From Sutcliffiella horikoshii DSM 8719 (GTDB taxonomy: Bacteria; Bacillota; Bacilli; Bacillales; Bacillaceae_I), in assembly GCA_001648575.1 (NCBI GenBank), contig LQXN01000065.1, positions 186,001-250,000 on the forward strand: 64,000 nt of DNA, in the 5' to 3' direction. The first letter of the stretch is position 1; each line of letters starts with the position of its first letter. Positions 1-64,000 of this stretch are shown here, piece by piece. Below the pieces are notes generated by a model. That model saw only the letters and a program-made list of their open reading frames with translations. It made no database searches and was not told the DNA's origin. A program made the translations under genes and the position numbers.

Positions 1-23
1 ATATTTAAGGAGGAAAAAACATC

Positions 24-1130
24 ATGAGAAAGCTTAGCGGAATGTTGATTGTCTATATCGGAGGGTTAGCTCTACTTACGGGATGTTGGGATGAACAGTT
101 ACTTAAAGAACGCTCGTTGATCAAAGCAGTAGGGTTTGATGGAACAGGGGTAGAGGGAGAGATTAGGGAAACTTTGTCCACAACCGTTATTGATAATAAA
201 CAGATGAAAGAATTAAATATTTCGGTAACGGAAAAATCTCCAAGGGCAGCGCGTAACAAGTTAGAAAGAATTGTGCATGAGAATTTAGATCCTTCAAAAA
301 ATAGAGTGGTCTTAGTAAGTCAAGATATAGCCAAAAAGGATATTTATCCAGTACTAGATATTTTCTACCGTGACCCGATTGCCTCTCTAACAGCAAAAAT
401 AGCTATAACAGAAGTGGCAGCTGAGACCATTATAAAGAAACCGGTCCCCCCGCCGTTGATGAGTGGTGAATTCTTATCCAATCTTTTGGAAAATCTGGAG
501 GATAATACGAATATACCAAGGGAGAACTTACAAACAATTTGTCCCTCATTGCTAGACCCGATTACTGATTTTGCAGCCCCATTTATCAAGGAAGAGGGAG
601 GGGAGACGATAGTAGATGGAGTGGCACTTTTTAATGACAAAAAGATGACGGGAAGACTCGATACGGATGAAACGATGTTGTACTTGATCATGAAGGATAA
701 ACTCCAGAAAGAAGCAACTTTCACCATTTTCACTAAAGAAGAACAAAGTATTTCAGACATTATAACCATAAATGTAGAAAAAGCCAACATTAAAAAAAAG
801 CTTGAATTTGATAAAGCAAGCCCGGTAAGTGTTTCATTCCAAGTCAATCTAAAAGTAGGTGTCATTGAATATCCCCAAGACGAATTATTTGAAGGGGGAA
901 AAGTTAAAGACTTGGAAACCATTCTCTCTACCGTACTGACTGATAAAGCGACAACGGTTACTACAAAGTTACAAGAAGCAAAGTGCGATGGCTTCGGTAT
1001 CGGCCGAGAAATTTATGCTTTCCATCAAAAGGTATGGAAGGAAATAGATGATTGGAAAGAGGTGTACGCTTCCATTCCCATTACAACTAAGGTGAATGTA
1101 GAAATAGTGAATTCCGGTATAATTGATTAA
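24..1130 (+). CDS. Ger(x)C-family spore germination lipoprotein (GerAC/GerKC type)
   Basis: 368-residue lipoprotein subunit of a spore germinant receptor. The N-terminus is a lipoprotein signal with lipobox LTGC (Cys21), followed by the family-typical WDE and a long soluble region, so it should be anchored on the outer face of the spore inner membrane. Length fits the Ger(x)C family. The start is set by AAGGAGGAAAAAACATC-ATG. A and B receptor subunits normally precede the C subunit; they would lie left of the window. Family assignment is firm; the germinant cannot be told. Confidence 0.9.
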   Translation: MRKLSGMLIVYIGGLALLTGCWDEQLLKERSLIKAVGFDGTGVEGEIRETLSTTVIDNKQMKELNISVTEKSPRAARNKLERIVHENLDPSKNRVVLVSQDIAKKDIYPVLDIFYRDPIASLTAKIAITEVAAETIIKKPVPPPLMSGEFLSNLLENLEDNTNIPRENLQTICPSLLDPITDFAAPFIKEEGGETIVDGVALFNDKKMTGRLDTDETMLYLIMKDKLQKEATFTIFTKEEQSISDIITINVEKANIKKKLEFDKASPVSVSFQVNLKVGVIEYPQDELFEGGKVKDLETILSTVLTDKATTVTTKLQEAKCDGFGIGREIYAFHQKVWKEIDDWKEVYASIPITTKVNVEIVNSGIID

Positions 1131-1251
1131 CAAGTTGGAAAAACCTTAACGTGATACATTTTCAGAGGTGGAGAACTTGGTTTGATGTCTGATACGGTCT
1201 TTATCCTCTGAATTATGCTATAGCACTGATATATGAAAAATTCATTTCATT

Positions 1252-1995
1252 TCAGATAGAAGCTAACCATGTTTCCACAGTTTTGTTAAAAAGATCTGGA
1301 TCCGCCAGGGAAAAGCCGTGACCAATCCCAGGGAGGATTAACGCTTTACAGTTGGGGTTACTTGCGACAATCGCATTCAGGGAATCTCTCATGACTTTCC
1401 GTTCCTTTTCACCCACAGTCACTAAAATGTTTGCGCGCGCGTCTGCAAATCCTGACGGGATGCTGAATGCCATGTTTTCCTGCATGATACACAAGAAGGA
1501 ATCCTTGCTCATCTGAGAGCTTTCTTGATAATAGGTTTCATGGTATGCCGCATCTATGTACATCGACTTAGCTTGAATGTTGGAAAATGCTTTAATTTTA
1601 ACAAGCGGAAGTGCAAAAGTCATTGATTTCAGGAGGGCATTTGCGAAAGGGATAGGCTTAACAAGGGCACTGTTGATCATGGCAAAATCAATGAGGGTGG
1701 GGTTCAGGCTAAGCATAGAGATGAGAACCTGTGCTCCCAATGAAAAGCCGACTGCACAAACCTGTTTCCCTTCACCTTTCTCTTCAATCAATCTATTAAT
1801 CTCTGCAGCGGCGCTATTAATTGTAAAAGTAGATCCACTCTTGCTTTGACCATGCTCTGGTAAGTCCAAAACTAAACAATGATATTTTGAACGAAAAAAC
1901 TCCACCTGTTTATCCCACATCCATCCACTAACACCGCCGCCATGAATGAACACCATCAAAACTGAATTTTCACTTCCGTACTCTTGAACATACAT
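1252..1995 (-). CDS. alpha/beta hydrolase
   Basis: 247-residue alpha/beta-hydrolase fold enzyme. Visible are the oxyanion HGGG motif (residues 18-21), the nucleophile elbow GFSLG (Ser85) and a C-terminal catalytic His in GIGHG (about residue 226). No signal peptide, so cytosolic. It stands alone, convergent with the gerC gene. The start has a good AGGAGG-type site (read on the minus strand just above 1995). The substrate cannot be predicted: esterase, lactonase or haloperoxidase-like are all possible. Confidence 0.8.
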   Translation of the reverse strand: MYVQEYGSENSVLMVFIHGGGVSGWMWDKQVEFFRSKYHCLVLDLPEHGQSKSGSTFTINSAAAEINRLIEEKGEGKQVCAVGFSLGAQVLISMLSLNPTLIDFAMINSALVKPIPFANALLKSMTFALPLVKIKAFSNIQAKSMYIDAAYHETYYQESSQMSKDSFLCIMQENMAFSIPSGFADARANILVTVGEKERKVMRDSLNAIVASNPNCKALILPGIGHGFSLADPDLFNKTVETWLASI

Positions 1996-2159
1996 TGGTT
2001 GATAACCTCCTTTTGGGAAAAGGGAAAGACACCTTTACCCATTAAACTAAAAATTGAAGAAAAAAATCCTGAAACACATAATTATGATAGTATTCACAAA
2101 TATAGATGGAAATGGAGCGCTTTAAAGGGAGAGGGTAATTAATATAATCTACCCTCAAG

Positions 2160-2296
2160 CTATCCCCCCACGCCAAAGATGTTTATAATCCCTTTAATCA
2201 CATCAACAGCTTTGATTGCAGAGAGATAGGAAGCGGGTAGGACGAGCACAAGTATCAGGAAAATACTGCGGTCAGAAAGAATATGGCAACCTTCAT
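2160..2296 (-). pseudogene. small hydrophobic peptide gene with apparent frameshift
   Basis: On the minus strand a GGGGAGG site is followed by ATG (2296) and MKVAIFFLTAVF, then a stop. Shifting frame by one base continues as a hydrophobic helix (LILVLVLPASYLSAIKAV) and ends DVIKGIINIFGVGG at 2160. The good ribosome site and coherent composition on both sides of the shift suggest a roughly 44-residue one-helix peptide broken by a single indel or sequencing error. No family recognised. Confidence 0.35.
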
Positions 2297-2406
2297 TTGA
2301 GTTCCTCCCCAGTGAGGCTTTTATATTTATTTTAACAGAATGTCATGAGAAAATAACTGAATTTTCCAATATCCTTATGTGGAGTTTTATTTACCAAGAT
2401 ACAAAA

Positions 2407-2434
2407 GTGCCCAGAGATTAATGTCTTTGGGCAC
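2407..2434 (-). terminator. rho-independent terminator of the P450 gene
   Basis: An 11-bp stem (GTGCCCAGAGA / TCTTTGGGCAC, one G-U pair) with a 6-nt loop. Read on the minus strand it is followed by TTTTGT, so it should end transcription of the cypC gene. A repeat copy (2473-2559) lies between the stop codon and this hairpin. Confidence 0.6.
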
Positions 2435-2472
2435 ATTTAAATATAAAAGGGATATAGTCTGGAAGCAGTACA

Positions 2473-2559
2473 GAGGCCAAGGCCACCCTCTGGATAAGCG
2501 AAGTCGTTTGCGAAAATTAACTGCGGTATAAAACTGATTAATGTGCTTTTTCAGTGGCC
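2473..2559. repeat. partial copy of dispersed GC-rich repeat (right half)
   Basis: Shares the blocks CACCCTCTGGATAAGCG, GTTTGCG, AAAACTGATTAA and the end CTTTTTCAGTGGCC with the right half of the full copy at 50565-50841. Its outer end overlaps the last codons and the stop of the cypC gene (2551), so the final Gly-His-stop of that protein is written by the repeat terminus. The left half is missing. Confidence 0.65.
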
Positions 2560-3825
2560 GTGCATTGTCCCCTTAACCCGCACATTCTGCATCACGATTT
2601 TGCTTTCCGGCAGACTCGGGATTTGGGACATGCTGAAGCTCAGGTCTTGTTCGGGTAAGTCATAATCCAAGGAATTTACAAGGAAGTCCAAGCTTACATT
2701 CATAATATCGATGGTCAGCCATTCCCCGGCACAGCGGTGCCCGATATCATACTCGCCGCCGCCTTGTGGAATAAAATCAAATGGACTTTTGGTCCACGTT
2801 TTGAAGCGGTCGGGTTCAAATAGATCAGGGTTCTCCCAATCTTCCGGATGATGGTTTGTTCCGTACAAGTCCAAGAGGGTCAGGGTATCTTTTTCAAATT
2901 TATAGCCATTCCATGTAAAGTCTTCCTTTACCCTTGCGGCGGTGAAGGGGAAGAATGGATAAAAACGTCGGACTTCCTGCACAAATCGTTGGAGGCTCTT
3001 GCTATCTCCATGACGCAATTTTGCAGTTTCTTCCGGATATTGATGTACAGCAAGCGCTGAAAAGCAAACATAAACAGAAATAGCCACAATCGGACGTAAG
3101 AGATTCAATAATTCCACTGCAACGATTTCTTTATCAAGGAGTTGCCCATTTAGATCACGATGCATGGAGAACTGATAAAGTGCTTTGTCTATTGGGACCT
3201 CTAACTTCTCTTCCCGGACTTCTTCCACCAAATCTTCTAACCAGCTCTCTACACTGGAGCGGGACCTGCGTCCTTTCCAATGCTTTAATCCAATGGCAGC
3301 AGCTGATTCATACATATCCCCCAATTGAACGGAGAACTTCTCCACTTTATCTTCCGGAAGAGGGACGCCCGTCCATTCACAGGCAACCGTAGTGAGAACC
3401 TTCTTTGCTTCTATGTATAAAACAATTTCGTTCTCGTTCTCCCATTTTTGAGCAGCATCTTCCCAAGCTTTCCTTGTGAGTACAGTAATTTCTTTCAAAC
3501 TATCCTTTGTCATAAGGGACAAAAACATCGCTTTTCGATGCTGGTGCGACTCACCGTCCATCGCCTGCACGCCACCTTCCCCAAAAAGCGTTTTTTGCAA
3601 GCGTTTAGGGGCAGCATCTTTTCTTTTGAATTTCTCATTATCATAGAATATTTCTGCAGCGTCTTTACCAGTCAGGCAAATTGCTTTTTCTGCTAGAAGA
3701 GTGGTTTCAAAGATATTAGAGTGGAACATATGACGGCGGTTCATGATGAACTGGTATCCTTCGTTTAATAGCTTCAGGCTATGATCGAGTCCTTCTTCCT
3801 TAGGCATAGAATGATTATTTTCCAA
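2551..3825 (-). CDS. cypC: fatty-acid peroxygenase cytochrome P450 (CYP152 type)
   Basis: 424-residue soluble P450 of the CYP152 class (B. subtilis YbdT/P450-BSbeta is 417 residues), which uses hydrogen peroxide to hydroxylate long-chain fatty acids at the alpha or beta carbon without a redox partner. The haem-binding Cys365 lies in GGGEYDIGHRCAGEW, and the hallmark Arg-Pro pair that replaces the usual acid-alcohol pair is present as LLRP (Arg244-Pro245). No membrane anchor. The start has a GGAGGGATC ribosome site. It is a monocistronic minus-strand gene; its 3' end abuts a repeat copy that supplies the stop codon. Confidence 0.9.
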   Translation of the reverse strand: MENNHSMPKEEGLDHSLKLLNEGYQFIMNRRHMFHSNIFETTLLAEKAICLTGKDAAEIFYDNEKFKRKDAAPKRLQKTLFGEGGVQAMDGESHQHRKAMFLSLMTKDSLKEITVLTRKAWEDAAQKWENENEIVLYIEAKKVLTTVACEWTGVPLPEDKVEKFSVQLGDMYESAAAIGLKHWKGRRSRSSVESWLEDLVEEVREEKLEVPIDKALYQFSMHRDLNGQLLDKEIVAVELLNLLRPIVAISVYVCFSALAVHQYPEETAKLRHGDSKSLQRFVQEVRRFYPFFPFTAARVKEDFTWNGYKFEKDTLTLLDLYGTNHHPEDWENPDLFEPDRFKTWTKSPFDFIPQGGGEYDIGHRCAGEWLTIDIMNVSLDFLVNSLDYDLPEQDLSFSMSQIPSLPESKIVMQNVRVKGTMHGH

Positions 3826-3906
3826 ACAGATCCCTCCTTAAAGTATATACACTTTGTATATTTACTTCTTTCTTCCAGCCTAAACGTAGAAAAAAAGAAG
3901 AAGGGG

Positions 3907-4461
3907 TCATTTAGGTGGATGGGGGGCACCTGGGGGACTATATTTTGGTGGGACTCTTAGCCATCCCCTGGATTTCATTAAATTTTTCAATGGTGATGCA
4001 AATTTCATCAAATGAACCTGGATGGAAAAGAACAAAAGTCCTACATCTGTTCTGATTGTTTTTGACATTGCTTGGGCGCAAAAGGTGATGGAAGCGGCAA
4101 CTTTCACAGAAATAAGATTAGCGATTTCATCATCGGTGAGCTTAACTCCCTCTGGTACAGCGCTTGGATCGGATTCAGGCTTATCTGGATTGACAAGCGG
4201 TAAGGGTACGCCTTCTTTTATGAGGAATTCTTCTACACGTTTAGTATCAGCGAGGCTGCAGGCAAGAGCTTCTTCCAACACCGCTTTCAAGTCTCTGTCA
4301 ATAGTGGTGTTGAGTGCAACCTGGTAAAGAGTGTGAGCTTCCTTGAAGGCTGTAAAAGCCGTCCATAGGTCCATCACTTCACCAACATGTAAAGGGAGTT
4401 TAGGTTCTTCATCTGTAAAATTTTTTATTATGGCGGCTATCGCTTCTATCGGACTGGTCAT
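3907..4461 (-). CDS. DUF3231 family protein
   Basis: 184 residues, mostly helical, matching the DUF3231 family common in Bacillus (ferritin-like helical repeats of unknown function). Recognisable features are the N-terminal HVGEVMDLW, the central EGVPLPLVNPDKPESDP, LTDDEIANLISVK and the C-terminal DVGLLFF...GWLRVPPKY. The protein ends in a Pro/Gly-rich tail PPGAPHPPK. AGGTATTC-type ribosome site before ATG 4461. Single gene. Members are often linked to sporulation, but nothing here proves that. Confidence 0.75.
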   Translation of the reverse strand: MTSPIEAIAAIIKNFTDEEPKLPLHVGEVMDLWTAFTAFKEAHTLYQVALNTTIDRDLKAVLEEALACSLADTKRVEEFLIKEGVPLPLVNPDKPESDPSAVPEGVKLTDDEIANLISVKVAASITFCAQAMSKTIRTDVGLLFFSIQVHLMKFASPLKNLMKSRGWLRVPPKYSPPGAPHPPK

Positions 4462-4577
4462 CCTGAATACCTCCCAAGCATTATTTGGTATATTTTTAAC
4501 ACTTAAATAGGAAATATTCCTTTCTGAACATAATTAACAATAACTTTATGATTTAAAGTCGGTTTAACCAGTAGTAT

Positions 4578-5141
4578 TTATTTTAACGAAAAGCGTTCCT
4601 TTATCAGCAGAGCTACTTCTTCAGCGCTCATGTGAGTGTTGTTTATCTTGATGTAGTTAGGGAATCTAATCTCCCCATCCAATGAATTCAACCGGTGTTT
4701 TTCCATTGTTTGCATCAGATCCTTTTCCGACCATTCCAAATCACGCTTCTTCGGCTTGTGTTCGAGGCGGTTTGGAGTTTGGTTTCGCTCGAGTCGTTCA
4801 TTTAAATCCGCCTCCAATTCGACATAATAAACAGTTGCCCCTCTTGACTCAAACAGTTGAGTCAGGTTCTTCACATACTCCCAATCTGACTCCATATCAA
4901 ACATCCAGACATAGGTGAACATCATTCCGTATAAATCACTTTTTGAAACCTCTTCAAATATTTCCTGACGAAACAAATTCACTAACCGCTTGGCTTCCTT
5001 CGTACTGTAATCAAAAAAATGACCAACCAAATCGATGGTCATATGATTATGGAAAAGCTTCAAATCCGTTATTTTCGCTAACTCCTGCCCAACCGTCATC
5101 TTCCCGACCGCCTGTGGGCCGAATATGTGTACAAATTTCAT
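4578..5141 (-). CDS. P-loop kinase-like protein
   Basis: 187-residue P-loop NTPase of the shikimate/adenylate-kinase-like type. The Walker A motif GPQAVGKMT is at residues 8-16, followed by NHMTIDLVGHFFDY and a lid-like basic region with NRLEHKPKKRD. The start ATG at 5141 is preceded by AAGGAGTG with correct spacing; a longer reading from 5192 would overlap the upstream hydrolase and is unlikely. Probably co-transcribed with the alpha/beta hydrolase that ends 26 nt upstream. It likely phosphorylates a small molecule; the substrate is unknown. Confidence 0.7.
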   Translation of the reverse strand: MKFVHIFGPQAVGKMTVGQELAKITDLKLFHNHMTIDLVGHFFDYSTKEAKRLVNLFRQEIFEEVSKSDLYGMMFTYVWMFDMESDWEYVKNLTQLFESRGATVYYVELEADLNERLERNQTPNRLEHKPKKRDLEWSEKDLMQTMEKHRLNSLDGEIRFPNYIKINNTHMSAEEVALLIKERFSLK

Positions 5142-5167
5142 GGAATCACTCCTTTTTTTTAGAGATA

Positions 5168-5977
5168 TTAATCTTCCAATCGCGCCAACCATTCCCTTAC
5201 TAATGCGTTGAAAAGTTGTGGTTGCTCAATTTGCAAATTATGACCTGCTTTATCCAAAGTTGCGAAGGTTCCACGAGGATATTTATCCTGCAATGCCAGG
5301 GCATCCATATATCCCACCACTGCATCTTGTTTTCCCATCAAGAACAGGCTTGGTTTAGAAAATACAGATTGATCCACCTCAAAGGAAAATCCATAGTTTT
5401 TCTGGACCTTTTCCAGAAAAGGGATATCTGCAATTCGAATACCACTTACAATTTCTTGGTTGTATCTGACCCAAGTTGACTCGTTTAAAACGACATTTTT
5501 CGTTTTAAAATCCTCTAACTCGCTTTGCGTTAATGTTTTCAGGAACTTTTCTTCCGTTTTTACTATTTGGTGTTTCCCGACGATCCGATCTTTTGCAAAA
5601 GGTTTGATGACTGGGCAGATGAACGCTGCACCTAGAATGTGCTGTTCTTGCTTATGAATGATTCCCCTTGCTATGTAACCCCCATAAGACTCCCCAACCA
5701 CAATATAATGTTGGTCCGGAATAATCGTTTGAATAAACTCCACTACCGCATTCAACATCTCGTCTGAGCTAGTAATCTCGTTATAATTTTTCGATTGACC
5801 CATCCCTGGAAGATCTAAATATATACGGCGCCATCCAGTCCTATTTTCAAAAACCGGCTCCATACACCCGCTCATCAAACGGTGGTCAGGTGAAAAACCG
5901 TGAATCATGATGATAGGCGTGCCTTCTCCGATATCTTCATAAAAAATCTCTGCTTGCTGAACCTTACAATATGCCAT
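5168..5977 (-). CDS. alpha/beta hydrolase
   Basis: 269-residue alpha/beta hydrolase with HGF oxyanion segment (residues 26-28), nucleophile motif GESYGG (Ser97) and a late catalytic His in DKAGHNLQIEQP. Start chosen at ATG 5977 because the AGTAGGA ribosome site has normal spacing to it; the alternative TTG at 5983 is too close. Cytosolic. Forms a probable two-gene minus-strand unit with the P-loop protein downstream. Resembles the C-C hydrolase/haloperoxidase branch; substrate unknown. Confidence 0.75.
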   Translation of the reverse strand: MAYCKVQQAEIFYEDIGEGTPIIMIHGFSPDHRLMSGCMEPVFENRTGWRRIYLDLPGMGQSKNYNEITSSDEMLNAVVEFIQTIIPDQHYIVVGESYGGYIARGIIHKQEQHILGAAFICPVIKPFAKDRIVGKHQIVKTEEKFLKTLTQSELEDFKTKNVVLNESTWVRYNQEIVSGIRIADIPFLEKVQKNYGFSFEVDQSVFSKPSLFLMGKQDAVVGYMDALALQDKYPRGTFATLDKAGHNLQIEQPQLFNALVREWLARLED

Positions 5978-6015
5978 ATGCAATCCTACTTTCTTTTTAT
6001 CTAAAGGTGGCCTAT

Positions 6016-6066
6016 GGGGACATGCGCTGTGGCCAGGAATTTAAATGGGTCATCGCGCCTGTCCCC
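6016..6066. repeat. short inverted-repeat element (GGGGACA...TGTCCCC)
   Basis: Imperfect inverted repeat GGGGACATGCGC / GCGCCTGTCCCC around a 27-nt centre, just upstream of the hydrolase start at 5977. Degenerate relatives with CCTGTCCCCT or CCTATCCCCTCAG occur at about 7830, 9070 and 11100, each in an intergenic gap, so this looks like a small dispersed repeat family. Confidence 0.5.
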
Positions 6067-6208
6067 TCAGTCCTACAAAATAATTAGGATAATTTTAACA
6101 TAAACATTTAATGAGTAGTCAGAAAAATAATTTGTTTCTGGAAACAACTCTGTTGTTTGGTAGTTTATGTTAAATTGTAAGTAAAGGACAGGAAGAGGGG
6201 GACTCAGT

Positions 6209-6397
6209 TTGTTGTATGAAAATGTTACTGCTTTAATTTTGGGATTCTTTATTTGGTGGGCCATCCTTCTAGCATTTAGTCGGTTTCCGAGCAGATATCC
6301 TCAAAATAATACTTGGAAAAAAGATATTTTCATAACGTTTATTCAAAGTGTGATCTTGTTTGCTGTATTCCAAGGTATTTCTTATTTTAATAGCTAA
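6209..6397 (+). CDS. small membrane protein
   Basis: 62 residues with two predicted membrane helices (about residues 6-23 and 41-58). TTG start at 6209 preceded by AAGAGGGG at 8-nt spacing. Followed by another tiny membrane-protein gene at 6425, so probably a two-gene unit. No family recognised. Confidence 0.6.
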   Translation: MLYENVTALILGFFIWWAILLAFSRFPSRYPQNNTWKKDIFITFIQSVILFAVFQGISYFNS

Positions 6398-6424
6398 ACT
6401 AAAACCTATTGTGAGGGAAGTTAA

Positions 6425-6541
6425 ATGGACAATTTCAAATGGTTCAAGGTTAGTGCGATTTTGGTGGGTTTGGTTTTTCTCATATATGGGTGGACGCAAT
6501 CTTGGATAGATGGCGGAGAGTATTCCGGAGGGATTGATTAG
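6425..6541 (+). CDS. small single-helix membrane protein
   Basis: 38 codons, MDNFKWFKVSAILVGLVFLIYG then a short hydrophilic tail ending GGIDP-like (GGID). One membrane helix. GAGGGAAG precedes the ATG, and it lies 27 nt after the preceding small membrane gene, same strand. Composition and ribosome site support a real gene; function unknown. Confidence 0.55.
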   Translation: MDNFKWFKVSAILVGLVFLIYGWTQSWIDGGEYSGGID

Positions 6542-6688
6542 CGGTTGGGGAGACAATCTTTAAGCTGCCACTATCGGAGTTCTTCATCATTAGTGAGCAA
6601 AGTGGGGGGGATGCTCACGGCTAAGCATAAGATGAAAATCTTTGAGGTGCCTTTTTTGAGGATTGATTAGAGGATTGGTGAGAAATAG

Positions 6689-6734
6689 GGGGATAGTATG
6701 AGGCCGGAGAGGGTGTAGGCCTCATACTATCCCC
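6689..6734. terminator. strong hairpin between convergent genes
   Basis: Perfect 17-bp stem (GGGGATAGTATGAGGCC and its complement) with a 12-nt loop, directly downstream of the ECF sigma gene on the minus strand. The U-tract is poor (CCCCTATTTCTC on the minus strand), so it may terminate weakly or protect the 3' end. Confidence 0.6.
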
Positions 6735-6746
6735 ACCCCTCAAAAA

Positions 6747-7673
6747 TCACTTCCAGTTTACAGGTGGTTTAACCAGTTGAGCTTTCAATCCAAGCTCTTC
6801 AGCAGCTGCTAAGATAAGTTCTTTTCTGAAGAAGTAGCTTTTGTGGCTTACTATTTTTCCGTTTTCGATTTCTTGTAATTGTATGTCATGAATTTCGCCA
6901 TTGGCTAAGACGATAATGACGGGTTTATCCCAAAGAATGAATTCTTGAGCTGTATGGCCAGGTAATCCGAATTTTAGTGAGCCTCTCAGCATTTCGGATT
7001 TAGAAAATTCTTGGAACCCGAAGAAGGCTTCGTTTTGTGCTTGATCACTAAACAGTTTCAACATACTATCTAAATCTCCATTATTAAAGGCTTCTAAGTA
7101 TGCTTGAATAGTTTGGTTTTGGACTTGGGTAACCGGGTGCGTCTTGGGTTGTGAAAAGTCCATAGATGTTATTTTCTTCCTCGCACGTTGCACGGCTGAA
7201 TAAACACCACCCGGAGTGCTACGGACAATCCCGGCTATCTCTTCGGCACTAAATTGAAAAATGTCCAATAATAGAAATGCTGCTGTTTGTTTTGGGGTTA
7301 AATTCGAATCCAACGATGTTAGAATTTCTTCTAGTCTTAGATGATCAGAGAAATCAAGAATGGCTTCAGGAGTTTCATCTAATGTCCCTATTTCCCGTTT
7401 TTGCTTCCTGCACTGATCAAGCCAAGTATTTGTGGCGACTCTAAAAAGATAGTATTTCTTATCGGTAATATCACTCCATCGCTGGGGGAGTAACCCAAAA
7501 GCTTTTATCATCGTCTCTTGAAAAAGATCTTCTCCATCCCAGGGAGAACCGGTGACGTATTTACAATAATTCCACAAATCCTTTGAATAAACAAAAACTA
7601 TTTCTTCAAATTCATTTCTTAATTTCCTCGCGTCCTCCACAAATTCCTTGCTAATGGTACTTGCCTGTTCCAT
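6747..7673 (-). CDS. ECF-type RNA polymerase sigma factor with C-terminal SnoaL-like domain
   Basis: 308 residues. Residues about 20-85 are sigma region 2 (DLWNYCKYVTGSPWDGEDLFQETMIKAF), residues 120-175 are region 4 (LTPKQTAAFLLLDIFQFSAEEIAGIVRSTPGGVYSAVQRARKKI), and residues 190-300 are an NTF2/SnoaL-like fold (LEAFNNGDLDSMLKLFSD). This architecture is typical of SigJ/ECF41-like factors, which are controlled through the fused domain and not by an adjacent anti-sigma factor; none is seen here. Start ATG 7673 follows GAGGGAAC. Monocistronic, ended by the hairpin at 6689-6734. Confidence 0.85.
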   Translation of the reverse strand: MEQASTISKEFVEDARKLRNEFEEIVFVYSKDLWNYCKYVTGSPWDGEDLFQETMIKAFGLLPQRWSDITDKKYYLFRVATNTWLDQCRKQKREIGTLDETPEAILDFSDHLRLEEILTSLDSNLTPKQTAAFLLLDIFQFSAEEIAGIVRSTPGGVYSAVQRARKKITSMDFSQPKTHPVTQVQNQTIQAYLEAFNNGDLDSMLKLFSDQAQNEAFFGFQEFSKSEMLRGSLKFGLPGHTAQEFILWDKPVIIVLANGEIHDIQLQEIENGKIVSHKSYFFRKELILAAAEELGLKAQLVKPPVNWK

Positions 7674-8061
7674 AATAGTTCCCTCCTCAAGTGCTTACAC
7701 TTTAAAAACGTGACGAGATATAAAAATTATACGGTTAAGATGAAATTTTTCGGAAAATATTTTCAAAGATGACTCAATTATAAAAAGTAGCTGTCTTTAT
7801 GAACTGTGGAGACTTAAACTGGTCGTCGTGCCTATCCCCTCAGCTTAATTTATCGACTGTAACCACTTAAGCGTTTGACCCATATTAGCACAAACTAGCA
7901 TAGTTAAGTTCGGAAAATTGGAAAAATAAAATTTTTCTGAGAAATTTTGGCCAGTGACCATGATGTTATATGGTAAAGTTATGGTAGGGAAGTAATTAAT
8001 TCATGGATTCAGTGGAGTTCAGGTGGAGGTGGCCTGTTCCCTCGGCCAAGGGAGGAAAAAT
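7674..8061. other. intergenic region between divergent genes
   Basis: 388 bases. Contains the upstream region of the ECF sigma gene (minus) and of the membrane protein gene at 8062 (plus). Near 7815-7850 there is a degenerate copy of the GTCCCC repeat family. No gene with convincing coding content or clear promoter consensus was found. Confidence 0.5.
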
Positions 8062-8529
8062 ATGAAACTAATAAACTCTAGTTATAACCCCTTGTTCTAT
8101 ATTTACTTTATATTAATGGGCCTAATATATGTGGCTTATGTTTGGTTATTTAATTACAGAATGAATTTGTCTGAGGTGTGGCTTTCCAAAAGTATCATCA
8201 CTTCAGAAGACCTCGCGGTGATCGGGCAATTAGGGAATTGGTCCGAAAGGCTTGAGATATTATTTTTACTATTGTTTGTCGGAATGATGGTTTTTGGTTT
8301 ATGGAAGAGGCGATCAGATCACAACGTAGGTAGGAATTTCCTTGTTGTTAATGCTTATTTGACAATAGGAATAATCGTTTTCAGTCTAGTATTTGAACGA
8401 GTAACCCCACTTACGTTTATGGATTTAATGTTACCTTTGTTAAATCTGGTCAATGTTGTGATATTGATAACGATATTCTTGATAGTAGAACGGTTGATAA
8501 AAAGTAGAAGGATGGTAAGTCGTGCATAA
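8062..8529 (+). CDS. four-helix membrane protein
   Basis: 155 residues with four hydrophobic segments (about 12-30, 62-80, 92-112, 120-142). Start ATG 8062 has an ideal AAGGGAGGAAAAAT site; the open frame extends further upstream but lacks a site. Followed after 70 nt by an NTF2-like protein gene on the same strand. Function unknown; no family recognised. Confidence 0.6.
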   Translation: MKLINSSYNPLFYIYFILMGLIYVAYVWLFNYRMNLSEVWLSKSIITSEDLAVIGQLGNWSERLEILFLLLFVGMMVFGLWKRRSDHNVGRNFLVVNAYLTIGIIVFSLVFERVTPLTFMDLMLPLLNLVNVVILITIFLIVERLIKSRRMVSRA

Positions 8530-8600
8530 AGTGGCAGTTTGGTGAAGAGAAGGTGGGGAGGATTCGACTTGTGCTTCTCCCAAATAAAAAGGAGCTGATT

Positions 8601-9053
8601 ATGATGTTAGGTGCTAGTAATGTTGTCGACGTTCTTGAAAATTATAAAATGGCGGTTTATGAAAAAGATGTCGAGAAATTTCTTTCTATCTATGATCGCG
8701 AAGTCCACATTTATGATTGCTGGGGAAAATGGGAGAGTAAGGGTATTTCTCTATGGAGAGAAAATGTACTAAATTGGTTTGGTAGTATGGAGAAAGATGG
8801 CGAAATGCTGAAGGTGGATTTTAGTGATGTAACAATAGAAGAAAATTCGATTATTGCATTTGTGCATTGTGCCGTGACGTTTACTGCCTATAGAAGAGAA
8901 ACTGAAGAGAAGCTCCGGAACATAACAAACCGTTTTACATTTGGCTTGAAAAAAATAAACGAATCCTGGCTCATAACCCATGAGCATTCGTCATTGCCGA
9001 TAGACATGGAAACGAGAAGAGGGATGTTTGATTCAGGGGGAGATGGGAAGTAG
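8601..9053 (+). CDS. NTF2-like (SnoaL/DUF4440-type) protein
   Basis: 150-residue cone-shaped NTF2-like fold protein: N-terminal helix VVDVLENYKMAVYEKDVEKFLSIYDREVHIYDCWG, then alternating strands ending in NRFTFGLKKINESWLITHEHSS, the usual closing strand pair of this superfamily. Start ATG 8601 follows AAAAAGGAGCTGATT; a longer in-frame reading from 8553 lacks a site. Likely a small-molecule binding or ketosteroid-isomerase-like enzyme; exact role unknown. Confidence 0.7.
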   Translation: MMLGASNVVDVLENYKMAVYEKDVEKFLSIYDREVHIYDCWGKWESKGISLWRENVLNWFGSMEKDGEMLKVDFSDVTIEENSIIAFVHCAVTFTAYRRETEEKLRNITNRFTFGLKKINESWLITHEHSSLPIDMETRRGMFDSGGDGK

Positions 9054-9183
9054 CTGTATATAAAGAGGCGTGCCTGTCTTCCCCTCGACACTATATAGGC
9101 ATTCGCACATCTTTCTGGGTACAAGTTTATAGACACATGTCCCGTGAATAGGATGTATGGATTAACTTTAAGGAGTGTGTCTA

Positions 9184-9426
9184 ATGAACATTAATTATGA
9201 TGATCAAAGAAGAATCATCGGCCCCGGCTTTGGCTTTGGCCGCCCAGGTTTTGGTTTTGGAGGGTTTGGCCGTCCAGGTTTTGGCTTCGGAGGATTCGGC
9301 CGTCCGGGCTTTGGATTTGGTCTGCCATTTGTAACAGGATTGGCAGCAGGGGCTTTATTGACGCCGCGTCCATATCCATATTACGGGTACCCGCCATATG
9401 GCTATCCACCATATCCATATTATTAA
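9184..9426 (+). CDS. Gly/Phe/Pro/Tyr-rich repeat protein
   Basis: 80 residues of low complexity: an N-terminal hydrophilic decapeptide, three near-identical repeats built on GFGRPGFGFGG, a short hydrophobic stretch LPFVTGLAAGALL and a tyrosine/proline-rich tail (YGYPPYGYPPYPYY). Start ATG 9184 follows AAGGAG at 9 nt. Composition is that of surface or spore-coat structural proteins, but no named coat protein is recognised. A strong terminator follows at 9446, so it is a single-gene transcript. Confidence 0.7.
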   Translation: MNINYDDQRRIIGPGFGFGRPGFGFGGFGRPGFGFGGFGRPGFGFGLPFVTGLAAGALLTPRPYPYYGYPPYGYPPYPYY

Positions 9427-9445
9427 TAGACAAACTTGAAACAAT

Positions 9446-9491
9446 CCACTCCCTCACTGCGTACTTCATGTCAGGGAGTGGTTTTGTATTT
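9446..9491 (+). terminator. rho-independent terminator
   Basis: Perfect 9-bp stem CCACTCCCT / AGGGAGTGG with an 18-nt loop, followed by TTTTGTATTTT. Lies 20 nt after the Gly/Phe-rich gene. Confidence 0.8.
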
Positions 9492-9537
9492 TAGAGTGGA
9501 GTGGCGCTTCCGTTCCCTTGACTAACATAGGTATGAG

Positions 9538-10449
9538 GTGAGGAAAATAGAAAAATTACTATTACATAAGTGCATGGATTATTCATCAAATTTAAACTTT
9601 ATAGCTGGACAAGTAACGATAGATGGAACATTGCTTTTATTAGAGAGTGATGTCCAAGAGCTGGACTTTTTTGAGCGGCCGGTGGAAAAGAGAAACTGGA
9701 CAATCAAAATTATTAAAGGGGAAAGCATAGACACAGTTGAACTCAAAAATGTTCCGCTCATGCCAACAAGTGTGGATTTATTTTCAGATGGGACACTGCT
9801 CCTTGTCCAAGGAAGATGTCTGAAAGATGGTAAGTATGTCGAACGGAATGCAAGAAGATACAATCCAAACGGTCAACTTGTTGATGCTTTTACCCTTGGG
9901 GACGGTATCGAAAGTGTTCAGGTGGATGATGAGGATACCATCTGGGTCAGTTATTTTGATGAAGGGATATTCGGCAGCTTTGGGTGGGAACAGCCGATGG
10001 GCAGTGAAGGACTTGTTGCTTACACGATCAATGGTGAAAAAATATGGGGAGCAGACGGTTTTGGAATAATCGATTGCTATGCCTTGAATGTGGCAGGGTC
10101 TAAAGAAGTGAACTTCTATTACTATGATGATTCCTTTCTTGTACAGCTTAATGAAAGAAAAGAGACGATCCGTTATCGAATTGAAGGTGATACAATAGAC
10201 CAATTTATATTTGATAAAGAGAGTTTAATAGCCCAAGTCGATCATTATTCAATCAGACGTTTCCGTATAAAAAACCGGACCATGACCGCAAAAGAAAAGA
10301 TACAACTCGTGGATGAAAATGGGAAATCCATTATCGGGCCGGTATTTATGCGTGGAGCTTTTCTGTATGCATATGGGAAGGACGGGATTTATAAGTATAG
10401 CAGTGATACCAGTGGTGATAAATTTCCATTAGGGGAGGTCAGAAAATGA
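9538..10449 (+). CDS. conserved-type hypothetical protein, possible beta-propeller
   Basis: 303 residues, soluble, beta-rich, with recurring short blocks such as DGTLLLVQG, DDEDTIWVSYFDEG and GIYKYSSD that resemble propeller-blade strands. GTG start at 9538 sits behind ATGAGGT (weak site). Its stop overlaps the ATG of the next gene (10446), so the two are translationally coupled. Function unknown. Confidence 0.6.
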   Translation: MRKIEKLLLHKCMDYSSNLNFIAGQVTIDGTLLLLESDVQELDFFERPVEKRNWTIKIIKGESIDTVELKNVPLMPTSVDLFSDGTLLLVQGRCLKDGKYVERNARRYNPNGQLVDAFTLGDGIESVQVDDEDTIWVSYFDEGIFGSFGWEQPMGSEGLVAYTINGEKIWGADGFGIIDCYALNVAGSKEVNFYYYDDSFLVQLNERKETIRYRIEGDTIDQFIFDKESLIAQVDHYSIRRFRIKNRTMTAKEKIQLVDENGKSIIGPVFMRGAFLYAYGKDGIYKYSSDTSGDKFPLGEVRK

Positions 10450-11018
10450 AAAGAATAAGGGTTATTATACCTGTGTTAGTTATAATGGTAGCGCTGATTT
10501 TCCTTAGTGGGTATAGGTTTACGGCATTGAGTGCTGCCAACAATCATGCCTTCCTTTCAAGTGATGCCGAATTGATAGATCAGTATAAAATAGGATCTTC
10601 AGGGATTTTTATATTTAAAAGTGAGGAAGAAAACGAATACCGAACAGTAATGACAGAAAAGTCAGGATTACTTTTTAGCGGGAATCAATCAACGTTCATT
10701 CCATATAATTCAGATGAACTTCAACTGGTAGGAGCGGCAAGTTTCATAAATGATAAGGATGAAGCTTCTTTTATTAGCTTCAAATCGAATGATGATAAAG
10801 TCGCATATATAGAGGCCGGTGTAGAGCCTCATATAGAAAGAAAGGAAATAAAGAAAGAAGAACGGGTCTCTTTCTTGTTTCCGTTCAGTGAGCAAATTAA
10901 TTTCCTATACCCGACTGCCTTTGACAAGGACGGAAATGAGCTTTATTACTTCGGATTCCCCAAGGATTCCAATATGCATAACCAAGATGATTTAAGATGG
11001 CATAAAACAGGTGATTAA
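10446..11018 (+). CDS. membrane-anchored hypothetical protein (paralogue of 12651-13298)
   Basis: 190 residues: one N-terminal membrane helix (about 5-22), then YRFTALSA and an extracellular beta-rich domain. The membrane-exit motif and overall layout match the protein at 12651-13298 (FRFTAASA), so the two are probable paralogues. GGGGAGG precedes the overlapping ATG. Coupled to the propeller-like gene upstream. Function unknown. Confidence 0.6.
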   Translation: MKRIRVIIPVLVIMVALIFLSGYRFTALSAANNHAFLSSDAELIDQYKIGSSGIFIFKSEEENEYRTVMTEKSGLLFSGNQSTFIPYNSDELQLVGAASFINDKDEASFISFKSNDDKVAYIEAGVEPHIERKEIKKEERVSFLFPFSEQINFLYPTAFDKDGNELYYFGFPKDSNMHNQDDLRWHKTGD

Positions 11019-11123
11019 AGGCTGACATAAAAGAAGGAATTTTACCGTATAACAACAATAATAGAATTGGGGGACTTGATTGTGAACTGTTGAATCACCG
11101 TACCTGTCCCCTAAACTCTTGCG

Positions 11124-11462
11124 TTAGCCCCGGTTAACGGTATCGTTTAATTTCTTCCGATATTTGTCGTTATATGTTTCTGTATCTTTCACAAGCTCAT
11201 CGCAAAAAGTAGCTACGTCTTCTCCTGTCATTTCTGTTACGTTTTTACCTTCGGCTGCACCTTGCTCGAAAAGTTCCAGAATTCCACCAAATATACGACT
11301 GCATTCCTTCCAGTCAGTAGGCCCGCCAGTGGTCCACATATATTTTTGGATCGCATAGTAAGCATTGCTGTACTCTGTAGGAAGTGCCTTCGCACGTGCC
11401 TCCATTTCTCTCCATTCCCGCTTGTCGTTTAAACTTCCGATGATTTTCTCTAAAAAGCTCAT
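11124..11462 (-). CDS. DUF1048 family protein
   Basis: 112-residue helical protein of the DUF1048 family, recognisable by the [15 protein letters not shown] start, the [12 protein letters not shown] segment and the closing [19 protein letters not shown]. Such proteins are regularly encoded directly after a PadR regulator, as here: its ATG overlaps the PadR stop by 4 nt. The pair is probably one autoregulated operon. Molecular role unknown. Confidence 0.8.
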
Positions 11463-11803
11463 GATATCTCTCCTTTGGCTAAGTCGTTCATTTTGAGTTC
11501 GTTGATTTTACTTGAAACGAATTCCCATTTTCCCCAAAATGTTTTAAGGTGCTCCTTACCTGCTGTATTAAGTGTGTAAAACTTTCTCGGCGGTCCCATG
11601 GTTGATGGTTTTTTTTCGATGTCCACCAGCTTATTTTTCTCTAAGCGCATGGTAATGGTATAAACGGTACCCTCTACGACATCTGTGAAGCCGAGTGCCC
11701 TCAGTTGCTGTGTGATTTCATAGCTGTAAGTTTCCCCACGGCTTATGATCTCAAGCACACAACCCTCAAGCACTCCTTTCAGCATTTCTGTAATATTATC
11801 CAA
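11459..11803 (-). CDS. PadR family transcriptional regulator
   Basis: 114 residues with the PadR winged helix: [72 protein letters not shown]. Preceded by a GGGATAG-type site. Drives and probably represses its own operon with the DUF1048 gene downstream (ATGA overlap). The effector is unknown. Confidence 0.88.
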
Positions 11804-12123
11804 ATCTATCCCTCGATTCAGGTATTCTGTATTACTTATTACCGCTATATAGTATTACGTAGTAGTGGTGATTGTCAAGTGGGTAACATTTTTAAGGGCT
11901 AAAGGGAAAGGTACCGTTATCTTGAGGTATCCCGCAATTTCAAATGGTACAATTAAAATTCCTATAGATAACATGAAACATTCCATTCCTTAAATGCGTA
12001 CTACAAGTCTGGAGTTATTTTTTAAAATGACAATAAAATTACTAACGGGTTGAGGGACCCGGCTAGTTGCCTGTTCTTACAAGGATCTTGCAGATAGATA
12101 TTTTTAATCAGAAGGGGAATAAG
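11804..12123. other. intergenic region with PadR-operon promoter
   Basis: 320 bases. On the minus strand the segment near 11840-11870 is rich in TAATAC/TATATAG elements (TATAGTATTAC and TATTACTTATTAC read on plus) that could be the promoter and operator of the PadR/DUF1048 operon. The rest shows no gene; 12000-12123 leads into the plus-strand gene at 12124. Confidence 0.35.
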
Positions 12124-12576
12124 ATGAAACAAATAAAAATAGGTTCTTCCGTCATGGAAGTGGATGTTGTTAAAACCAAGGAATTTTACGATGGTTACCA
12201 TTCCATTACCGACGATTGTGAATGTGATTATTGTGCAAATTTTGTTCGGGCAAGTGATTATTTTTCTCAAGAAGTAAAGGAACTCTTCGCGTCCCTTGGA
12301 ATCGATCCGCGTAAAGAAGGGGAGCTTTCTCATTATGAGGAGAATGCCGATGGAACACACCTCTACAGTGCGTTTTATCATTTTGTCGGCAGAATGATAG
12401 AAGGCCAGCCATTAAATGATAAAGACCGATCATCGCTAACCTTCTTGGAACTTCATGGTATACATATTGCTTTTCACGAAGAGTTGGAATTAGTGCCTGA
12501 AGGGTTCCCAGTACCAACGCTACAATTGGAAATACAATTGAATGTGCCGTGGATGTTGGAAAAAGAATCGGAGTAG
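12124..12576 (+). CDS. hypothetical protein with Cys-rich N-terminal motif
   Basis: 150 residues, soluble. Near residue 40 it has DCECDYCANF, a CxCxxC cluster that could bind a metal, followed by FVRASDYFSQEVKELFASLGIDPRKEGELSHYEE. Start ATG 12124 follows AGAAGGGGAATAAG; the longer frame from 12067 has no site. No family recognised with certainty. Confidence 0.6.
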   Translation: MKQIKIGSSVMEVDVVKTKEFYDGYHSITDDCECDYCANFVRASDYFSQEVKELFASLGIDPRKEGELSHYEENADGTHLYSAFYHFVGRMIEGQPLNDKDRSSLTFLELHGIHIAFHEELELVPEGFPVPTLQLEIQLNVPWMLEKESE

Positions 12577-12650
12577 TAGGGCGCGTGCACCACGCTAATT
12601 TTATCAAATCAATGAATCAGCATGGTGCTGGTTGGAAAGGTCGTTAACAT

Positions 12651-13298
12651 ATGAATAGTATTTTTGTCACAACTTCTGTTTTCTTAATTGCCATATTATT
12701 ATTTATGAATTTCTCTAAAATGAGACCTCGGAAACTCGGCCTGATAATTTTGATCCTAATGGTCTCAGGACTTTTTTTTATAGGATTTCGTTTTACTGCA
12801 GCGAGTGCGTTGCCTTTTGGTTCTGAGGTGATTAAAACCATAGACACTGACTATGGGAAAGCGGTACTTTATGAGGATCTCAATGTTGATACGTTTGGTA
12901 TAGCGCAAGTCAACCGGACCCTTGGCTTGTTGTATTATTACGGAGGAGGGAGCACTGATTATAGTGTCGAAGAAGGGGAACCGTTCCAGGCTGCAGGGTT
13001 TGGAAACCAGGAAAGTTTTATGGTGGGTGTAAAAACGAATGATCCTACCCTGAAATATATAGTCATCGGAAGTCACCTCGATACCCCTGAAGAAATCGAG
13101 AAGGATAACTTTTCCTTGGTTACTGTTAATGAACATCCTGAAAGCTACACCATCCAAGAAGTGGTGGGTGGGTATGCCTTCTTTGTATTAGACGAGTATT
13201 CAGAAGCAACCTGGACAATCAGAGCGCTTGATGAAGATAGACAACTCATAGGAGAAAAGATGTTTTATGAAGGACAGGCACGTTATGTAGGTGAATAA
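12651..13298 (+). CDS. membrane-anchored hypothetical protein (paralogue of 10446-11018)
   Basis: 215 residues with two closely spaced N-terminal membrane helices (about 2-20 and 29-47), then FRFTAASALPFGSEVIKTIDTDYGKAVLYEDL and an extracytoplasmic beta-rich domain. Shares the helix-RFTAxSA layout with 10446-11018. Start ATG 12651. The racemase gene follows directly. Function unknown. Confidence 0.6.
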   Translation: MNSIFVTTSVFLIAILLFMNFSKMRPRKLGLIILILMVSGLFFIGFRFTAASALPFGSEVIKTIDTDYGKAVLYEDLNVDTFGIAQVNRTLGLLYYYGGGSTDYSVEEGEPFQAAGFGNQESFMVGVKTNDPTLKYIVIGSHLDTPEEIEKDNFSLVTVNEHPESYTIQEVVGGYAFFVLDEYSEATWTIRALDEDRQLIGEKMFYEGQARYVGE

Positions 13299-13317
13299 GA
13301 ATAATGGAGGAGATAAA

Positions 13318-14007
13318 ATGAAGGTTATCGGTCTTATTGGCGGAATGAGTTGGGAATCTTCTGTTGAGTATTATCGGATTATCAATCAAGAAGTAAAGAG
13401 GAGGTTAGGGGGATTACATTCAGCGAAATGTCTATTATACAGTGTCGACTTTCATGAAATAGAACGATACCAATCAGAAGGCGCATGGGGAAAGGCTGGT
13501 GAAGTGTTAGGTGATGCTGCGCGTTCTTTAGAAATGGGGGGAGCGGACTTTATTGTCATTTGTACGAATACGATGCATAAGGTTGTAAATGACATCCAAT
13601 CGAAAATAACTATTCCCCTATTGCATATCGCAGATGCAACTGCAGCCCAAATTAAAGAGAAGGGAATTAATTCGGTTGGATTACTAGGCACAAGGTATAC
13701 TATGGAACAAGACTTTTATAAATCACGTTTGGAGATGAACGGAATTAAAGTCATTGTACCAAGTGAGGAAGAAAGAGAGATAATAAACAAAGTCATTTAT
13801 GAAGAGTTATGTTTGGGTGAAATCCAACAAAACTCTAGGGATTACTATAAAAAAGTAATCCAAGGCTTAATTGAATCTGGTGCCAAAGGGATTATCTTAG
13901 GCTGTACAGAAATTGGATTATTGGTAAAACCGGAAGATTCAGACGTTCCTCTATTTGACACAGCCTATATCCATGCTTTTGAAGCGGTGAATATGTCATT
14001 AGAATGA
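13318..14007 (+). CDS. aspartate/glutamate racemase family protein
   Basis: 229-residue cofactor-independent amino-acid racemase (Asp/Glu/hydantoin racemase superfamily, aspartate racemase/YgeA branch). The two catalytic cysteines are visible: Cys82 in VICTNTMH and Cys196 in LGCTEIGLL; the N-terminus GLIGGMSWESSVEYY is typical. Start ATG 13318 follows GGAGGAGATAAA; a longer frame from 13291 overlaps the previous gene and lacks a site. Ends before the terminator at 14149. Substrate could be aspartate or another amino acid. Confidence 0.85.
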   Translation: MKVIGLIGGMSWESSVEYYRIINQEVKRRLGGLHSAKCLLYSVDFHEIERYQSEGAWGKAGEVLGDAARSLEMGGADFIVICTNTMHKVVNDIQSKITIPLLHIADATAAQIKEKGINSVGLLGTRYTMEQDFYKSRLEMNGIKVIVPSEEEREIINKVIYEELCLGEIQQNSRDYYKKVIQGLIESGAKGIILGCTEIGLLVKPEDSDVPLFDTAYIHAFEAVNMSLE

Positions 14008-14425
14008 GAAATAGTTTTATGTGATATAAAAAAATTAATGAAACCACGCGGCACGGATTTAATAAATTGGAGCTGGAAAGATGAAGAAAATGATTTTATG
14101 GGGAAGAGACGAACAAGACGATAGATTTTATAAATTTAGAACTAGCAAAAAAAGCTTGGGGAATTCATTCTCAAGCTTTTTGTGTTTTTTACGTTAATTT
14201 TCTTGTTTTAGGGTAAAAAATAATATGTTTCACCAGATGTGTTTTTTGTTTTTTCCTTGATTAGAACTGCTTTTGTATAGTCGATTGTCTACTTGTGAGT
14301 TAGAAGAAAGTTCGATCCTTACCATTCAAAATATATGTGGTTATTTTCCCTCATTAAACAAATACTATCCAAAGTATCCATTAGAAGTCGATGCTTGGAT
14401 AAGAGCGAAATGGGAGTGTTTTAAT
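14008..14425. other. intergenic region with terminator and gene remnants
   Basis: Holds a 28-codon open frame at 14038-14124 (MKPRGTDLINWSWKDEEND...) with no ribosome site, the terminator at 14149-14181, and from 14273 an in-frame extension of the MBL gene (ILTIQNICGYFPSLNKYYPKY) that reads like a fragment of an unrelated protein. I see no intact gene here. Confidence 0.4.
14149..14187 (+). terminator. rho-independent terminator
   Basis: Perfect 10-bp stem AAAAAGCTTG / CAAGCTTTTT with a 13-nt loop and a T-rich tail (TTTTTGTGTTTTTT). Lies 142 nt after the racemase gene. Confidence 0.75.
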
Positions 14426-15265
14426 ATGGATAAGAATGATATGCACTATAGCGAGGACAACAAATTCATCCCGGTAACCTCAATCTCGGCACATAGCGGG
14501 AAAGAGATCACCGAGGAATTATATTATTACACGAATCAAGTGGTGAACATTTGTCTTTATGGAAATTCGGATAATTGGGTGCTGATCGATGCGGGAATGC
14601 CGATGTCCGCAAGAGAGATTCTTTCGGTTGTGGAGAAGCGTTTAGGAAAAGGTGCCCGTCCCAAAGCAATCATTTTGACTCACGGACACTTTGATCATGT
14701 GGGGGCGACGGTTGAGTTGGTGCGGCATTGGGAGGTTCCGGTATTTGCGCATGAGCTGGAGATCCCATATCTGACCGGAGAAAGCGATTATCCAGAGCCA
14801 GACCCGAGTGTGGAGGGAGGCCTTGTCGCGAAAATGTCTTCCTATTTTCCAAACAGATCAACCGATCTCAGCGGGCATGTCCAAGCGCTTCCTGCAGACG
14901 GTACGGTACCGGGCATGATCGGGTGGCGCTGGATTCACACCCCAGGCCATTCACCGGGGCATGTGTCTCTTTTCAGGGAGGCAGACCGGACCCTCATTGC
15001 AGGGGATGCCTTTGTCACCGTAAGGCAGGACTCCCTTTATAAAGTGCTTGTGCAGCAACAGGAGGTCTGCGGACCGCCTAGGTATTTCACGACAGACTGG
15101 AAAGCGGCATGGGAATCGGTGAAGAAACTGGAAGCGTTAAAGCCGCGTGTTGCCGTGACAGGACATGGAACAGCCATGGCAGGCGAGGAGCTAGCCAAGG
15201 GACTTGCCGAACTTGTGGAAGACTTTGAATCAGTCGCCATCCCGGACTATGGAAAATACGTATAA
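14426..15265 (+). CDS. MBL-fold metallo-hydrolase
   Basis: 279-residue metallo-beta-lactamase fold hydrolase. The metal-binding motif THGHFDHVGA gives His86, His88, Asp90 and His91; further ligands are in HTPGHSPGHVSLF and GDAF. Start ATG 14426 has GGGAGTG at 6-nt spacing; the frame stays open upstream to 14273 but that part has no site and unlike composition. Base composition is clearly GC-richer than the upstream intergenic DNA. Probably co-transcribed with the zinc alcohol dehydrogenase 24 nt downstream, hinting at an aldehyde/ester detoxification pair; substrate unknown. Confidence 0.82.
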   Translation: MDKNDMHYSEDNKFIPVTSISAHSGKEITEELYYYTNQVVNICLYGNSDNWVLIDAGMPMSAREILSVVEKRLGKGARPKAIILTHGHFDHVGATVELVRHWEVPVFAHELEIPYLTGESDYPEPDPSVEGGLVAKMSSYFPNRSTDLSGHVQALPADGTVPGMIGWRWIHTPGHSPGHVSLFREADRTLIAGDAFVTVRQDSLYKVLVQQQEVCGPPRYFTTDWKAAWESVKKLEALKPRVAVTGHGTAMAGEELAKGLAELVEDFESVAIPDYGKYV

Positions 15266-15289
15266 TCACCTACATCCAAGGAGGACATC

Positions 15290-16423
15290 ATGAGAGCAGT
15301 TACGTACCAAGGGAAAAACACAGTAGTGGTTAAAAAAGTAGAGGCACCGAAAATCCAGGACCGAGAAGACGTCATCATCAGGATAACGTCCACTGCCATA
15401 TGTGGGTCGGACCTTCATCTATATCAAGGGAACTTCCCCTTACCGATCGGCTATATCATCGGGCATGAACCAATGGGTATCGTGGAAGAAGTGGGACCAG
15501 ATGTGACAAAGGTCAAAAAGGGAGACAGAGTCGTCATCCCATTTACCGTTGCATGTGGGCGATGCCATTATTGTGAGCATGAGCTCGAAAGTCAATGTGA
15601 TAACTCTAATCCCCATTACGACTCCGGAGGCCTTTTTGGTTATTCCGAGAAGTACGGAAATCATCCAGGTGGACAAGCGGAATACTTGCGCGTCCCGTTT
15701 GGCAACTATACCCCGTTCCTTATCCCAGAGGACTGCGAACTGGAGGATGAATCACTCCTGCTTTTATCAGATGTCCTGCCGACAGCGTACTGGAGCGTGG
15801 TAAATGCCGGTGTGAAAGAAGGAGACACCGTCATTGTCCTTGGCTGCGGTCCAGTCGGTCTCATGGCCCAGCAATTTGCTTGGCAAAAAGGAGCAAAACG
15901 AGTCATCGCTGTCGATTATATCGGCAACAGACTCCAGCATTCCAAGCAACACATGCAAACAGAAGTCTTCGATTTCACCCAATACGACGACATGGGGGAA
16001 ACCCTCAAGGAAGTGACCAAAGGTGGAGCAGACGTTGTCATCGACTGTGTCGGGATGGACGGGAAAAAGTCCCCTCTGGAATGGGTCGAGCAAAAAATGA
16101 AGTTGCAGGGCGGAACACTTGGCCCAATCCAAATCGCGACCAAAGCCGTGCGAAAAGCTGGGACCCTGCAGATAACAGGGGTCTATGGCGGCTTGTATAA
16201 CATGTTTCCGCTGGGACCATTTTTCGCGCGGAACATCAATATCAAAATGGGACAGGCACCGGCCCGCCACTTTATGCCGCATCTGTATGATCAGATTAAG
16301 AGCGGGAAGATTGATCCGACCAAGATCATTACACATAAAATGTCCTTGGATGAGGCTGCCCATGGATACGACATATTTAACAAAAAAGAAGATGACTGTA
16401 TTAAGGTGATTTTGAAGCCTTGA
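15290..16423 (+). CDS. zinc-dependent alcohol dehydrogenase (MDR family)
   Basis: 377-residue medium-chain dehydrogenase. Catalytic zinc ligands are Cys38 (AICGSDLH) and His59-Glu60 (IIGHEPMG); structural zinc cysteines are Cys89, Cys92, Cys95 and Cys103. The NAD(P) site is VIVLGCGPVGLMA. The long insert (NSNPHYDSGGLFGYSEKYGNHPGGQAEYLRV) places it in the formaldehyde-dehydrogenase-like subgroup of Bacillus. AAGGAGGACATC precedes ATG. Second gene of the MBL-ADH unit; ended by the duplicated terminator at 16458-16736. Confidence 0.9.
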   Translation: MRAVTYQGKNTVVVKKVEAPKIQDREDVIIRITSTAICGSDLHLYQGNFPLPIGYIIGHEPMGIVEEVGPDVTKVKKGDRVVIPFTVACGRCHYCEHELESQCDNSNPHYDSGGLFGYSEKYGNHPGGQAEYLRVPFGNYTPFLIPEDCELEDESLLLLSDVLPTAYWSVVNAGVKEGDTVIVLGCGPVGLMAQQFAWQKGAKRVIAVDYIGNRLQHSKQHMQTEVFDFTQYDDMGETLKEVTKGGADVVIDCVGMDGKKSPLEWVEQKMKLQGGTLGPIQIATKAVRKAGTLQITGVYGGLYNMFPLGPFFARNINIKMGQAPARHFMPHLYDQIKSGKIDPTKIITHKMSLDEAAHGYDIFNKKEDDCIKVILKP

Positions 16424-16457
16424 TTGGTTAAATTTTGGATTCTTTATTTATAATGGT

Positions 16458-16483
16458 GCAGGTGATCATATTGATTACCTGCT
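16458..16483 (+). terminator. terminator hairpin, upstream duplicate
   Basis: Stem GCAGGT / ACCTGC with inner ATCA..TGAT pairing, but lacking a T-tract: it runs straight into the repeat element. Identical over 26 bp to the hairpin at 16705-16730 on the other side of the element. Confidence 0.75.
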
Positions 16484-16704
16484 CAGACTGTTGACAAAGC
16501 CCTAAATATTTTTAAATTTGCATCCTGCTGTTGATCTTCGTTCCATGCGCTTCGCTTTTCGCGGGCGGTCCGGAAGCCTCCTCGGTCTTACGCCCTGCGG
16601 GGTCTTCCTTGTCCCTTCCTCCCGCAGAAGTCTGCGCGCCTTCCACTACGATCAACATAGGTTTTGCATATCTCAAAGATAAAATAACTTTGTCTACACA
16701 CTAT
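16484..16704. mobile_element. MITE-like repeat inserted in a terminator (copy 1)
   Basis: 221-bp non-coding element bounded by inverted ends CAGACTGTTGACAAAG (left) and, on the opposite strand at the right, AGTGTGTAGACAAAG. The centre carries the dispersed GC-rich repeat (CGCTTCGCTTTTCGCGGGCGG ... CCTTCCTCCCGCAGAAG). It is flanked by two perfect 26-bp copies of the alcohol-dehydrogenase terminator hairpin, as a target duplication would be. The copy at 19309-19515 has the same ends in the opposite orientation. Confidence 0.7.
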
Positions 16705-16736
16705 GCAGGTGATCATATTGATTACCTGCTTTTTTG
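16705..16736 (+). terminator. terminator hairpin, downstream duplicate
   Basis: Second copy of the hairpin at 16458, here followed by six Ts, so this is the functional half of the split terminator. Confidence 0.75.
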
Positions 16737-16862
16737 TATGTTCCCTCAATGTATCTATTACAATAAAATTCTTTCTAGACACATTTTGGGCCGGTCCATA
16801 AGTTCTCCACCCAAAAGATGTCTCATACATAAAATTTAACGTCATCTGAAAAGAGGGATGAA

Positions 16863-17126
16863 ATGAAAACATGTAATGGATTCGCTTGTGAAAAATTGCG
16901 AAAAGCTCAAAGGGGAGAACAATTTCTAATAGTATTAGACGGAGCTCCAAACCCTTTACGTTTAGGTGGTGAAGATTCAGATGACGACAGCATACTTACT
17001 TTTATCTGTTTCTCCGATAGTTGTATCACTTTTTCTTTTCTGACCGATGAAGGTGAATTGCAGCTGGCGATTATTAATTGTGAGGAAATTGCGGCCTTTG
17101 TCCCGTTGAACAATTCAACAGTTTAG
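16863..17126 (+). CDS. small Cys-containing protein, paralogue of the next gene
   Basis: 87 residues. Shares with 17143-17397 a layout of N-terminal Cys motif (TCNGFACEKLRKAQRGEQF), a central LTFICFSDSCITFSF and a closing CEEIAAFVPL. AAGAGGGATGAA precedes the ATG. Tandem genes separated by 16 nt. The pattern recalls small spore-coat or exosporium proteins, but I do not recognise the family. Confidence 0.55.
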   Translation: MKTCNGFACEKLRKAQRGEQFLIVLDGAPNPLRLGGEDSDDDSILTFICFSDSCITFSFLTDEGELQLAIINCEEIAAFVPLNNSTV

Positions 17127-17142
17127 AAGGAGGGAGGTTTAT

Positions 17143-17397
17143 ATGGATAAAAGTAAATCTAAAACAGGATCTTGTAAAAGCTGCATCTGCAGCGTTTTTA
17201 AGGATGCAAGACCCGGGGAGGGATATTCTCTGATTTTCAGGAAACAAAACACCTTCTCACCGAAAGATACCGTCCTGACATTTATTAAATATTATCCAAA
17301 GACATGTAGTGTTTCTTTTTCAGTCGACATACAGGGCACTCAGGAAATTGCATATGCTGATTGTAACAAATTAGCCGGAGTCATTCCGCGGTCTTGA
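17143..17397 (+). CDS. small Cys-containing protein, paralogue of the previous gene
   Basis: 84 residues: CKSCICSVFKDARPGEGYSL, then VLTFIKYYPKTCSVSFSV and a closing DCNKLAGVIPRS, aligning by eye with the protein at 16863-17126. GAAGGAGGGAGGTTTAT is an excellent ribosome site. Second gene of a tandem pair and followed by its own terminator. Possible structural or metal-binding role; not recognised. Confidence 0.6.
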   Translation: MDKSKSKTGSCKSCICSVFKDARPGEGYSLIFRKQNTFSPKDTVLTFIKYYPKTCSVSFSVDIQGTQEIAYADCNKLAGVIPRS

Positions 17398-17435
17398 TAA
17401 ACTTGGCGTTGAGGGGTTCTGTCCCTATATATAGT

Positions 17436-17472
17436 CAAAAGGCAGGTGATCACTATGATTACCTGTCTTTTG
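17436..17472 (+). terminator. rho-independent terminator
   Basis: 12-bp stem CAAAAGGCAGGT / ACCTGTCTTTTG (one G-U pair) with a 13-nt loop, 39 nt after the second small Cys gene. Its sequence resembles the duplicated hairpin at 16458/16705 but it carries no insertion. Confidence 0.7.
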
Positions 17473-17666
17473 TCTATTCTTAATAACCTTTTTAAGATAA
17501 TAAAAATTAAACAAACGTTTGTTGAAGTCGAAATTCCATATGTTAATGAAAGCCTCTAAATACATTCGCCAAACCTCAACCATTTTCGCATGCTATCTCA
17601 GCATAGTTTTATTATTATGAAAATCCACCCCCTCCTAACTTATCTCATCAAGGCAGAAAATAATAA

Positions 17667-17717
17667 TTGCAATAGTATGTCGCAGCGTGATATACTCACA
17701 CCATGACATATATCACG
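17667..17717 (+). promoter_or_regulatory. sigma-A-like promoter with overlapping PadR operator candidate
   Basis: TTGCAA (17667-17672) and TATACT (17691-17696), 18-bp spacer. A perfect 9-bp inverted repeat CGTGATATA (17686-17694) / TATATCACG (17709-17717) overlaps the -10 box, and a further GTGACATATA follows. This placement fits repression of the PadR/DUF2812 operon by its own product. Confidence 0.6.
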
Positions 17718-17742
17718 ATGTGACATATAGGGAAGAACAGAG

Positions 17743-18081
17743 GTGACCACATTGGAATTAACAAAAATCATAAAAAAATACATACCCATGACCGAAACAG
17801 CCTTCTACATATTGCTCTCATTAACAAAACCACGTCATGGCTACGGCATCATCAAGCATGTAGAAGAAATCTCTAACGGCCGGATCCGTCTTGGTTCAGG
17901 CACGATTTACGGAACATTGACGAAAATGCAAAAGGATGGGGTCATTACAGTGTTTGCCGATGCCGAGCGGAAGACGGTGTACGAAATTACCGATAGCGGC
18001 AAAGAGCTGATCACCGCAGAAATCACACGGCTGAAGGAGCTTCACGGAAACGCACTGCAGTACGAGGGGGAATTCATATGA
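17743..18081 (+). CDS. PadR family transcriptional regulator
   Basis: 112 residues. The PadR winged helix is clear: TETAFYILLSLTKPRHGYGIIKHVEEISNGRIRLGSGTIYGTLTKMQKDGVI. The start could be GTG 17743 or TTG 17752; AGAGGTG spacing favours the latter. Its stop overlaps the DUF2812 start by 4 nt (ATGA), so the two are one operon, probably autoregulated through the inverted repeat at 17686-17717. Confidence 0.88.
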   Translation: MTTLELTKIIKKYIPMTETAFYILLSLTKPRHGYGIIKHVEEISNGRIRLGSGTIYGTLTKMQKDGVITVFADAERKTVYEITDSGKELITAEITRLKELHGNALQYEGEFI

Positions 18082-19271
18082 AAACAGACATCAAACCACT
18101 ATGGAGCTATGATGTGCAAAAAACCGAGCAGTGGCTCAGCGACAAGGCGAAGGCAGGCTATCACTTGAAAGAACTGCACAGGTTCAAACGAGGCTTCACA
18201 TTTGAGAAGGGTAACCCAAAAGAGGTAACCTACCGAATCGGCTACGACAAAATAAAAACCGCAGCCCTTTCCAATACGATGCGCAATGACGGATGGGAGA
18301 AGGTCACCCAAAGTGGCAAATGGTATGTGGTCGCAAACGAAAGACCGCAGACAGAGGTGACGACTTCCACGAGTCGTGATGCCATCATCAAACGCAACAA
18401 TTATATTTTTTACACCTTCATGGCCTTACTCCTCTATTTCACAGGTGTGACACTGGCAAACGTAGCCATATTCACCACAAGCTATATCGCAAGCAACGGC
18501 AACGTGGAAGTGGAGGAGAGTCCCTTTTGGATCATCACTTATATCGCTGCAGCTCTAGCAATCGCTTTCTATGTTTTTATGGTTTACTCAGTCTGGAAAA
18601 TAAAGAAAACCAACAAAGCGTTTTCACAAGAAAACCAAACAACCTATTCAATACTTTTCTCATTAGAAAAGAAAAGTCTTACGAGAGCAGAAGAAAAACA
18701 AATGAAGCGCGATGGATTGCTCATCAAACGCTTTAAGGCTGGATGGATGTACTCCCCGGACAAGCTTGAAAATTGGCTTGAAAAAATGGCTGCAGAAGGG
18801 AACCGCCTGCACCGCGTCAATAAACTTGGCAACACCTTCTACTTCCGCAAAACCGAGCCGCAAAGCGTCAAATTCAGCGCCGACTATCAAAATCTATCAA
18901 ATGACAGCTATTTTGAGATTCATAGACAAGCAGGTTGGAAGGACGAATACAGCTCGAAGGGTGGCCTCCAAAAATGGACGATCTGGAGCAAGGAATACGA
19001 TGAAGGCGAAATGCCACCATCCATGTACAGTGATAAAACGCATAAGCTCAAGCATGCAAAGAGAATAGCATTTTCCTATACGATGCTGTTCCTGCCGCTT
19101 GTCCTCATGTATCTATTCATCGTCAGCCTGAATATCGGCCAGATGTTCCAAAATGAAGAGGGATGGACCATTGTCAACACAAATACGGTGATGTTCTTCT
19201 TTTGTATATTGATGTTCGGGACGTTTATTACGAAGAGTTGGATGTATTACTTTAGGCTGCGGAGAGCTTGA
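18078..19271 (+). CDS. DUF2812 domain membrane protein
   Basis: 397 residues with two DUF2812 copies: residues about 8-90 (VQKTEQWLSDKAKAGYHLKELHRFKRGFTF) and 215-300 (DKLENWLEKMAAEGNRLHRVNKLGNTFYF). Each is followed by two membrane helices (near 112-135 and 152-174; near 325-347 and 362-385), so the cytosolic domains and helices alternate. DUF2812 genes commonly sit behind a PadR regulator, as here. Probably a membrane stress protein; the biochemical role is unknown. Confidence 0.85.
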   Translation: MKTDIKPLWSYDVQKTEQWLSDKAKAGYHLKELHRFKRGFTFEKGNPKEVTYRIGYDKIKTAALSNTMRNDGWEKVTQSGKWYVVANERPQTEVTTSTSRDAIIKRNNYIFYTFMALLLYFTGVTLANVAIFTTSYIASNGNVEVEESPFWIITYIAAALAIAFYVFMVYSVWKIKKTNKAFSQENQTTYSILFSLEKKSLTRAEEKQMKRDGLLIKRFKAGWMYSPDKLENWLEKMAAEGNRLHRVNKLGNTFYFRKTEPQSVKFSADYQNLSNDSYFEIHRQAGWKDEYSSKGGLQKWTIWSKEYDEGEMPPSMYSDKTHKLKHAKRIAFSYTMLFLPLVLMYLFIVSLNIGQMFQNEEGWTIVNTNTVMFFFCILMFGTFITKSWMYYFRLRRA

Positions 19272-19284
19272 GTAGACAAGATAA

Positions 19285-19308
19285 AGACCATTAAAACGTT
19301 AATGGTCT
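19285..19308 (+). terminator. terminator hairpin, upstream duplicate
   Basis: AGACCATTAA / TTAATGGTCT stem with AACG-type loop, lacking a T-tract because a repeat element starts at 19309. Identical over 24 bp to 19516-19539. Confidence 0.75.
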
Positions 19309-19515
19309 CAGTGTGTAGACAAAGCTTAAAATAATGAAATTCCCTAGTTGATCGTAGTGGAAGGAGCGTAGACTCCTGCGGGAGGAAGGGACAGGTAAGA
19401 CCCCGCAACGGAGTGAGGAGGCTTACGGACCGCCCGCTGGAAAGCGAAGCTCCTGCAACGGAGAACAACCGTTCCAACAGATAACTCAACTGATCCTTAG
19501 TTTGTCAACAGTCTG
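19309..19515. mobile_element. MITE-like repeat inserted in a terminator (copy 2)
   Basis: 207-bp non-coding element. Left end CAGTGTGTAGACAAAG; right end on the opposite strand CAGACTGTTGACAAAC. The core has the GC-rich repeat (GACTCCTGCGGGAGGAAG ... GAGGAGGCTTACGG ... GCGAAGCTCCTG). Flanked by perfect 24-bp duplicates of the DUF2812 terminator hairpin. Same ends as the element at 16484-16704 but in opposite orientation. Confidence 0.7.
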
Positions 19516-19545
19516 AGACCATTAAAACGTTAATGGTCTTTTTGT
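19516..19545 (+). terminator. terminator hairpin, downstream duplicate
   Basis: Second copy of the hairpin at 19285, followed by TTTTTG, the functional terminator after the insertion. Confidence 0.75.
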
Positions 19546-19579
19546 TTATGAAGTTTCAAGTGCTCTATATGACCAGTGA

Positions 19580-19765
19580 CTATTCCTTTTTCATAATCCC
19601 TGCTGCCTGAAGCTTAGCCAATAGCTCGTTAAAGTCAGCTACTAATTCTGGTAATGTTGTTGCAGTAGAGTCGACTTGGTGCTCTATTTGAAAACTAACC
19701 TCATCGGGTTGAATCCTAACAAGTGTGCCTAAACCTGGTATTAATTTTTTAGCCTCGTGTGCCAT
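19580..19765 (-). CDS. small hypothetical protein
   Basis: 61 residues: MAHEAKKLIPGLGTLVRI, then a segment with TTLPELVADFNELLAKLQAAGIMKKE, an amphipathic helix of the kind seen at the C-terminus of phage head-fibre-like small proteins. AGGATGG ribosome site. Downstream of the XRE/membrane-protein operon on the same strand. Assignment uncertain. Confidence 0.5.
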   Translation of the reverse strand: MAHEAKKLIPGLGTLVRIQPDEVSFQIEHQVDSTATTLPELVADFNELLAKLQAAGIMKKE

Positions 19766-19785
19766 AGTTGCACCATCCTATTTCA

Positions 19786-20274
19786 TTAAAATTCCTCACT
19801 GCTTTTTTTCGGTGTCAATGCAAATATTACCCCAATGGTATTAGGCGGAACGCTGGCAAGCAGGAACCACCAGTTGCCGGTAGTGATAGAAAGAATCGTA
19901 AATATGATAAGTGATATGGCCACAACGGAAATCCCGAATTTGACTTTAGAGGGTTTCAAGGGCTCTGACATATTCATATTGATGGACAAGATAACACCTG
20001 TAATTCCCCAGCTGGCAAAATGAACAAGCATGATGACACCCAACACCATGGCTGCCCTTAGTTCCATTCCGAACATGATTAAAGTAAATAGAATATACAT
20101 GGAAGCAAGGCTGAGGAACCAAGAAATGGCCCGTGCCTTTTGCCAAATATGGGCATGCAGTTCATCCAAACCACGTTGCTTTTTGGCCATACGGCGGCCG
20201 AACCACCAAGCTAATATACCTATCACAGCTCCTCCATATAATCCAATCAACCCACCAATTTGTACCTCCATCAT
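19786..20274 (-). CDS. integral membrane protein co-encoded with XRE regulator
   Basis: 162 residues with five hydrophobic segments (about 5-22, 49-66, 72-93, 110-127, 133-152) and a KR-rich cytosolic loop after the first. Its start overlaps the stop of the XRE gene by 4 nt. Small membrane proteins paired with a 70-residue XRE regulator are a frequent Bacillus arrangement; the function is generally unknown. Confidence 0.65.
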
Positions 20275-20486
20275 TCCTCTCCCCCTTCTTGCAAAATAAA
20301 GACCTCTTCAATTATGCGATCGAATACCTTTGAAATGTTGAAAGCTAGTTCCAGCGATGGATTATACTTTCCCGATTCAATCGCAATGATGGATTGTCTC
20401 GAGACGCCAACCTGTACTGCCAGGTCTTCTTGCGTCATCTTTGCTTCTTTGCGCAGATCTTTAATCCGATTCTTCAACTTTTCCAC
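20271..20486 (-). CDS. XRE-family helix-turn-helix regulator
   Basis: 71 residues, essentially a single HTH_3 domain: [59 protein letters not shown]. It belongs to the short YozG/YgzD-like class. GGAGGGGTGG precedes ATG 20486. Immediately upstream lie three palindromic TGTAAAG..CTTTACA sites that are the obvious operators. Operon with the membrane protein downstream. Confidence 0.88.
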
Positions 20487-20501
20487 CCCTCCGATTATTT
20501 T

Positions 20502-20575
20502 TGTAAAGCTTGCTTTACAATCGGTGATAAGTAAAGTGTACTTTACATCCGGATGAATGTCAAGTGTGCTTTACA
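20502..20575. promoter_or_regulatory. three tandem 18-bp palindromic operators, 28-bp period
   Basis: TGTAAAGCTTGCTTTACA at 20502-20519, AGTAAAGTGTACTTTACA at 20530-20547, and TGTCAAGTGTGCTTTACA at 20558-20575. Start-to-start distance is 28 bp in both steps. They sit directly upstream of the XRE gene (minus strand) and are presumably its own binding sites. Confidence 0.75.
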
Positions 20576-20723
20576 TCGTTTTTTCTTACAAAGTTAAGGG
20601 AATGGAGCGCCAAAGATGGTGCATCCATGTAAGCCAAAATTGCTTATGCTAATATAGAATTAGGAGAGTAGTAAAAGATTCGGTTTTAAATGGAAGAAAA
20701 CCAGCTGGGGGTATGAAGGGCAT

Positions 20724-21401
20724 ATGAATATATATATTGTCGAGGATGATAGTCTTTTATTAGATGCGCTAGGAAAAGCACTGAAGAATTGGCATTTTCA
20801 AGTAACGTCTCCTAAGGATTTCGGTGATGTGATGGGTTCATTCCTGCAAAGTGAGCCTCAATTAGTGATATTGGATATTCAACTTCCCAAGTATGATGGT
20901 TTTCATTGGTGCAGGGAAATTCGTGCCATTTCAAAAGTGCCGATTGTGTTTCTATCTTCGAGGGATCATCCGATGGATATGGTTATGGCCATGAATATGG
21001 GAGCGGATGATTACATACAAAAGCCCTTTAATATGGAAGTGTTAGTGGCGAAAATCAATGCCATCCTTCGCCGGACCTATGCATATGAAGAAGGGGAAAC
21101 GGATGTCATCGAATGGAATGAAGCAATCATTGATAAAAAAAGAGGGGTCATCCGTAAAGACGGAAAAGAATTGGATTTGACCAAAAATGAATTTTTTATT
21201 CTGAGCATGCTGGTGAAGGCGAATGATGAAATCGTCTCACGTCATGAAATAATGAGGATGCTTTGGGAAGATGACCAATTCATTAATGACAATACCCTGA
21301 CTGCCAATATCACACGATTAAGGCAGAAGCTTTCCCAGCTCGGTATATCCGAAGCCATCATTACCAAAAAGGGAATCGGATATATGGCGATTACTCTATA
21401 G
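20724..21401 (+). CDS. yxdJ: OmpR-family response regulator, BceR/YxdJ type
   Basis: 225 residues: receiver domain (phospho-acceptor Asp51 in LVILDIQLPKYDGF; acidic pair ED at 7-8; Lys in DDYIQKPF) and OmpR winged helix (ELDLTKNEFFILSMLVKANDEIVSRHEIMRMLWEDDQFINDNTLTANITRLRQKL). Followed after 10 nt by the kinase gene and then by transporter and yxeA homologues, the exact order of B. subtilis yxdJKLM-yxeA. It should activate the transporter operon on exposure to cationic peptides. Confidence 0.88.
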   Translation: MNIYIVEDDSLLLDALGKALKNWHFQVTSPKDFGDVMGSFLQSEPQLVILDIQLPKYDGFHWCREIRAISKVPIVFLSSRDHPMDMVMAMNMGADDYIQKPFNMEVLVAKINAILRRTYAYEEGETDVIEWNEAIIDKKRGVIRKDGKELDLTKNEFFILSMLVKANDEIVSRHEIMRMLWEDDQFINDNTLTANITRLRQKLSQLGISEAIITKKGIGYMAITL

Positions 21402-21411
21402 GGGGAATGGG

Positions 21412-22452
21412 ATGTTCTTACGATATCTTTCATATAAAAAGAGTTGGGTGCTCTTAGTTTTAAGCTTACTTATGATGATAAACGCACTTGTCGTATTGGA
21501 TCACGGCATCTCCTTCAGTATGCTTTCTTTGATGTATCTTAACGTTCTTTTTCTCGTTATATTCCTTGGGTTCTTTATATGGCGATATAAACGAGAAACA
21601 GCATTTTTCTATATGCTTCAAGCACTGGGGGAGGACATGGAGGAAGATTGGCTGGAAGGCCAGCCTCATGCGGATCATCCATTTCCTGATCAAATGATCG
21701 TGGATTTCATGATAAGTGTCGATGGTTTATACAAGGAAAGATTACGTGATGTGAAGCGGACACAGGTAATAGAAAATGATTATATCACCTCCTGGATCCA
21801 TGAAATTAAGGCACCACTTACGGCGATGAAGATCACCATTGATTCCAATCGAAGCGACCCGTTAGCACAAAAGATAGAAAATAATTGGCTAAAGTTGCAT
21901 TTGCTTATTGATAGGCAGCTGTATATAGCAAGGCTTCCCACACTGGAAAAGGACTATGTCGTGGAGCAGGTGAAGGTGGAGAACCTCTTAAAAGAAGAGA
22001 TTCGTGATTTGGCATCTTGGTGCATGGAAAAAAACATGAATGTTGAAATGGAGAAAGAGGAAGAGGTTCCCGAAATCGTGACAGATAAGAAGTGGTGCCG
22101 ATTCATTTTGAGACAGCTTTTGACGAATGCCGTCAAGTACAGTCCGGATGAAGGAACGATCCGAGTAACAGTAGGGATGAATAAAAACGGTGCAGTGATG
22201 GTGGGCATTCATGATAATGGACCGGGAATCCAAAAACACGATCTTCCCCGTATTTTCGAAAAGGGCTTCACTGGAGAAAATGGACGGATCCAGAATTCCG
22301 CAACAGGGATCGGGCTATATCTGGCCAAAGCGGTAGCAACGAAATTAACTATCACGCTGGATGCAGAATCTACCTATGGAAAGGGAACATCAATGTATAT
22401 GACCTTTTTGCAGGAGGATCATACAGAGTCGATAAGGCGATACATGCTATAA
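21412..22452 (+). CDS. yxdK: intramembrane-sensing histidine kinase, BceS/YxdK type
   Basis: 346 residues. Two membrane helices at about 11-30 and 35-57 with almost no extracellular loop, the mark of intramembrane-sensing kinases that read the state of their ABC transporter. The phospho-acceptor is His130 in SWIHEIKAPLTAMK; the ATP-binding region shows the N-box (RQLLTNAVKYSPDEG) and DNGPGI, GIGLYLAK. Preceded by GGGGGAATGGG. Downstream terminator at 22458 separates it from the transporter genes. Confidence 0.88.
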   Translation: MFLRYLSYKKSWVLLVLSLLMMINALVVLDHGISFSMLSLMYLNVLFLVIFLGFFIWRYKRETAFFYMLQALGEDMEEDWLEGQPHADHPFPDQMIVDFMISVDGLYKERLRDVKRTQVIENDYITSWIHEIKAPLTAMKITIDSNRSDPLAQKIENNWLKLHLLIDRQLYIARLPTLEKDYVVEQVKVENLLKEEIRDLASWCMEKNMNVEMEKEEEVPEIVTDKKWCRFILRQLLTNAVKYSPDEGTIRVTVGMNKNGAVMVGIHDNGPGIQKHDLPRIFEKGFTGENGRIQNSATGIGLYLAKAVATKLTITLDAESTYGKGTSMYMTFLQEDHTESIRRYML

Positions 22453-22457
22453 CCATG

Positions 22458-22502
22458 AAGGTCACAGAAAAGGGAGAGCACCCCACTTTTCTGTGGCCTT
22501 TC
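22458..22502 (+). terminator. rho-independent terminator of the two-component operon
   Basis: 15-bp stem AAGGTCACAGAAAAG / CTTTTCTGTGGCCTT (one G-U) with a 13-nt loop and short T-rich tail, 6 nt after the kinase stop codon. Confidence 0.75.
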
Positions 22503-22530
22503 ATTGAAAAGATAAGAAAGAATAAAAATC

Positions 22531-22656
22531 TGTTGATTTCCGTTCCAGGCGCTTCGCTTGCCTGCGGGCGGTCCGTGAGCCTCCTCACTCCGTTGCGGGG
22601 TCTCACCTGTCCCTTCCTCCCGCGGGCGTCTGCGAGCCTTCCACTGCAATCTACAA
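22531..22656. repeat. dispersed GC-rich repeat
   Basis: Copy of the repeat core: TGTTGATTTCCGTTCCAGGCGC ... GGGCGGTCCGTGAGCCTCC ... CGGGGTCTCACCTGTCCC ... CCTTCCTCCCGCGGGCG. No flanking duplication visible. Lies between the kinase and transporter genes of the yxd-type locus. Confidence 0.65.
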
Positions 22657-22743
22657 GGTTATTTCATTCATCAAAAGAAGAAATGCAAAACCTTCTACTT
22701 ATAGAGACTGATATAACAATAAACCAGAATTATTTCAGTATTC

Positions 22744-22880
22744 TAGCTGTGGATTGGAGCAATAGGCGAAGATCCTGAGGGAGATAGCGCTAGGTGGAGA
22801 CCCCGCAGGCTTGCCGAGGAGGCTCCAGCATGGCCCCTAGGAAAGCGAAGCCGTTTGCGGAAAGGAGCGGTGACCCACAG
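22744..22880. repeat. dispersed GC-rich repeat, second copy in tandem gap
   Basis: Begins TAGCTGTGGATTGGAGC and shares GGAGACCCCGCAGG, CGAGGAGGCT and GCGAAGCCGTTTGCGGAAA with the copy at 50565-50841. Orientation is opposite to the neighbour at 22531. The two copies push the transporter genes away from the two-component genes. Confidence 0.6.
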
Positions 22881-22908
22881 ATACTCAGATTCTACAAAAG
22901 AATGACCC

Positions 22909-22991
22909 TTCCAGTGTGACAAAAATATCACATTGGAACAGCCATTTGTCATCTAAAACCTGCGACTACCCAAGGGAAAGCGCCTTATAAT
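22909..22991 (+). promoter_or_regulatory. candidate YxdJ-type operator and promoter of the transporter operon
   Basis: An 11-bp inverted repeat TTCCAGTGTGA / TCACATTGGAA (22909-22919, 22928-22938) contains TGTGACA, resembling the dyads bound by BceR-like regulators. A perfect TATAAT lies at 22986-22991 with no good -35 box, as expected for an activated promoter. The ABC ATPase gene starts at 23023. Confidence 0.5.
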
Positions 22992-23022
22992 AAGGGTAAC
23001 CAAGAAGAGATGGGAGAAAATC

Positions 23023-23790
23023 ATGACCACACAAAAGGTAGTATTAGATGCACAGGGTGTTTTTAAATCATATGGATCAAAAGGAAATGCCCAACAAGTT
23101 CTAAAAGGAATCGACCTCCGCGTGTTCCAGGGAGAGTTCGTAGGAATCATGGGACCGTCTGGATCAGGTAAGACGACACTATTGAATACATTGGCAACGA
23201 TTGATCACGCGTCAGATGGGAATATTTTCATCAATGAAACGGATATTTCCACATTAAGGGACAAGGAATTATCGAAAGTACGCCGCACAAGTCTAGGGTT
23301 CATTTTCCAAGATTACAACCTTCTGGACACGCTTTCGGTGAAGGAAAATATACTTTTACCTCTCTCCATCATGAAAAAGGATGATAGCCAAGTGGAAGAA
23401 GCATTCCATGACATTGCAGGAATATTGGACATCAAGGAGTTAGCGGATAAGTATCCTTCTGAAATTTCTGGAGGGCAGAAGCAACGGACCTCCGCAGCAC
23501 GGGCACTGATTCATTCGCCATCGATTGTCTTTGCCGATGAACCTACAGGCGCCCTGGATTCCAAATCCGCTTCCGCTTTACTGGAAAATCTAACGGACAT
23601 TAATGAAGTCAAACGTGTAACCATCGTCATGGTGACCCATGATCCGGTGGCTTCGAGTTATTGCAGCAGGGTGGTGTTTATCAAGGATGGAAAAATATTT
23701 TCGGAGCTGTATCGTGGAAATAAAACAAGGGAAGCGTTTTTTAAAGAAATAATGGATGTGCAAGCGGTGCTTGGGGGAGATCGCGCATGA
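23023..23790 (+). CDS. yxdL: ABC transporter ATPase, BceA/YxdL type
   Basis: 255-residue ATPase of the antimicrobial-peptide detoxification (Bce) group: Walker A GPSGSGKT (residues 44-51), signature SGGQKQR, Walker [16 protein letters not shown]. Its last codons overlap the permease start. GAAGAGATGGGAGAAAATC precedes ATG. Works with the large permease to free the target of peptide antibiotics and to signal to the kinase. Confidence 0.9.
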
Positions 23791-25691
23791 CAACGAGCAA
23801 GCTGTTCCTCCGTAGCATCAGGAAAAACATCAAGCTCTACTACCTCTATTTCTTTTCCATGATATTCAGCATCAGTCTTTATTATATTTTTGCCACCCTC
23901 CAACACGATCCTTCTGTGAAAGAAATGACCGACCACACATCAGGATTCTCGAACGCATTTTTAGCTGCAGGGATATTATTGGTTGTCATCATCAGTGTTT
24001 TTACTATTTATGCTAATAGTATTTTCTTAAGAAGAAGAAGCCAGGAAATCGGTCTCTATCAATTGATCGGCCTCTCGAAATCATGGGTCATTCGCTTTCT
24101 GGTCGTAGAACAAGTGGTACTAGGATTTGGCTCTTTGCTGATTGGGATCGCGATCGGAGCCCTATTATCACGATTATTTCTCGTCGTGTTGATTAACCTG
24201 ATTGGGTTGGATGGGGTGGCAGGATTGCCGTTTTCCTTCACGGCAACCATACAAACGATCCTTGTCTTTACCGTGCTGATCGCCATCACCATCACGCAAA
24301 TCATCAGGCTGATTGCCCAAAACAGATTGATTGATTTATTCCGGGCAGAAAAACAAAAAGATCCCGTCAAAAAACCGAACAACATCCTTTCCGGATTACT
24401 TGCCCTGATCGGTGTGGGATTAATCGCTTTTGGTTATTACGTATCAGGAATCATGCTGGATGATACAGAGACATTATTAATGAACATGGGAATGGTGCTT
24501 GCTTCTACCATACTTGGAACCTACTTGTTTTTCCGGGTTTCCATCAGTTGGATTTTCTATCAGTATCGCAAGAAAAAGAACGGCAACCTTGGATTGAAGA
24601 ATAGCCTATCCATCGCACCACTCATGCATCGGATGAGGGGAAATGCCAATTCCCTTACGCTTATCACGGTGTTGTCTGCCATGACGATTACCATGGTTTC
24701 CTTAGCCTATTCGTTGTACTATTCCGTAGAAAATGACACGAAGCTTGCCATGCCCTTTGATTTTGCAATGGTGAATATGGAAGACACAACCGAAACGTTC
24801 ATGATGGAACTAGACAAGGAAGAAATAACCTATGAACACCATCCAATAGAAGCGCTTCAGGTTAACGGCGATATACCGAACATCAATTGGGGAGAAGGAA
24901 GAACCATCTTGTTTTTCCCAGCAGAACAACTGCAGCAGGCTGGTGTCGATGTGGAAGCTCCAGAGAGTGGGGAAGCAGTCTATTACAATTCACGAGCCAT
25001 GATCGAGGGAATGGATAACACGGTTGGCTATCCGAAAGAAGTGGAATTGGTTAAGGGGGAAACGATTCTCCTAACAGAATTAGTACTAGAGAACATCATG
25101 AATGTTTCTTTCTTTGGGGAACAGTTTCTGGTTTCAGAAGAAACGTTTAAAGCATTCAAAGTGGCGTTCGCAGGCGAGGAAGATCTCCTGCAACGATTTG
25201 ATACGATACAGGTCGAAAACGAAGAAGAACGAGCGCAAGCATCCGCCATTTACGGGGCATTACCAGAAGAAAGATTGATGTCAGATTACCACTCCATGTA
25301 TCAATCCGCCTTTCAAATGAACGGACTCTTCATCTTTGTCACGGCGTTCTTAGGATTGGTGTTTCTAATCTCGACGGGGAGCATCCTGTATTTTAAACAA
25401 ATGACAGAAGCAGAGCAGGAAAAACAGTACTATAAAACTTTGCGTCAGCTCGGATTCAGCGAGTTTCACTTAATGCAAGGCATTGTGCGCAAGCAATTCT
25501 ATGTATTTTGTATTCCATTGATCATCGGCATATTGCATGCAAGCTTTGCATTGAAGGTCGGTTCGATCTTGGTAATCTCGTCGATTATCTTTCCAGCCCT
25601 AGTAGGGATCGTCATCTACGTGGCTATCTATCTACTGTTCGCAATCTTGACCATTAGTTATTACCGAAAAATCGTCCGAAGTGTCATGTAG
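23787..25691 (+). CDS. yxdM: ABC transporter permease, BceB/YxdM type
   Basis: 634-residue FtsX-like permease with the Bce layout: about ten membrane helices and a large extracellular domain (roughly residues 310-510) between helices seven and eight, thought to bind the peptide or its lipid complex. Overlaps the ATPase gene by 4 nt. YxdM of B. subtilis is 622 residues. Part of the sensing and resistance module with yxdJK. Confidence 0.9.
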
Positions 25692-25703
25692 GAGGTGAAA
25701 ATA

Positions 25704-26030
25704 ATGAAAAAAATTCTATTCGTCCTCATTCTTTTGGTAGCTGTACTACTCGGAAGCTATACGCTTATGAAAGAAAGTCTAGACCGCTTTAACCCATTCA
25801 TCAAGAAAGAACATGTCTATGTCGAGATAAACGACACACCGGCGGATGATGATGGAAGGTACAAATATCGTGTAACCGGTTTTAACACAGATGGAGAAGA
25901 GAAAAAAGTGACGTTTACCACAAGCACCATATTAGAGGAAGGAACGTATGTAAAAGCACTGGTGAAAGGTTCCTATACAGAGAACTTTGAAATGATAACG
26001 AAGAATGAATTGCCGGAGGATTTATTTTAG
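25704..26030 (+). CDS. yxeA: YxeA family protein
   Basis: 108 residues: N-terminal signal/anchor (KKILFVLILLVAVLLGSY), then the YxeA signature region DRFNPFIKKEHVYVEINDTPADDDGRYKYRVTGFNTDGEEKKVTF. An oligonucleotide-binding-like fold is known for the family. Start ATG 25704 behind AGGAGGTGAAAATA. Last gene of the yxd-type transporter operon; terminator follows. Confidence 0.85.
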   Translation: MKKILFVLILLVAVLLGSYTLMKESLDRFNPFIKKEHVYVEINDTPADDDGRYKYRVTGFNTDGEEKKVTFTTSTILEEGTYVKALVKGSYTENFEMITKNELPEDLF

Positions 26031-26055
26031 ATCGGATATTCAGTCCTAAAGGGAA

Positions 26056-26097
26056 CTGCCAAAGAGTCGACTGTTCATGACTTTCTGGCAGCTTTTT
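26056..26097 (+). terminator. rho-independent terminator
   Basis: 13-bp stem CTGCCAAAGAGTC / GACTTTCTGGCAG with two imperfect pairs, followed by CTTTTT. Ends the yxdLM-yxeA transcript. Confidence 0.7.
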
Positions 26098-26100
26098 AGG

Positions 26101-26745
26101 TTAATTTTTGAACTTATCCGGAAACTGTTTCACAACCCCTGCAGAAATGGCATCAGCCATATGGATGATATGGTTGACCCCTTCGTCGATGGCTACGATC
26201 CGTGCATTCCAATCTTTGGCTAAGCTTGCCGACAAATCATTTGTCACTAATTCCAAATGCATATACAACATATTTTTAAGGTCTTCCTGCTTTAAATATG
26301 GATTGGCGCCACTTAGAAACGCTGCAATGTCATCTGCATTTCGATACCATTCTTTGTTCAACTGATTCACCAAGGTTGTATTTCCACTTTTCGCCGCATC
26401 GACAATCTTTCCTGCAAGAACGATATGCTCCTTAAGCAACTCGGTAAGCTTGTTCCCTGCTTGTTCGCCATATACCGGCTTTATCGCATTGCCAATATCC
26501 TCTTGGTTTTTCAAAAGCCTGGTCAGGACATCCTTTTGATCCTCCGCGCCGGCCGTTGTCGCACTTGTAATATAATTACTTGTCCACAACACATGATCAA
26601 ACCATAATCTCCTGAATTCATTTTCAAACGCCACCTCGGATGGACTGATGCTTTGTCCCTGAGGTTGCGTGTTGGCACTGGTTGTTCCAGCGACTATGTT
26701 TAATGAAGCGAACAAGACAACGATCACCAACAATAATTTTTTCAT
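26101..26745 (-). CDS. secreted helical protein
   Basis: 214 residues with a Sec signal peptide (KKLLLVIVVLFASLNIVAGTTSANT; cleavage likely after the SA of TSA). The mature part is almost wholly helical with two similar halves: FRRLWFDHVLWTSNYITSA... and LYMHLELVTNDLSASLAKDW..., each ending in an NAI/HMADAIS-like segment. Histidines in DHVLW, HIVL, HLEL and HIIHMAD could be metal ligands. Monocistronic, convergent with yxeA. Not recognised further. Confidence 0.65.
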   Translation of the reverse strand: MKKLLLVIVVLFASLNIVAGTTSANTQPQGQSISPSEVAFENEFRRLWFDHVLWTSNYITSATTAGAEDQKDVLTRLLKNQEDIGNAIKPVYGEQAGNKLTELLKEHIVLAGKIVDAAKSGNTTLVNQLNKEWYRNADDIAAFLSGANPYLKQEDLKNMLYMHLELVTNDLSASLAKDWNARIVAIDEGVNHIIHMADAISAGVVKQFPDKFKN

Positions 26746-26949
26746 AAAACCTGCTCCTTTCTAAGTAAACGTATTCATTTTATTATGGATAGTTGGCATT
26801 TAATTATTCCTAAAAGTGTTCGTATGACTAAATGTTGGTATAACAAGCAAGTATTGTCTGTTTGACTATGGTATTTATGTAACATTATGTAATATGATGA
26901 TAGTAGATCTTTTCGGTATAAATTGGACGAAAGGAGAGTGGTAGTTAGG

Positions 26950-27201
26950 ATGAGCCACAAAAGGATTATTTTCATCCTGAGTCTGGTGGTGACGATCGGT
27001 ATTGCTTTTATTCCTGTCCTCGGAATCAGATATGATAATGGGGTTTCCTATCACGGCTTTCCTGCTAATGTTTTTGCATACTATGGAAATGGAGGATGGA
27101 GTTTACAAAGCTTGGGACCATTTTTCAACATAGCCTTTTACTATGTGATTTTTTTGCTGTTATACAAAGTGGGAATGAAAATTAAGAATGCAACAGTGTG
27201 A
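26950..27201 (+). CDS. small two-helix membrane protein
   Basis: 83 residues; helices at about 5-24 and 57-74, with a Tyr/Gly-rich extracellular loop (IRYDNGVSYHGFPANVFAYYGNGGW). ATG 26950 lies 11 nt after AAAGGAGAG. First of a run of small plus-strand genes. Function unknown. Confidence 0.6.
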   Translation: MSHKRIIFILSLVVTIGIAFIPVLGIRYDNGVSYHGFPANVFAYYGNGGWSLQSLGPFFNIAFYYVIFLLLYKVGMKIKNATV

Positions 27202-27241
27202 ATAAGAAATTTAGATAAAGAGGATAAAAGGGGGATTAACA

Positions 27242-27478
27242 TTGTACTTATTACTTTCTATTATTTTATCGATTATTTTGGGTTATGCATTACTTATGAT
27301 GGGACCTTTGGTTGGCGGTCTCCTTGCTTTTGGAATCGTCGCTGGCATCTTGTTTAGAGGGTTGTATTTCCTCAATGAGATCCATAAAAGGATAACAAAA
27401 GATGAGCCCAAACCTGATACTGTAAAAGAGACATATGAGACCTACATAAGGGAGAGGGAAAATAAATCTCAAGCATAG
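27242..27478 (+). CDS. small membrane protein
   Basis: 78 residues: two hydrophobic segments (about 1-16 and 22-45) and a charged C-terminal tail KRITKDEPKPDTVKETYETYIRERENKS. TTG start with AAAAGGGGGATTAACA upstream. Unknown function. Confidence 0.6.
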   Translation: MYLLLSIILSIILGYALLMMGPLVGGLLAFGIVAGILFRGLYFLNEIHKRITKDEPKPDTVKETYETYIRERENKSQA

Positions 27479-27516
27479 TGAAATGATTGACCAGTCTGTC
27501 TCCATGGAGGGGTCAC

Positions 27517-28014
27517 ATGAACAACATCCCAATAAAAAAACGATTAACCGAACTACTGGTAGACTACTTAGTAATCGTAGTCTACCTGCTCCTATTACTA
27601 CTCGCCAATTTAGCCATCAGCTTACTCATCCTTGACGGAATTCCAGCCTACACAGAACTACAAACACAACGGATAGCCACACTCACATCCGTCATCCCCA
27701 TCATCCTGCTGTTTTCCTACCTCGATTATTATAAAAATGGATCAATTGGGAAGAGAGTTGCAGGATTGAAAGTAACTTTTACAAAGGATCGGTTCAGCGC
27801 AAGTTTATTAAGAAACTCCATAAAGTTTTTACCATGGCAACTAGGTCATATAGGCGTGATCCATGGCATGTATAGTGAGTTTGACATGACGGCGATTATT
27901 ATCACAAATGCGGGATCGCTGCTTGGTGTGTTGTTGCTTTTGATGGGTTTATTCAGAAAAGACAAGCGCCATCTAGGTGACTTGATGGCTGGTACGAGAG
28001 TGGAATTGAAATGA
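27517..28014 (+). CDS. RDD family membrane protein
   Basis: 165 residues of the RDD family: helix 1 (about 12-38) after KKRLTELLVDYLVI, helix 2 (about 52-72), then the family-typical NGSIGKRVAGLKVTF and LLRNSIKFLPW, helix 3, and closing GLFRKDKRHLGDLMAGTRVEL. Start ATG 27517 behind GGAGGGGTCAC; the frame from 27487 lacks a site. Substrate or partner unknown. Confidence 0.85.
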   Translation: MNNIPIKKRLTELLVDYLVIVVYLLLLLLANLAISLLILDGIPAYTELQTQRIATLTSVIPIILLFSYLDYYKNGSIGKRVAGLKVTFTKDRFSASLLRNSIKFLPWQLGHIGVIHGMYSEFDMTAIIITNAGSLLGVLLLLMGLFRKDKRHLGDLMAGTRVELK

Positions 28015-28035
28015 CAGATGAAGGAGAACGGCATT

Positions 28036-28554
28036 GTGAGAAAAACGAACATTCAACCATGGACCAACGATTGGGAAAAGGCATATGAACGAGAACAGCA
28101 ACTACTAAAAGAAATCTTGAAAGATGAATTGGTCGATATCTTTCACATTGGAAGTACATCTGTCCCGGCGATCGGATATGCCAAACCAATCATAGATATA
28201 TTGATTGTGGTAAAAGAAATTGAAAAGGTTGATCGGTACAATGAAGCTTTACGAAAAGTAGGGTATGAACCGAAAGGAGAGAACGGGATAGCAGGGAGAA
28301 GGTACTTTCCAAAAGGTAAAGAAAACAGAACACACCATGTACATATCTTTCAGGCCGGAAATGAACATATACAAACACATCTTGATTTCAAAATGTATCT
28401 CACGGCACACCCAGAAGATGCAAAAGCATACGGAGAGTTGAAACTTAAATTAGCAAGGAAGTTTCCAGAAGACCATCATATGTATCAAGAGGGGAAGCAG
28501 GAGTTTGTGAATGAGTTGGTGGAGAGGGCGGGGAGCTGGGGGGCGAGTAGATGA
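28036..28554 (+). CDS. GrpB family protein
   Basis: 172 residues of the GrpB family (nucleotidyltransferase fold): YEREQQLLKEILKDELVDIFHIGSTSVPAIGYAKPIIDILIVV, with the GSTSVP-aka-KPIIDI active-site signature, and HHVHIFQAGNEHIQTHLDFKMYLTAHPEDAKAYGELK. The GTG start at 28036 fits AAGGAGAACGGCATT spacing better than the ATG at 28018. Follows the RDD gene closely. Biochemical role not established for the family. Confidence 0.85.
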   Translation: MRKTNIQPWTNDWEKAYEREQQLLKEILKDELVDIFHIGSTSVPAIGYAKPIIDILIVVKEIEKVDRYNEALRKVGYEPKGENGIAGRRYFPKGKENRTHHVHIFQAGNEHIQTHLDFKMYLTAHPEDAKAYGELKLKLARKFPEDHHMYQEGKQEFVNELVERAGSWGASR

Positions 28555-28858
28555 TTCGGTTGTTACATGATATCCGAAGGCCGATAGATATAACCCTATC
28601 GATAAAAGTTATATCATCGTCCTTATTATTCCTTGCAGGGGTTATATAGGGTGGAAGGATGTTATAAATGAAAAGATATTTATTAGTTTAACTATTATTA
28701 AAAATAATTCCCGTAATAACATTTAACTCTTATACCTATCGTGAACAAAACCATGTTGGATATAGGGCAGGTTGAAAAGAGTAATCTTACTGCAGAAAAA
28801 GGATATCAAGGAATTAGAACTTAAAAGTGTAGATGAAGAAACGATCAATGTGTGTAGG
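28555..28858. other. gene-free stretch with decayed coding remnants
   Basis: About 300 bases between the GrpB gene and the hydrolase terminator. A segment near 28669 reads MKRYLLV then stops, and pieces such as YREQNHVGYRAG follow in frame, as from a decayed short gene. An inverted pair (GATATAACCCTATCGATAAAAGTTATATC) lies at about 28587-28613. No intact gene. Confidence 0.4.
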
Positions 28859-28908
28859 TCCCTCGTCCCATCTCTATTTTAAAGAGTAGATAGGACGAGG
28901 GAGTTTTT
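28859..28908. terminator. bidirectional-type terminator
   Basis: 10-bp stem TCCCTCGTCC / GGACGAGGGA with inner ATCT..AGAT pairing, followed on plus by TTTTTTG. Located at the end of the minus-strand hydrolase, whose stop codon (28874) lies inside the loop. Confidence 0.6.
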
Positions 28909-29848
28909 TGTTTTTAACGATTTCTCTTAATTTGCCAATAAAATTCTCCTGTTCATCGATGAATGGTGCGTGTGCCGAGTGCTCAAATAGGAAGAAGGCT
29001 TTGTCAGGGGCCTTGATAGTATTATAAAATTGAAATGCTTGATTCTGGGAGGTAAGATAATCGTGTTTTCCATGGAACAAATAAACTGGAATGTCGAAAT
29101 GCTTTGTCTGTTTGATTAAATCAGTTGAAGCGATGGCTTTCCCTAATGCTTGATAGGAGCTGAATATACCTTTGAACACGTTTGTTTTCTCTTTGAAAGT
29201 ATAGTGTGGAGCGCGGAATATATCCTTTAGAATTTGAAGGTTTGAGTATCCTTCACGGATGAAACCGACCCTGAATTTTTCGGTATACTTGCTGCGGATG
29301 GTATTGTATTTCTTACTATTATAGTACTGACTATCAAACTCAAATCCTTCGATTTCTGCTATCCACTTCTGATTACCGGATCTTCTAGCCTCTTCTAGTA
29401 AAAACTGATACGTTTCTTTTTCCGACTCTTTTGGAACGCCTACTTGCCCTACCCCGATATAAGCTTCAAATAAAGCTGGTTTACTGCTTGTTGCTAGGCT
29501 TCCTATTAAGGTTCCCCACGAGTGTCCTAAAAGGTAGATTTTTTCTTTATCAAATTTCTCACACAAATAATGGCTGATGCTAATTGTATCACTGACCATC
29601 TGCTCAATGGTCAAATTATTCTGATTAGGAACATATGACATACCTGTGCCTCGCTGATCCCAATAACAGACTGTGAAAAGTGTATGTAAACTAACCTTGT
29701 TCGCCTTCATAATGGGGAATACGGGAAACCCAGGCCCTCCATGGACAATCAACAAAACAGGTAAGGAAGAATCAACAGTCTCTATAATCAACCCCTGTCT
29801 AACGGAATTAATTTGTACATATTCCTTCGTTGACATGATCTTTGGCAT
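28874..29848 (-). CDS. alpha/beta hydrolase, prolyl-aminopeptidase-like
   Basis: 324 residues. Motifs: VHGGPGFPVFP oxyanion region, YWDQRGTGMSY, nucleophile GHSWGT, and late His in FEHSAHAPFIDEQ. These are the signatures of the proline iminopeptidase/tricorn-interacting peptidase branch of the fold. ATG 29848 follows AGGAGTTGAAAAT; a longer frame from 29926 has no site. It is downstream of the cluster regulator on the same strand but separated by a terminator, so membership of the thiopeptide cluster is possible, not shown. Confidence 0.8.
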   Translation of the reverse strand: MPKIMSTKEYVQINSVRQGLIIETVDSSLPVLLIVHGGPGFPVFPIMKANKVSLHTLFTVCYWDQRGTGMSYVPNQNNLTIEQMVSDTISISHYLCEKFDKEKIYLLGHSWGTLIGSLATSSKPALFEAYIGVGQVGVPKESEKETYQFLLEEARRSGNQKWIAEIEGFEFDSQYYNSKKYNTIRSKYTEKFRVGFIREGYSNLQILKDIFRAPHYTFKEKTNVFKGIFSSYQALGKAIASTDLIKQTKHFDIPVYLFHGKHDYLTSQNQAFQFYNTIKAPDKAFFLFEHSAHAPFIDEQENFIGKLREIVKNKKLPRPIYSLK

Positions 29849-29965
29849 ATTTTCAACTCCTATATTACAGTTAATAATTTCTCTTAATCTATATACATTA
29901 TATGTATACATTCTCGATACATTCATGGAAAGAGCCTTATTAACTATAAGTGATGAGAGGATAAA

Positions 29966-29990
29966 AAAAGGACTATCTTAGTCCTTTTAA
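29966..29990 (-). terminator. rho-independent terminator of the regulator gene
   Basis: 9-bp stem AAAAGGACT / AGTCCTTTT with a 5-nt loop; on the minus strand a run of seven Ts follows. It abuts the stop codon of the HTH-TPR regulator. Confidence 0.7.
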
Positions 29991-29991
29991 A

Positions 29992-31242
29992 CTATTTGCC
30001 TTTATTATGTTGCTCCTTAAGATACTGGTATCCTTGCATAACCAAATTAATATGATGTGTTGGATCATTTTCTTCCGTTAAAACAGCCCATTTAAAGTAA
30101 AGTTCACTCAATAATTTTTGGTTACCTTGTTCTTTAAAATAATCAATGGTATCTTCGTATAATTTATTCAGTTTTGAAAAAGAAATAAAAGGTAAGTCGC
30201 TTAAATATAGTAAGATAGCTTTAATGTGTTCTGAGCTATCGATGGATTTAGCTTCTAAGTAAAGATTTTCTAATTTCTTAATTAAAAGTTCATTACTTAT
30301 TTGACTATTGATAATTAAATAAAAGTTGGTTGTAATTAAGCCATGGACGTCATTGATTCTTACTTTTATATCTTTAGAGAAATTAAATGATGTAATGGCA
30401 AGATCTTTTTTATTCAACTTAATGAATGCTCTACCTAAGTTTTGCCAAGCAACAGCAGTTAATTGGTAGTCGTTATTTTTTTTTGCAAAATTCAAAGCCT
30501 CATAACTGGATTCCACACTTAATATATATTCTTTATTAGAATAATGATATACAGCTTTTTGAATATATAAACTTGCAAGAGCTTCATTGTTTTTAAGCTC
30601 TTTTGCAAAAATAATTAACTCATCAATTCGTTTTGTGAAATTTTCAAGAATATTTAGTTTCTTCTCCAATAAGAGAATGTTTGTTAATATTTTCAAGTGC
30701 AACTCTTTGTATAGAGAAGGATTTTCATTGATTATAATTTCACCTTGATGTAGTACTTTAAGAGCTTTGGAGAGCTCATTATTTTGGGAATAAAGACTCG
30801 TTTCCATTAGGATTAAATTAAGTTTATCTTCAGTTGTTGTCGAAAGTTTTGTTGAATAATTAATTACCGTTCTGGCTTCATTTAGAAGGTTAAATTTAAT
30901 CATTTTTTTTGTAAGTAGGATATTTGTTTCTAAATTAAACTCCATAAAATTTTCAGAGAATTTAAGGATTTCCTCCTTGTTGGACATTTCAGTTAATTCA
31001 AAATAACTAAACTTTTGAATTAGTTCCATTGAAGTATTGTCTCTGTTAGTTTCTTTAATAATGTTTTCTTTTGGAACATTTAATCGCGCTGCTATACTTT
31101 CAATGATATCTACATTGATATTTAATGTCTTTCCGAGTTCAATATTGGAAATGGTAGCTGGAGTTGTTATGCCTTCCGCTAAGCTTTTCAAAGTTAACCC
31201 TTTTTGTTTTCTTAAATGTCTGATTTTAACTCCATCAATCAT
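29992..31242 (-). CDS. RRNPP-type (NprR/PlcR-like) HTH-TPR regulator
   Basis: 416 residues. Residues about 4-60 are an XRE helix-turn-helix (KIRHLRKQKGLTLKSLAEGITTPATISNIELGKTLNINVDIIESIAARLNVP); the rest is helical TPR repeats, e.g. ASLYIQKAVYHYSNKEYILSVESSYEALNFAKKNNDYQLTAVAWQNLGRAFIKLNKKDLAITSFNFSKD. Size and layout match NprR (about 420 residues), a receptor for an internalised signalling peptide. The divergent 44-residue secreted pro-peptide gene 73 bases away strengthens this. Likely pathway-specific activator of the thiopeptide genes. AAGGTGG ribosome site before ATG 31242. Confidence 0.85.
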   Translation of the reverse strand: MIDGVKIRHLRKQKGLTLKSLAEGITTPATISNIELGKTLNINVDIIESIAARLNVPKENIIKETNRDNTSMELIQKFSYFELTEMSNKEEILKFSENFMEFNLETNILLTKKMIKFNLLNEARTVINYSTKLSTTTEDKLNLILMETSLYSQNNELSKALKVLHQGEIIINENPSLYKELHLKILTNILLLEKKLNILENFTKRIDELIIFAKELKNNEALASLYIQKAVYHYSNKEYILSVESSYEALNFAKKNNDYQLTAVAWQNLGRAFIKLNKKDLAITSFNFSKDIKVRINDVHGLITTNFYLIINSQISNELLIKKLENLYLEAKSIDSSEHIKAILLYLSDLPFISFSKLNKLYEDTIDYFKEQGNQKLLSELYFKWAVLTEENDPTHHINLVMQGYQYLKEQHNKGK

Positions 31243-31314
31243 TGTAAAACCACCTTGTATTATAATTTGAGATGATATATATTAAAATTAAATATGGAAA
31301 AAGGAGGTGAAAAT

Positions 31315-31449
31315 GTGAGAAAAATGTCATTTGTTCTTACTTCAGTCGTTTGTCTTATGGGATTAATACTAATTACGAATGTACAAAGCACTACTTTAGA
31401 TTTGAAAGCAGAGGACCCGCCGATTATTACGGTTATAAAGAATGTTTAA
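31315..31449 (+). CDS. putative quorum-sensing pro-peptide (PapR/NprX-like)
   Basis: 44 codons: GTG start after an excellent AAGGAGGTG (31301-31309), then MRKMSFVLTSVVCLMGLILI (positive start and hydrophobic signal) and a short polar tail ending EDPPIITVIKNV. This is the form of PapR (48 residues) and NprX (about 43): secreted, trimmed, and re-imported as a C-terminal oligopeptide. It is divergent from the RRNPP regulator. A terminator follows at 31544. The mature peptide presumably lies within the last dozen residues. Too short for routine gene finding; confidence comes from site, signal sequence and context. Confidence 0.7.
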   Translation: MRKMSFVLTSVVCLMGLILITNVQSTTLDLKAEDPPIITVIKNV

Positions 31450-31543
31450 AGTTTTATTATACCAAAATCTAAAAATTTAAGTAATCGTATTTTGAATTAG
31501 TCTGATTGCATTAACAACATAAAAAGTAGAACTTATTTCATAG

Positions 31544-31570
31544 AGCTCTGCGATAACGTGCAGGGCTTTT
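31544..31570 (+). terminator. terminator after the signal-peptide gene
   Basis: 8-bp stem AGCTCTGC / GCAGGGCT (one G-U) with an 8-nt loop, then TTTT. It stands only 14 nt before the methyltransferase frame begins, so that gene may depend on read-through. Confidence 0.55.
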
Positions 31571-31583
31571 ATATATAAAGGGG

Positions 31584-32336
31584 CTGAATGAAATTAGTTA
31601 CCAAGGTGTATTTGCTGCAGTTTATAATCAAAGATTTACAAGCTTTTCTAAAAGTGTCGCTCCCCTGTTGGAACGGGAAGTGAAAAATTATGAAGAAGGA
31701 GATTACTTGTTAGATTTGTGTTGTGGGACAGGTCAGCTGGCAAACTATTTTTTAAAAAAGGGTTATAAAGTAGTAGGTGTTGATTTATCCCAAGATATGC
31801 TTTATTATGCGAAACGATTAAATGAAGATTATATAAAGTCTGGTCAAGCGAGTTTTTATTGTGAAGATGCTAGTAATTTTAGTTTGAATGAAAGATTCCC
31901 TGTGGTTATTTCTACATACGATGCATTAAATCATTTGAAAGGTGAAGAAGAATTAAAAGGGTGTTTTAAATCCGTTTTTAATGTAACGAACAAAGGTGGT
32001 TCGTTTATCTTCGACTTGAATACAAGGCTTGGTTTATCAAAAACTGATGGTGTTCATATACATAAAGATGAAAATCAATTAAGTGTATCACAAAGCTTGT
32101 TCATGGGAGATCATGCAGTTACGCAATATTATGGTTTTGTTAAAAGACGTAATGAAAACTTTTATAGTAGATATGAAGAAATAATCACAAATACGATTTA
32201 TGATATGAAATCTGTAAAAGCACTTCTAAATGAGGTGGGATGGGAAGAAGTTTGTTTTCACACTGTAGGTTCATTTGAACAGACTGATGATCCGGAAAGT
32301 GAAAATAGAGTATTTGTTTTAGCAAAGAAACCGTAG
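31584..32336 (+). CDS. class I SAM-dependent methyltransferase, start codon unclear
   Basis: Up to 250 residues. Motif I is LLDLCCGTGQLANYF, then GVDLSQDMLYYAKRL, motif II/III VVISTYDALNHL, and FDLNTRLGL; the family of small-molecule methyltransferases with C-terminal beta-barrel insert fits. The coding frame clearly extends upstream of the first usual start (TTG 31668) through NEISYQGVFAAVYNQRFTSFSKSVAPLLE, but only CTG 31584 or ATT 31593 are available behind AAGGGG. Either a rare start is used or the gene is damaged at its 5' end. Possible O- or N-methylation of the thiopeptide, or self-protection. Confidence 0.7.
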   Translation: MNEISYQGVFAAVYNQRFTSFSKSVAPLLEREVKNYEEGDYLLDLCCGTGQLANYFLKKGYKVVGVDLSQDMLYYAKRLNEDYIKSGQASFYCEDASNFSLNERFPVVISTYDALNHLKGEEELKGCFKSVFNVTNKGGSFIFDLNTRLGLSKTDGVHIHKDENQLSVSQSLFMGDHAVTQYYGFVKRRNENFYSRYEEIITNTIYDMKSVKALLNEVGWEEVCFHTVGSFEQTDDPESENRVFVLAKKP

Positions 32337-32445
32337 GATAAATAGATTGCTAAATTTGCATTTTACAAAATTCATTTAATCTCTGTTTCCGCTTTTCTAG
32401 TTCTTTATATATATAATTATAAGTATAATTTCATAAAACTTTAAA

Positions 32446-32487
32446 AAGTGTGTAGTCCTATAAACAGTGGGTTACACACTTATTTTT
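32446..32487 (+). terminator. hairpin upstream of the precursor gene
   Basis: Perfect 9-bp stem AAGTGTGTA (32446-32454) / TACACACTT (32473-32481) with an 18-nt loop, followed by ATTTTTTGG. Probably ends the methyltransferase transcript and isolates the precursor promoter; an operator role cannot be excluded. Confidence 0.55.
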
Positions 32488-32538
32488 TGGGAAAAAGTGA
32501 ATTTTTTGTAAAAAAATTAAGAATTTTCAAAAAAGGTG

Positions 32539-32590
32539 TTGAAAAGTTAGAATATTTAGGTTAAATTACTCATAAGCAATGTTTTATAAT
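32539..32590 (+). promoter_or_regulatory. candidate promoter of the precursor operon
   Basis: TTGAAA (32539-32544) and TAAATT (32562-32567) at 17-bp spacing, and a perfect TATAAT at 32585-32590 without a good -35 box. The second fits an activator-dependent promoter, in keeping with the RRNPP regulator. The 315-base gap 32337-32651 holds only this and the hairpin at 32446. Confidence 0.35.
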
Positions 32591-32651
32591 TTTAATTACT
32601 AAACATTAAAATTTTATTTATTGCTAAAATAACGAATAAGGAGGTGTCGAA

Positions 32652-32807
32652 ATGTCAAAGCAAATGCAAATGTTAGACGTAGAAGAGTTAGAATTTTCTA
32701 TTGTTGAGCTTGAAGATGTAACTGCGTTACCTGAGACAGCTGCATCAAGTGGTTCAAGCAGCTGTGGAATTTCCACTTGTGGATCTAGTTCTTGTTCTAC
32801 GACATAA
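32652..32807 (+). CDS. thiopeptide precursor peptide
   Basis: 51 residues behind AAGGAGGTGTCGAA. The leader (about residues 1-31) is acidic: MLDVEELEFSIVELEDVTALPE, closely resembling thiopeptide leaders with D/E-V-E-x-L and a DVxALPE end. The C-terminal part is only Ser, Cys, Thr, Gly, Ala and one Ile, ending SCGISTCGSSSCSTT with three Cys (38, 43, 48). This is the expected substrate for thiazole/oxazole formation, Ser/Thr dehydration and [4+2] ring closure by the enzymes downstream. The Ser-rich, Gly-spaced core is unlike thiocillin/micrococcin or nosiheptide cores. Confidence 0.88.
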   Translation: MSKQMQMLDVEELEFSIVELEDVTALPETAASSGSSSCGISTCGSSSCSTT

Positions 32808-32826
32808 TGCAATTTTTCATACTAGT

Positions 32827-32862
32827 AGAGGAATAGGGAGTAATCCTTATTCCTCTCTCGTT
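32827..32862 (+). terminator. attenuating hairpin between precursor and operon
   Basis: Stem AGAGGAATA / TATTCCTCT plus GG..CC with one bulge, followed by the weak tail CTCGTTATT. A leaky terminator here would give excess precursor mRNA over the biosynthetic genes, a common RiPP arrangement. Confidence 0.6.
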
Positions 32863-32890
32863 ATTAATATGCTGGAGGTTAGCTTTCTAA

Positions 32891-33775
32891 ATGAATGAAC
32901 TTATAACATTAGAAAATGTTTCAAAGAGATTTGGAAACCGTACTCTATTCGACCAGTTAACCTTAACCATTTCCAAAGGAAAAGTTTTAGGCGTAATAGG
33001 GCATAATGGGGCAGGAAAGACGAGCCTATTTAAATTATTGCTTCAAATGTATCAACCAAGTGAGGGGTCAATTAAGATTCACGATAAAAATTTGGATATA
33101 AAAAATGACATTGGCTATTTACCTGAACAAAGAGGATTATATTTAAAAAACGATATTTATTCACAACTTTTGTCTTTAGGTTATTTGAAGGGGAAAACGA
33201 AGAAGGAACTGATTAAAACTATTGATTATTGGTTGGATTTTTTTGGTATAACAAAAAATAAATACGATATATTAGGGAATCTATCAAAAGGAAATCAGCA
33301 AAAAGTTCAGTTTATTGTGTCGGTTATCCACAACCCGAAACTTCTCATTTTAGATGAACCTTTTAGTGGATTAGATCCAATAAATGTTGATTTATTTATT
33401 AAAGCTATTAGGGAGATAAATAAAGGCGGAAGTACAATATTGTATTCGAGTCATGAAATGGGAAGTGTTGAAGATATTTCAGACCAAATCATGCTTATAA
33501 AAAATGGTGAAATTGTTTTTTATGATACGTTAATCAACATACAGGAAAAATATGGATTCTATTTGCGCGTTAAAAATAAATCTCTTACTCAAGAAATACT
33601 TGAGATGAGTAATTTTAAGTATAGGGAACAAAATGGAGATTTTCTAATAAGTATTGACACACCTGATGAAGCAGAAAAAATACACGAACTTCTACCAGAT
33701 AAATATTCAGAGACGTTTAAAGTTGAGAAGTTTAATTTGGAAGAAATATTTAAAACAGTTAATGAGAAGGGATAA
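32891..33775 (+). CDS. ABC transporter ATP-binding protein
   Basis: 294-residue ABC-2 type ATPase: Walker A GHNGAGKT (residues 38-45), a non-standard signature LSKGNQQKVQ, Walker B LLILDEPFSGLDP, switch His in YSSHEMGSVEDI. The C-terminal extension (about 210-294) is typical of NatA/YhaQ-like exporters. First gene after the precursor; stop and next ATG are 2 nt apart. Exports the product or gives self-immunity with the permease downstream. Confidence 0.88.
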   Translation: MNELITLENVSKRFGNRTLFDQLTLTISKGKVLGVIGHNGAGKTSLFKLLLQMYQPSEGSIKIHDKNLDIKNDIGYLPEQRGLYLKNDIYSQLLSLGYLKGKTKKELIKTIDYWLDFFGITKNKYDILGNLSKGNQQKVQFIVSVIHNPKLLILDEPFSGLDPINVDLFIKAIREINKGGSTILYSSHEMGSVEDISDQIMLIKNGEIVFYDTLINIQEKYGFYLRVKNKSLTQEILEMSNFKYREQNGDFLISIDTPDEAEKIHELLPDKYSETFKVEKFNLEEIFKTVNEKG

Positions 33776-33777
33776 AT

Positions 33778-34707
33778 ATGTCTAATAATAAATATCTAGC
33801 TTACTGGAATCTGTCATCCAAAACTCTTATAAGTCCCAAATCAATAATGTTAGGTTTTATACTTAATGTTATATTCGCCTCTATAGCTGTAACTTATATA
33901 CTCATTTTCGAACCAAACCTTTCTTTTCTTGCAAACACCTCGAATGTGGTAGGAGATCAAACAAGTTCTTTAATCCTTGTAAATATCTTTGCTTTTATAA
34001 TCGTGTTTTTTCTTTTTAGTAATGTCGCAGCGATTATGCAAAGTGTAATAGATGATAGAGATAGTAAAGTTTCAGAGATTATTAATACCAGCATTACAGA
34101 AAAACATTACATTGTAGGAAAGCTAGGTTCCTCTTTACTTTTAATACTAACACTGATGGGAAGTGCACTTGGTGCTTTTGGCCTCGCGATGTTGGTTTTT
34201 TCTTTTTTTAATCCATATGATTTTCAAGTTTATAATGACGTTATCTCTCCAATATTAGGATGGTCTATTGGAGATAACATGATGACCCTGTTAGGAAAAT
34301 TGTTATTATTTTTGTTGGTACTTGCCACTTCTATATTAATTGCATTAGGTTTCTCAATAAAAGTAAATAACGTTGCTGAATCAGCGCCAGTAGCATTGAT
34401 TGTACTAGCTCCTTATTTTCTTTTATTTGGTTTATTGATTTTCTTGCCGAGTGATGATATTACACTATGGGTTCAAATCTCTGCAGTGATGATGTTCGTC
34501 CCACTTATATCGCCGATTTTTCTATGGCTTTTTGTTTTAATTGAAGGCTTTAATCTCCTTTCTTTTATAGCAATTATTTTTACAACCGCATATCTGATTC
34601 TTCTTTTTATTGGAGTGCGTAATATTTATAGTTATGCATTTTATGTAAGAGAAAAAATAAGCCTATCTCAATTACTCAAAATATCCATTATTAGAAAGGA
34701 ACTATAG
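33778..34707 (+). CDS. ABC-2 type transporter permease
   Basis: 309 residues, about six to seven membrane helices (first at 24-44; others near 83-105, 113-140, 178-200, 211-228, 240-268). The loop after helix two has VIDDRDSKVSEIINTSITEKHYIVGKL, the usual NatB/YhaP-like cytosolic motif. Partner of the preceding ATPase. Ends just before the MacB-like gene. Confidence 0.85.
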   Translation: MSNNKYLAYWNLSSKTLISPKSIMLGFILNVIFASIAVTYILIFEPNLSFLANTSNVVGDQTSSLILVNIFAFIIVFFLFSNVAAIMQSVIDDRDSKVSEIINTSITEKHYIVGKLGSSLLLILTLMGSALGAFGLAMLVFSFFNPYDFQVYNDVISPILGWSIGDNMMTLLGKLLLFLLVLATSILIALGFSIKVNNVAESAPVALIVLAPYFLLFGLLIFLPSDDITLWVQISAVMMFVPLISPIFLWLFVLIEGFNLLSFIAIIFTTAYLILLFIGVRNIYSYAFYVREKISLSQLLKISIIRKEL

Positions 34708-34708
34708 A

Positions 34709-36718
34709 ATGATTACACTGAAAAATATCACAAAAAAATTTAAAGATCCAGTATGGCACAAGGTTTTAAACGATGTCTCATTAACTCTAGATAAAGGTGA
34801 TTTTGCTGTAATAACCGGTGCTAGTGGAAGTGGAAAATCCACATTATTAAACATTTTAAGTGGATTAGACAACGAATATGAAGGACATGTGGAATACGAC
34901 GGGGTGGATATTAGAAAGCTAAAATTAGAGAAGTTTAGAAAAGATAAATTAGGCTTTGTTTTCCAAAACTTTAATCTGATTCCGTATATGACAGTTAGGG
35001 AAAATATTGAAATTGCTATGAATTTAGATCGATCAAAGTCGGCAAATGAAAGAGACAAAATAATTAAAGATATTTTAGAAGAAGTAAAGTTATCGGATCA
35101 AATAGATAAAAAAGTAACTCTACTATCTGGTGGGCAAAAGCAAAGAGTAGCAATTGCTCGTGCTTTAAGTAATTCTCCGGAAGTTATTGTAGCAGATGAA
35201 CCCACAGGTGCCTTGGATTCTGTTACTGCAAAAGAAATAATGGATATTTTTTTCAACCTTACAAAAAACGGGAAAACCGTGGTCATAGTAACACATGACC
35301 ATGAGTTAAAGAAATATGCAAATAAAGTCTTTAATATGAAGGATGGAAAGCTCAACCAAGAATTAAATAAGGATTCGGGAATTAAGTCCTTACATAACCA
35401 AGTAGAAAAGAAGTATAAAATAGGGAATTCACTCCTTTTCAAACAGGCAGTAAAAAATTTTTTGAACAGAAAGAAGAGAAATATAGGTGTATCAATTGGA
35501 GCCTCAATAGGTGTTATCGCATTATTGATATCTCTTTCGATAGGAGAAGGCGTGAACAATGGAATTGACAGAATGTTAAGTGGTTCTTTAAATCCAGAAG
35601 AAGTTTATGTTTTCTTTGATGCTACCGGGACTGGGCAAAGTGCTCCAACATTAGAGATGACTTCCAATGAAATCCAAAAAGCTAAGAATCTAATGGAAGA
35701 AGAGGGTATTACAGAGATTTATGAAACAGCACAAATAATGGGAGCTACCCTCGAGTATCAAGGTCATTTACTGACAGATAATACTACAGTTCCTACCATC
35801 ATTGAAGAGGCCAACCTTAAGGCTGAAAGGTATGAAAGTTTTAATGTGGAAAATGAGGTTTTACTTGCTGGAGAGATGGTAAAAGAGCAAGAACGTGGAA
35901 TTGTTATTAAATCTCAGACGGCGGAAAAAATTCTCAACTTAGAATACAATAAAGAGTTAGATGAAAAAAATGCAAATGAGTACTTGATTGGCACGAATAT
36001 TACCGTAACCTATTCCTATCGCGATGATAATGAAATGATGACCTCTACAGCAGAAATTCCCATAGTAGGAATAATGAATCCAAATGATGAAACTCCTATG
36101 ACAAATGCTCTTATCTCAAAACAAGGGTATAAAGAATTGACTACGGACGTGAATATCCCGAGGCAAATTTATATGATCACTGGATATGCAGATAGTGCTG
36201 CTGCTTCAGATGCTATAGTAGAGAAACATAAAGAATCCAAAAATAGCGATTATCAAGGGTTAATAATTTCTAATTCTTCAGACTTTATGGGCCAACTTAA
36301 TAACATTGTATTAATGATTACGGGCCTATTATCATTTATGTCAATATTATCCCTTGTAGTTGCCGGCGTAATGTTGGCAGTGGTTCTTACGATTGGCGTT
36401 ATTGAAAGAACGAGGGAAATCGGAGTGCTGCGAGCTTTAGGATATAACAAAGGTGCTATAAGGAAAATCTTCCTGTCGGAGGGGGCTTATATAATCGTCC
36501 TTTCAAATATTATAGCAGTATTGATTGTGCTTCTTTTATCAGTAGCAGTAAACCCACTACTTGAAAATCAGTTTTCCATTGCGAATGTTATTAGTTTAAG
36601 TATCAGTAACATTTTGATAACTCTCTTTGCTACTACAATAATTGGGTTGCTTTTTGCTGTCATACCAGCTTTTAAGGCATCTAATATGAATATCGTTCAA
36701 TCACTAAGGTATGAATGA
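34709..36718 (+). CDS. MacB-like ABC transporter, ATPase fused to FtsX-type permease
   Basis: 669 residues. The N-terminal ATPase (about 1-220) has Walker A GASGSGKS (37-44), signature LSGGQKQR and Walker [14 protein letters not shown]. The C-terminal part has one helix (about 255-275), a large extracytoplasmic domain to about residue 530, and three further helices with the FtsX motif ERTREIGVLRALGYNKGAIRKIFLSEG. One polypeptide holds both functions, as in MacB. Its role could be removal of the thiopeptide from the membrane or export alongside the ABC-2 pair. Its TGA overlaps the next ATG. Confidence 0.88.
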   Translation: MITLKNITKKFKDPVWHKVLNDVSLTLDKGDFAVITGASGSGKSTLLNILSGLDNEYEGHVEYDGVDIRKLKLEKFRKDKLGFVFQNFNLIPYMTVRENIEIAMNLDRSKSANERDKIIKDILEEVKLSDQIDKKVTLLSGGQKQRVAIARALSNSPEVIVADEPTGALDSVTAKEIMDIFFNLTKNGKTVVIVTHDHELKKYANKVFNMKDGKLNQELNKDSGIKSLHNQVEKKYKIGNSLLFKQAVKNFLNRKKRNIGVSIGASIGVIALLISLSIGEGVNNGIDRMLSGSLNPEEVYVFFDATGTGQSAPTLEMTSNEIQKAKNLMEEEGITEIYETAQIMGATLEYQGHLLTDNTTVPTIIEEANLKAERYESFNVENEVLLAGEMVKEQERGIVIKSQTAEKILNLEYNKELDEKNANEYLIGTNITVTYSYRDDNEMMTSTAEIPIVGIMNPNDETPMTNALISKQGYKELTTDVNIPRQIYMITGYADSAAASDAIVEKHKESKNSDYQGLIISNSSDFMGQLNNIVLMITGLLSFMSILSLVVAGVMLAVVLTIGVIERTREIGVLRALGYNKGAIRKIFLSEGAYIIVLSNIIAVLIVLLLSVAVNPLLENQFSIANVISLSISNILITLFATTIIGLLFAVIPAFKASNMNIVQSLRYE

Positions 36719-38118
36719 TGAAAAGAGATTTATCTATATTTATTGAGTTTAGTTTACATCTGGAGGGTGGTCTTTATAAAGGCACTCTCCGGAGAGGAAT
36801 TTTTCAAAATTCCTATTGTTGTGTACACACAGAAAGGAATTTAGAAGAAAGGGAATTGCGGTTAATTTCTTTTTATAAGATTATTGAGAGCATTGGTCCG
36901 GATGTTATCGTTTTATCCGGTGAAGCTAATGAATTCTTGAAAAATATTTACGACTTCTTGAAAGATCAATACCAACATTGTCGGCTCATATTTAATCCAA
37001 CAAAAAATCCTTTCGACAATTCCTATCTCCGAAACCCTTTCATCAATGGATTTATTTTGTCTTTATCAGGCTTATACCCAAGAAATTTATTCAAATCAGG
37101 CCATAAACATATAATGAATTTTAAGAAAACGACCTCCTTGAACGATAGCATGAAAGAAATAATAGTCAAGAAAAGCTTTAACTCATCTTTTATTACAAAT
37201 GTTGAAGATAATAATCTAGAATTACCTTTTCTAGAGAAAATTATTGTCAAGGGTGATTCAGAGGTTGAAGGTAAATTTGATATAGCTCTGCTGCATTCAG
37301 GTGAAAAATACTCTCTTATATCAAAGGCATTTAATAAAAGAAAAAGCGTTCAAGTGAGTGGTGAGTCCGATCGGCAAATTAACATGTTTAGTTTTGAGAA
37401 ACCAGAAGATCTTCAAGCCTTCAGTGAATATGTTCACAATATAAATGAAAACGGCATTTTACCTGCTTCGGATTGCTTATATACCTTAAAGGATGAGTGT
37501 ATGTGGTCACCTGGTAGTTTTTGTTCACTCTATGAAGAAATAAGAACCAATATCTCCAAGGACTATCCTTTTTCTGAATTTTCATGTGTTGAAATAGGTA
37601 AAAAGGATACACATGTAGCGGTGCAAGCCTTGTTGGAACTTAATGATGAAAAATGCATTCTATTCAATAACGATGCTTCCATGCAAGAATCCTTTTCTTA
37701 TATCAAGAAAAGTAATTTATTTATTGGACAGTTTATAAAAATTAGAAATATCCTAAAATCTTTTGTTGTAGGTAAAAGGGGATTTGATTACAATGCGGAT
37801 TTCAAATTCAATACACCTATGACCACTCACTTATCTTTTTCTAAAATAACCGACTTAGCTTTACAGGATAAGGAGTACTTTATTTTCCAATACAAAGATA
37901 GATTTTATTTATATTCAAAGAACAAATATTTGTATTATGAAATTTCAATAGGGTTAGCAACTATATTAGAAGTTTTTATGTATGAAAGTATCCTGGAGCG
38001 AGCCATTGTTCATATTAAAGAAGTTGTTGATATTAGCGAATCCAAAACTAAATATTTGATAGATAAAATGGAAGATCGTTTTGGCATTTCTATTACAAAA
38101 GTAGGTGTTAATAGTTGA
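36715..38118 (+). CDS. unrecognised thiopeptide-cluster protein, possible degenerate radical-SAM fold with PqqD-like end
   Basis: 467 residues that I do not firmly recognise. The segment about 60-95 (IGPDVIVLSGEANEFLKNIYDFLKDQY) is spaced like the GGE-motif strand-helix of radical SAM enzymes, but there is no CxxxCxxC; SYCCVHTE is all that remains there. A Cys group at about 252-268 (DCLYTLKDECMWSPGSFC) recalls SPASM-type clusters. The last 75 residues (KYLYYEISIGLATILEVF ... DKMEDRFGI) read like a PqqD/RRE leader-binding domain. It could chaperone the precursor or be a cryptic tailoring enzyme. Overlaps genes on both sides, so firmly in the operon. Confidence 0.6.
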   Translation: MMKRDLSIFIEFSLHLEGGLYKGTLRRGIFQNSYCCVHTERNLEERELRLISFYKIIESIGPDVIVLSGEANEFLKNIYDFLKDQYQHCRLIFNPTKNPFDNSYLRNPFINGFILSLSGLYPRNLFKSGHKHIMNFKKTTSLNDSMKEIIVKKSFNSSFITNVEDNNLELPFLEKIIVKGDSEVEGKFDIALLHSGEKYSLISKAFNKRKSVQVSGESDRQINMFSFEKPEDLQAFSEYVHNINENGILPASDCLYTLKDECMWSPGSFCSLYEEIRTNISKDYPFSEFSCVEIGKKDTHVAVQALLELNDEKCILFNNDASMQESFSYIKKSNLFIGQFIKIRNILKSFVVGKRGFDYNADFKFNTPMTTHLSFSKITDLALQDKEYFIFQYKDRFYLYSKNKYLYYEISIGLATILEVFMYESILERAIVHIKEVVDISESKTKYLIDKMEDRFGISITKVGVNS

Positions 38119-39395
38119 ATCAGAATAGTGTGATATATCCTTTTTTAGAGAAGGAAAGAGAAGGCATACTGCGATCCATCGTCTCTGCAGAATCTAATAT
38201 TCTAGTAGATAACAATGGTAATCGCTACATTGACGGGTTAGGCGGATTAATGAATGTAATTGTAGGATATGACAATAAAAATATAATTGATGCAATCCAA
38301 AAACAGTTAAATCAGTTGCCTTATGTTAATCTATGGGCCAATTCTTCGCCTATCATTGAAAGGTTAGCTGAGAAATTAACACTAAAGACAGAAGGAATCT
38401 GTGATAAAGTCATGTACGCCGTCACTGGCTCAGAATCGGTGGATTTGTCGATAAAAATAGCCAGGGAATATCAATATCGATCAGGGAACAAGAAAAAAAA
38501 GTATGTTGTAGGCTTGGATCTTTCCTATCATGGTACAACATATGGAGCCATATCCATAACTGGAATTGATCAAGGTGCTTTAGAGGGGGTAGCACCAACA
38601 CTACCGGGGATAGGACTACTTCAGACTCCTGGTAGTGTAGACAATCAAAGTTATATTGAATACATAAATAAATTCTTCGAAAAGAATCATGAAAAGATAG
38701 CTGCTGTTCTTCTTGAGCCAATCATTTGCTCAGGGGGGGTATTCAGATTAGACCAAGAAATTATGGAAGCATTTTACTTGAATTGTCGAAAATACTCCAT
38801 GCTATTAGTATTAGATGAAGTGACGACAGCTTTTTATAGGACTGGAGATTTCTTTGCATATCAAACATATGAAAATATTGAGCCGGATATCATTTGTTTA
38901 TCCAAAGCAATTACAAATGGTTTTCTGCCATTAAGTTGTGTTCTGATAAATAAGAGGGTAAGCAGCTTTTTAACGAAGAATAAACCAATCCCTCATTTTT
39001 CTACACAGAACGGCAACCCAGTGTGTTGTGCAGCAGCAGTAGCTGTTTTAGAGGAATTAGAAAGTGGCAATTACAAAGAAAGCAATTTGGAAAAGAGTCA
39101 GTATTTAAAAGAAGCCCTAAATAAATATATTTTACCAATCGATAATATTAATTCAATTAGAGTTGAAGGCATGATGATGGCCATGGAAATTATTTCTGTT
39201 TCTAATGAGTTATTAAGCTTCAATGAGGTTTGGGAGATTGCAGAGAAGTTAAAAGATAACGGGTTAATTGTTTATCCATTTTCAAATTATAAGTCTGCAG
39301 GAATCACAATCACCCCTTCTTATAACATTAGTCATTCGGAAATTGATGAAATGGTATCTATTCTAACAGAGACATTAAAGAGGCAAGGGGTTTAG
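38115..39395 (+). CDS. class III PLP-dependent aminotransferase
   Basis: 426 residues. The class III fold is clear: VTGSESVDLSIKIAREY, SYHGTTYGAIS, LLVLDEVTTAFYRTG with the pyridine-binding Asp234, and the Schiff-base Lys264 in CLSKAITNGFLPLSCV. TTG start overlapping the previous stop. Such enzymes transfer an amino group to a ketone or aldehyde, often an omega-amine. It is placed directly before an SDR that could create the ketone. Not a standard thiopeptide gene. Confidence 0.9.
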   Translation: MNQNSVIYPFLEKEREGILRSIVSAESNILVDNNGNRYIDGLGGLMNVIVGYDNKNIIDAIQKQLNQLPYVNLWANSSPIIERLAEKLTLKTEGICDKVMYAVTGSESVDLSIKIAREYQYRSGNKKKKYVVGLDLSYHGTTYGAISITGIDQGALEGVAPTLPGIGLLQTPGSVDNQSYIEYINKFFEKNHEKIAAVLLEPIICSGGVFRLDQEIMEAFYLNCRKYSMLLVLDEVTTAFYRTGDFFAYQTYENIEPDIICLSKAITNGFLPLSCVLINKRVSSFLTKNKPIPHFSTQNGNPVCCAAAVAVLEELESGNYKESNLEKSQYLKEALNKYILPIDNINSIRVEGMMMAMEIISVSNELLSFNEVWEIAEKLKDNGLIVYPFSNYKSAGITITPSYNISHSEIDEMVSILTETLKRQGV

Positions 39396-39399
39396 TTTC

Positions 39400-40149
39400 A
39401 TGAAAACCGTATTAATTACAGGTGCAAATAGTGAGATTGGTTTTTGTATAGTGGAGAGCTTTTATCAAAAAGGTTGGAACATAATATGCACAGATGTAGA
39501 AGGCGAACTGATGGAGCTGGAAGAGAAGATTAAAAATATAACGACAGACACTACTCGTTCCAATAACATTATATTCCGACCACTGAATTTATTAGCAAAC
39601 AATGCGAAAGTTGAAATTGATCATATTATTGAGGGTCATCCTATTCATACATTAATAAATGTAGCAGGAATAAATATATTAAAGCGTTTTTTGTCATTTA
39701 CTGAAGAGGATTTTCGGAATATTCTCACTATAAATGCTACTAATACCTTATTGTTAAGCCAAGTGATAACGGAGAACATGATAAGAAATAATCTCGAAGG
39801 TAATATAGTTTTTATTGGTTCTCAACATGGTATAGTGGCCAATCATAATCGTGTGCCATATTCTATTTCTAAATCCATTCTAATACACGTGACGAAGTCG
39901 CTATCTTTAGAATTATCACCATTCAGTATCAGGGTAAATTGCGTTTCTCCAACATTCATACAAACTGAAAAGAACAAGGCTTTACTTGAGGATTCATTAT
40001 TTAAAGCTGAAGCATTGGATCGGATTCCTTTAAGGAAATATGGTTTACCCAAAGATGTAATGGAGGCTGTTATGTTCTTAATTGATGAAAAATCAGCAAT
40101 GATTACAGGTCATAACTTAGTAGTAGATGGAGGTTGGACAATTCAATGA
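39400..40149 (+). CDS. short-chain dehydrogenase/reductase (possible C-terminal Thr oxidase)
   Basis: 249 residues, classical SDR: TGANSEIG nucleotide site (7-14), NVAG (87-90), catalytic Ser141, Tyr154 and Lys158 (YSISK), and closing ITGHNLVVDGGW. In the thiocillin/micrococcin pathway SDRs TclP and TclS oxidise and decarboxylate the C-terminal Thr and reduce the ketone. The precursor here also ends in Thr-Thr, so a TclP-like role is plausible. Only one SDR is present, with an aminotransferase in place of a second. Overlaps the dehydratase gene by 4 nt. Confidence 0.88.
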   Translation: MKTVLITGANSEIGFCIVESFYQKGWNIICTDVEGELMELEEKIKNITTDTTRSNNIIFRPLNLLANNAKVEIDHIIEGHPIHTLINVAGINILKRFLSFTEEDFRNILTINATNTLLLSQVITENMIRNNLEGNIVFIGSQHGIVANHNRVPYSISKSILIHVTKSLSLELSPFSIRVNCVSPTFIQTEKNKALLEDSLFKAEALDRIPLRKYGLPKDVMEAVMFLIDEKSAMITGHNLVVDGGWTIQ

Positions 40150-42785
40150 ATGAGATTATTGAGCACCCATACATAAAAGCCAAGGGATACACAGATGATT
40201 TTTTGCTGTCTCCACTCGTTTTAGAAAGGGAAGCATCCATACCAATATCATATATTGGCAATTTTGGGAGTCAAGATACATTAACTGAATATATGACAGT
40301 TAAGAAAATTATAGGCGAGTTGAATAATGTCAAAGATCAATGTGTTGCTGGGTTGGAAAAGGAAATTAAACATGCAAAGGGAGACCATGAAAGAAAGTTA
40401 TTTCTGAAATTTAAGCGGAACATATTTAATAATAGAAAGATAGATTTATCAAATTCTTCTAATATTCCTTTTCTTAATTTGCAAGTATTAGAAAGTTGTT
40501 TAGAATATGCGTCCCTCCACAAGGAATTGAATGAACGCGAAGAAAAATTAACCTCCATTTTTAATGAGACGAAAAACTTAGAAAGGAGATTTCTATTTAA
40601 TTCATATAAAAATGATATATATTCGATTACCAAAAGCTTGAATTTTATTCAACCCAATATATTTCAAAAGCTGGATAAATATTTACATGTTGATGTAGAT
40701 GAGCATAATGCAAAGTTGAGAAAGATGGATAGTACATTAGCAAAAGTACTAACAAGAGCCATTATGAAAACGAGCCCATTCAGTACATTGACTTACAGCA
40801 AGTTGAAGCTAAAGAGCACCAAGAATTCCCAAGCAACTCAGCATATTGAAAGTAGGGTCTCCCATACAAAAGTTAATGAAACAAATTTATTGAGAATTTT
40901 TAGAGTGTTAACCATGGAACCCGAAGTGTGCAATAAAATCGCGTTTAAATTAATTCCTACTCTTAATAAAGAAGGGGATCGTTTCTATTGGACAACGCTT
41001 ATTGACCAGCAGGAGGGGGATAAAAAAGTATTTGAAACAAGGGATCGCTTAGTATCCATGAAAATCACTTCCATAACAAATGAAATTCATCTTACTTTTA
41101 ATTCACAAAGCTTCAAGAAGGAAGAATTATTGAAGCTGGTTGTAGGAAAAGGGTATAACGAACATCAAGCTGATCAGTTATTCTTCTCTTTACTTTCTCA
41201 ACGGTTTATCATGCCTGAGTTAAGTCTCAGACAGAATACAGATTCGTTGTTAGAAGAATGTATTCATAAACTTAGCCTCTTTAATTCTCCAAAAATAAAG
41301 GAAACTTCTCAAGATCTAACTGCCATATTGTTGAAGCTTGAAAATTTCGATGATAAGGGACTTTTAGAACAACAAAAGATATTTCATGAAATTAGTGACG
41401 TTTTTGATGGGATTACTGAACGTCTGGGTTTGGAGAAGCTTGATAAATCTAAAATACTTTATCAAGATGCTATTTCAGGCGATATTCAATACTTCTCTTC
41501 AAATGACTGGAGAGTATATGAAAAATCATTCCATACATTAATGGAGTTTATTAATGTTTTTAATGCACCATATATAATGCAACTTCAAATCGCAGCGGAT
41601 TTTAGAAAAGTATATGGTTCAAAAAAAGTAAATACGGAAGATGACTGGATAAATTTGTTACAGGTTTTATTAGACAGCCTATTATCTAATCTCTCTATAT
41701 TGGAAAATCAAGCTCAAAAAGATGTGAAAGACTATGGGAACCAAGCCATCAATCATTTAAACCATCTAAAAAATGATTTCTTGGATTATATGGTTAAAAA
41801 ATTGAAGGAAAATCCAGTGGAGATAAAACTAGATATGAATTATGTAGCTAGTTTAATCAGTGCATTGCCAAAGACTCTGAAAGATAAGCGGCAATCTAAT
41901 TCTTTTTTCTTTCAGAAAGAAGAAGGACGATTAATTCTCAATCACATATATGAAGGGAATCTAATATATTTTGCGCGCTTCTTGAAGTATCATCCTTGGT
42001 TAAAGAACGAAGAACAGCTTGCTAAGTACATGGAGGATAGTATTGAGAAATATAATTTCCACGATGTATCAGCGACGTATGGCTTTAATGCAAATTCTAG
42101 ATTGGATGTCACTGGAAAGTCGATAAAAATTCTTAATACCCCAGAGAATACAGAAGGAACCAAGGATAATGAACAAATTGATTGGTTAGATACAAGCTTC
42201 CAATACTGCGATAAGACTGAGGAACTGCAAATATTCCATAAGGGGAGAAAGATAAATATTGGTTTTATGGGTACGCTTGTTCCGACATTGCTTCCGGGTG
42301 TAGTTTCGTTGATGTCCATGTTGAGTAAAGATGTTGCTCTTTATACAGGTATTGATAAATTATTGGTGTCATTATCATATGAACTAATGCAAAAAGAAAA
42401 TGAAAAAATTAAAGTGATTCCAGAAGTAACATTTGATGAGAAGTTAGTTATCTCGCGAAAAAAATGGATCGTCGATGTGGAAGAATGGAAGGATGTTTTT
42501 TTAGGTAATGAATTGATAATTAAGGACATTCTAGATTTTTCACAAGAACAGGGTATACCAAACAAGTTCTTTGTTTACAACTATTACACCGGCGATAACT
42601 TTGAGAAAAGGGAAAAACCTCAGTATATCGATCTCACCAGCCCAACCCTGCTCCGCTTATTTGCCCAACTAATTCGGGACAATGAAGTTATCATCATTGA
42701 AGCTGCCCAACCAGACTATGAACCTTTGAATACTAGATATGTTTCAGAATACATTTTGGAGTTTACAAAAGAAGGGAGATTATGA
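40146..42785 (+). CDS. LanB-type lantibiotic dehydratase, glutamylation domain protein
   Basis: 879 residues matching the large N-terminal domain of class I lantibiotic dehydratases, found free-standing in thiopeptide clusters (TbtB/TclK type, about 830-880 residues). It uses glutamyl-tRNA to esterify Ser/Thr side chains. Recognisable parts: N-terminal FLLSPLVLEREASIPIS, KTSPFSTLTYSKL (about residue 212) and the C-terminal LTSPTLLRLFAQLI. ATG 40146 is chosen over TTG 40134 because the GGAGG site is too close to the latter. The elimination step is expected from the small proteins downstream. Confidence 0.85.
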   Translation: MNEIIEHPYIKAKGYTDDFLLSPLVLEREASIPISYIGNFGSQDTLTEYMTVKKIIGELNNVKDQCVAGLEKEIKHAKGDHERKLFLKFKRNIFNNRKIDLSNSSNIPFLNLQVLESCLEYASLHKELNEREEKLTSIFNETKNLERRFLFNSYKNDIYSITKSLNFIQPNIFQKLDKYLHVDVDEHNAKLRKMDSTLAKVLTRAIMKTSPFSTLTYSKLKLKSTKNSQATQHIESRVSHTKVNETNLLRIFRVLTMEPEVCNKIAFKLIPTLNKEGDRFYWTTLIDQQEGDKKVFETRDRLVSMKITSITNEIHLTFNSQSFKKEELLKLVVGKGYNEHQADQLFFSLLSQRFIMPELSLRQNTDSLLEECIHKLSLFNSPKIKETSQDLTAILLKLENFDDKGLLEQQKIFHEISDVFDGITERLGLEKLDKSKILYQDAISGDIQYFSSNDWRVYEKSFHTLMEFINVFNAPYIMQLQIAADFRKVYGSKKVNTEDDWINLLQVLLDSLLSNLSILENQAQKDVKDYGNQAINHLNHLKNDFLDYMVKKLKENPVEIKLDMNYVASLISALPKTLKDKRQSNSFFFQKEEGRLILNHIYEGNLIYFARFLKYHPWLKNEEQLAKYMEDSIEKYNFHDVSATYGFNANSRLDVTGKSIKILNTPENTEGTKDNEQIDWLDTSFQYCDKTEELQIFHKGRKINIGFMGTLVPTLLPGVVSLMSMLSKDVALYTGIDKLLVSLSYELMQKENEKIKVIPEVTFDEKLVISRKKWIVDVEEWKDVFLGNELIIKDILDFSQEQGIPNKFFVYNYYTGDNFEKREKPQYIDLTSPTLLRLFAQLIRDNEVIIIEAAQPDYEPLNTRYVSEYILEFTKEGRL

Positions 42786-43927
42786 TGGACTATCGAGTTA
42801 TTAAATTTTTTATGTACGATAAAAAAATAATGAAATCTATTATTAAGAGTTTAAGCGCTCATTTAAATGATTTTAAAGATAATGGACAGCATTTTATAGT
42901 CCAAAGAGGATGGAAACAAGGTGCGCATTTAGGGGTAGCTTATGATCCTAAAAATACTTCTACCAGTAAAGAGTTTAGGGACTATGTGTACAACTATTTT
43001 TTAAAGCTGCAGGATAGAATGAGTAACGAAATTGACATTGAGGATGTAGATTATGAAAAGTATGAAAAAATGATTCATAATGTTGCTATTTTAGAAGGCT
43101 ATGAGGGAAAATATTTACCTTTACTAAAAAATCTTACAATTATAGAAGATGAGGTGGAAATTGGCAGTTCTCTCAAAGGGAATACATTAGTGTTAAATGA
43201 AGAAATAATAAGAACAAAATTTTTATTGCAGGCAATAGAATATTACGAGGAATTAGAAAACAGTGAAAAAAGTGTCTTCTTGCTTAAGCTATTCACCATA
43301 CTTGGCGATTATAAAACATTGCTGACTCAAACATCCGAGCCTATTAATGAGTCTTATTTATCATTTAAATCTCATTGTGAAGGTTTTAAAACACAATTAA
43401 GTAAATACTCTGAAAACCAACGGAATATGATTATTAGTAAACTAGAACCAAACTCAGAAGAGGAGAGAAGTTTTGTTTACCAGGACTTCAGTTTGTTCTT
43501 GGATGAATATCGTAAGGGGTTTACTAATTCTTTGGAGAAAGAAACAAAGATATTGATCGGGTTCCAAGAATCTTTAATGAAATTAGATTCTTTATTTAAT
43601 ATCGCAATCGATTGTGGAGACATACAATTAACGAAGGAACACTCATTGACGGAATTTCTCAACAGCAATCATCAAAACTTAAGCGAGTTTCATAAATTTG
43701 TGGTGAAGAATGTGGACATAGAATTCTTCTCGAGTGACGAAAATGTATTAGGCAGGCTTTTAGTGAATTGGTTCTATAATTTATTACCTCTATTATCCGT
43801 TTCACCTTTAGAGAAAAATAAATTATGCAATTGTATCTGTTTAGCAGTGGAGAATAAAGAAAATAAGAACTATCGTGATTTCATTTTAGAATTTACCCAT
43901 ACTTTAGAAGGAAGTGTGCGTAAATGA
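42782..43927 (+). CDS. probable pyridine synthase ([4+2] cycloaddition), TbtD/TclM-like
   Basis: 381 residues. The start (VIKFFMYDKKIMKSIIKSLSAHLNDF ... HFIVQRGWKQGAHLGVAYDP) follows the SpaB-C/thiopeptide-type domain pattern with the W-x2-G-x-H-L strand. Its length is near TbtD (363 residues) and unlike the 290-residue elimination enzymes, so I propose it as the enzyme closing the central pyridine and releasing the leader. Overlaps neighbours on both sides by 4 nt. Roles of this and 47384-48280 could be swapped. Confidence 0.65.
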   Translation: MMDYRVIKFFMYDKKIMKSIIKSLSAHLNDFKDNGQHFIVQRGWKQGAHLGVAYDPKNTSTSKEFRDYVYNYFLKLQDRMSNEIDIEDVDYEKYEKMIHNVAILEGYEGKYLPLLKNLTIIEDEVEIGSSLKGNTLVLNEEIIRTKFLLQAIEYYEELENSEKSVFLLKLFTILGDYKTLLTQTSEPINESYLSFKSHCEGFKTQLSKYSENQRNMIISKLEPNSEEERSFVYQDFSLFLDEYRKGFTNSLEKETKILIGFQESLMKLDSLFNIAIDCGDIQLTKEHSLTEFLNSNHQNLSEFHKFVVKNVDIEFFSSDENVLGRLLVNWFYNLLPLLSVSPLEKNKLCNCICLAVENKENKNYRDFILEFTHTLEGSVRK

Positions 43928-45408
43928 GTACATTGTTAAATGTAGACACTCATTTACAATATAAAATTGTAAATGATGTGTTATTTATTATAAAAGGGGA
44001 CAGGGAATTTAAAATTATCAGTCCAAAAATGATTACCATTTTGAAGAAGGAAGTCCCATCCATTGAAAGTGATTGGTTAAAGGAAGAGGATTTGATAATA
44101 AATGAAGACTTTATGAATCTGGTGAAAAAAATCAATCAACACATAGCAAAAAACAATGTAATGAATGAAGCAAAAGAACTTAAAATCTTTAATACGCATA
44201 ATGAAATTAGCTGTCCAATAATAGAGAAAAATTCAGTATTGTCCTTAAGTGAAGCCAATATTTTTATTATGGATATCCATAAAACTGAGTATATGAATAA
44301 ATTGGATGAGGTAGCAGAAGAAACGGTATTTATAGTTATTATATCAAAAGAAATTATTGTAACCAAAAATAAAGAGTTTGTTCATTCCCAGTTTCATACG
44401 AATGTGATTAGTTATGACAAACCAACCGATCTAGATGTTAGTTTGGCTCTTAATAAAGCAATTGAATTACTTTATGAAAAAGAGAAATTTGAAAGTCTAT
44501 TTTATATAGATTCAAAAAGTAGATTAGCCATTAGTGAACAATATTATATAGACGATTGGACTAAAAGCAAAAAACTATTAAATCAGGATTTTGTTATCCC
44601 AAATAATAATGAAGAGGAAAATTATGAGGTCATCTCCGGTTTTCTAAAAAGAAATTCAAGAGTTGCTCAAGTTAATCAATATAATGATTTAAATCAAGTA
44701 CCATATAATATTTCTTTAGCTACATTTAAGAGTAGGGATCATATAGAAGAGTATTATTCTGTGTCTGATTCACCAATTAAAAGTTATATAGAAGCATTTA
44801 ATGGTGGTTTGGCAAACTTTTTAAATAAAATCGATGAAGAGAAGTCGACTTTTGCAGAGTGGATATGGGCAAGTTCGTCATCCGATATAGAAAAGACTAA
44901 ATATAGGCTATTAATAAGACACTCTCTAAAATGGAATAAAAACTTATTAAGATATTGCGAAGTGGACCTAGATACTGCTATTCACTTAAATGAGGATATG
45001 TATTTTAAAAGGACTCTCATAAAAAGTGCAATAAAAAGAGAGTGTAGTAGTTTCTTTTTCAGATTCCTCCATTTAAAAGGTACTTCTTATTATGCCCTTT
45101 CCGTATTGAATCAAAATAATATGGAAGTATGGAATTCAGTTGGAAAGAGTTTAAGTGTCTTATTTAAATTAGGTTTAACTTTTTTATATGCTACGGCAGT
45201 TCAAAACAAAGCGAAATTAAATGAAACAAGTGATTCATTTCCAAATAATGATCTGGAAGAATATACGATGGAGGATTTACTTCCTTTAAAGGAACAGATA
45301 GACATAGACTTTGATGAAAAATACCCTTTTACTATTTACGAGTGGAACTACAACCACCTTTTGAATAGAAGAACAACTATTTTAAAAATAGTATTGGAGA
45401 CTTTTTAA
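43924..45408 (+). CDS. probable leader-binding / Ocin-ThiF-like cyclodehydratase partner
   Basis: 494 residues. The first 75 residues (LQYKIVNDVLFIIKGDREFKIISPKMITILKKEV ... LVKKINQHIA) look like a winged-helix leader-recognition element. The middle (VFIVIISKEIIVTK ... ALNKAIELLYEK) suggests a remnant Rossmann-like region, and the C-terminal third is helical. By position beside the YcaO gene it should be the precursor-binding partner of the cyclodehydratase. No zinc-binding CxxC pairs are seen, unlike true E1 proteins. Family assignment is an inference. Confidence 0.55.
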   Translation: MSTLLNVDTHLQYKIVNDVLFIIKGDREFKIISPKMITILKKEVPSIESDWLKEEDLIINEDFMNLVKKINQHIAKNNVMNEAKELKIFNTHNEISCPIIEKNSVLSLSEANIFIMDIHKTEYMNKLDEVAEETVFIVIISKEIIVTKNKEFVHSQFHTNVISYDKPTDLDVSLALNKAIELLYEKEKFESLFYIDSKSRLAISEQYYIDDWTKSKKLLNQDFVIPNNNEEENYEVISGFLKRNSRVAQVNQYNDLNQVPYNISLATFKSRDHIEEYYSVSDSPIKSYIEAFNGGLANFLNKIDEEKSTFAEWIWASSSSDIEKTKYRLLIRHSLKWNKNLLRYCEVDLDTAIHLNEDMYFKRTLIKSAIKRECSSFFFRFLHLKGTSYYALSVLNQNNMEVWNSVGKSLSVLFKLGLTFLYATAVQNKAKLNETSDSFPNNDLEEYTMEDLLPLKEQIDIDFDEKYPFTIYEWNYNHLLNRRTTILKIVLETF

Positions 45409-45421
45409 AGGAGAGAAAATA

Positions 45422-47359
45422 ATGGAAATACAAATTTTAACGTCAGGTGGTTTGTTGGCATCCTCTTTTGAAAAGTTTGTTGATTCGAATACTAGTTATA
45501 TTCAAAACTTCGATGAAATTAACCAAGAGAATTTATTGCTGTATTTAACTGATAATTTCGATATGGAAGAAGAAAAACTTTTATTCGATTATTGTAGAAG
45601 AAATAATGTCTCCTATTTACGTGCTAACTTATTGGGGAAAAGTGGCTACATTGGCCCATTCTATAAGAATGGTTCCCCAAGTATTGTAGATTTTGTTAGC
45701 AGAATGAAGATAAATTCACCGGAACATAGGCTACTATTGAGAGAAAAAGTCTATCAAGCTATGGAAGATATGGATACTAGTGAAGAAAAAACTATATTTT
45801 TACAGTTAATTACTCATAAAATAGAAAGTTTAATAGAATTATTTACATTCGATTATGAAAATGTTGAAGGAAGGATTTGGATAATATCCAGTGACCCTCT
45901 GAATATAACGGAACATCAAATCACAAAGGATATAAATAACCAAGATTATCAAGTAACTTTCAACGAATCGGCACTTTTTGATAAGGAAATGATAAAACAG
46001 TCACCTGATTCATACCGTACAAAAAATACATTTGATTTAGATAGTATCAGGAAGAAGTATTCGGATTCCATATTTGGAGTATTTAAACATACATACATAT
46101 CAACACAATCATCATGGGTACCAATGGTTGGCTCGGAGAGCAATTTAGAAGCCGAACATCATAATAATGCTTATGGCCGTGCATTTGATTATAAAAAAGC
46201 AGAACTATCCGCCCTGCTAGAAGGTTTAGAAAGACACTATAATTCGACTAACCACCAGGGGAGAAAATATATTTATGGTTCATACAATCAGTTAAAGAAG
46301 GACGCAATTCATCCCTCGAAATTTGGTCTTCATACAGAGAAAGAAAGAATGCATCTGAATTTCGAATACACAGAGTATCATGATGACCTTGAATTTAATT
46401 GGGTATGGTCTTGGTCGGTAAGGTATTCAAGGTATGTACTGATACCGGAGCAGCTTATTTATTATTATGACGATACATTAAAAAAGAAGGAGAAAAGATT
46501 TGTTTATGATTCTTCAAATGGCGCAGCTCTTGGAAACAACATCGAAGAGGGCTTGTTATATGGTCTGTTTGAGTTAATCGAAAGAGATAACTTTTTTGTT
46601 TCTTTTTATAATCAACTCTCATTAGTAGAAGTAGATATTCATAAATCGGGACTAGATGATATTGTTTCACTAACTGAATACTTAAAATCTGAAAATTATA
46701 GTATACATTTCTTTGACATGTCAATGGAATTAAAAATCCCTTCCATTTGGGGCGTCATGATCAATCATTCGGATGGAGCTATTGTTAAGACATATAATGC
46801 TGCTGGCGCACACTTTAACCCAGAAGATGCGTTGAGAAGTGCATTAATTGAATGTGTTACATCTGTCCCTGTTTATGAAGAAATATATACCAGTGAAGCA
46901 TTACAATCAAGGAGAAGAGAAATTGTAAATAATCCTGAGAAGTTAACAGAATTTGAAGATCATGTTCTCTATTATTCTCATGAATTATCACTGAAAAAAT
47001 TAGATTTTTTATTTAATGAAAAACGGGAGATAAAATCGTTACAAGAAATCTATCCAGAGTGGTATTGTAACCAGCTATATAAAAATAAAACTTTAAATGA
47101 GGATATTATGCAATTATTAGATAGAGTCTTTAATTATTATGATGATATTTATTTGACTGATCTTTCCGGAGAAGAATTAAAGGAAGTTGGTTTGTCTTGT
47201 GTGAAAGTTTGTGTGCCAGGAATGCAACCTGTTACTTTTGGAGAGCAGCATAAAAGAATTTTGCTTGACCGGGTGTTGAAAGCTCCAGTGATTTCAGGAA
47301 GGTTGGAAGTAGAACAAGAGATAGATTTATTGAATAAGGAACCACATCCTTTCCCTTAG
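45422..47359 (+). CDS. YcaO cyclodehydratase with N-terminal E1-like remnant
   Basis: 645 residues. Residues about 1-205 resemble the C-terminal half of a ThiF/E1-like protein (NVSYLRANLLGKSGYIGPFY). From about 215 the YcaO domain follows: DYKKAELSALLEGLERHY, ERFVYDSSNGAALGNN, EGLLYGLFELIERDNFF, and ALRSALIECVTSV carry the ATP-binding acidic residues. The C-terminus HPFP is a short form of the Pro-rich tail of azoline-forming YcaO proteins. It should turn Cys and possibly Ser/Thr of the core into azolines with ATP. AAAGGAGAGAAAATA precedes ATG. Confidence 0.85.
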   Translation: MEIQILTSGGLLASSFEKFVDSNTSYIQNFDEINQENLLLYLTDNFDMEEEKLLFDYCRRNNVSYLRANLLGKSGYIGPFYKNGSPSIVDFVSRMKINSPEHRLLLREKVYQAMEDMDTSEEKTIFLQLITHKIESLIELFTFDYENVEGRIWIISSDPLNITEHQITKDINNQDYQVTFNESALFDKEMIKQSPDSYRTKNTFDLDSIRKKYSDSIFGVFKHTYISTQSSWVPMVGSESNLEAEHHNNAYGRAFDYKKAELSALLEGLERHYNSTNHQGRKYIYGSYNQLKKDAIHPSKFGLHTEKERMHLNFEYTEYHDDLEFNWVWSWSVRYSRYVLIPEQLIYYYDDTLKKKEKRFVYDSSNGAALGNNIEEGLLYGLFELIERDNFFVSFYNQLSLVEVDIHKSGLDDIVSLTEYLKSENYSIHFFDMSMELKIPSIWGVMINHSDGAIVKTYNAAGAHFNPEDALRSALIECVTSVPVYEEIYTSEALQSRRREIVNNPEKLTEFEDHVLYYSHELSLKKLDFLFNEKREIKSLQEIYPEWYCNQLYKNKTLNEDIMQLLDRVFNYYDDIYLTDLSGEELKEVGLSCVKVCVPGMQPVTFGEQHKRILLDRVLKAPVISGRLEVEQEIDLLNKEPHPFP

Positions 47360-47383
47360 AAATGGAAATAATGGAGGTCACAT

Positions 47384-48280
47384 ATGAATAATTGGACGGC
47401 ATTTCATATCTTTTACCATCGTTTCGAAAAACATGATGAATTAATTCAACTTTTGACAAAAGAAGCTTATTACTGGGAGGAGAAAAAAAATCTTCAAAAA
47501 TGGTTTTACTTGAGGTATTGGGAGGGAGGACCGCATATTCGTTTCAGAATATTAAATGCATCGCAAGAAGCCCGAAATCATTTTTATCATCAAATGACAG
47601 AATTTATAGCTAAAAATAAGCCAACAGAGGAAGTGTTAACTAAAGAGGAGTATTATAAAAATCATAAATTTGATGGGACACCAATAACTAACACGGATTT
47701 GTTATGGTACCAAGATGGAGAAGTAAAGATTTTTGATTATATCCCTGAATACGAGCGATATGGTGGGCATGAAGTAATGCCATTTTCTGAGACAATCTTT
47801 ATGCATTCTAGTAAAATCACATCGTATATTCTAAAAAATTATCTTAAGTTTGAACATAAATTAATCTATGGAGCAGCTCTATACTTTTGTATTTTTCAAG
47901 AAGTCTGCAAAAAATTCCACTTAACCCCGGTTGAAGACTTCTTGGAAACTAATATAGATTTTTGGAAAGTATATAAAAGCGACTCTGAAGATAAAATAAT
48001 AAAGTTTTTCTTGAATAATGAAGATAATTTAAATAAGATAATTCTTACTTTGGAAAAGGAACCAACTATCACCCCAATCATTACCTCCATTCTACAAGAG
48101 TTTCAACAGATTCATAAAAGTATTGATTCATTAGAAATAAAACATTCCATATTAGGATCCCATTTACATATGACAGCAAACCGACTTGGAATTTCACCTC
48201 CATTTGAAAGGGGGATTTTAATATGGATTCTTCAAAGGGTAACCCTCATGGAGAAGAACGTAAACCCAAGCAACCAATAA
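47384..48280 (+). CDS. thiopeptide-type biosynthesis protein, probable glutamate-elimination enzyme (TbtC/TclL-like)
   Basis: 298 residues with the classic thiopeptide-type domain start: WTAFHIFYHRFEKHDELIQLL...KWFYLRYWEGGPHIRFRI, where the W-x-GGPHIR-R strand is the hallmark. Length matches TbtC (about 290 residues), which removes glutamate from glutamylated Ser/Thr to give dehydroamino acids. AATGGAGGTCACAT precedes ATG. Its 3' end overlaps the dehydrogenase gene by 58 nt, unusually long for the operon. Confidence 0.8.
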   Translation: MNNWTAFHIFYHRFEKHDELIQLLTKEAYYWEEKKNLQKWFYLRYWEGGPHIRFRILNASQEARNHFYHQMTEFIAKNKPTEEVLTKEEYYKNHKFDGTPITNTDLLWYQDGEVKIFDYIPEYERYGGHEVMPFSETIFMHSSKITSYILKNYLKFEHKLIYGAALYFCIFQEVCKKFHLTPVEDFLETNIDFWKVYKSDSEDKIIKFFLNNEDNLNKIILTLEKEPTITPIITSILQEFQQIHKSIDSLEIKHSILGSHLHMTANRLGISPPFERGILIWILQRVTLMEKNVNPSNQ

Positions 48281-49011
48281 TTAAATTATGGGATTATCAT
48301 CATGATTACCGTGAGAAATATATTGACTACCATGTTAATTCCTTGAATACAAAATTATTTGCACCTAGTCAAATGTATAGAGGGATATCACAACCAATCT
48401 ATAAGCGGTATTCCAACTCTCCTAATATTAAAGTATCAAATGATTACAATGTTGATAGTGAGTTTGAGAATACGATGATGCAAAGGAGAAGTGACACGAC
48501 CTGGGAGAATAAAACACTTATAGATAATGATTTATTATCTTCTTTCTGTCGCTTAGTATTTTTTGGGAACGCATTAGGTAAAAGAAATTATCCTTCAGGT
48601 GGTCAAATGTATCATGTCAATGTTTATTTTGTTTTTAATCCAATGCATTCAAATATTCTCGTTGACGGCCATTTAAATGTTGGATATTTGGATTTTCTAA
48701 GTGAAGAAATCATTTTTATCAATAAAATAAGCTGGGAAAAGGTTATTGACTCATACTATCCAGTTTTACCCGTGGAAAAAGCAAGTATGTGTATAATTCT
48801 TAGTGTGAATTTATATGAAATAGACAAAAAATATAAAGACCTGTCATATAAACTAGTCCAACAAGAAGTGGGACATATAGGGCAAAATATTCAGTTGGCA
48901 GCAGGCTACTACGGGATAGGAAGTGTGCCATTACAAGGCTATTATGATATAAAACTCTCTAGATTAATTAGTGATGATGAGATGGTATTATCAACATATT
49001 TACTAGGGTGA
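48223..49011 (+). CDS. SagB-type azoline dehydrogenase (nitroreductase fold)
   Basis: 262 residues. Nitroreductase-like features: MQRRSDTTW (FMN-phosphate Arg pair), YPSGGQMYHVNVYFV, and QQEVGHIGQNIQLAAGYYGIGSVPLQGYYD, which matches the SagB-type family. It should oxidise thiazolines/oxazolines to thiazoles/oxazoles using FMN. Start ATG 48223 lies 58 nt inside the previous gene with AAAGGGGGATTTTAAT as site. Confidence 0.85.
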   Translation: MDSSKGNPHGEERKPKQPIIKLWDYHHDYREKYIDYHVNSLNTKLFAPSQMYRGISQPIYKRYSNSPNIKVSNDYNVDSEFENTMMQRRSDTTWENKTLIDNDLLSSFCRLVFFGNALGKRNYPSGGQMYHVNVYFVFNPMHSNILVDGHLNVGYLDFLSEEIIFINKISWEKVIDSYYPVLPVEKASMCIILSVNLYEIDKKYKDLSYKLVQQEVGHIGQNIQLAAGYYGIGSVPLQGYYDIKLSRLISDDEMVLSTYLLG

Positions 49012-49032
49012 CCAAGGGTTGGTGGATTTATT

Positions 49033-49845
49033 ATGTATTTATTAGATTTAAAATACGAATTGAAGCATGTAGATGATGTTTTTGTTTTTTCTAATTTAAT
49101 TTATGGTTCTAGTGAATTTGCATTTAAAGGGAAGTGCAACTATTTTAAACTCAAAACATTATTATATAGAGGTTTCAGAATAACCGAATCAGAATCAAAA
49201 GGATTAGAAAATAAGGTTGTAGATTTACTTATTAATAAAAAACCGGAGTTATTCATTGAGCTGACCAGTGAAACGGAAGTGGAAATGTATACAAGTAACA
49301 GGGAATTTATAGAAATACATAAAAACTCTTTCTTTCATAGGGATGGGTTGGCAGAATTTTTACAAAAGTGCAATGAATATACATTGAAAGGTAAAGCACT
49401 AAAATTAGCATTAGATGGTAAGTATAGTAATAGTTATTTTCAAGAAAGACTTAAGAGAATTCCATTCGTAGAAATTCACACAAGTGAGAAAGCAGAAGCT
49501 ATTTTGTGTGATTACCGTTATAAATGTCAAAATCCAAATATTCGTTACCTGATATATTTATCAAACACAGCTGGAGATATTTTAATTGGTCCTTTGATAG
49601 ATGCGGAGAATTTTGTATTAAATAATGACCAGCATATAGTAAGCGAGAATCCCCCCTTACATGAAAATGAGATGGAGCTTATTTCATTCTTTTTGCATAA
49701 AATAATCTATTTATTATTATTCGAATTATATGATCAAATAGATGATATTCCATATTTCCCGTCAAGGTATGGACTACAATTAAACCGAGTTAATTTGTCT
49801 ATTAAGACGTCAAGCATTTCGCTTAGGGAAAAAAAATCGGGTTAA
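49033..49845 (+). CDS. E1-like / Ocin-ThiF-like fragment protein
   Basis: 270 residues, last gene of the cluster. The region IRYLIYLSNTAGDILIGPLIDAENFVL resembles the IGP..-PG segment of E1-like cyclodehydratase partners, as also seen in the YcaO N-terminus, but the following Cys residues are absent. The first half is beta-rich (FVFSNLIYGSSEFAFKGKCNYFKLKTLLYRGF). May bind the leader or complete a split E1-like module together with 43924-45408. GGTTGGTGG upstream of ATG. Confidence 0.5.
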   Translation: MYLLDLKYELKHVDDVFVFSNLIYGSSEFAFKGKCNYFKLKTLLYRGFRITESESKGLENKVVDLLINKKPELFIELTSETEVEMYTSNREFIEIHKNSFFHRDGLAEFLQKCNEYTLKGKALKLALDGKYSNSYFQERLKRIPFVEIHTSEKAEAILCDYRYKCQNPNIRYLIYLSNTAGDILIGPLIDAENFVLNNDQHIVSENPPLHENEMELISFFLHKIIYLLLFELYDQIDDIPYFPSRYGLQLNRVNLSIKTSSISLREKKSG

Positions 49846-50156
49846 ATTATGCTATGTTGGCGGTTTTAATAAAGGAAAACAGGATGCAAAGTTTTTAAAG
49901 AATTTTCTAATTAGGTATTTTTCCATAAAGCTTCCTTAGGAGCGGGGGATATATCTTGCAGTTATCAAGACGGAGAATGGTTGCAGTTATAAACTTGTCA
50001 ATTTTACCACATACATACTCTAAGAAATTAAAAGGAGTATGCTTTGTAAAAAAGAGAAAAGAGCACGACTACAGGTATTATAACGGCTAGTTTGAGTATT
50101 CGAAGTAACAACCAAGTTTACGAAAACAGCATAGAAAAATAGGAATTTTCTTTGGC
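49846..50156. other. gap after the thiopeptide operon
   Basis: 311 bases. No strong terminator directly after the last cluster gene. The open frame of the next gene runs upstream without a start (QPSLRKQHRKIGIFFG before Met 50157), hinting at loss of its true 5' end. Otherwise no gene. Confidence 0.4.
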
Positions 50157-50483
50157 ATGTATTTGCTGCCAATTATCTTTGTTTATGGCATTCCATCTTC
50201 CGTGTTATCCGACTATGCAACCAAAAGCTTTAAGGGAACAAAGCGAATAGTCGCATCCTTCCTCCTTCACCTATTCTTGGCAACTTTATTCGTACCAATA
50301 CCCATGTGGATTTCAGGTAGCACATGGTTTTCAGGGATAACTGGTTTGCTGGATGTTTTCTTCTTCATTAGCGCATTGGTAACCGCCATACTGTTCTGGA
50401 GTACAGACGAGTTGATAAAAAATAAAACATGCCAGATGAAACGAAGAAAGTATTTAGAATGGGTGGGGGACTTAAGAATCTAG
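50157..50483 (+). CDS. membrane protein, UPF0715-like, possibly 5'-truncated
   Basis: 108 residues with three membrane helices (about 1-17, 30-50, 58-80). The segment YGIPSSVLSDYATKSFKGTKRIVASFLLHLFLATLF resembles UPF0715 (YoaG/YwlA-like) proteins, which usually have a further N-terminal helix. No clear ribosome site before ATG 50157, so it may be a remnant. Confidence 0.5.
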   Translation: MYLLPIIFVYGIPSSVLSDYATKSFKGTKRIVASFLLHLFLATLFVPIPMWISGSTWFSGITGLLDVFFFISALVTAILFWSTDELIKNKTCQMKRRKYLEWVGDLRI

Positions 50484-50564
50484 CATTTCCTAACTAGTTT
50501 TCAAACAACATAACTATTAATAATCCTACAAGTAAGTGAATAACGTATAACAGTATATTCTACT

Positions 50565-50841
50565 AGGGCACTGAAAAATAAAAAAATAATCTTATTTTGA
50601 ATTTCTAGCTGTTGATTGGAGCAATAGGGGAAGACTCCTTGAAAATGCAAGCATTTTCTGCGTGCGATGTATCGCTGTCGCAGCCTTCCTTGTCCTGCGG
50701 GGGGATAGCGACAATCTTGAGACCCCGCAGGGCGTAGCCCGAGGAGGCTCAAGGTCGCCCTCTGGATAAGCGCAGCCGTTTGCGGAAATCAACAGCGGTA
50801 TGAAACAGATAACTAAAATATTGTACTTTTTCAGTGGCCTT
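50565..50841. mobile_element. full-length copy of dispersed repeat with terminal inverted repeats and 9-bp flanking duplication
   Basis: 277 bp, non-coding. Ends AGGGCACTGAAAAA (left) and AAGGCCACTGAAAAA (right, opposite strand) form imperfect inverted repeats. Immediately outside are direct repeats TATTCTACT (50556-50564 and 50842-50850). The core has GGAGACCCCGCAGG-type blocks; a 50-odd-base block (TGAAAATGCAAGCATTTTC...) interrupts the usual GACTCCTGCGGG. Inserted just upstream of the gene at 50864. The half copy at 2473-2559 shares its right end. Confidence 0.65.
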
Positions 50842-50863
50842 TATTCTACTGGGGGGAGTCTAA

Positions 50864-51805
50864 TTGAACCACTTCAAAAAATGGATAAATTGGGCATCCG
50901 GATATAATCCAAGAAAAGAAATGACTCTCCTTATGGGAGCCCAATACGAACCGCAAATATTTGGACAGCCGGTTGAACGTGACCAAACTTTGTTTATAAG
51001 TAACAGTGATACCGAAAAATACTTTCGCCCCTCTCGTCTCCCTATAAAAAATACCCTTTTCAAGAACACTCAATTTTTTGATCCCTATTATGAAGTGAAC
51101 TACAAAGAGATAAAGCTGCCAGCAACATTAACAAGGAATCCTGAGGAAACGATTTTAAACTACTTTAGCATTTTAAGAGAAGCAGAAAACCTCAACCAAA
51201 ACCAGTTGGGCGGGTGCGGAACGGTAGGGATGGCAAAATTGCCTTTTCCAATTGCCTATAACTTTTTTACGAAAGACTATCATAAAAGGGTTTCTTATAA
51301 TAAATATCTACAATCGTTTGCCGGAATTGGACATCTAAATCTAATTAAGATGAACAGACTTCCAGATGAAAAAGATATTATTCCTTACTTCATTGAGCTG
51401 GAAACAATCGAAGGTTCATCAAAAGGTGTTACCTATTTTGCTTATTATTATGGCTATGTCCAATTAACAAAAGAGCAAAACCTGTATAAAATTGACCAGA
51501 TCAAATTGTACGGCGAGGACTTCCTATGTGCAGCATATCATCTCTGGCAGCATGATGCGGAAGCCGTAGTTGCAATTATGTATGGAGAATGGTGCAAATT
51601 AATAAAAAAACAGCTGCATGCAAAACAAGACGGATACGTCAAAACTATTGACTATATTGGTATAGATGGAGCCGATTATCGCTTTATCTTTTATCAATTA
51701 ACAAACGATACAGATGTACTCATTTCTCAATCCAAAAAGAATGCTGAAGGAAACTGGCAATCCATTAGAATAGATCCCTATCAATGTCTTGATAACAAAG
51801 CATGA
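50864..51805 (+). CDS. hypothetical protein, partly duplicated at 55883-56159
   Basis: 313 residues, soluble. The last 95 residues (AYHLWQHDAEAVVAIMYGEWCKLIKKQ ... NAEGNWQSIRIDPYQCLDNKA) recur with minor differences at 55883-56159. GGGGGGAGTCTA with TTG 50862-50864 region; the start lies just inside the edge of the inserted repeat. No catalytic motif recognised. Terminator follows at 51809. Confidence 0.6.
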   Translation: MNHFKKWINWASGYNPRKEMTLLMGAQYEPQIFGQPVERDQTLFISNSDTEKYFRPSRLPIKNTLFKNTQFFDPYYEVNYKEIKLPATLTRNPEETILNYFSILREAENLNQNQLGGCGTVGMAKLPFPIAYNFFTKDYHKRVSYNKYLQSFAGIGHLNLIKMNRLPDEKDIIPYFIELETIEGSSKGVTYFAYYYGYVQLTKEQNLYKIDQIKLYGEDFLCAAYHLWQHDAEAVVAIMYGEWCKLIKKQLHAKQDGYVKTIDYIGIDGADYRFIFYQLTNDTDVLISQSKKNAEGNWQSIRIDPYQCLDNKA

Positions 51806-51808
51806 AAC

Positions 51809-51843
51809 AGCGCAATCCTGAAAGGATCAGCGCTTGTTTTTTT
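51809..51843 (+). terminator. rho-independent terminator
   Basis: Stem AGCGC-A-ATCC / GGAT-CA-GCGCT with a short loop, then TTGTTTTTTT. An identical copy lies at 56163-56197 within the duplicated segment. Confidence 0.75.
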
Positions 51844-52003
51844 ATGAGGCAACGGAAATATCCAATTGAAGGAATTTTAAAATTATGAAATAATTGGAAT
51901 TGAGAGGCCGGGCAGTTTAGTGGAATATAAGATGAGTTTTTAAACCAGTTGAGATATATGCTAAATAAAGCACATCTTTATAGTATTAGGGAGGATGGAT
52001 ATT

Positions 52004-52564
52004 TTGATGCCAATTTATTATCGGAGTTTACTCCTCATTATATTATTGTCACTATTAGGGTGTCAGCAAGATTCACAAATATCAGAGAACCTTCATTCTC
52101 AAAATGACATAGAAGGTTTTGTAGAACCAGCACCATCAGATTGGGTGGAATTCACAAAACCTGTAAGAGAGTATATGCATCATAGAACTCAAGCTGTAAT
52201 ACATAACGATATTAACATTCTATGGGGAAGGTACCCAGAATTAAAAGAGAATATGGACTTCGAAAAAGGAGTTAATGTAGAAAAAAATGAGGTAGAATCA
52301 TTAAATCAAGGATTTGACTTGGTGGATGCCAATTACAATATTGAAAGTTATGACAGAATTAAAGTGAATGTAATAAATGATAAGGAAGTAACCATTCTGG
52401 TTCACGGTAGTATTGTATATGTGAGGGATGACTTCGACGAATCAGGAGGGGAATACTTAATGAAAGTATTCTTAAAACAGAGCGATAATCAATGGAACGT
52501 GGTAAAAACTGATGAATACACTTTACCAGAATACAAAGAATGGTTTCAAGATAAAAAACAATAA
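52004..52564 (+). CDS. lipoprotein
   Basis: About 186 residues: signal SLLLIILLSLLGC with lipobox LLGC, followed by QQDSQISENLHSQND and a mixed domain containing YNIESYDRIKVNVINDKEVTILVHGSIVYV, reminiscent of NTF2-like lipoproteins. The GGGAGG at 51989-51994 gives TTG 52004 (9 nt) or ATG 52007 as start; ATG 51995 would be too close. Function unknown. Confidence 0.6.
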   Translation: MMPIYYRSLLLIILLSLLGCQQDSQISENLHSQNDIEGFVEPAPSDWVEFTKPVREYMHHRTQAVIHNDINILWGRYPELKENMDFEKGVNVEKNEVESLNQGFDLVDANYNIESYDRIKVNVINDKEVTILVHGSIVYVRDDFDESGGEYLMKVFLKQSDNQWNVVKTDEYTLPEYKEWFQDKKQ

Positions 52565-52688
52565 TACCTTGATTGGAACATATTATTTCCTTACATAAAA
52601 TTAGGCAGTTTAAAGGTATATATTTGGAGAAGGATTTTGAAAGAATAAGATACTTAGATTTAGAGAACTAGAAAATAGTGGTGTTCTT

Positions 52689-53042
52689 ATGTTAAATGAA
52701 AGAATGGTGGGGAAATTGAGATTTCTTGTTTGTTTTATCGCTTTAATCCCGTTACTTATTGGCTGTAATAATAATCAGGTGCATAAAATTGATTTAGAAA
52801 ATAGTTCAATTGATAACTTTACAATCAATGATCAGAATTTCAAGATTATCCCCTATTATGAAGCGTATATTGAGTATATGAATAACTTAAATAACGCTTC
52901 TAGTGACTCACAACTTTTTTATGAAGAGGTATTACTTCCAATGACTAAAGAGCTGAAACAGGGTAATTTGGAAAATGATCCGCATTTTTCTCTTCCTAAT
53001 AATTTGGGAGAGAGTGCGGAAGAATTGCAATTATTTGACTGA
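52689..53042 (+). pseudogene. truncated lipoprotein, DUF2268-like N-terminus
   Basis: 117 residues: lipobox LLIGC, then FTINDQNFKIIPYYEAYIEYM...FYEEVLLPMTKEL, which resembles the start of Bacillus DUF2268 putative zinc protease lipoproteins (about 300 residues). The reading ends at 53042 before any HExxH motif, and 53043-53290 shows only fragments, so the gene appears cut short. Family call uncertain. Confidence 0.45.
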
Positions 53043-53294
53043 GAGGTAGGGTGTATTTGCTGAAACGCGTTATTCATCTATTAGTTGATCATTAAAATTA
53101 AATGATTTGTTAGAATGTGGGATGATGATGGTTTGTAATAAAAGTAACTCACAGGAAGGGCGAGCGAGAAGGAATCCAAAATTTCATGAGGAATTAATGG
53201 TGAAATAATAGGAAGGAAGAAAACGGGCAGGATTATGGAATGCAGGGCATATCGTGCCATTAGGAAAATAGTCAATGAAAGTATAGGTGTATGA

Positions 53295-54485
53295 ATGGAT
53301 AGACAAACATTATGGGATGTAAGGGTTCAGAAATATTATCAACACATGTTCAGGTACTATTCAGTAGTTGGAGCGAATGTTGTTTATTTTTTTCTCATAA
53401 TTAGCAGTATCTTTATTTATTATTTTCATATATTTCTTCAATGGCTACCCCCGGAGATAACTGTGGAAGTAATCTTATCTTTATTTGTTGTCTTCATTTT
53501 AAAACGGACAAAAGTTCGTACATTTGTAAAAAGAGCAGATATAGTCTTTTTGTTGCCATTAGAATGGGGATTAAGGCCGTATTTTCTTAAATCGCTTCTC
53601 TATTGTTTGGTGATGGATGCATTAAAATTGATTGTTTTTATGACGGTTTTCTTATCTTTATTTCTACATACAACGCCTTTTAGTTTTTTCATCCTTATTT
53701 TTATAGTGGGGATTGTAGCTTATAATACGCTAATGAAGTGGGATGAACAATGGCTAGAGAACCGTGTGCAGTTTGTGTTACATAGGTTACATAGGTTTTC
53801 TTCCATCTATTTAATGTTTTATTTTTTTCTGAAGAATGACTGGATTTTTGTGCTTGTTTTAATGGGTGCCAATTTCGTCTATTTAATTTTCTATAGAAGA
53901 AACCGTGGCCTGAATTGGGATTGGTTAATAGAGGAAGAAGAAAGTGCCCTATTACGTAACTATAAATTTATTAATATGTTCATGGATGTCTCTAATCTTA
54001 AGCGTTCTTTTCGGAATAGACGTTTGCTTACTATGCTTCTGAAAAGGTGTATCCCATATAGTCGCAAAAACACATTCTTCTATTTATACTCACATTTATT
54101 TGTAAGGTATAATGACTACTTTTACCTTTTTTTAAGACTTACTTTTATTGGTTTATTTGTTATTTATGCTATGCCAACAAATGGTGTGGTTGTTATTCTA
54201 CTAATTTTATTTATGACTGGATTTCAAGTAATTCCTTTACAGCATGAAAGGAATGAAAGTGTATCGCTTTTTCCTGTTTCTAAATCCCAAATCAAAGATT
54301 CTTTCTTAAAACTTGTCTTGGCTATCTTATTGGTACAATTTTTTATTCTCTATATTGCTCTATTCACCTTTACTTCTAATGCCAAAATATTGCCTCTTGC
54401 TATCGGAACATTATTTGTTTATGTATTCGTATTTTTCTTTATTTCAAAGAGAGTCACGTTCTTAGGAAGTGGAGTTAAAAAATAG
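53295..54485 (+). CDS. EcsB-like ABC transporter permease
   Basis: 396 residues with about ten helices, matching EcsB (408 residues): N-terminal RQTLWDVRVQKYYQHMFRYY, the loop LKRTKVRTFVKRADIVFLLPLEW, and HERNESVSLFPVSKSQIKDSFLKLV. EcsB works with the ATPase EcsA, which is absent here; the gene stands alone. ATG 53295 has weak site (GTATAGGTGT). May be a second copy borrowed by the genomic EcsA. Confidence 0.75.
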   Translation: MDRQTLWDVRVQKYYQHMFRYYSVVGANVVYFFLIISSIFIYYFHIFLQWLPPEITVEVILSLFVVFILKRTKVRTFVKRADIVFLLPLEWGLRPYFLKSLLYCLVMDALKLIVFMTVFLSLFLHTTPFSFFILIFIVGIVAYNTLMKWDEQWLENRVQFVLHRLHRFSSIYLMFYFFLKNDWIFVLVLMGANFVYLIFYRRNRGLNWDWLIEEEESALLRNYKFINMFMDVSNLKRSFRNRRLLTMLLKRCIPYSRKNTFFYLYSHLFVRYNDYFYLFLRLTFIGLFVIYAMPTNGVVVILLILFMTGFQVIPLQHERNESVSLFPVSKSQIKDSFLKLVLAILLVQFFILYIALFTFTSNAKILPLAIGTLFVYVFVFFFISKRVTFLGSGVKK

Positions 54486-54595
54486 TATGGTATTCATCAA
54501 ACAGGCGCCTTTCTTTAGAAAGGTGTCAAATTCATTGCTTATATATCGTATTATAAGATATAATCTATAAAAACGATATAAAGGGTGGTTTCAGT

Positions 54596-55018
54596 ATGGA
54601 CTTTTATGTAAAGACTCTCAATAATTATTGGACAGATATTTATTTCCATTTGCACTATCCGCATAAAGAAAAGGTTACACATCAAGCAATTAGGGTTTTA
54701 CAACTAGTAGAGAAAAAGCAAAACATTGGAATAAATGAAGTTTCTTCCTACTTAAATGTATCTCACAATACAGCTTCTGAAAATGTAAAACGCATTATCG
54801 AAAGAAGTTATTTAATGAAAGAAAGGGATCCATTAGATGAAAGGAGAGTAGTCTTGAAATTAACTGATTTAGGAAGAGAGGTTTTACAAAGAAATACAAG
54901 TCTAGACGAGAATAAGCTAATGACAATATGGGATAACTTATCTTCTGAAGAAAAATCATTAATAGAGTCTGCCTTTCATTTATTGAGGGAGCGTGCGAAG
55001 AATGTACCTGTTGGCTAA
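54596..55018 (+). CDS. MarR-family transcriptional regulator
   Basis: 140 residues: winged helix with THQAIRVLQLVEKKQNIGINEVSSYLNVSHNTASENVKRIIERSYLMKERDPLDERRVVLKLTDLGREVL, including the DxRR wing motif. The ATG follows AAGGGTGGTTTCAGT. Operon with the DUF3147 gene, whose start lies inside its end. The segment upstream, TATAAGATATAATCTATAAAAACGATATA, contains repeated TATA/CGATATA that may be the operator. Confidence 0.85.
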   Translation: MDFYVKTLNNYWTDIYFHLHYPHKEKVTHQAIRVLQLVEKKQNIGINEVSSYLNVSHNTASENVKRIIERSYLMKERDPLDERRVVLKLTDLGREVLQRNTSLDENKLMTIWDNLSSEEKSLIESAFHLLRERAKNVPVG

Positions 55019-55355
55019 AATCCTCGCATCAGCAGTAATCATCGGTATCGTCACGGAGATTGCTAGGCGCTTCCCTACATATGGAGGATTTATTGCCGCC
55101 TTACCTCTCGTAAGTTTGTTGAGTATTATTTGGTTATATGTTCAAGGAGAATCGAATGAGAGTTTGAGTAAATTTGCTCTTGGTGTTCTATGGGGCTTTC
55201 CTGCAACGGCAGTTTTATTACTGATCGTTTACCTTTTATTAAAGAATTCCATAAATCTATACGCTTCTATTTCCATTGGTATTAGTGGTTGATTGATATT
55301 CTTATTTATCCAACAAAATCTAATGAATTATCTGAAAGCAAATCTTCTTGATTGA
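55002..55355 (+). pseudogene. DUF3147 membrane protein with premature stop
   Basis: Start ATG 55002 (site GAGGGAG) inside the end of the MarR gene. The reading MYLLAKILASAVIIGIVTEIARRFPTYGGFIAALPLVSLLSIIWLYVQGE fits DUF3147. At 55290-55292 a TGA stands where the family has Trp (G-W), and the same frame continues LIFLFIQQNLMNYLKANLLD to 55355. A TGG to TGA change has therefore removed about the last 20 residues. The shortened 97-residue protein might still be made. Confidence 0.7.
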
Positions 55356-55364
55356 CAGTAGGAG

Positions 55365-55550
55365 TTGGATGCTTCAACCCACCTAGAATACTCAAAGCAA
55401 TCAATCTTGGATATTGCCCTTTTCATTGGTTTTGAATCACATGCCTCTTTTACAAAATCATTCAAGAAAATGGTTGGAATTACTCCGAGAGTATTCAAAG
55501 AATCAGATATGTTCTATTGTTTTGATCGGATTGATTTATACGAAAAATGA
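55365..55550 (+). pseudogene. AraC-family regulator C-terminal fragment
   Basis: The frame reads SILDIALFIGFESHASFTKSFKKMVGITPRVFKES, the second helix-turn-helix of AraC/XylS proteins. The rest of the DNA-binding domain and the sensor domain are missing, and the DNA before it is unrelated. A remnant. Confidence 0.7.
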
Positions 55551-55660
55551 GGTTTTTTTGACGAAATATTAAATCCGATGAAGTCTTGGATGAACCATCA
55601 AATTTCTATGAATACGAGATAATAAATTATAATTCAACATACCATTAACGGGGGATAAAA

Positions 55661-55836
55661 ATGATAATTAGAGAATTTAAAGAGAAAGATAAATTTCATC
55701 TAATAGAGCTTTCAAAAAGGTTCAGTGATATTAACTTTATGAATTATAGGGATAAAAATTTGATGGAAAAAAAGCAAGAACAATTAGCAATTGTGGCTAT
55801 TGAAAAAAACAAGTCAAATATTTTTGGAATATCATT
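55661..55836 (+). pseudogene. GNAT acetyltransferase N-terminal fragment
   Basis: Starts with MIIREFKEKDKFHLIELSKRFSDINFMNYRDKNLM after GGGGG, a normal GNAT beginning, and stops matching at NIFGISLG where a perfect palindrome (55837-55873) and then a copy of foreign DNA follow. The acetyl-CoA motif is lost. Confidence 0.65.
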
Positions 55837-55873
55837 GGGACGGTTCTCTGCTTCTGAAGCAGAGAACCGTCCC
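55837..55873. repeat. perfect 18-bp palindrome (REP/MITE-like)
   Basis: GGGACGGTTCTCTGCTTC, one T, then its exact complement. GGGACGGTTCT..AGAACCGTCCC palindromes are dispersed repeats in several Firmicutes. Here it sits exactly at the break between a GNAT gene fragment and a duplicated segment. Confidence 0.8.
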
Positions 55874-55882
55874 CATGTGTAA

Positions 55883-56258
55883 ATGTACAGCATATCATCA
55901 TCTCTGGCAGCATGATGCGGAAACCGTAGTTGCAATTATGTATGGAGAATGGTGCAAATTAATAAAAAAACAGCTACCTACAAAACAGGACGGATATGCC
56001 ATTGACTATATTGGCACAGATGGAGCCAATTATCGCTTTATCTTTTATCAATTAACAATCGATACAGATGTACTAATTTCCCAATTCAAAAAGAATGCTG
56101 AAGGAAACTGGCAATCCATAAGAATTGATCCCTATCAATGTCTTGATAACAAAGCATGAAACAGCGCAATCCTGAAAGGATCAGCGCTTGTTTTTTTATG
56201 AGGCAACGGAAATATCTAATTGAAGGAATTTTAAAATTATGAAATAATTGGAATTGAG
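55883..56258 (+). pseudogene. duplicated 3' segment of the gene at 50864
   Basis: About 376 bp nearly identical to 51526-51904: the last 90-odd codons of that gene (to 56159), its terminator (56163-56197) and 60 bases beyond. It carries small differences, e.g. an added ATC and loss of two codons. No start or promoter, so it is a non-functional fragment. Confidence 0.8.
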
Positions 56259-56346
56259 CAGACGGACAGGATTATTGAAAAAGATGGATATTGAAAATGG
56301 TAACATGAGAAGAAATTAATTGGTGGATATCGAAAGGGGATATTTT

Positions 56347-56756
56347 GTGGTAAAAAAACTAGCTGGTCTTTTATTCTTAATAAGCACTTTTATTGTGTCT
56401 TTATTATTTGTCAGGAATTTCTTTTACCCAATACCTGTTGCTTCTACTCGCCCTCCAATATCATTTATGGAAAATACTTTTGGGATTTATGAACCTGAAG
56501 GGTCACTAATGCTACTTTTTTTAGCAACGTTCTTTAGGTGCTTTATGTCTCTTAATTGTTACTTTTCCCTTCATTCTTATACTTTTTCACTTTGGAGAAA
56601 TTTGATTTTTGGATACAATAATACAACTTTTCGTATTGAATATTGTTTGTTTAGCGATTATTTCTTTTGCCACTGCTTATCCCGGCAATCTGGGAGCGTT
56701 TGTTAAATGGCAAACGCACTTTTTTTGAGTTTTTTGTCAGTTTGTTTAAAGAAGAC
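56347..56756 (+). pseudogene. frameshifted membrane protein
   Basis: GTG 56347 behind AAGGGG begins VKKLAGLLFLISTFIVSLLFVRNFFYPIPVAS...SLMLLFLATFF. Near 56530 the hydrophobic reading moves to another frame (LGALCLLIVTFPFILILFHFGEI), meets a stop, and goes on as LDTIIQLFVLNIVCLAIISFATAYPG. Taken together it looks like a three- to four-helix protein with a frameshift and a nonsense change. Confidence 0.55.
56696..56727 (+). terminator. rho-independent terminator, member of the GGAGCG hairpin family
   Basis: Perfect 7-bp stem GCGTTTG / CAAACGC with an 8-nt loop and seven Ts. The preceding CAATCTGGGAGCG matches the lead of the repeated hairpins at 62359 and 62901. Confidence 0.7.
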
Positions 56757-56771
56757 TGTGGAAAAAGGGAG

Positions 56772-57173
56772 TTGAATATAATAAATAAATCGTTAATTGC
56801 AATATTATTTACAACTACTTTAATAATATATATGTTTGCAAGTTTCGGTGTAGCTGACGGGGGAAGAGTGACTGCCAGAGATGTATTGAAACACAACAAA
56901 GATGCGGACATTATTGAGTATGACGGCAAAGTTTTTAGCAATGTGACAAATTTGGATTGGTTCAAAAATGATAGGGAGAATATTTCATTTTCTAAAGATA
57001 ACTATGTTGGTAAAATTCAAAATCAGACTACCAGTAGTTTGTTGTTTAATGACCTTAGTGCAACTAAATTACCAAAAGGGACAAAAATTTATTCAATAGA
57101 AGAAGATAACGGATTGTTACTGGTTGAGTTTCAGGGAAAAGAACTTTATTATATGGAACTTCTTGAAGGATAG
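56772..57173 (+). CDS. exported hypothetical protein, start uncertain
   Basis: About 133 residues: hydrophobic N-terminus INKSLIAILFTTTLIIYMFASFG, then an extracytoplasmic beta domain (ADIIEYDGKVFSNVTNLDWF ... KGTKIYSIEEDNGLLLVEFQGKELYYMEL). Resembles small DUF3221-like or lipoprotein-like proteins without a lipobox. AAGGGAG sits directly before TTG 56772; ATA codons further on have better spacing, so the start is unclear. Confidence 0.5.
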   Translation: MNIINKSLIAILFTTTLIIYMFASFGVADGGRVTARDVLKHNKDADIIEYDGKVFSNVTNLDWFKNDRENISFSKDNYVGKIQNQTTSSLLFNDLSATKLPKGTKIYSIEEDNGLLLVEFQGKELYYMELLEG

Positions 57174-57180
57174 CGATGAC

Positions 57181-57228
57181 TATTCAACTAAATGTGATCT
57201 ATTGTAGCATAGTGGATCACTCCTTAAG
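57181..57228 (+). repeat. intergenic hairpin element (copy a)
   Basis: TATTCAACTAAATGTGATC ... GTAGCATAGTGGATCACTCC: same plan as the copies at 61984, 62359 and 62901 (a GATC/GCGAT stem around GCAGCATAGTGG). Confidence 0.55.
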
Positions 57229-57294
57229 TAAGAGCTGTGATGTGGAAGAAATAAGACATATATATTTTTATTAATTATAAAGGGGTGAGAAAGT

Positions 57295-57669
57295 ATGTTT
57301 CGAATGGTGATAACATTATTTATAACTGTATTATTCTTGTCAGCTTGCGGCTCTAAAGACTATGTCTTTTCAGGTGAATCAGATAATTGGCAAGCAGATT
57401 TAAAAGTGCACCAGTCTAGCGGATTTGAAAAACAGGAACTTTCACTGAAATTTCAGGGAGAAGATGTAGAATCGATTGGTCCAATTACTTATAAAGTCGA
57501 TAGTGTCGGTAGTTTTGGCGGAACTAGGGATAAATTACAGGAAAATGGATCTATTGAAGATTATAGTGAAGCGAACCCAACTAATGCCCAAGTTAGTGAA
57601 CATACTGAAGTTGAGGTAACAGTTGAGTGGAATGGCGAGACTGAAACATTTAAACTGACCAAGAAATAA
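57295..57669 (+). CDS. lipoprotein
   Basis: 124 residues: signal FRMVITLFITVLFLSACGS with lipobox LSAC, then a single compact beta-sandwich-like domain (DNWQADLKVHQSSGFEKQELSLKFQGEDVESIG ... EVTVEWNGETETFKLTKK). AAAGGGGTGAGAAAGT precedes ATG. Unknown function. Confidence 0.75.
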   Translation: MFRMVITLFITVLFLSACGSKDYVFSGESDNWQADLKVHQSSGFEKQELSLKFQGEDVESIGPITYKVDSVGSFGGTRDKLQENGSIEDYSEANPTNAQVSEHTEVEVTVEWNGETETFKLTKK

Positions 57670-57829
57670 AATTAAGAAAGCCCGGGGGCGACATAAGTAT
57701 TAGTATTAATACATCCTTATTCAAACATTCTTGGAGCAATTGCTGCAGATTAATATCTATGAATAGAGCAGGAATTTGTTAGGAAAAAAACAATGGAATT
57801 AAAAATAGATTTCTTAAGGAAGTGATAAT

Positions 57830-58003
57830 TTGAACAAGAGAAAACGTTATTGGATATTGATGCCGCCTTTTCTAATCGCAACGTTGATGTTTTTTTATGT
57901 TTTACCCAACCCCTATAAAGGATTATCATTCATTTCCCCACTTATTTTTTGGATAGTGTTATGGTTTTGGAACTTTTATAGCGATAAAACAAAAACAACT
58001 TGA
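57830..58003 (+). CDS. small two-helix membrane protein
   Basis: 57 residues: NKRKRYWILMPPFLIATLMFFYVLPNPYKGLSFISPLIFWIVLWFWNFY, two helices joined by a short loop. TTG start 8 nt after AAGGAAG. Typical of small Bacillus membrane proteins; function unknown. Confidence 0.6.
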   Translation: MNKRKRYWILMPPFLIATLMFFYVLPNPYKGLSFISPLIFWIVLWFWNFYSDKTKTT

Positions 58004-58213
58004 GCAATAATTTCAATTTCAACAAACTAGGAGCGATAGTTAAAGTAAGGTGATTATAATATATTAGATATTCCATTAAAGGGGCACGATCTAGGAACGA
58101 GGATTAGCGTTTGTTTTATTATTGGTCCAAAATATATCGTATTGTAACGGTCAGGTTAATGGAAGAAGGCAAAGGAACTTTAGCATTGCTGTTCGGACAA
58201 GAAGGGGAAAAAG

Positions 58214-58603
58214 ATGAACTATAAAGTAATAATAAACATCCCAATATCAAATGACGAAGTACCAGAATTAAGAGAACATGTTGGTTGGGGTAGACGAGAT
58301 GGTGATTATCCAACATTGTTTGAACGTTGTAATTTTTGGGCTGGGGTTAGAGATGAAAATAATAAACTGATTGCCTTTGGTTATGTATGCGGAATGGGTT
58401 TAGAACATGGATACATGGAAGATATAATCGTCCACCCTATGTATCAAGGTCGGGGAATTGGAGTTGGGTTGGTAAAAGAATTATTGCGTGAATCGGAACA
58501 ATTTGGATTAACAATTGTAACGGTGTCATATGAGAAAAACAAAACTAACTTTTATAAAGCATGTGGCTTTACACCTGGTTCAGGAGGATTATGGCAAGCA
58601 TAG
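58214..58603 (+). CDS. GNAT family N-acetyltransferase
   Basis: 129 residues. Core motifs: DIIVHPMYQGRGIGVGLVKELLRES (acetyl-CoA pyrophosphate loop Q-G-R-G-I-G) and NFYKACGFTPGSGGLWQ at the end. GAAGGGGAAAAAG before ATG. Complete small GNAT; substrate unknown. Confidence 0.85.
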   Translation: MNYKVIINIPISNDEVPELREHVGWGRRDGDYPTLFERCNFWAGVRDENNKLIAFGYVCGMGLEHGYMEDIIVHPMYQGRGIGVGLVKELLRESEQFGLTIVTVSYEKNKTNFYKACGFTPGSGGLWQA

Positions 58604-58885
58604 ATGGTGCGTCCCTGGAAGTGATTGCGGAAAAGCTGAAAAATCTTGTATGATTAGCTGTGCAATTCAAGGCAATGTGGATATTCAATTAGAAGAACTA
58701 TTAAAACTGATTATTAGTACATTCAAATGAATTGGTGGAAAGCCTAGATTCAATTAATGGAAGGAAAGTTTTATCTTTTCGCGAATTCATTATACATGCC
58801 AAGTTTACGATATTCGAAAAAAACTTGGTAGAGCGTTGGAAAGAGCATTTTTATTTTCTATAACTCAACAGAGAGGTGATTACGA
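58604..58885. other. gap with degenerate hairpin element and remnants
   Basis: Begins GTCCCTGGAAGTGATTGCGGAAAAGC, a degenerate form of the GGAGCGATTGC element. A frame near 58650-58730 reads MISCAIQGNVDIQLEELLKLIISTFK, perhaps the tail of a lost gene. No intact gene. Confidence 0.4.
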
Positions 58886-59395
58886 ATGAATCAAAAACCG
58901 ACAGAAGAAGAATATGCAGGGGACGCCGGAGAGTATATCCGGTTGGTGCCGGATGGCAACATCATCGATAATCTGCTCGCCCAGAAAAAGCAAATGACCG
59001 AGCTGCTAGCATCGTTGACCGAAAGCCAAGCTGCGTTTCGATATGCGGAAGGTAAATGGACACTAAAAGAAGTCGTGGGCCACATCGTAGACTCAGAACG
59101 TGTCATGACCTACCGTCTGCTCCGATTCGCAAGAGGGGACCAGACGCCACTGTCCGGTTTCGACCAGGAGTTGTTCACCTCGCCTTTCGAAAGCTGGACA
59201 ACCGCACAATTGGCCGAAGACTACCTGGCCGTACGGCAATCGACGATCACACTGCTGAGCGGCTTACCGGAAGAGGCGTGGTCTCGCAATGGCACGGCCA
59301 ACAACACAAACATTACGGTGCGTGCCCTCGCGTATGGCATCGTAGGACACGAGCTTCATCACATGGGAGTCATCCGAAATCGCTATTTGAGTTAG
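58886..59395 (+). CDS. DinB-like protein
   Basis: 169-residue four-helix DinB-fold protein. The metal-binding histidines are in VVGHIVDSERV and the C-terminal GHELHHMGVIRNRYL. Proteins of this type include thiol transferases (bacillithiol-dependent). It is markedly GC-richer than its AT-rich neighbours, suggesting a separate origin. AACAGAGAGGTGATTACGA before ATG, terminator at 59413. Confidence 0.85.
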   Translation: MNQKPTEEEYAGDAGEYIRLVPDGNIIDNLLAQKKQMTELLASLTESQAAFRYAEGKWTLKEVVGHIVDSERVMTYRLLRFARGDQTPLSGFDQELFTSPFESWTTAQLAEDYLAVRQSTITLLSGLPEEAWSRNGTANNTNITVRALAYGIVGHELHHMGVIRNRYLS

Positions 59396-59412
59396 TTGTT
59401 CGGAGAATCTGG

Positions 59413-59450
59413 ACGGAAGCTGCGAGGATAATGCGGCTTCCGTTCTTTTT
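59413..59450 (+). terminator. rho-independent terminator
   Basis: 8-bp stem ACGGAAGC / GCTTCCGT with a 15-nt loop followed by CTTTTTTT, just after the DinB-like gene. Confidence 0.8.
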
Positions 59451-59730
59451 TTATGGCAGTTTTCCCGCCCCGTTCATAGAGAGGTCTCGGTTTTTTGAGA
59501 TTATTATTTACATTCCAGTTCAATTGGTTAGAATTGAAAAATGAGAATCGGTTATTCATTTACTGGGTTCGAAAATGGAATGACAACTTTCCTATGTGCA
59601 AAAAACTCCAACCTCAGCATAAATAGAGGGTGGACTTATAGCTTTTCAGTATTGTCTTGAACTGCTGATACTATTACTTCAAAATTTAATTTATGAAATA
59701 ATTGGTAAAAAATATTAAATGGAGGGGCAA
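59451..59730. other. gene-free gap
   Basis: 280 bases with no convincing gene; leads into the nucleotidyltransferase-like gene. A palindromic trace TTATGAAATAATTGG near 59691 matches the border of the duplicated segment at 51890/56240. Confidence 0.35.
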
Positions 59731-60234
59731 ATGAATAATTATAAGTTTGATGAGTTTATTAAAATAGCAAAAAAGCTAAACGATATAGAAATTATTCCTC
59801 TATTAATGGGATCGGTTGGTTTGGAGGTTGTGACAGGAAAGAGTTGGGATGCACAAGACATAGACATTCATGTGTCTGGTGATAAAAGAGGGTGGGAAGT
59901 ACCGCCCGAATTAAATATACATAACTGGAATGAGATAGTGAATATGATGAATTTGATGGAATATAGCTTGATTGATTTACATGAACATGAGTTCTCGAAA
60001 GACGGTTTATCCGTAGAGTTTGGAATAATGGACACTTTGCCAAGTTTCGCAGGAGTACCATTAGAAGACTTGGAAATGCATCAAACGGGAGATGTAAAGT
60101 ACTATTTATTAAATCCAAAACAATACCTAAGTGTATATGAATCTTCATCTAAGGACAGTTATAGAGCAGATAACAATAATAATAAAGATATAAGAAAGAT
60201 ACATTTCTTGAAAAACAGGTTGAATGTTGGTTAA
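59731..60234 (+). CDS. nucleotidyltransferase-fold protein
   Basis: 167 residues. The segment PLLMGSVGLEVVTGKSWDAQDIDIHVSGD is of the GS-x9-DID nucleotidyltransferase kind, with LSVEFGIMDTL a likely third acidic strand. Start ATG 59731 behind GGAGGGGCAA; ATG 59719 is inside the site. May modify a small molecule or be an uncharacterised toxin/antitoxin-like transferase. Confidence 0.6.
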   Translation: MNNYKFDEFIKIAKKLNDIEIIPLLMGSVGLEVVTGKSWDAQDIDIHVSGDKRGWEVPPELNIHNWNEIVNMMNLMEYSLIDLHEHEFSKDGLSVEFGIMDTLPSFAGVPLEDLEMHQTGDVKYYLLNPKQYLSVYESSSKDSYRADNNNNKDIRKIHFLKNRLNVG

Positions 60235-60256
60235 AAACTTCAAGACTTAACGGTGC

Positions 60257-60290
60257 TTATTAGAGATTAGAGATTAGAGATTAGAGTTAG
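60257..60290. repeat. 7-bp tandem repeat
   Basis: About four and a half units of AGAGATT between two small genes. Probably slippage-generated; no role visible. Confidence 0.75.
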
Positions 60291-60339
60291 GGTGAATTTA
60301 TCAAACTCGCAGTATTTTTTAAAAAAGGGGAGTGGTTCT

Positions 60340-60789
60340 ATGTTAAAAAGAAAAATAGTAACTGCCATTTTAACATTTATTATATCGACCATAATTATTG
60401 CCAGCCTATCCCCAGTAGAACTCCTTTTAAATGACTCCCATAATGTAACAGGCACTTATTTTCAAGATATTATGTTTATTTCTGTATATGTTGGAGGAGG
60501 AATTCTCCTTTTTGGATTGCCAGTATCAATACTAATCGAATTAATCACACAAAAACCAAAGGAAGCTCGTTTTGCTCTCTCCTTTCCGTTACATATCTTG
60601 TTCGGAATTATTCCTGTCTTTGTATTAGGGTTCTTAGTAATATTCTCCCTGCTTGTGTCCATCGTTTTTCTTTTGATTGACGAGCTAATCAGGTACGGCA
60701 GGGTTAATCAATTAAATTGGAGCGATTGCAACAAAGTGGTTCGTTCCTTCACAACTACATTAGAGAATCGTACCCGCCAAAAACCATAG
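60340..60789 (+). CDS. membrane protein
   Basis: 149 residues with three to four helices (about 4-25, 46-66, 82-115) and a charged C-terminus (IRYGRVNQLNWSDCNKVVRSF). Start ATG 60340 behind GGGGAGTGGTTCT; the frame from 60292 lacks a site. Unknown function. Confidence 0.6.
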   Translation: MLKRKIVTAILTFIISTIIIASLSPVELLLNDSHNVTGTYFQDIMFISVYVGGGILLFGLPVSILIELITQKPKEARFALSFPLHILFGIIPVFVLGFLVIFSLLVSIVFLLIDELIRYGRVNQLNWSDCNKVVRSFTTTLENRTRQKP

Positions 60790-60888
60790 GGGGAGAAATT
60801 GAAATTGGAAGCGAGTAGGCTAGCATAGCTCCTTACATAAAAGTAGGGAAGGACTCCATAATTATGTGACTGAAGGGTTTGGTGTTAT

Positions 60889-61029
60889 ATGAATGAAAAA
60901 TTGTATCGTTTAATTGTTTCTATATGCTTCATAATTATTGCCATTAGTTTTTTAAATATTTCAATAAAATTCGATGATTTGTTAGATGTTTTAAGTGTGA
61001 TAGCTAATAATCTGAATAATTATGGATAA
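60889..61029 (+). CDS. small membrane peptide
   Basis: 46 residues: NEKLYRLIVSICFIIIAISFLNI then KFDDLLDVLSVIANNLNNYG. One helix. Weak site (GAAGGGTTTGG). Plausible small gene in the cassette-like run; unproven. Confidence 0.45.
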   Translation: MNEKLYRLIVSICFIIIAISFLNISIKFDDLLDVLSVIANNLNNYG

Positions 61030-61135
61030 AAAAGGTTAAAAAATAATATATCGATGAGTAGTTTTTCGTTCTTTAGCAACATGGGAACTTTTGCAGCGAA
61101 AGGAGCAGTAATAATAATCAAAAGGTGGGTGCAGT

Positions 61136-61331
61136 ATGGCAGGTTATGATATTAGTTCGATAGCTTATTTGATACTTTTCGTTCTAATTGTATCGAGCGT
61201 TATTTCCTTTATCTTTATATATAATCCGAAGCATATATAGTAATTCTTCTGCTAAAAGCAAAAAATCAGATGAGATCGAGAAGAAACTTGATAAGATTAT
61301 AGCTTTACTTGAAAAGGAAAGAAATTCTTAA
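61136..61331 (+). pseudogene. frameshifted DUF4083-like small membrane protein
   Basis: ATG 61136 reads AGYDISSIAYLILFVLIVSSVISFIFIYNPKHI and stops; another frame goes on with SSAKSKKSDEIEKKLDKIIALLEKERNS. Joined, this is a helix plus the EEKLDKIIxLLEK tail typical of DUF4083. A single indel near 61235 separates the halves. Confidence 0.6.
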
Positions 61332-61365
61332 TGGACAAATAAACATATTACGGGGTGGGTTATAT

Positions 61366-61530
61366 ATGAAAGAACCAATCAGGATAATGTTATTAGGAAT
61401 CGCAATATTGATAGTAAGTATATTCGTTCAGAACATACATACAGGAGGTACAGAGTCCGTTTCAAACCTTGTGCAAATTATCTTTGCGATTGGAGTCATT
61501 ACCACTTTAGTAGGTTATTTCAAGAAATAG
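61366..61530 (+). CDS. small membrane protein
   Basis: 54 residues with two helices (about 5-22 and 32-51). ATG 61366 behind GGGGTGGGTTATAT. The start of the frame overlaps the DUF4083 remnant, but the good site lies at 61366. Unknown function. Confidence 0.55.
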   Translation: MKEPIRIMLLGIAILIVSIFVQNIHTGGTESVSNLVQIIFAIGVITTLVGYFKK

Positions 61531-61681
61531 AGAAAAGGGAGTTTTATATTTAACTTCGTAGAGGGAACGAGATACAGTGGCGGCGTTATTCCGTTAAAGG
61601 GCAGTTTAGTGCAAAAGCAATGATTAACCGATGTTCTACAATCGGGGCATTTAACAAAATAACTTATTGGGGGTGAAAAAT

Positions 61682-61876
61682 GTGGGTAGAACATATTATC
61701 AAGGCAAATTTTTATCTCTTAAAATAGTGACTACGCTTCTCATACTCTTATTTTTAACGATGCCATATTTTAGTTTGATTTCTCACAGTGTAAGCACATT
61801 TTTAATACCTATAACATTACTATTATTTTTCGTGGTAGACTACTTACTTGTTAAAACAACTCTGAATGATAAATGA
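61682..61876 (+). CDS. small membrane protein
   Basis: 64 residues with two helices (about 13-33 and 40-58). GTG 61682 behind GGGGGTGAAAAAT is preferred to the upstream TTG 61667. Unknown function. Confidence 0.5.
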   Translation: MGRTYYQGKFLSLKIVTTLLILLFLTMPYFSLISHSVSTFLIPITLLLFFVVDYLLVKTTLNDK

Positions 61877-61983
61877 TATAAAACATATTTATTGAAAATG
61901 ATTTTATATTAAGGTGAATAATTTTCCTTCCGCAAACGGATGCGATTGTGGAGTAAAACGTCACTTTTCTTATTCAACAAACT

Positions 61984-62014
61984 AGGAGCGATTGCGGCAT
62001 AAGGTAATCGTTCT
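61984..62014 (+). repeat. intergenic hairpin element (copy b)
   Basis: AGGAGCGATT / AATCGTTCTT stem around GCGGCATAAGG, preceded by TTATTCAACAAACT. Same plan as copies at 57181, 58020 (half), 62359 and 62901. Confidence 0.65.
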
Positions 62015-62051
62015 TACAGCTTAAAGATATTTATAAAAAAGGAGTTTGGCT

Positions 62052-62333
62052 ATGAATAGGTTTGTAGATCCTCCTAATACGATGGTTATCACATTAAAAG
62101 AAATTTTAGATGGAACAAAAACTGTACTGTGTGTTTCTCACGATGAGGAAGATGGAATGTGGCAATTTCTTGATGGGTCAGATGAACTTGAAGCGGACAA
62201 TGCAAGGATAGTAACTCTTGAAGAAATGCTGGAGATTGATGAGTCTTTCTCTTTACTGTGGGATTTACCACCTGGGTGGATAGCTGAAAGAGTCAGTAAT
62301 AAAGCATTATGGACAAAGCGTGAAAAAGATTAA
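62052..62333 (+). CDS. hypothetical protein, DUF2185/immunity-like
   Basis: 93 residues: TVLCVSHDEEDGMWQFLDGSDELEADNARIVTLEEMLEIDESFSLLWDLPPGWIAERVSNKALWTK. The W-QFL-G and closing LPPGW-A-R pattern recalls small DUF2185-like proteins often found as immunity genes. ATG 62052 behind AAAAAGGAGTTTGGCT. No toxin gene is adjacent. Confidence 0.6.
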   Translation: MNRFVDPPNTMVITLKEILDGTKTVLCVSHDEEDGMWQFLDGSDELEADNARIVTLEEMLEIDESFSLLWDLPPGWIAERVSNKALWTKREKD

Positions 62334-62358
62334 GTCAAGATACATTATTAAGCTATCT

Positions 62359-62387
62359 GGAGCGATTGCAGCATAGTGGATTGCTCC
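62359..62387 (+). repeat. intergenic hairpin element (copy c)
   Basis: GGAGCGAT / ATTGCTCC stem around TGCAGCATAGTGG, followed by TTACTTAAGAATTGGGCAGGATTG. Best-preserved copy of the family. Confidence 0.7.
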
Positions 62388-62475
62388 TTACTTAAGAATT
62401 GGGCAGGATTGTTTAATAGTCATAATGATATTTTTGTATTAACATATACTGGATTATAAGGAGTGGGGTGAGTTA

Positions 62476-62664
62476 ATGAATTCTTTTCTAATCTTTATTC
62501 TTCTTATTTTTACAGTTATCATCGACTATTATTGGCTGGATACAGACCGAAAAAGATGGGGTTGGATGAAAAATTGGTCTACCAGAAATAAAGTATTATT
62601 TTTCAGTGGATTTATTGCAGTTTCAAGTTTGATTTATTTGGGATTAATCTATAAATACTTTTGA
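62476..62664 (+). CDS. small membrane protein
   Basis: 62 residues, helices at about 2-19 and 40-59 with a Trp/Arg-rich middle (DTDRKRWGWMKNW). GGAGTGGGGTGAGTTA before ATG. Unknown function. Confidence 0.6.
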   Translation: MNSFLIFILLIFTVIIDYYWLDTDRKRWGWMKNWSTRNKVLFFSGFIAVSSLIYLGLIYKYF

Positions 62665-62739
62665 TGAAAGTTTGGCTCAGGCAGCAATTTGGGAGCTCTA
62701 TTTTTAAAGTGAGTACCTAAAGTAGAAGGAGGGGCTTAT

Positions 62740-62877
62740 ATGGCATATATTTTTATCGGACTCGTAGTGTTTGTAGTCTGTTTTTCTATTTTTAAAGCCA
62801 TTAAGAAGAGGAGATTACCAAGTAACAATTATACTCCGTTTGATGATATTGAAAGGGGTAAAGCTGATAAAGATTAG
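62740..62877 (+). CDS. DUF3951-like small membrane protein
   Basis: 45 residues: AYIFIGLVVFVVCFSIFKAIKKRRLPSNNYTPFDDIERGK. One helix and the P-x-N-YTPFD-I motif of DUF3951. AGAAGGAGGGGCTTAT before ATG. Function unknown. Confidence 0.7.
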   Translation: MAYIFIGLVVFVVCFSIFKAIKKRRLPSNNYTPFDDIERGKADKD

Positions 62878-62900
62878 GGTATTACTTATGCCGCAATCTG

Positions 62901-62928
62901 GGAGCGATTGCAGCAAAGTGGCTCGCTC
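62901..62928 (+). repeat. intergenic hairpin element (copy d)
   Basis: GGAGCGATTGCAGCAAAGTG then GCTCGCTC, preceded by CCGCAATCTG and followed by ATTAGGCAGGATGG. Same family as copies a-c. Confidence 0.65.
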
Positions 62929-62985
62929 ATGACATAAGGATTAGGCAGGATGGTTTCAGATGAGAATTAGGAGGAGGTAATGTAA

Positions 62986-63369
62986 TTGGATTTTGTCTAC
63001 TTAGCATCAATAGCTGTCGCGGTTTTTTGTATGTCCGTAGCTGTTTTTCAGGTGTTACTTTCACTTGGCTACCCTTTTGGTGAATTTGCAATGGGGGGAT
63101 ACTATAAGGTATTGCCTATAAAATTACGAATTGTGAGTGCGGTAAATGCTTTAATTCTCCTATTTATGGGCTTGGTCTTCCTGCAACATACTAATGTTTT
63201 AAATGGTTTAGATTTTTTATCTACAAATATATTAGTTTGGATCATTACAATTTTCTTGGGATTGAATACGATAGCAAACCTAATGTCTCAAAGTAAAAAA
63301 GAAAGACTTTTTATGACCCCGTTATCGGGTTTTATTTTCATACTATGTTTATTTATTTCTTTAGCATAA
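62986..63369 (+). CDS. four-helix membrane protein
   Basis: 127 residues with four helices (about 2-26, 48-67, 77-97, 107-126). TTG start behind GGAGGAGGTAATGTAA. Unknown function; last intact gene of the small-gene run. Confidence 0.6.
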   Translation: MDFVYLASIAVAVFCMSVAVFQVLLSLGYPFGEFAMGGYYKVLPIKLRIVSAVNALILLFMGLVFLQHTNVLNGLDFLSTNILVWIITIFLGLNTIANLMSQSKKERLFMTPLSGFIFILCLFISLA

Positions 63370-63383
63370 GAAACGGGGTACTT

Positions 63384-63561
63384 ATGAAAACACATTATTA
63401 TTTAGGTTGGTTCAGTAATTTCATTCCTGAGAAATTGGGCAGGGTGTTACAGGAGGATATTTCGGATTATTTCACAGCTATCCGAGTATTGGTTTGATGA
63501 TGAACAGAAAGCAAACGATTGGGCTGAACGACTAAAAGGTTGTTACGATGGAGAGAAATAA
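63384..63561 (+). pseudogene. gene remnant with internal deletion/frameshift
   Basis: ATG 63384 reads KTHYYLGWFSNFIPEKLGRVLQEDISD, then a different frame gives SEYWFDDEQKANDWAERLKGCYDGEK up to 63561. Both ends look coding, the middle is missing. The first part resembles small glutamine-amidotransferase-like (S51-type) proteins, with low certainty. Confidence 0.5.
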
Positions 63562-63913
63562 TAATATTCCAATCCGTATATACTATATGCTTTCCTATGC
63601 TTATCAAACGTTAAATCTTTCTGAGTATAAACAAATCGGGACAGAAAAGTTTGAGAACGTCAAAGAGCTTTACGCAAAAATTTTATCGATTGGTATACCT
63701 GTTTTGATTCGCGGAGGATTATGTAAAGATTATATTAGTGTTGAAGAGACTTCCAATGTTATTAAGGGGAAAATTGATATCAATGTTACGATAAAGAAAA
63801 ATACATTGGTTAATAAGAAAGTTGCAGTGGTTTATGAAGAGTTCTCTGAGAATGTAGTGTTAAATCAAATTATTAAAGCGACACTCATTTGCCTATCGCG
63901 ATCAAAAAAGTGA
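63548..63913 (+). pseudogene. McrC-like restriction component, truncated
   Basis: 121 residues: IPIRIYYMLSYAYQTLNLSEYKQIGTEKFENVKELYAKILSIGIPVLIRGGLCKDYISVEETSNVIKGKIDINVTIKKN, matching the N-terminal region of McrC-type 5-methylcytosine restriction partners, which are normally over 300 residues. It stops at 63913. An overlapping frame then reads FAYRDQKSERIHEENIKKLKESHRTPK to a stop at 63971, apparently the tail of another gene, so a recombination joined two fragments. Confidence 0.6.
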
Positions 63914-64000
63914 AAGAATTCATGAGGAAAACATAAAAAAATTAAAAGAATCTCATAGAACACCTAAGTGAATCACCATTAATCCGGAAGCAACGGGGCG

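Follow-up and report, generated by a model that had tools for sequence, protein, structure and literature searches.

A thiopeptide-type gene cluster of Sutcliffiella horikoshii DSM 8719 that contains a daptide-like C-terminal module

The window analysed here, a stretch of 64,000 nucleotides of the S. horikoshii DSM 8719 genome (contig LQXN01000065.1, positions 186,001 to 250,000), holds a tight operon at positions 32652-49845 of the window, in which genes for a precursor and for LanB-N, TbtC-like, TbtD/PbtD-like, YcaO and SagB-like proteins stand together with three genes (36715-40149) for a 467-aa protein, a class-III aminotransferase and an SDR. By sequence, this trio appears to resemble DapB-DapD-DapC, the module that converts the C-terminal threonine of daptides to an amine. 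It is this daptide-like module that distinguishes the cluster. Judging from homology and conserved residues, from which the enzyme identities were inferred throughout, the product is probably a thiopeptide whose C-terminal threonine is converted to an amine, giving a 1,2-diaminopropane end. A preliminary description of this DNA had listed the thiopeptide genes as one operon, and profile searches recovered every gene that it named; three further genes of this operon, those for the 467-aa protein, the aminotransferase and the SDR, were overlooked in it.

The tightness of the operon is evident from its spacing: the 13 genes between 32891 and 49845, all on the forward strand like the precursor gene, overlap or are separated by gaps of at most 24 bp. 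The assignment of the product to the thiopeptides, already made in the preliminary description, is supported by family matches and by PDB matches of family profiles. The LanB-N protein (40134..42785; PF04738, 3.6e-9), for which Ser/Thr glutamylation is predicted, gave as a profile a match to the PDB entry 6ec7, a 'lantibiotic dehydratase domain protein' (3.1e-19). The 381-aa protein (42782..43927) is the predicted pyridine synthase, a formal [4+2] macrocyclase, and matched NF045556 (TbtD_PbtD_pyrid) over nearly its full length with 56.9 bits at an equivalog cut-off of 325; its family profile detected PbtD (1.2e-8) and TbtD (6.6e-4) in the PDB. The 298-aa protein (47384..48280), a TbtC-like LanB-C elimination protein, matched PF14028 (3.1e-33) and TIGR03891 (88.4 bits, cut-off 48.45), and its family profile matched MibB and, in NisB, the C-terminal part. 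As the 381-aa protein aligns with PbtD/TbtD and the 298-aa protein with MibB/NisB, the failure to align that, by the preliminary description, would have refuted a thiopeptide did not occur.

For azole formation, the YcaO cyclodehydratase (45422..47359), which ends in PHPFP, exceeded the cut-off of TIGR03604 (267.6 bits, cut-off 219.25), while the SagB-type azoline dehydrogenase (48223..49011; PF00881, 6.4e-8) reached 51 bits with TIGR03605, below the cut-off of 78.4. A 494-aa protein (43924..45408) recurs in related clusters with alignment identities of 17-20% and is probably an azole-forming partner; searches of Pfam and the PDB gave no match for it, and neither did a comparison with two other proteins. 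A 270-aa protein (49033..49845), placed by family alignment, is a probable E1-like or leader-binding partner. It lacks the Cys pairs present in its three aligned homologues, one of which (L026) showed a weak match to TIGR03882 (18.8 bits, cut-off 36.9). The features of the thiopeptide/pyritide class, namely a family precursor, a pyridine synthase, a split LanB pair and azole formation genes, are all found here, the last comprising a YcaO above and a SagB-like protein below the cut-off together with inferred partners, and biosynthesis of a thiopeptide by the cluster is supported by these sequence comparisons.

The precursor MSKQMQMLDVEELEFSIVELEDVTALPETAASSGSSSCGISTCGSSSCSTT (32652..32807) belongs to PF19409 (Thiopep_pre, 4.8e-13), scores 32.1 bits with NF033400 (cut-off 30) and ends in threonine. 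Its core, described as atypical at first, is not isolated, since its S-T-C-G-S-S-S-C sits in a motif, S-x-C-[GA]-S-x-S-C, common to all 23 distinct related precursor forms. The motif was also present in 128 of 6055 small ORFs used as control, among which precursors recur in overlapping loci, so that the control is uninformative. Read most simply, the motif would yield a 17-membered ring from S-T-C-G-S-S-S; a larger ring that begins at the Ser preceding Gly in SSG, likewise invariant, is less likely. A 26-membered ring closed at the last Ser of S-S-S-C is excluded in the window precursor, where counting along the sequence puts a Cys at the partner position. Two other starting points are disfavoured: the residue directly behind the conserved end of the leader, since four of the 23 forms (from G642, G667 and G722) have Thr there, and a Ser of the GSSS stretch, since one form of G539 has no Ser at this site.

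The block of DapB-like, aminotransferase and SDR genes was detected in five other species, each time beside thiopeptide precursors. Four of these five also carry LanB-N and the pyridine synthase, and in the fifth the contig ends in the SDR gene; these five and the window cluster are called hybrid clusters in the following. The 467-aa DapB-like protein (36715..38118), a putative partner of the oxidative decarboxylase, was assigned by its family profile, which gave 99.4% in hhalign against the DapB-like protein of G455 and weak results of 9% and 79% against candidates of S. epidermidis and Weissella. The cluster of G455 contains a methyltransferase with 260.1 bits, over the daptide cut-off of 175, and its DapB-like protein reached 27.7 bits (E 1.4e-6) with daptide_RRE, below the cut-off of 150. 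The window protein has no family match of its own, RRE/PqqD models included. It is 22-23% identical to its relatives, most of whose extra cysteines are missing from it; in the region G-x-Y...KH...NS shared by the family it has NSSF, which does not fit the pattern in that form.

The aminotransferase (38115..39395) is predicted to be DapD-like and to convert a ketone to an amine. Its best NCBIfam model is daptide_amino (NF041821) with 325.8 bits at an equivalog cut-off of 450, and the PLP lysine K264 is invariant. The SDR (39400..40149), for which homology and a tree suggest a DapC/TclP-like oxidative decarboxylation of the C-terminal Thr, belongs to the broad family PF13561 (3.9e-41) and is 45-48% identical to three hybrid SDRs, with N112, S141, Y154 and K158 invariant. 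In the tree, the SDR of G455 falls among ordinary SDRs, and the two non-hybrid sequences grouped with the hybrid SDRs both sit on long branches. A DapP (RRE-peptidase) was not recognised, as no operon gene gave a peptidase match, three of them being without any match. Because the pyridine synthase is expected to release the leader and no DapP was recognised, we speak of a daptide-like module and not of a daptide cluster.

The last residue of the precursor tracks the tail module. A C-terminal Thr was found in all eight genomes with the module, a part or a remnant of it, and in none of nine clusters without it (Fisher 4.1e-5; within the class sample 0.0014, not corrected for kinship). These nine gave no SDR or DapB match at E 1e-2. 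Among them, G539 has a class-III aminotransferase fragment (26-27%) that lies on the opposite strand some 17 kb away from the precursors, where the DNA read ends, and G642 has a weak pyridine synthase match (0.003). Left out of the counts were two weak matches (G247 and G283) and two genomes under the cut-off (G514 and G561), near which no matching biosynthetic gene was found. According to a passage in PMC12338566, the one thing that the daptide enzymes seem strictly to require is a Thr at the C-terminus. The link between terminal Thr and module offers a simple rule by which tails would be predictable from sequence.

The same thiopeptide scaffold might carry a tail that, like that of micrococcin, goes no further than aminoacetone or aminoisopropanol, the aminotransferase having another substrate. 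In micrococcin clusters, according to a part of PMC12724294, two dehydrogenases modify the C-terminal Thr, and the S. hominis micrococcin record lists SDRs and no aminotransferase; likewise, G108 has a DapB-like protein, an SDR and a Thr-ending precursor without an aminotransferase match. However, the aminotransferase gene stands between the DapB-like and SDR genes in six of six clusters, and in the tree the six hybrid and three daptide enzymes form one set (support 100/99), outside of which fall all outgroups (six class-III aminotransferases of the window's genome and five others), so we consider such a tail quite unlikely. Somewhat less improbable, albeit still unlikely, is that the amine is N,N-dimethylated to a full daptide Dmp end by a class-I SAM methyltransferase upstream (31584..32336, forward strand), whose gene is placed between regulator and precursor and whose product is 28% identical over 139 aa to the daptide methyltransferase of G455 (6e-16 in a small search). 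On the other hand, its scores with NF041820 (daptide_MTase; 53.6 and 56.3 bits) are below the cut-off of 175 and this model gives such matches in 14 of 14 control genomes as well. In a tree, the protein is not grouped with daptide methyltransferases and lies, with weak support, nearer to one found throughout the genus; the other hybrid loci gave no match to it. Its start codon is odd, the coding-like frame reaching back to a CTG at 31584 and the first start in the ORF list being a TTG at 31668. After tree and control search its identification as DapM was rejected as unproven, and methylation of the amine by it is possible but unsupported.

Goadsporin is not known to contain a pyridine, and a linear azole/dehydroalanine peptide of this kind with an amine end would be compatible with a weak match (2e-7) of the LanB-N protein to a goadsporin protein in the PDB. 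We find this very improbable, as the pyridine-synthase profile retains the PbtD regions W-x-x-G-x-H, S-F-x-S-H and RLL-x-N...Y and the protein is kept in the four other hybrid clusters whose thiopeptide genes are visible, G002 among them. Equally slight is the chance of a decaying cluster without product: Cys pairs are lost in the 270-aa and DapB-like proteins and the methyltransferase has no normal start, but the operon frames are open and overlapping, the catalytic residues of SDR and aminotransferase are intact, and a stem-loop behind the precursor gene is still in place.

For the amine-ended thiopeptide, LanB-N would glutamylate Ser and the 298-aa protein would then eliminate to give Dha. 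YcaO and the SagB-like dehydrogenase would form thiazoles, the former probably with the 494- and 270-aa proteins as partners. Coupling of two Dha by the 381-aa protein would give the pyridine and free the leader. At the other end, SDR and DapB-like protein would oxidatively decarboxylate the last Thr, and the resulting ketone, aminoacetone, would become 1,2-diaminopropane through the aminotransferase. Export or self-protection is probably provided by three ABC genes, encoding an ATPase (32891..33775; PF00005, 9.2e-26), an ABC-2-type permease (33778..34707; PF12698, 5.5e-6, below cut-off) and a MacB-type transporter (34709..36718; PF00005, 1e-36; FtsX, 1.3e-17).

More tentatively, and with less than even odds, the product may be a natural thiopeptide that unites a small, 17-membered azole-bearing pyridine macrocycle from the invariant S-x-C-[GA]-S-x-S with a diaminopropane tail of positive charge. 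If true, two separate tailoring systems, one at either core end, were merged into one pathway, which recurs across several families of the Bacillota. Thiopeptides are potent, poorly soluble translation inhibitors, and enzymes that attach a cationic tail in nature would be directly relevant to this poor solubility. Arranged by their tail genes (none, DapB and SDR, DapB with SDR and aminotransferase), the related clusters make up a natural series that permits a stepwise test of how a C-terminal module joined another peptide class. In the literature searched, no characterised product of such a cluster was found.

Micrococcin P1 and thiocillin (tcl) likewise combine thiopeptide machinery with SDR-type dehydrogenases that act on a C-terminal Thr, and a passage of the daptide paper (PMC10036551) describes the micrococcin enzyme as a DapC homolog from Bacillota. 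The micrococcin core SCTTCVCTCSCCTT lacks the motif S-x-C-[GA]-S-x-S-C, and the S. hominis record has an extra ribosomal protein L11 gene that is absent from the window operon genes. Daptides (mpa, tfDap, saDap and Bacillota daptide clusters) share the putative DapB-like protein, the PF13561 SDR, the class-III aminotransferase and the C-terminal Thr; as described in part of PMC10036551, they also encode an RRE-peptidase together with a methyltransferase, whereas here the pyridine synthase should free the leader and the peptide is of thiopeptide type. PMC10036551 and PMC12338566 mention briefly, in passages that give no members, precursors or products, daptide clusters that also encode pyridine synthases resembling those of thiopeptides or YcaOs of the thiopeptide type. 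These clusters are probably of the same kind, and the combination is therefore not wholly new. Pyritides and lactazole have a pyridine macrocycle as predicted here, and the relevant passages give a ring of 17 members, the size proposed here, for pyritide A2 (PMC9247985) and of 32 members for lactazole (PMC7210931). By the same passage on pyritides, azole genes are absent from the pyritide A cluster, whereas YcaO and SagB-like genes occur here, and neither passage mentions a daptide module.

The preliminary description had let the cluster start at 29992, which takes in the methyltransferase and a divergent regulator, neither of them necessarily biosynthetic. The latter (29992..31242, reverse strand), an RRNPP-like HTH and TPR protein (PF01381, 1.1e-8; weak TPR_12), is the probable cluster regulator, and similar proteins occur near the thiopeptide clusters of G002, G531, G537 and G566. 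A 51-aa ORF (31294..31449, forward strand) without match in family searches resembles a secreted peptide by its basic start, hydrophobic stretch and short tail, and may be a signalling peptide for this regulator. Between precursor and enzyme genes lies the stem-loop of 13 pairs (32827..32856, forward strand), the sole terminator-like site listed for the region (0.4 expected); the fold of 32808-32890 has a z-score of -3.67, with one of 200 shuffles equally good. It may act as an attenuator, a processing site or a weak terminator.

The lower G+C content of the block (29-34%) relative to the left flank (38-46%), taken at first as a sign of acquisition, was confirmed, but the right flank (32-40%) is AT-rich as well and composition alone is therefore no marker of an insert. 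Acquisition is plausible from the patchy distribution, the 381-aa protein being found in none of 15 other searched genomes of the genus. A search for matches of the flank DNA revealed no clean empty site: both flanks match the same genus at different loci, so a clean insertion site cannot be claimed. A second YcaO locus of the same genome, checked as a possible second copy, proved to be a different cluster; a protein similar to the divergent regulator adjoins this second cluster too, and an SDR about 16 kb from the second YcaO locus adjoins, by eye, regulator- and dehydrogenase-like genes.

The DNA between 32652 and 49845 (plus strand) forms a compact operon of 14 genes, in which the precursor gene is followed by a stem-loop listed as terminator-like (32827-32856) and then by 13 further genes, with neighbours overlapping or separated by no more than 24 bp. 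The precursor, MSKQMQMLDVEELEFSIVELEDVTALPETAASSGSSSCGISTCGSSSCSTT, matches the Thiopep_pre model at 4.8e-13 and scores above the cut-off of NF033400. The stem-loop region has a fold z-score of -3.67, with an equally good fold in 1 of 200 shuffles, and the structure may keep the precursor level above that of the enzymes. A divergent gene for an HTH-TPR regulator (29992-31242) lies upstream of the precursor, together with a small ORF for a secreted-looking peptide (31294-31449) and a methyltransferase gene (31584-32336), whose coding-like frame extends to a CTG at 31584. The thiopeptide genes named in the preliminary description are all present, but it missed three genes between the transporters and LanB-N, which encode a 467-aa protein (36715-38118), a class-III aminotransferase (38115-39395) and an SDR (39400-40149).

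The thiopeptide machinery was classified by family and structure profiles. LanB-N (40134-42785) matches PF04738 at 3.6e-9, and its four-sequence profile finds the PDB entry 6ec7 at 3.1e-19. YcaO (45422-47359) scores above the SagD-family cut-off and ends in PHPFP. The two small proteins previously described as LanB-C-like can now be told apart. The TbtD/PbtD pyridine-synthase model spans the length of the 381-aa protein (42782-43927) with 56.9 bits, far below the equivalog cut-off of 325; in the PDB its profile finds PbtD (1.2e-8) and TbtD (6.6e-4), with W-x-x-G-x-H, S-F-x-S-H and RLL-x-N...Y conserved. The 298-aa protein (47384-48280) is a LanB-C protein (PF14028, 3.1e-33; TIGR03891 above cut-off), whose family profile recovers MibB and NisB and whose relatives keep RYWEGGPH and the HM-T-x-NR region. 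From these matches, the former is therefore best read as pyridine synthase and the latter as elimination protein.

The three additional genes point to daptides. According to passages in two papers (PMC10036551, PMC12338566), the C-terminal Thr of daptides is converted to aminoacetone by a DapB partner and the dehydrogenase DapC, aminated by DapD and then dimethylated by DapM; the Bacillota DapC belongs to the PF13561 SDRs, and the decarboxylase of micrococcin is termed a DapC homolog. In passing, the two papers also mention daptide clusters that include thiopeptide-like pyridine synthases or YcaOs of the thiopeptide type. No product of such combined clusters was found in the portions consulted of PMC10036551, PMC12338566, PMC7210931, PMC12724294 and PMC9247985, and the supplements of both daptide papers may list this cluster or its sisters.

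For comparison with daptides we used the cluster of genome G455, whose methyltransferase exceeds the daptide cut-off (260.1 vs 175 bits), and two plasmid clusters of S. epidermidis and Weissella, termed daptide-type by gene content. The best NCBIfam model of the aminotransferase is daptide_amino (325.8 bits, below the cut-off of 450). In a tree of 20 rows, the aminotransferases of six hybrid clusters and the three daptide enzymes form one set (100/99), apart from six class-III enzymes of the window's own genome and five outgroups. Hybrid SDRs join one daptide SDR and that of genome G108 (98/100). Since these two partners both sit on long branches, and G455's SDR is placed among ordinary ones, the SDR evidence is mainly synteny and the 45-48% identity of the window SDR to those of hybrids (best ordinary own-genome SDR, 36%).

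The 467-aa protein has no match in Pfam or NCBIfam. Its family matches an 815-aa DapB-like protein of G455 at 99.4%, and that protein matches daptide_RRE with 27.7 bits (E 1.4e-6, below the cut-off of 150). The low values of single-sequence comparisons with the candidates of S. epidermidis (9%) and Weissella (79%), and the 21% obtained with a 382-aa protein of G108, count against the DapB link. Of 336 distinct ORFs with 200 aa or more, nine contain the pattern G-x-Y...KH...NS, which was composed after viewing the alignments, and each of the nine is a DapB candidate; the window protein does not fit this pattern as written, since it has NSSF at that place. Three DapB-like proteins (L026 10001-11461, L010 10542-11987, L024 14547-16994) carry KDECMW, as a variant in L024, and C-x2-C-x5-C-x2-C, an arrangement resembling a SPASM domain. 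The G455 protein weakly matches a radical-SAM maturase model across this part. A radical-SAM/SPASM protein is a possible ancestor of DapB; the window protein has lost most of these cysteines.

The combination recurs in other species. Among 397 genomes of the order, the 381-aa protein has matches in six: strong ones besides the window in G002 and G216, a weak one in G108, where reading of the locus nevertheless revealed a thiopeptide cluster, and weak matches only in G247 and G283. Among 398 genomes of the class, the 467-aa family profile finds three, that of the window, G478 and G455. A scan of a collection of 84,980 species gives four loci, in Bacillus kwashiorkori, Cytobacillus gottheilii, Caldalkalibacillus mannanilyticus and Paenibacillus sambharensis, of which the first and third match G216 and G478 in contig and position. 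With G002, five species besides the window have one or more precursors and, in this order, genes for the DapB-like protein, the aminotransferase and the SDR; LanB-N and pyridine synthase are also visible in four, and the C. mannanilyticus contig stops within the SDR. Similar-looking lipoprotein-like genes of 272-274 aa, recognised by eye, lie 3' of the SDR in two hybrid clusters (L013 10971-11795, L010 7638-8456) and possibly encode immunity proteins.

The precursor tail follows the presence of this module. A Thiopep_pre search of the 398 genomes gave 15 matches, 13 above cut-off, and 12 further neighbourhoods were read to about 18 kb on either side. The precursor ends in Thr in all four cases with the full module (window, G478), DapB and SDR (G108) or an SDR remnant (G562), and in none of nine without it (G497, G531, G537, G539, G547, G566, G642, G667, G722), where it ends in M, C, W, Q, S, G or A (Fisher 0.0014, uncorrected for kinship). 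Including four hybrids found by other routes, the counts are 8/8 vs 0/9 (Fisher 4.1e-5, likewise uncorrected). When precursors are compared from the conserved end of the leader to the C-terminus, giving 23 distinct forms from 26 genome entries, Thr is the last residue in 9/9 forms with the module, part of it or a remnant and in 0/14 without. G539, counted as lacking it, carries part of a class-III aminotransferase gene on the opposite strand at a distance of about 17 kb, and no SDR or DapB match was found in its neighbourhood. The micrococcin precursor also ends in Thr, and its record lists SDRs. In G562 (L138 442-1188) the gene directly after the Thr-ending precursor encodes only the C-terminal portion of an SDR, apparently what a deletion left of the hybrid module; a search of this locus for DapB-like and aminotransferase genes gave no match.

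The best model of the window methyltransferase is daptide_MTase, a family with below-cut-off matches in 14/14 control genomes. The enzyme has matches in each of the 15 further genomes searched within the genus (best 25-30% identity), stands apart from three daptide methyltransferases in a tree, with weak support, and has no match in the other hybrid loci. Our product prediction therefore ends at the primary amine. In G667, a cluster without the module, a methyltransferase (L143 14911-15567) precedes the thiopeptide precursors by about 2 kb and is 25.5% identical to the daptide methyltransferase of G455.

Concerning ring size, S-x-C-[GA]-S-x-S-C is common to all 23 precursor forms with fixed spacing, and the tail and the 7-11 residues that separate leader end and motif are variable. 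The sole Ser common to all forms N-terminal to the motif is the one at position two of [ST]-S-G; between this SSG and the motif, one G539 form lacks Ser altogether. Rings are counted with three atoms per residue, Ser1-Ser10 giving 26 atoms. This convention fits the 14- and 17-membered pyritides formed from Ser1 and Ser6/Ser7, as far as described in the consulted part of PMC9247985. By this count the motif would yield a 17-membered ring in every form, and, if closure begins at the invariant Ser of SG, the ring would be 41-membered in the window and 35- to 47-membered in the family. Engineered pathways make 14- to 68-membered rings (passages of PMC7210931 and PMC9247985), so that enzymology does not decide; we slightly favour the 17-membered ring.

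As to origin, searches of 15 other genomes in the genus did not find the 381-aa protein, and those with the flanks revealed no clean empty site. The proposed acquisition has support from composition in comparison with the left flank only. HTH-TPR regulators occur near thiopeptide-type clusters in several genomes, and the window's own genome has two peptide clusters, each with a secreted-looking small ORF beside its regulator (in the second at L095 10681-10836). This suggests peptide-pheromone control, with ORF and regulator as possible signalling pairs. The second, thiopeptide/pyritide-type cluster is present on contigs C12 and C34 (L093 3507-12775; L095 279-9548), which may reflect either duplication in the assembly or a real second copy. 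It encodes a 987-aa protein with LanB-C similarity, a 327-aa protein, YcaO, a 353-aa protein, a transporter-like protein (by eye) and the HTH-TPR regulator, and a short ORF ending MGASQGYNSCSSVVTQA is likely its precursor. Just downstream of the window cluster, 50565-50842 is occupied by a dispersed repeat (about 275 bp) that recurs throughout the genome in dozens of copies, from partial to near-full length.
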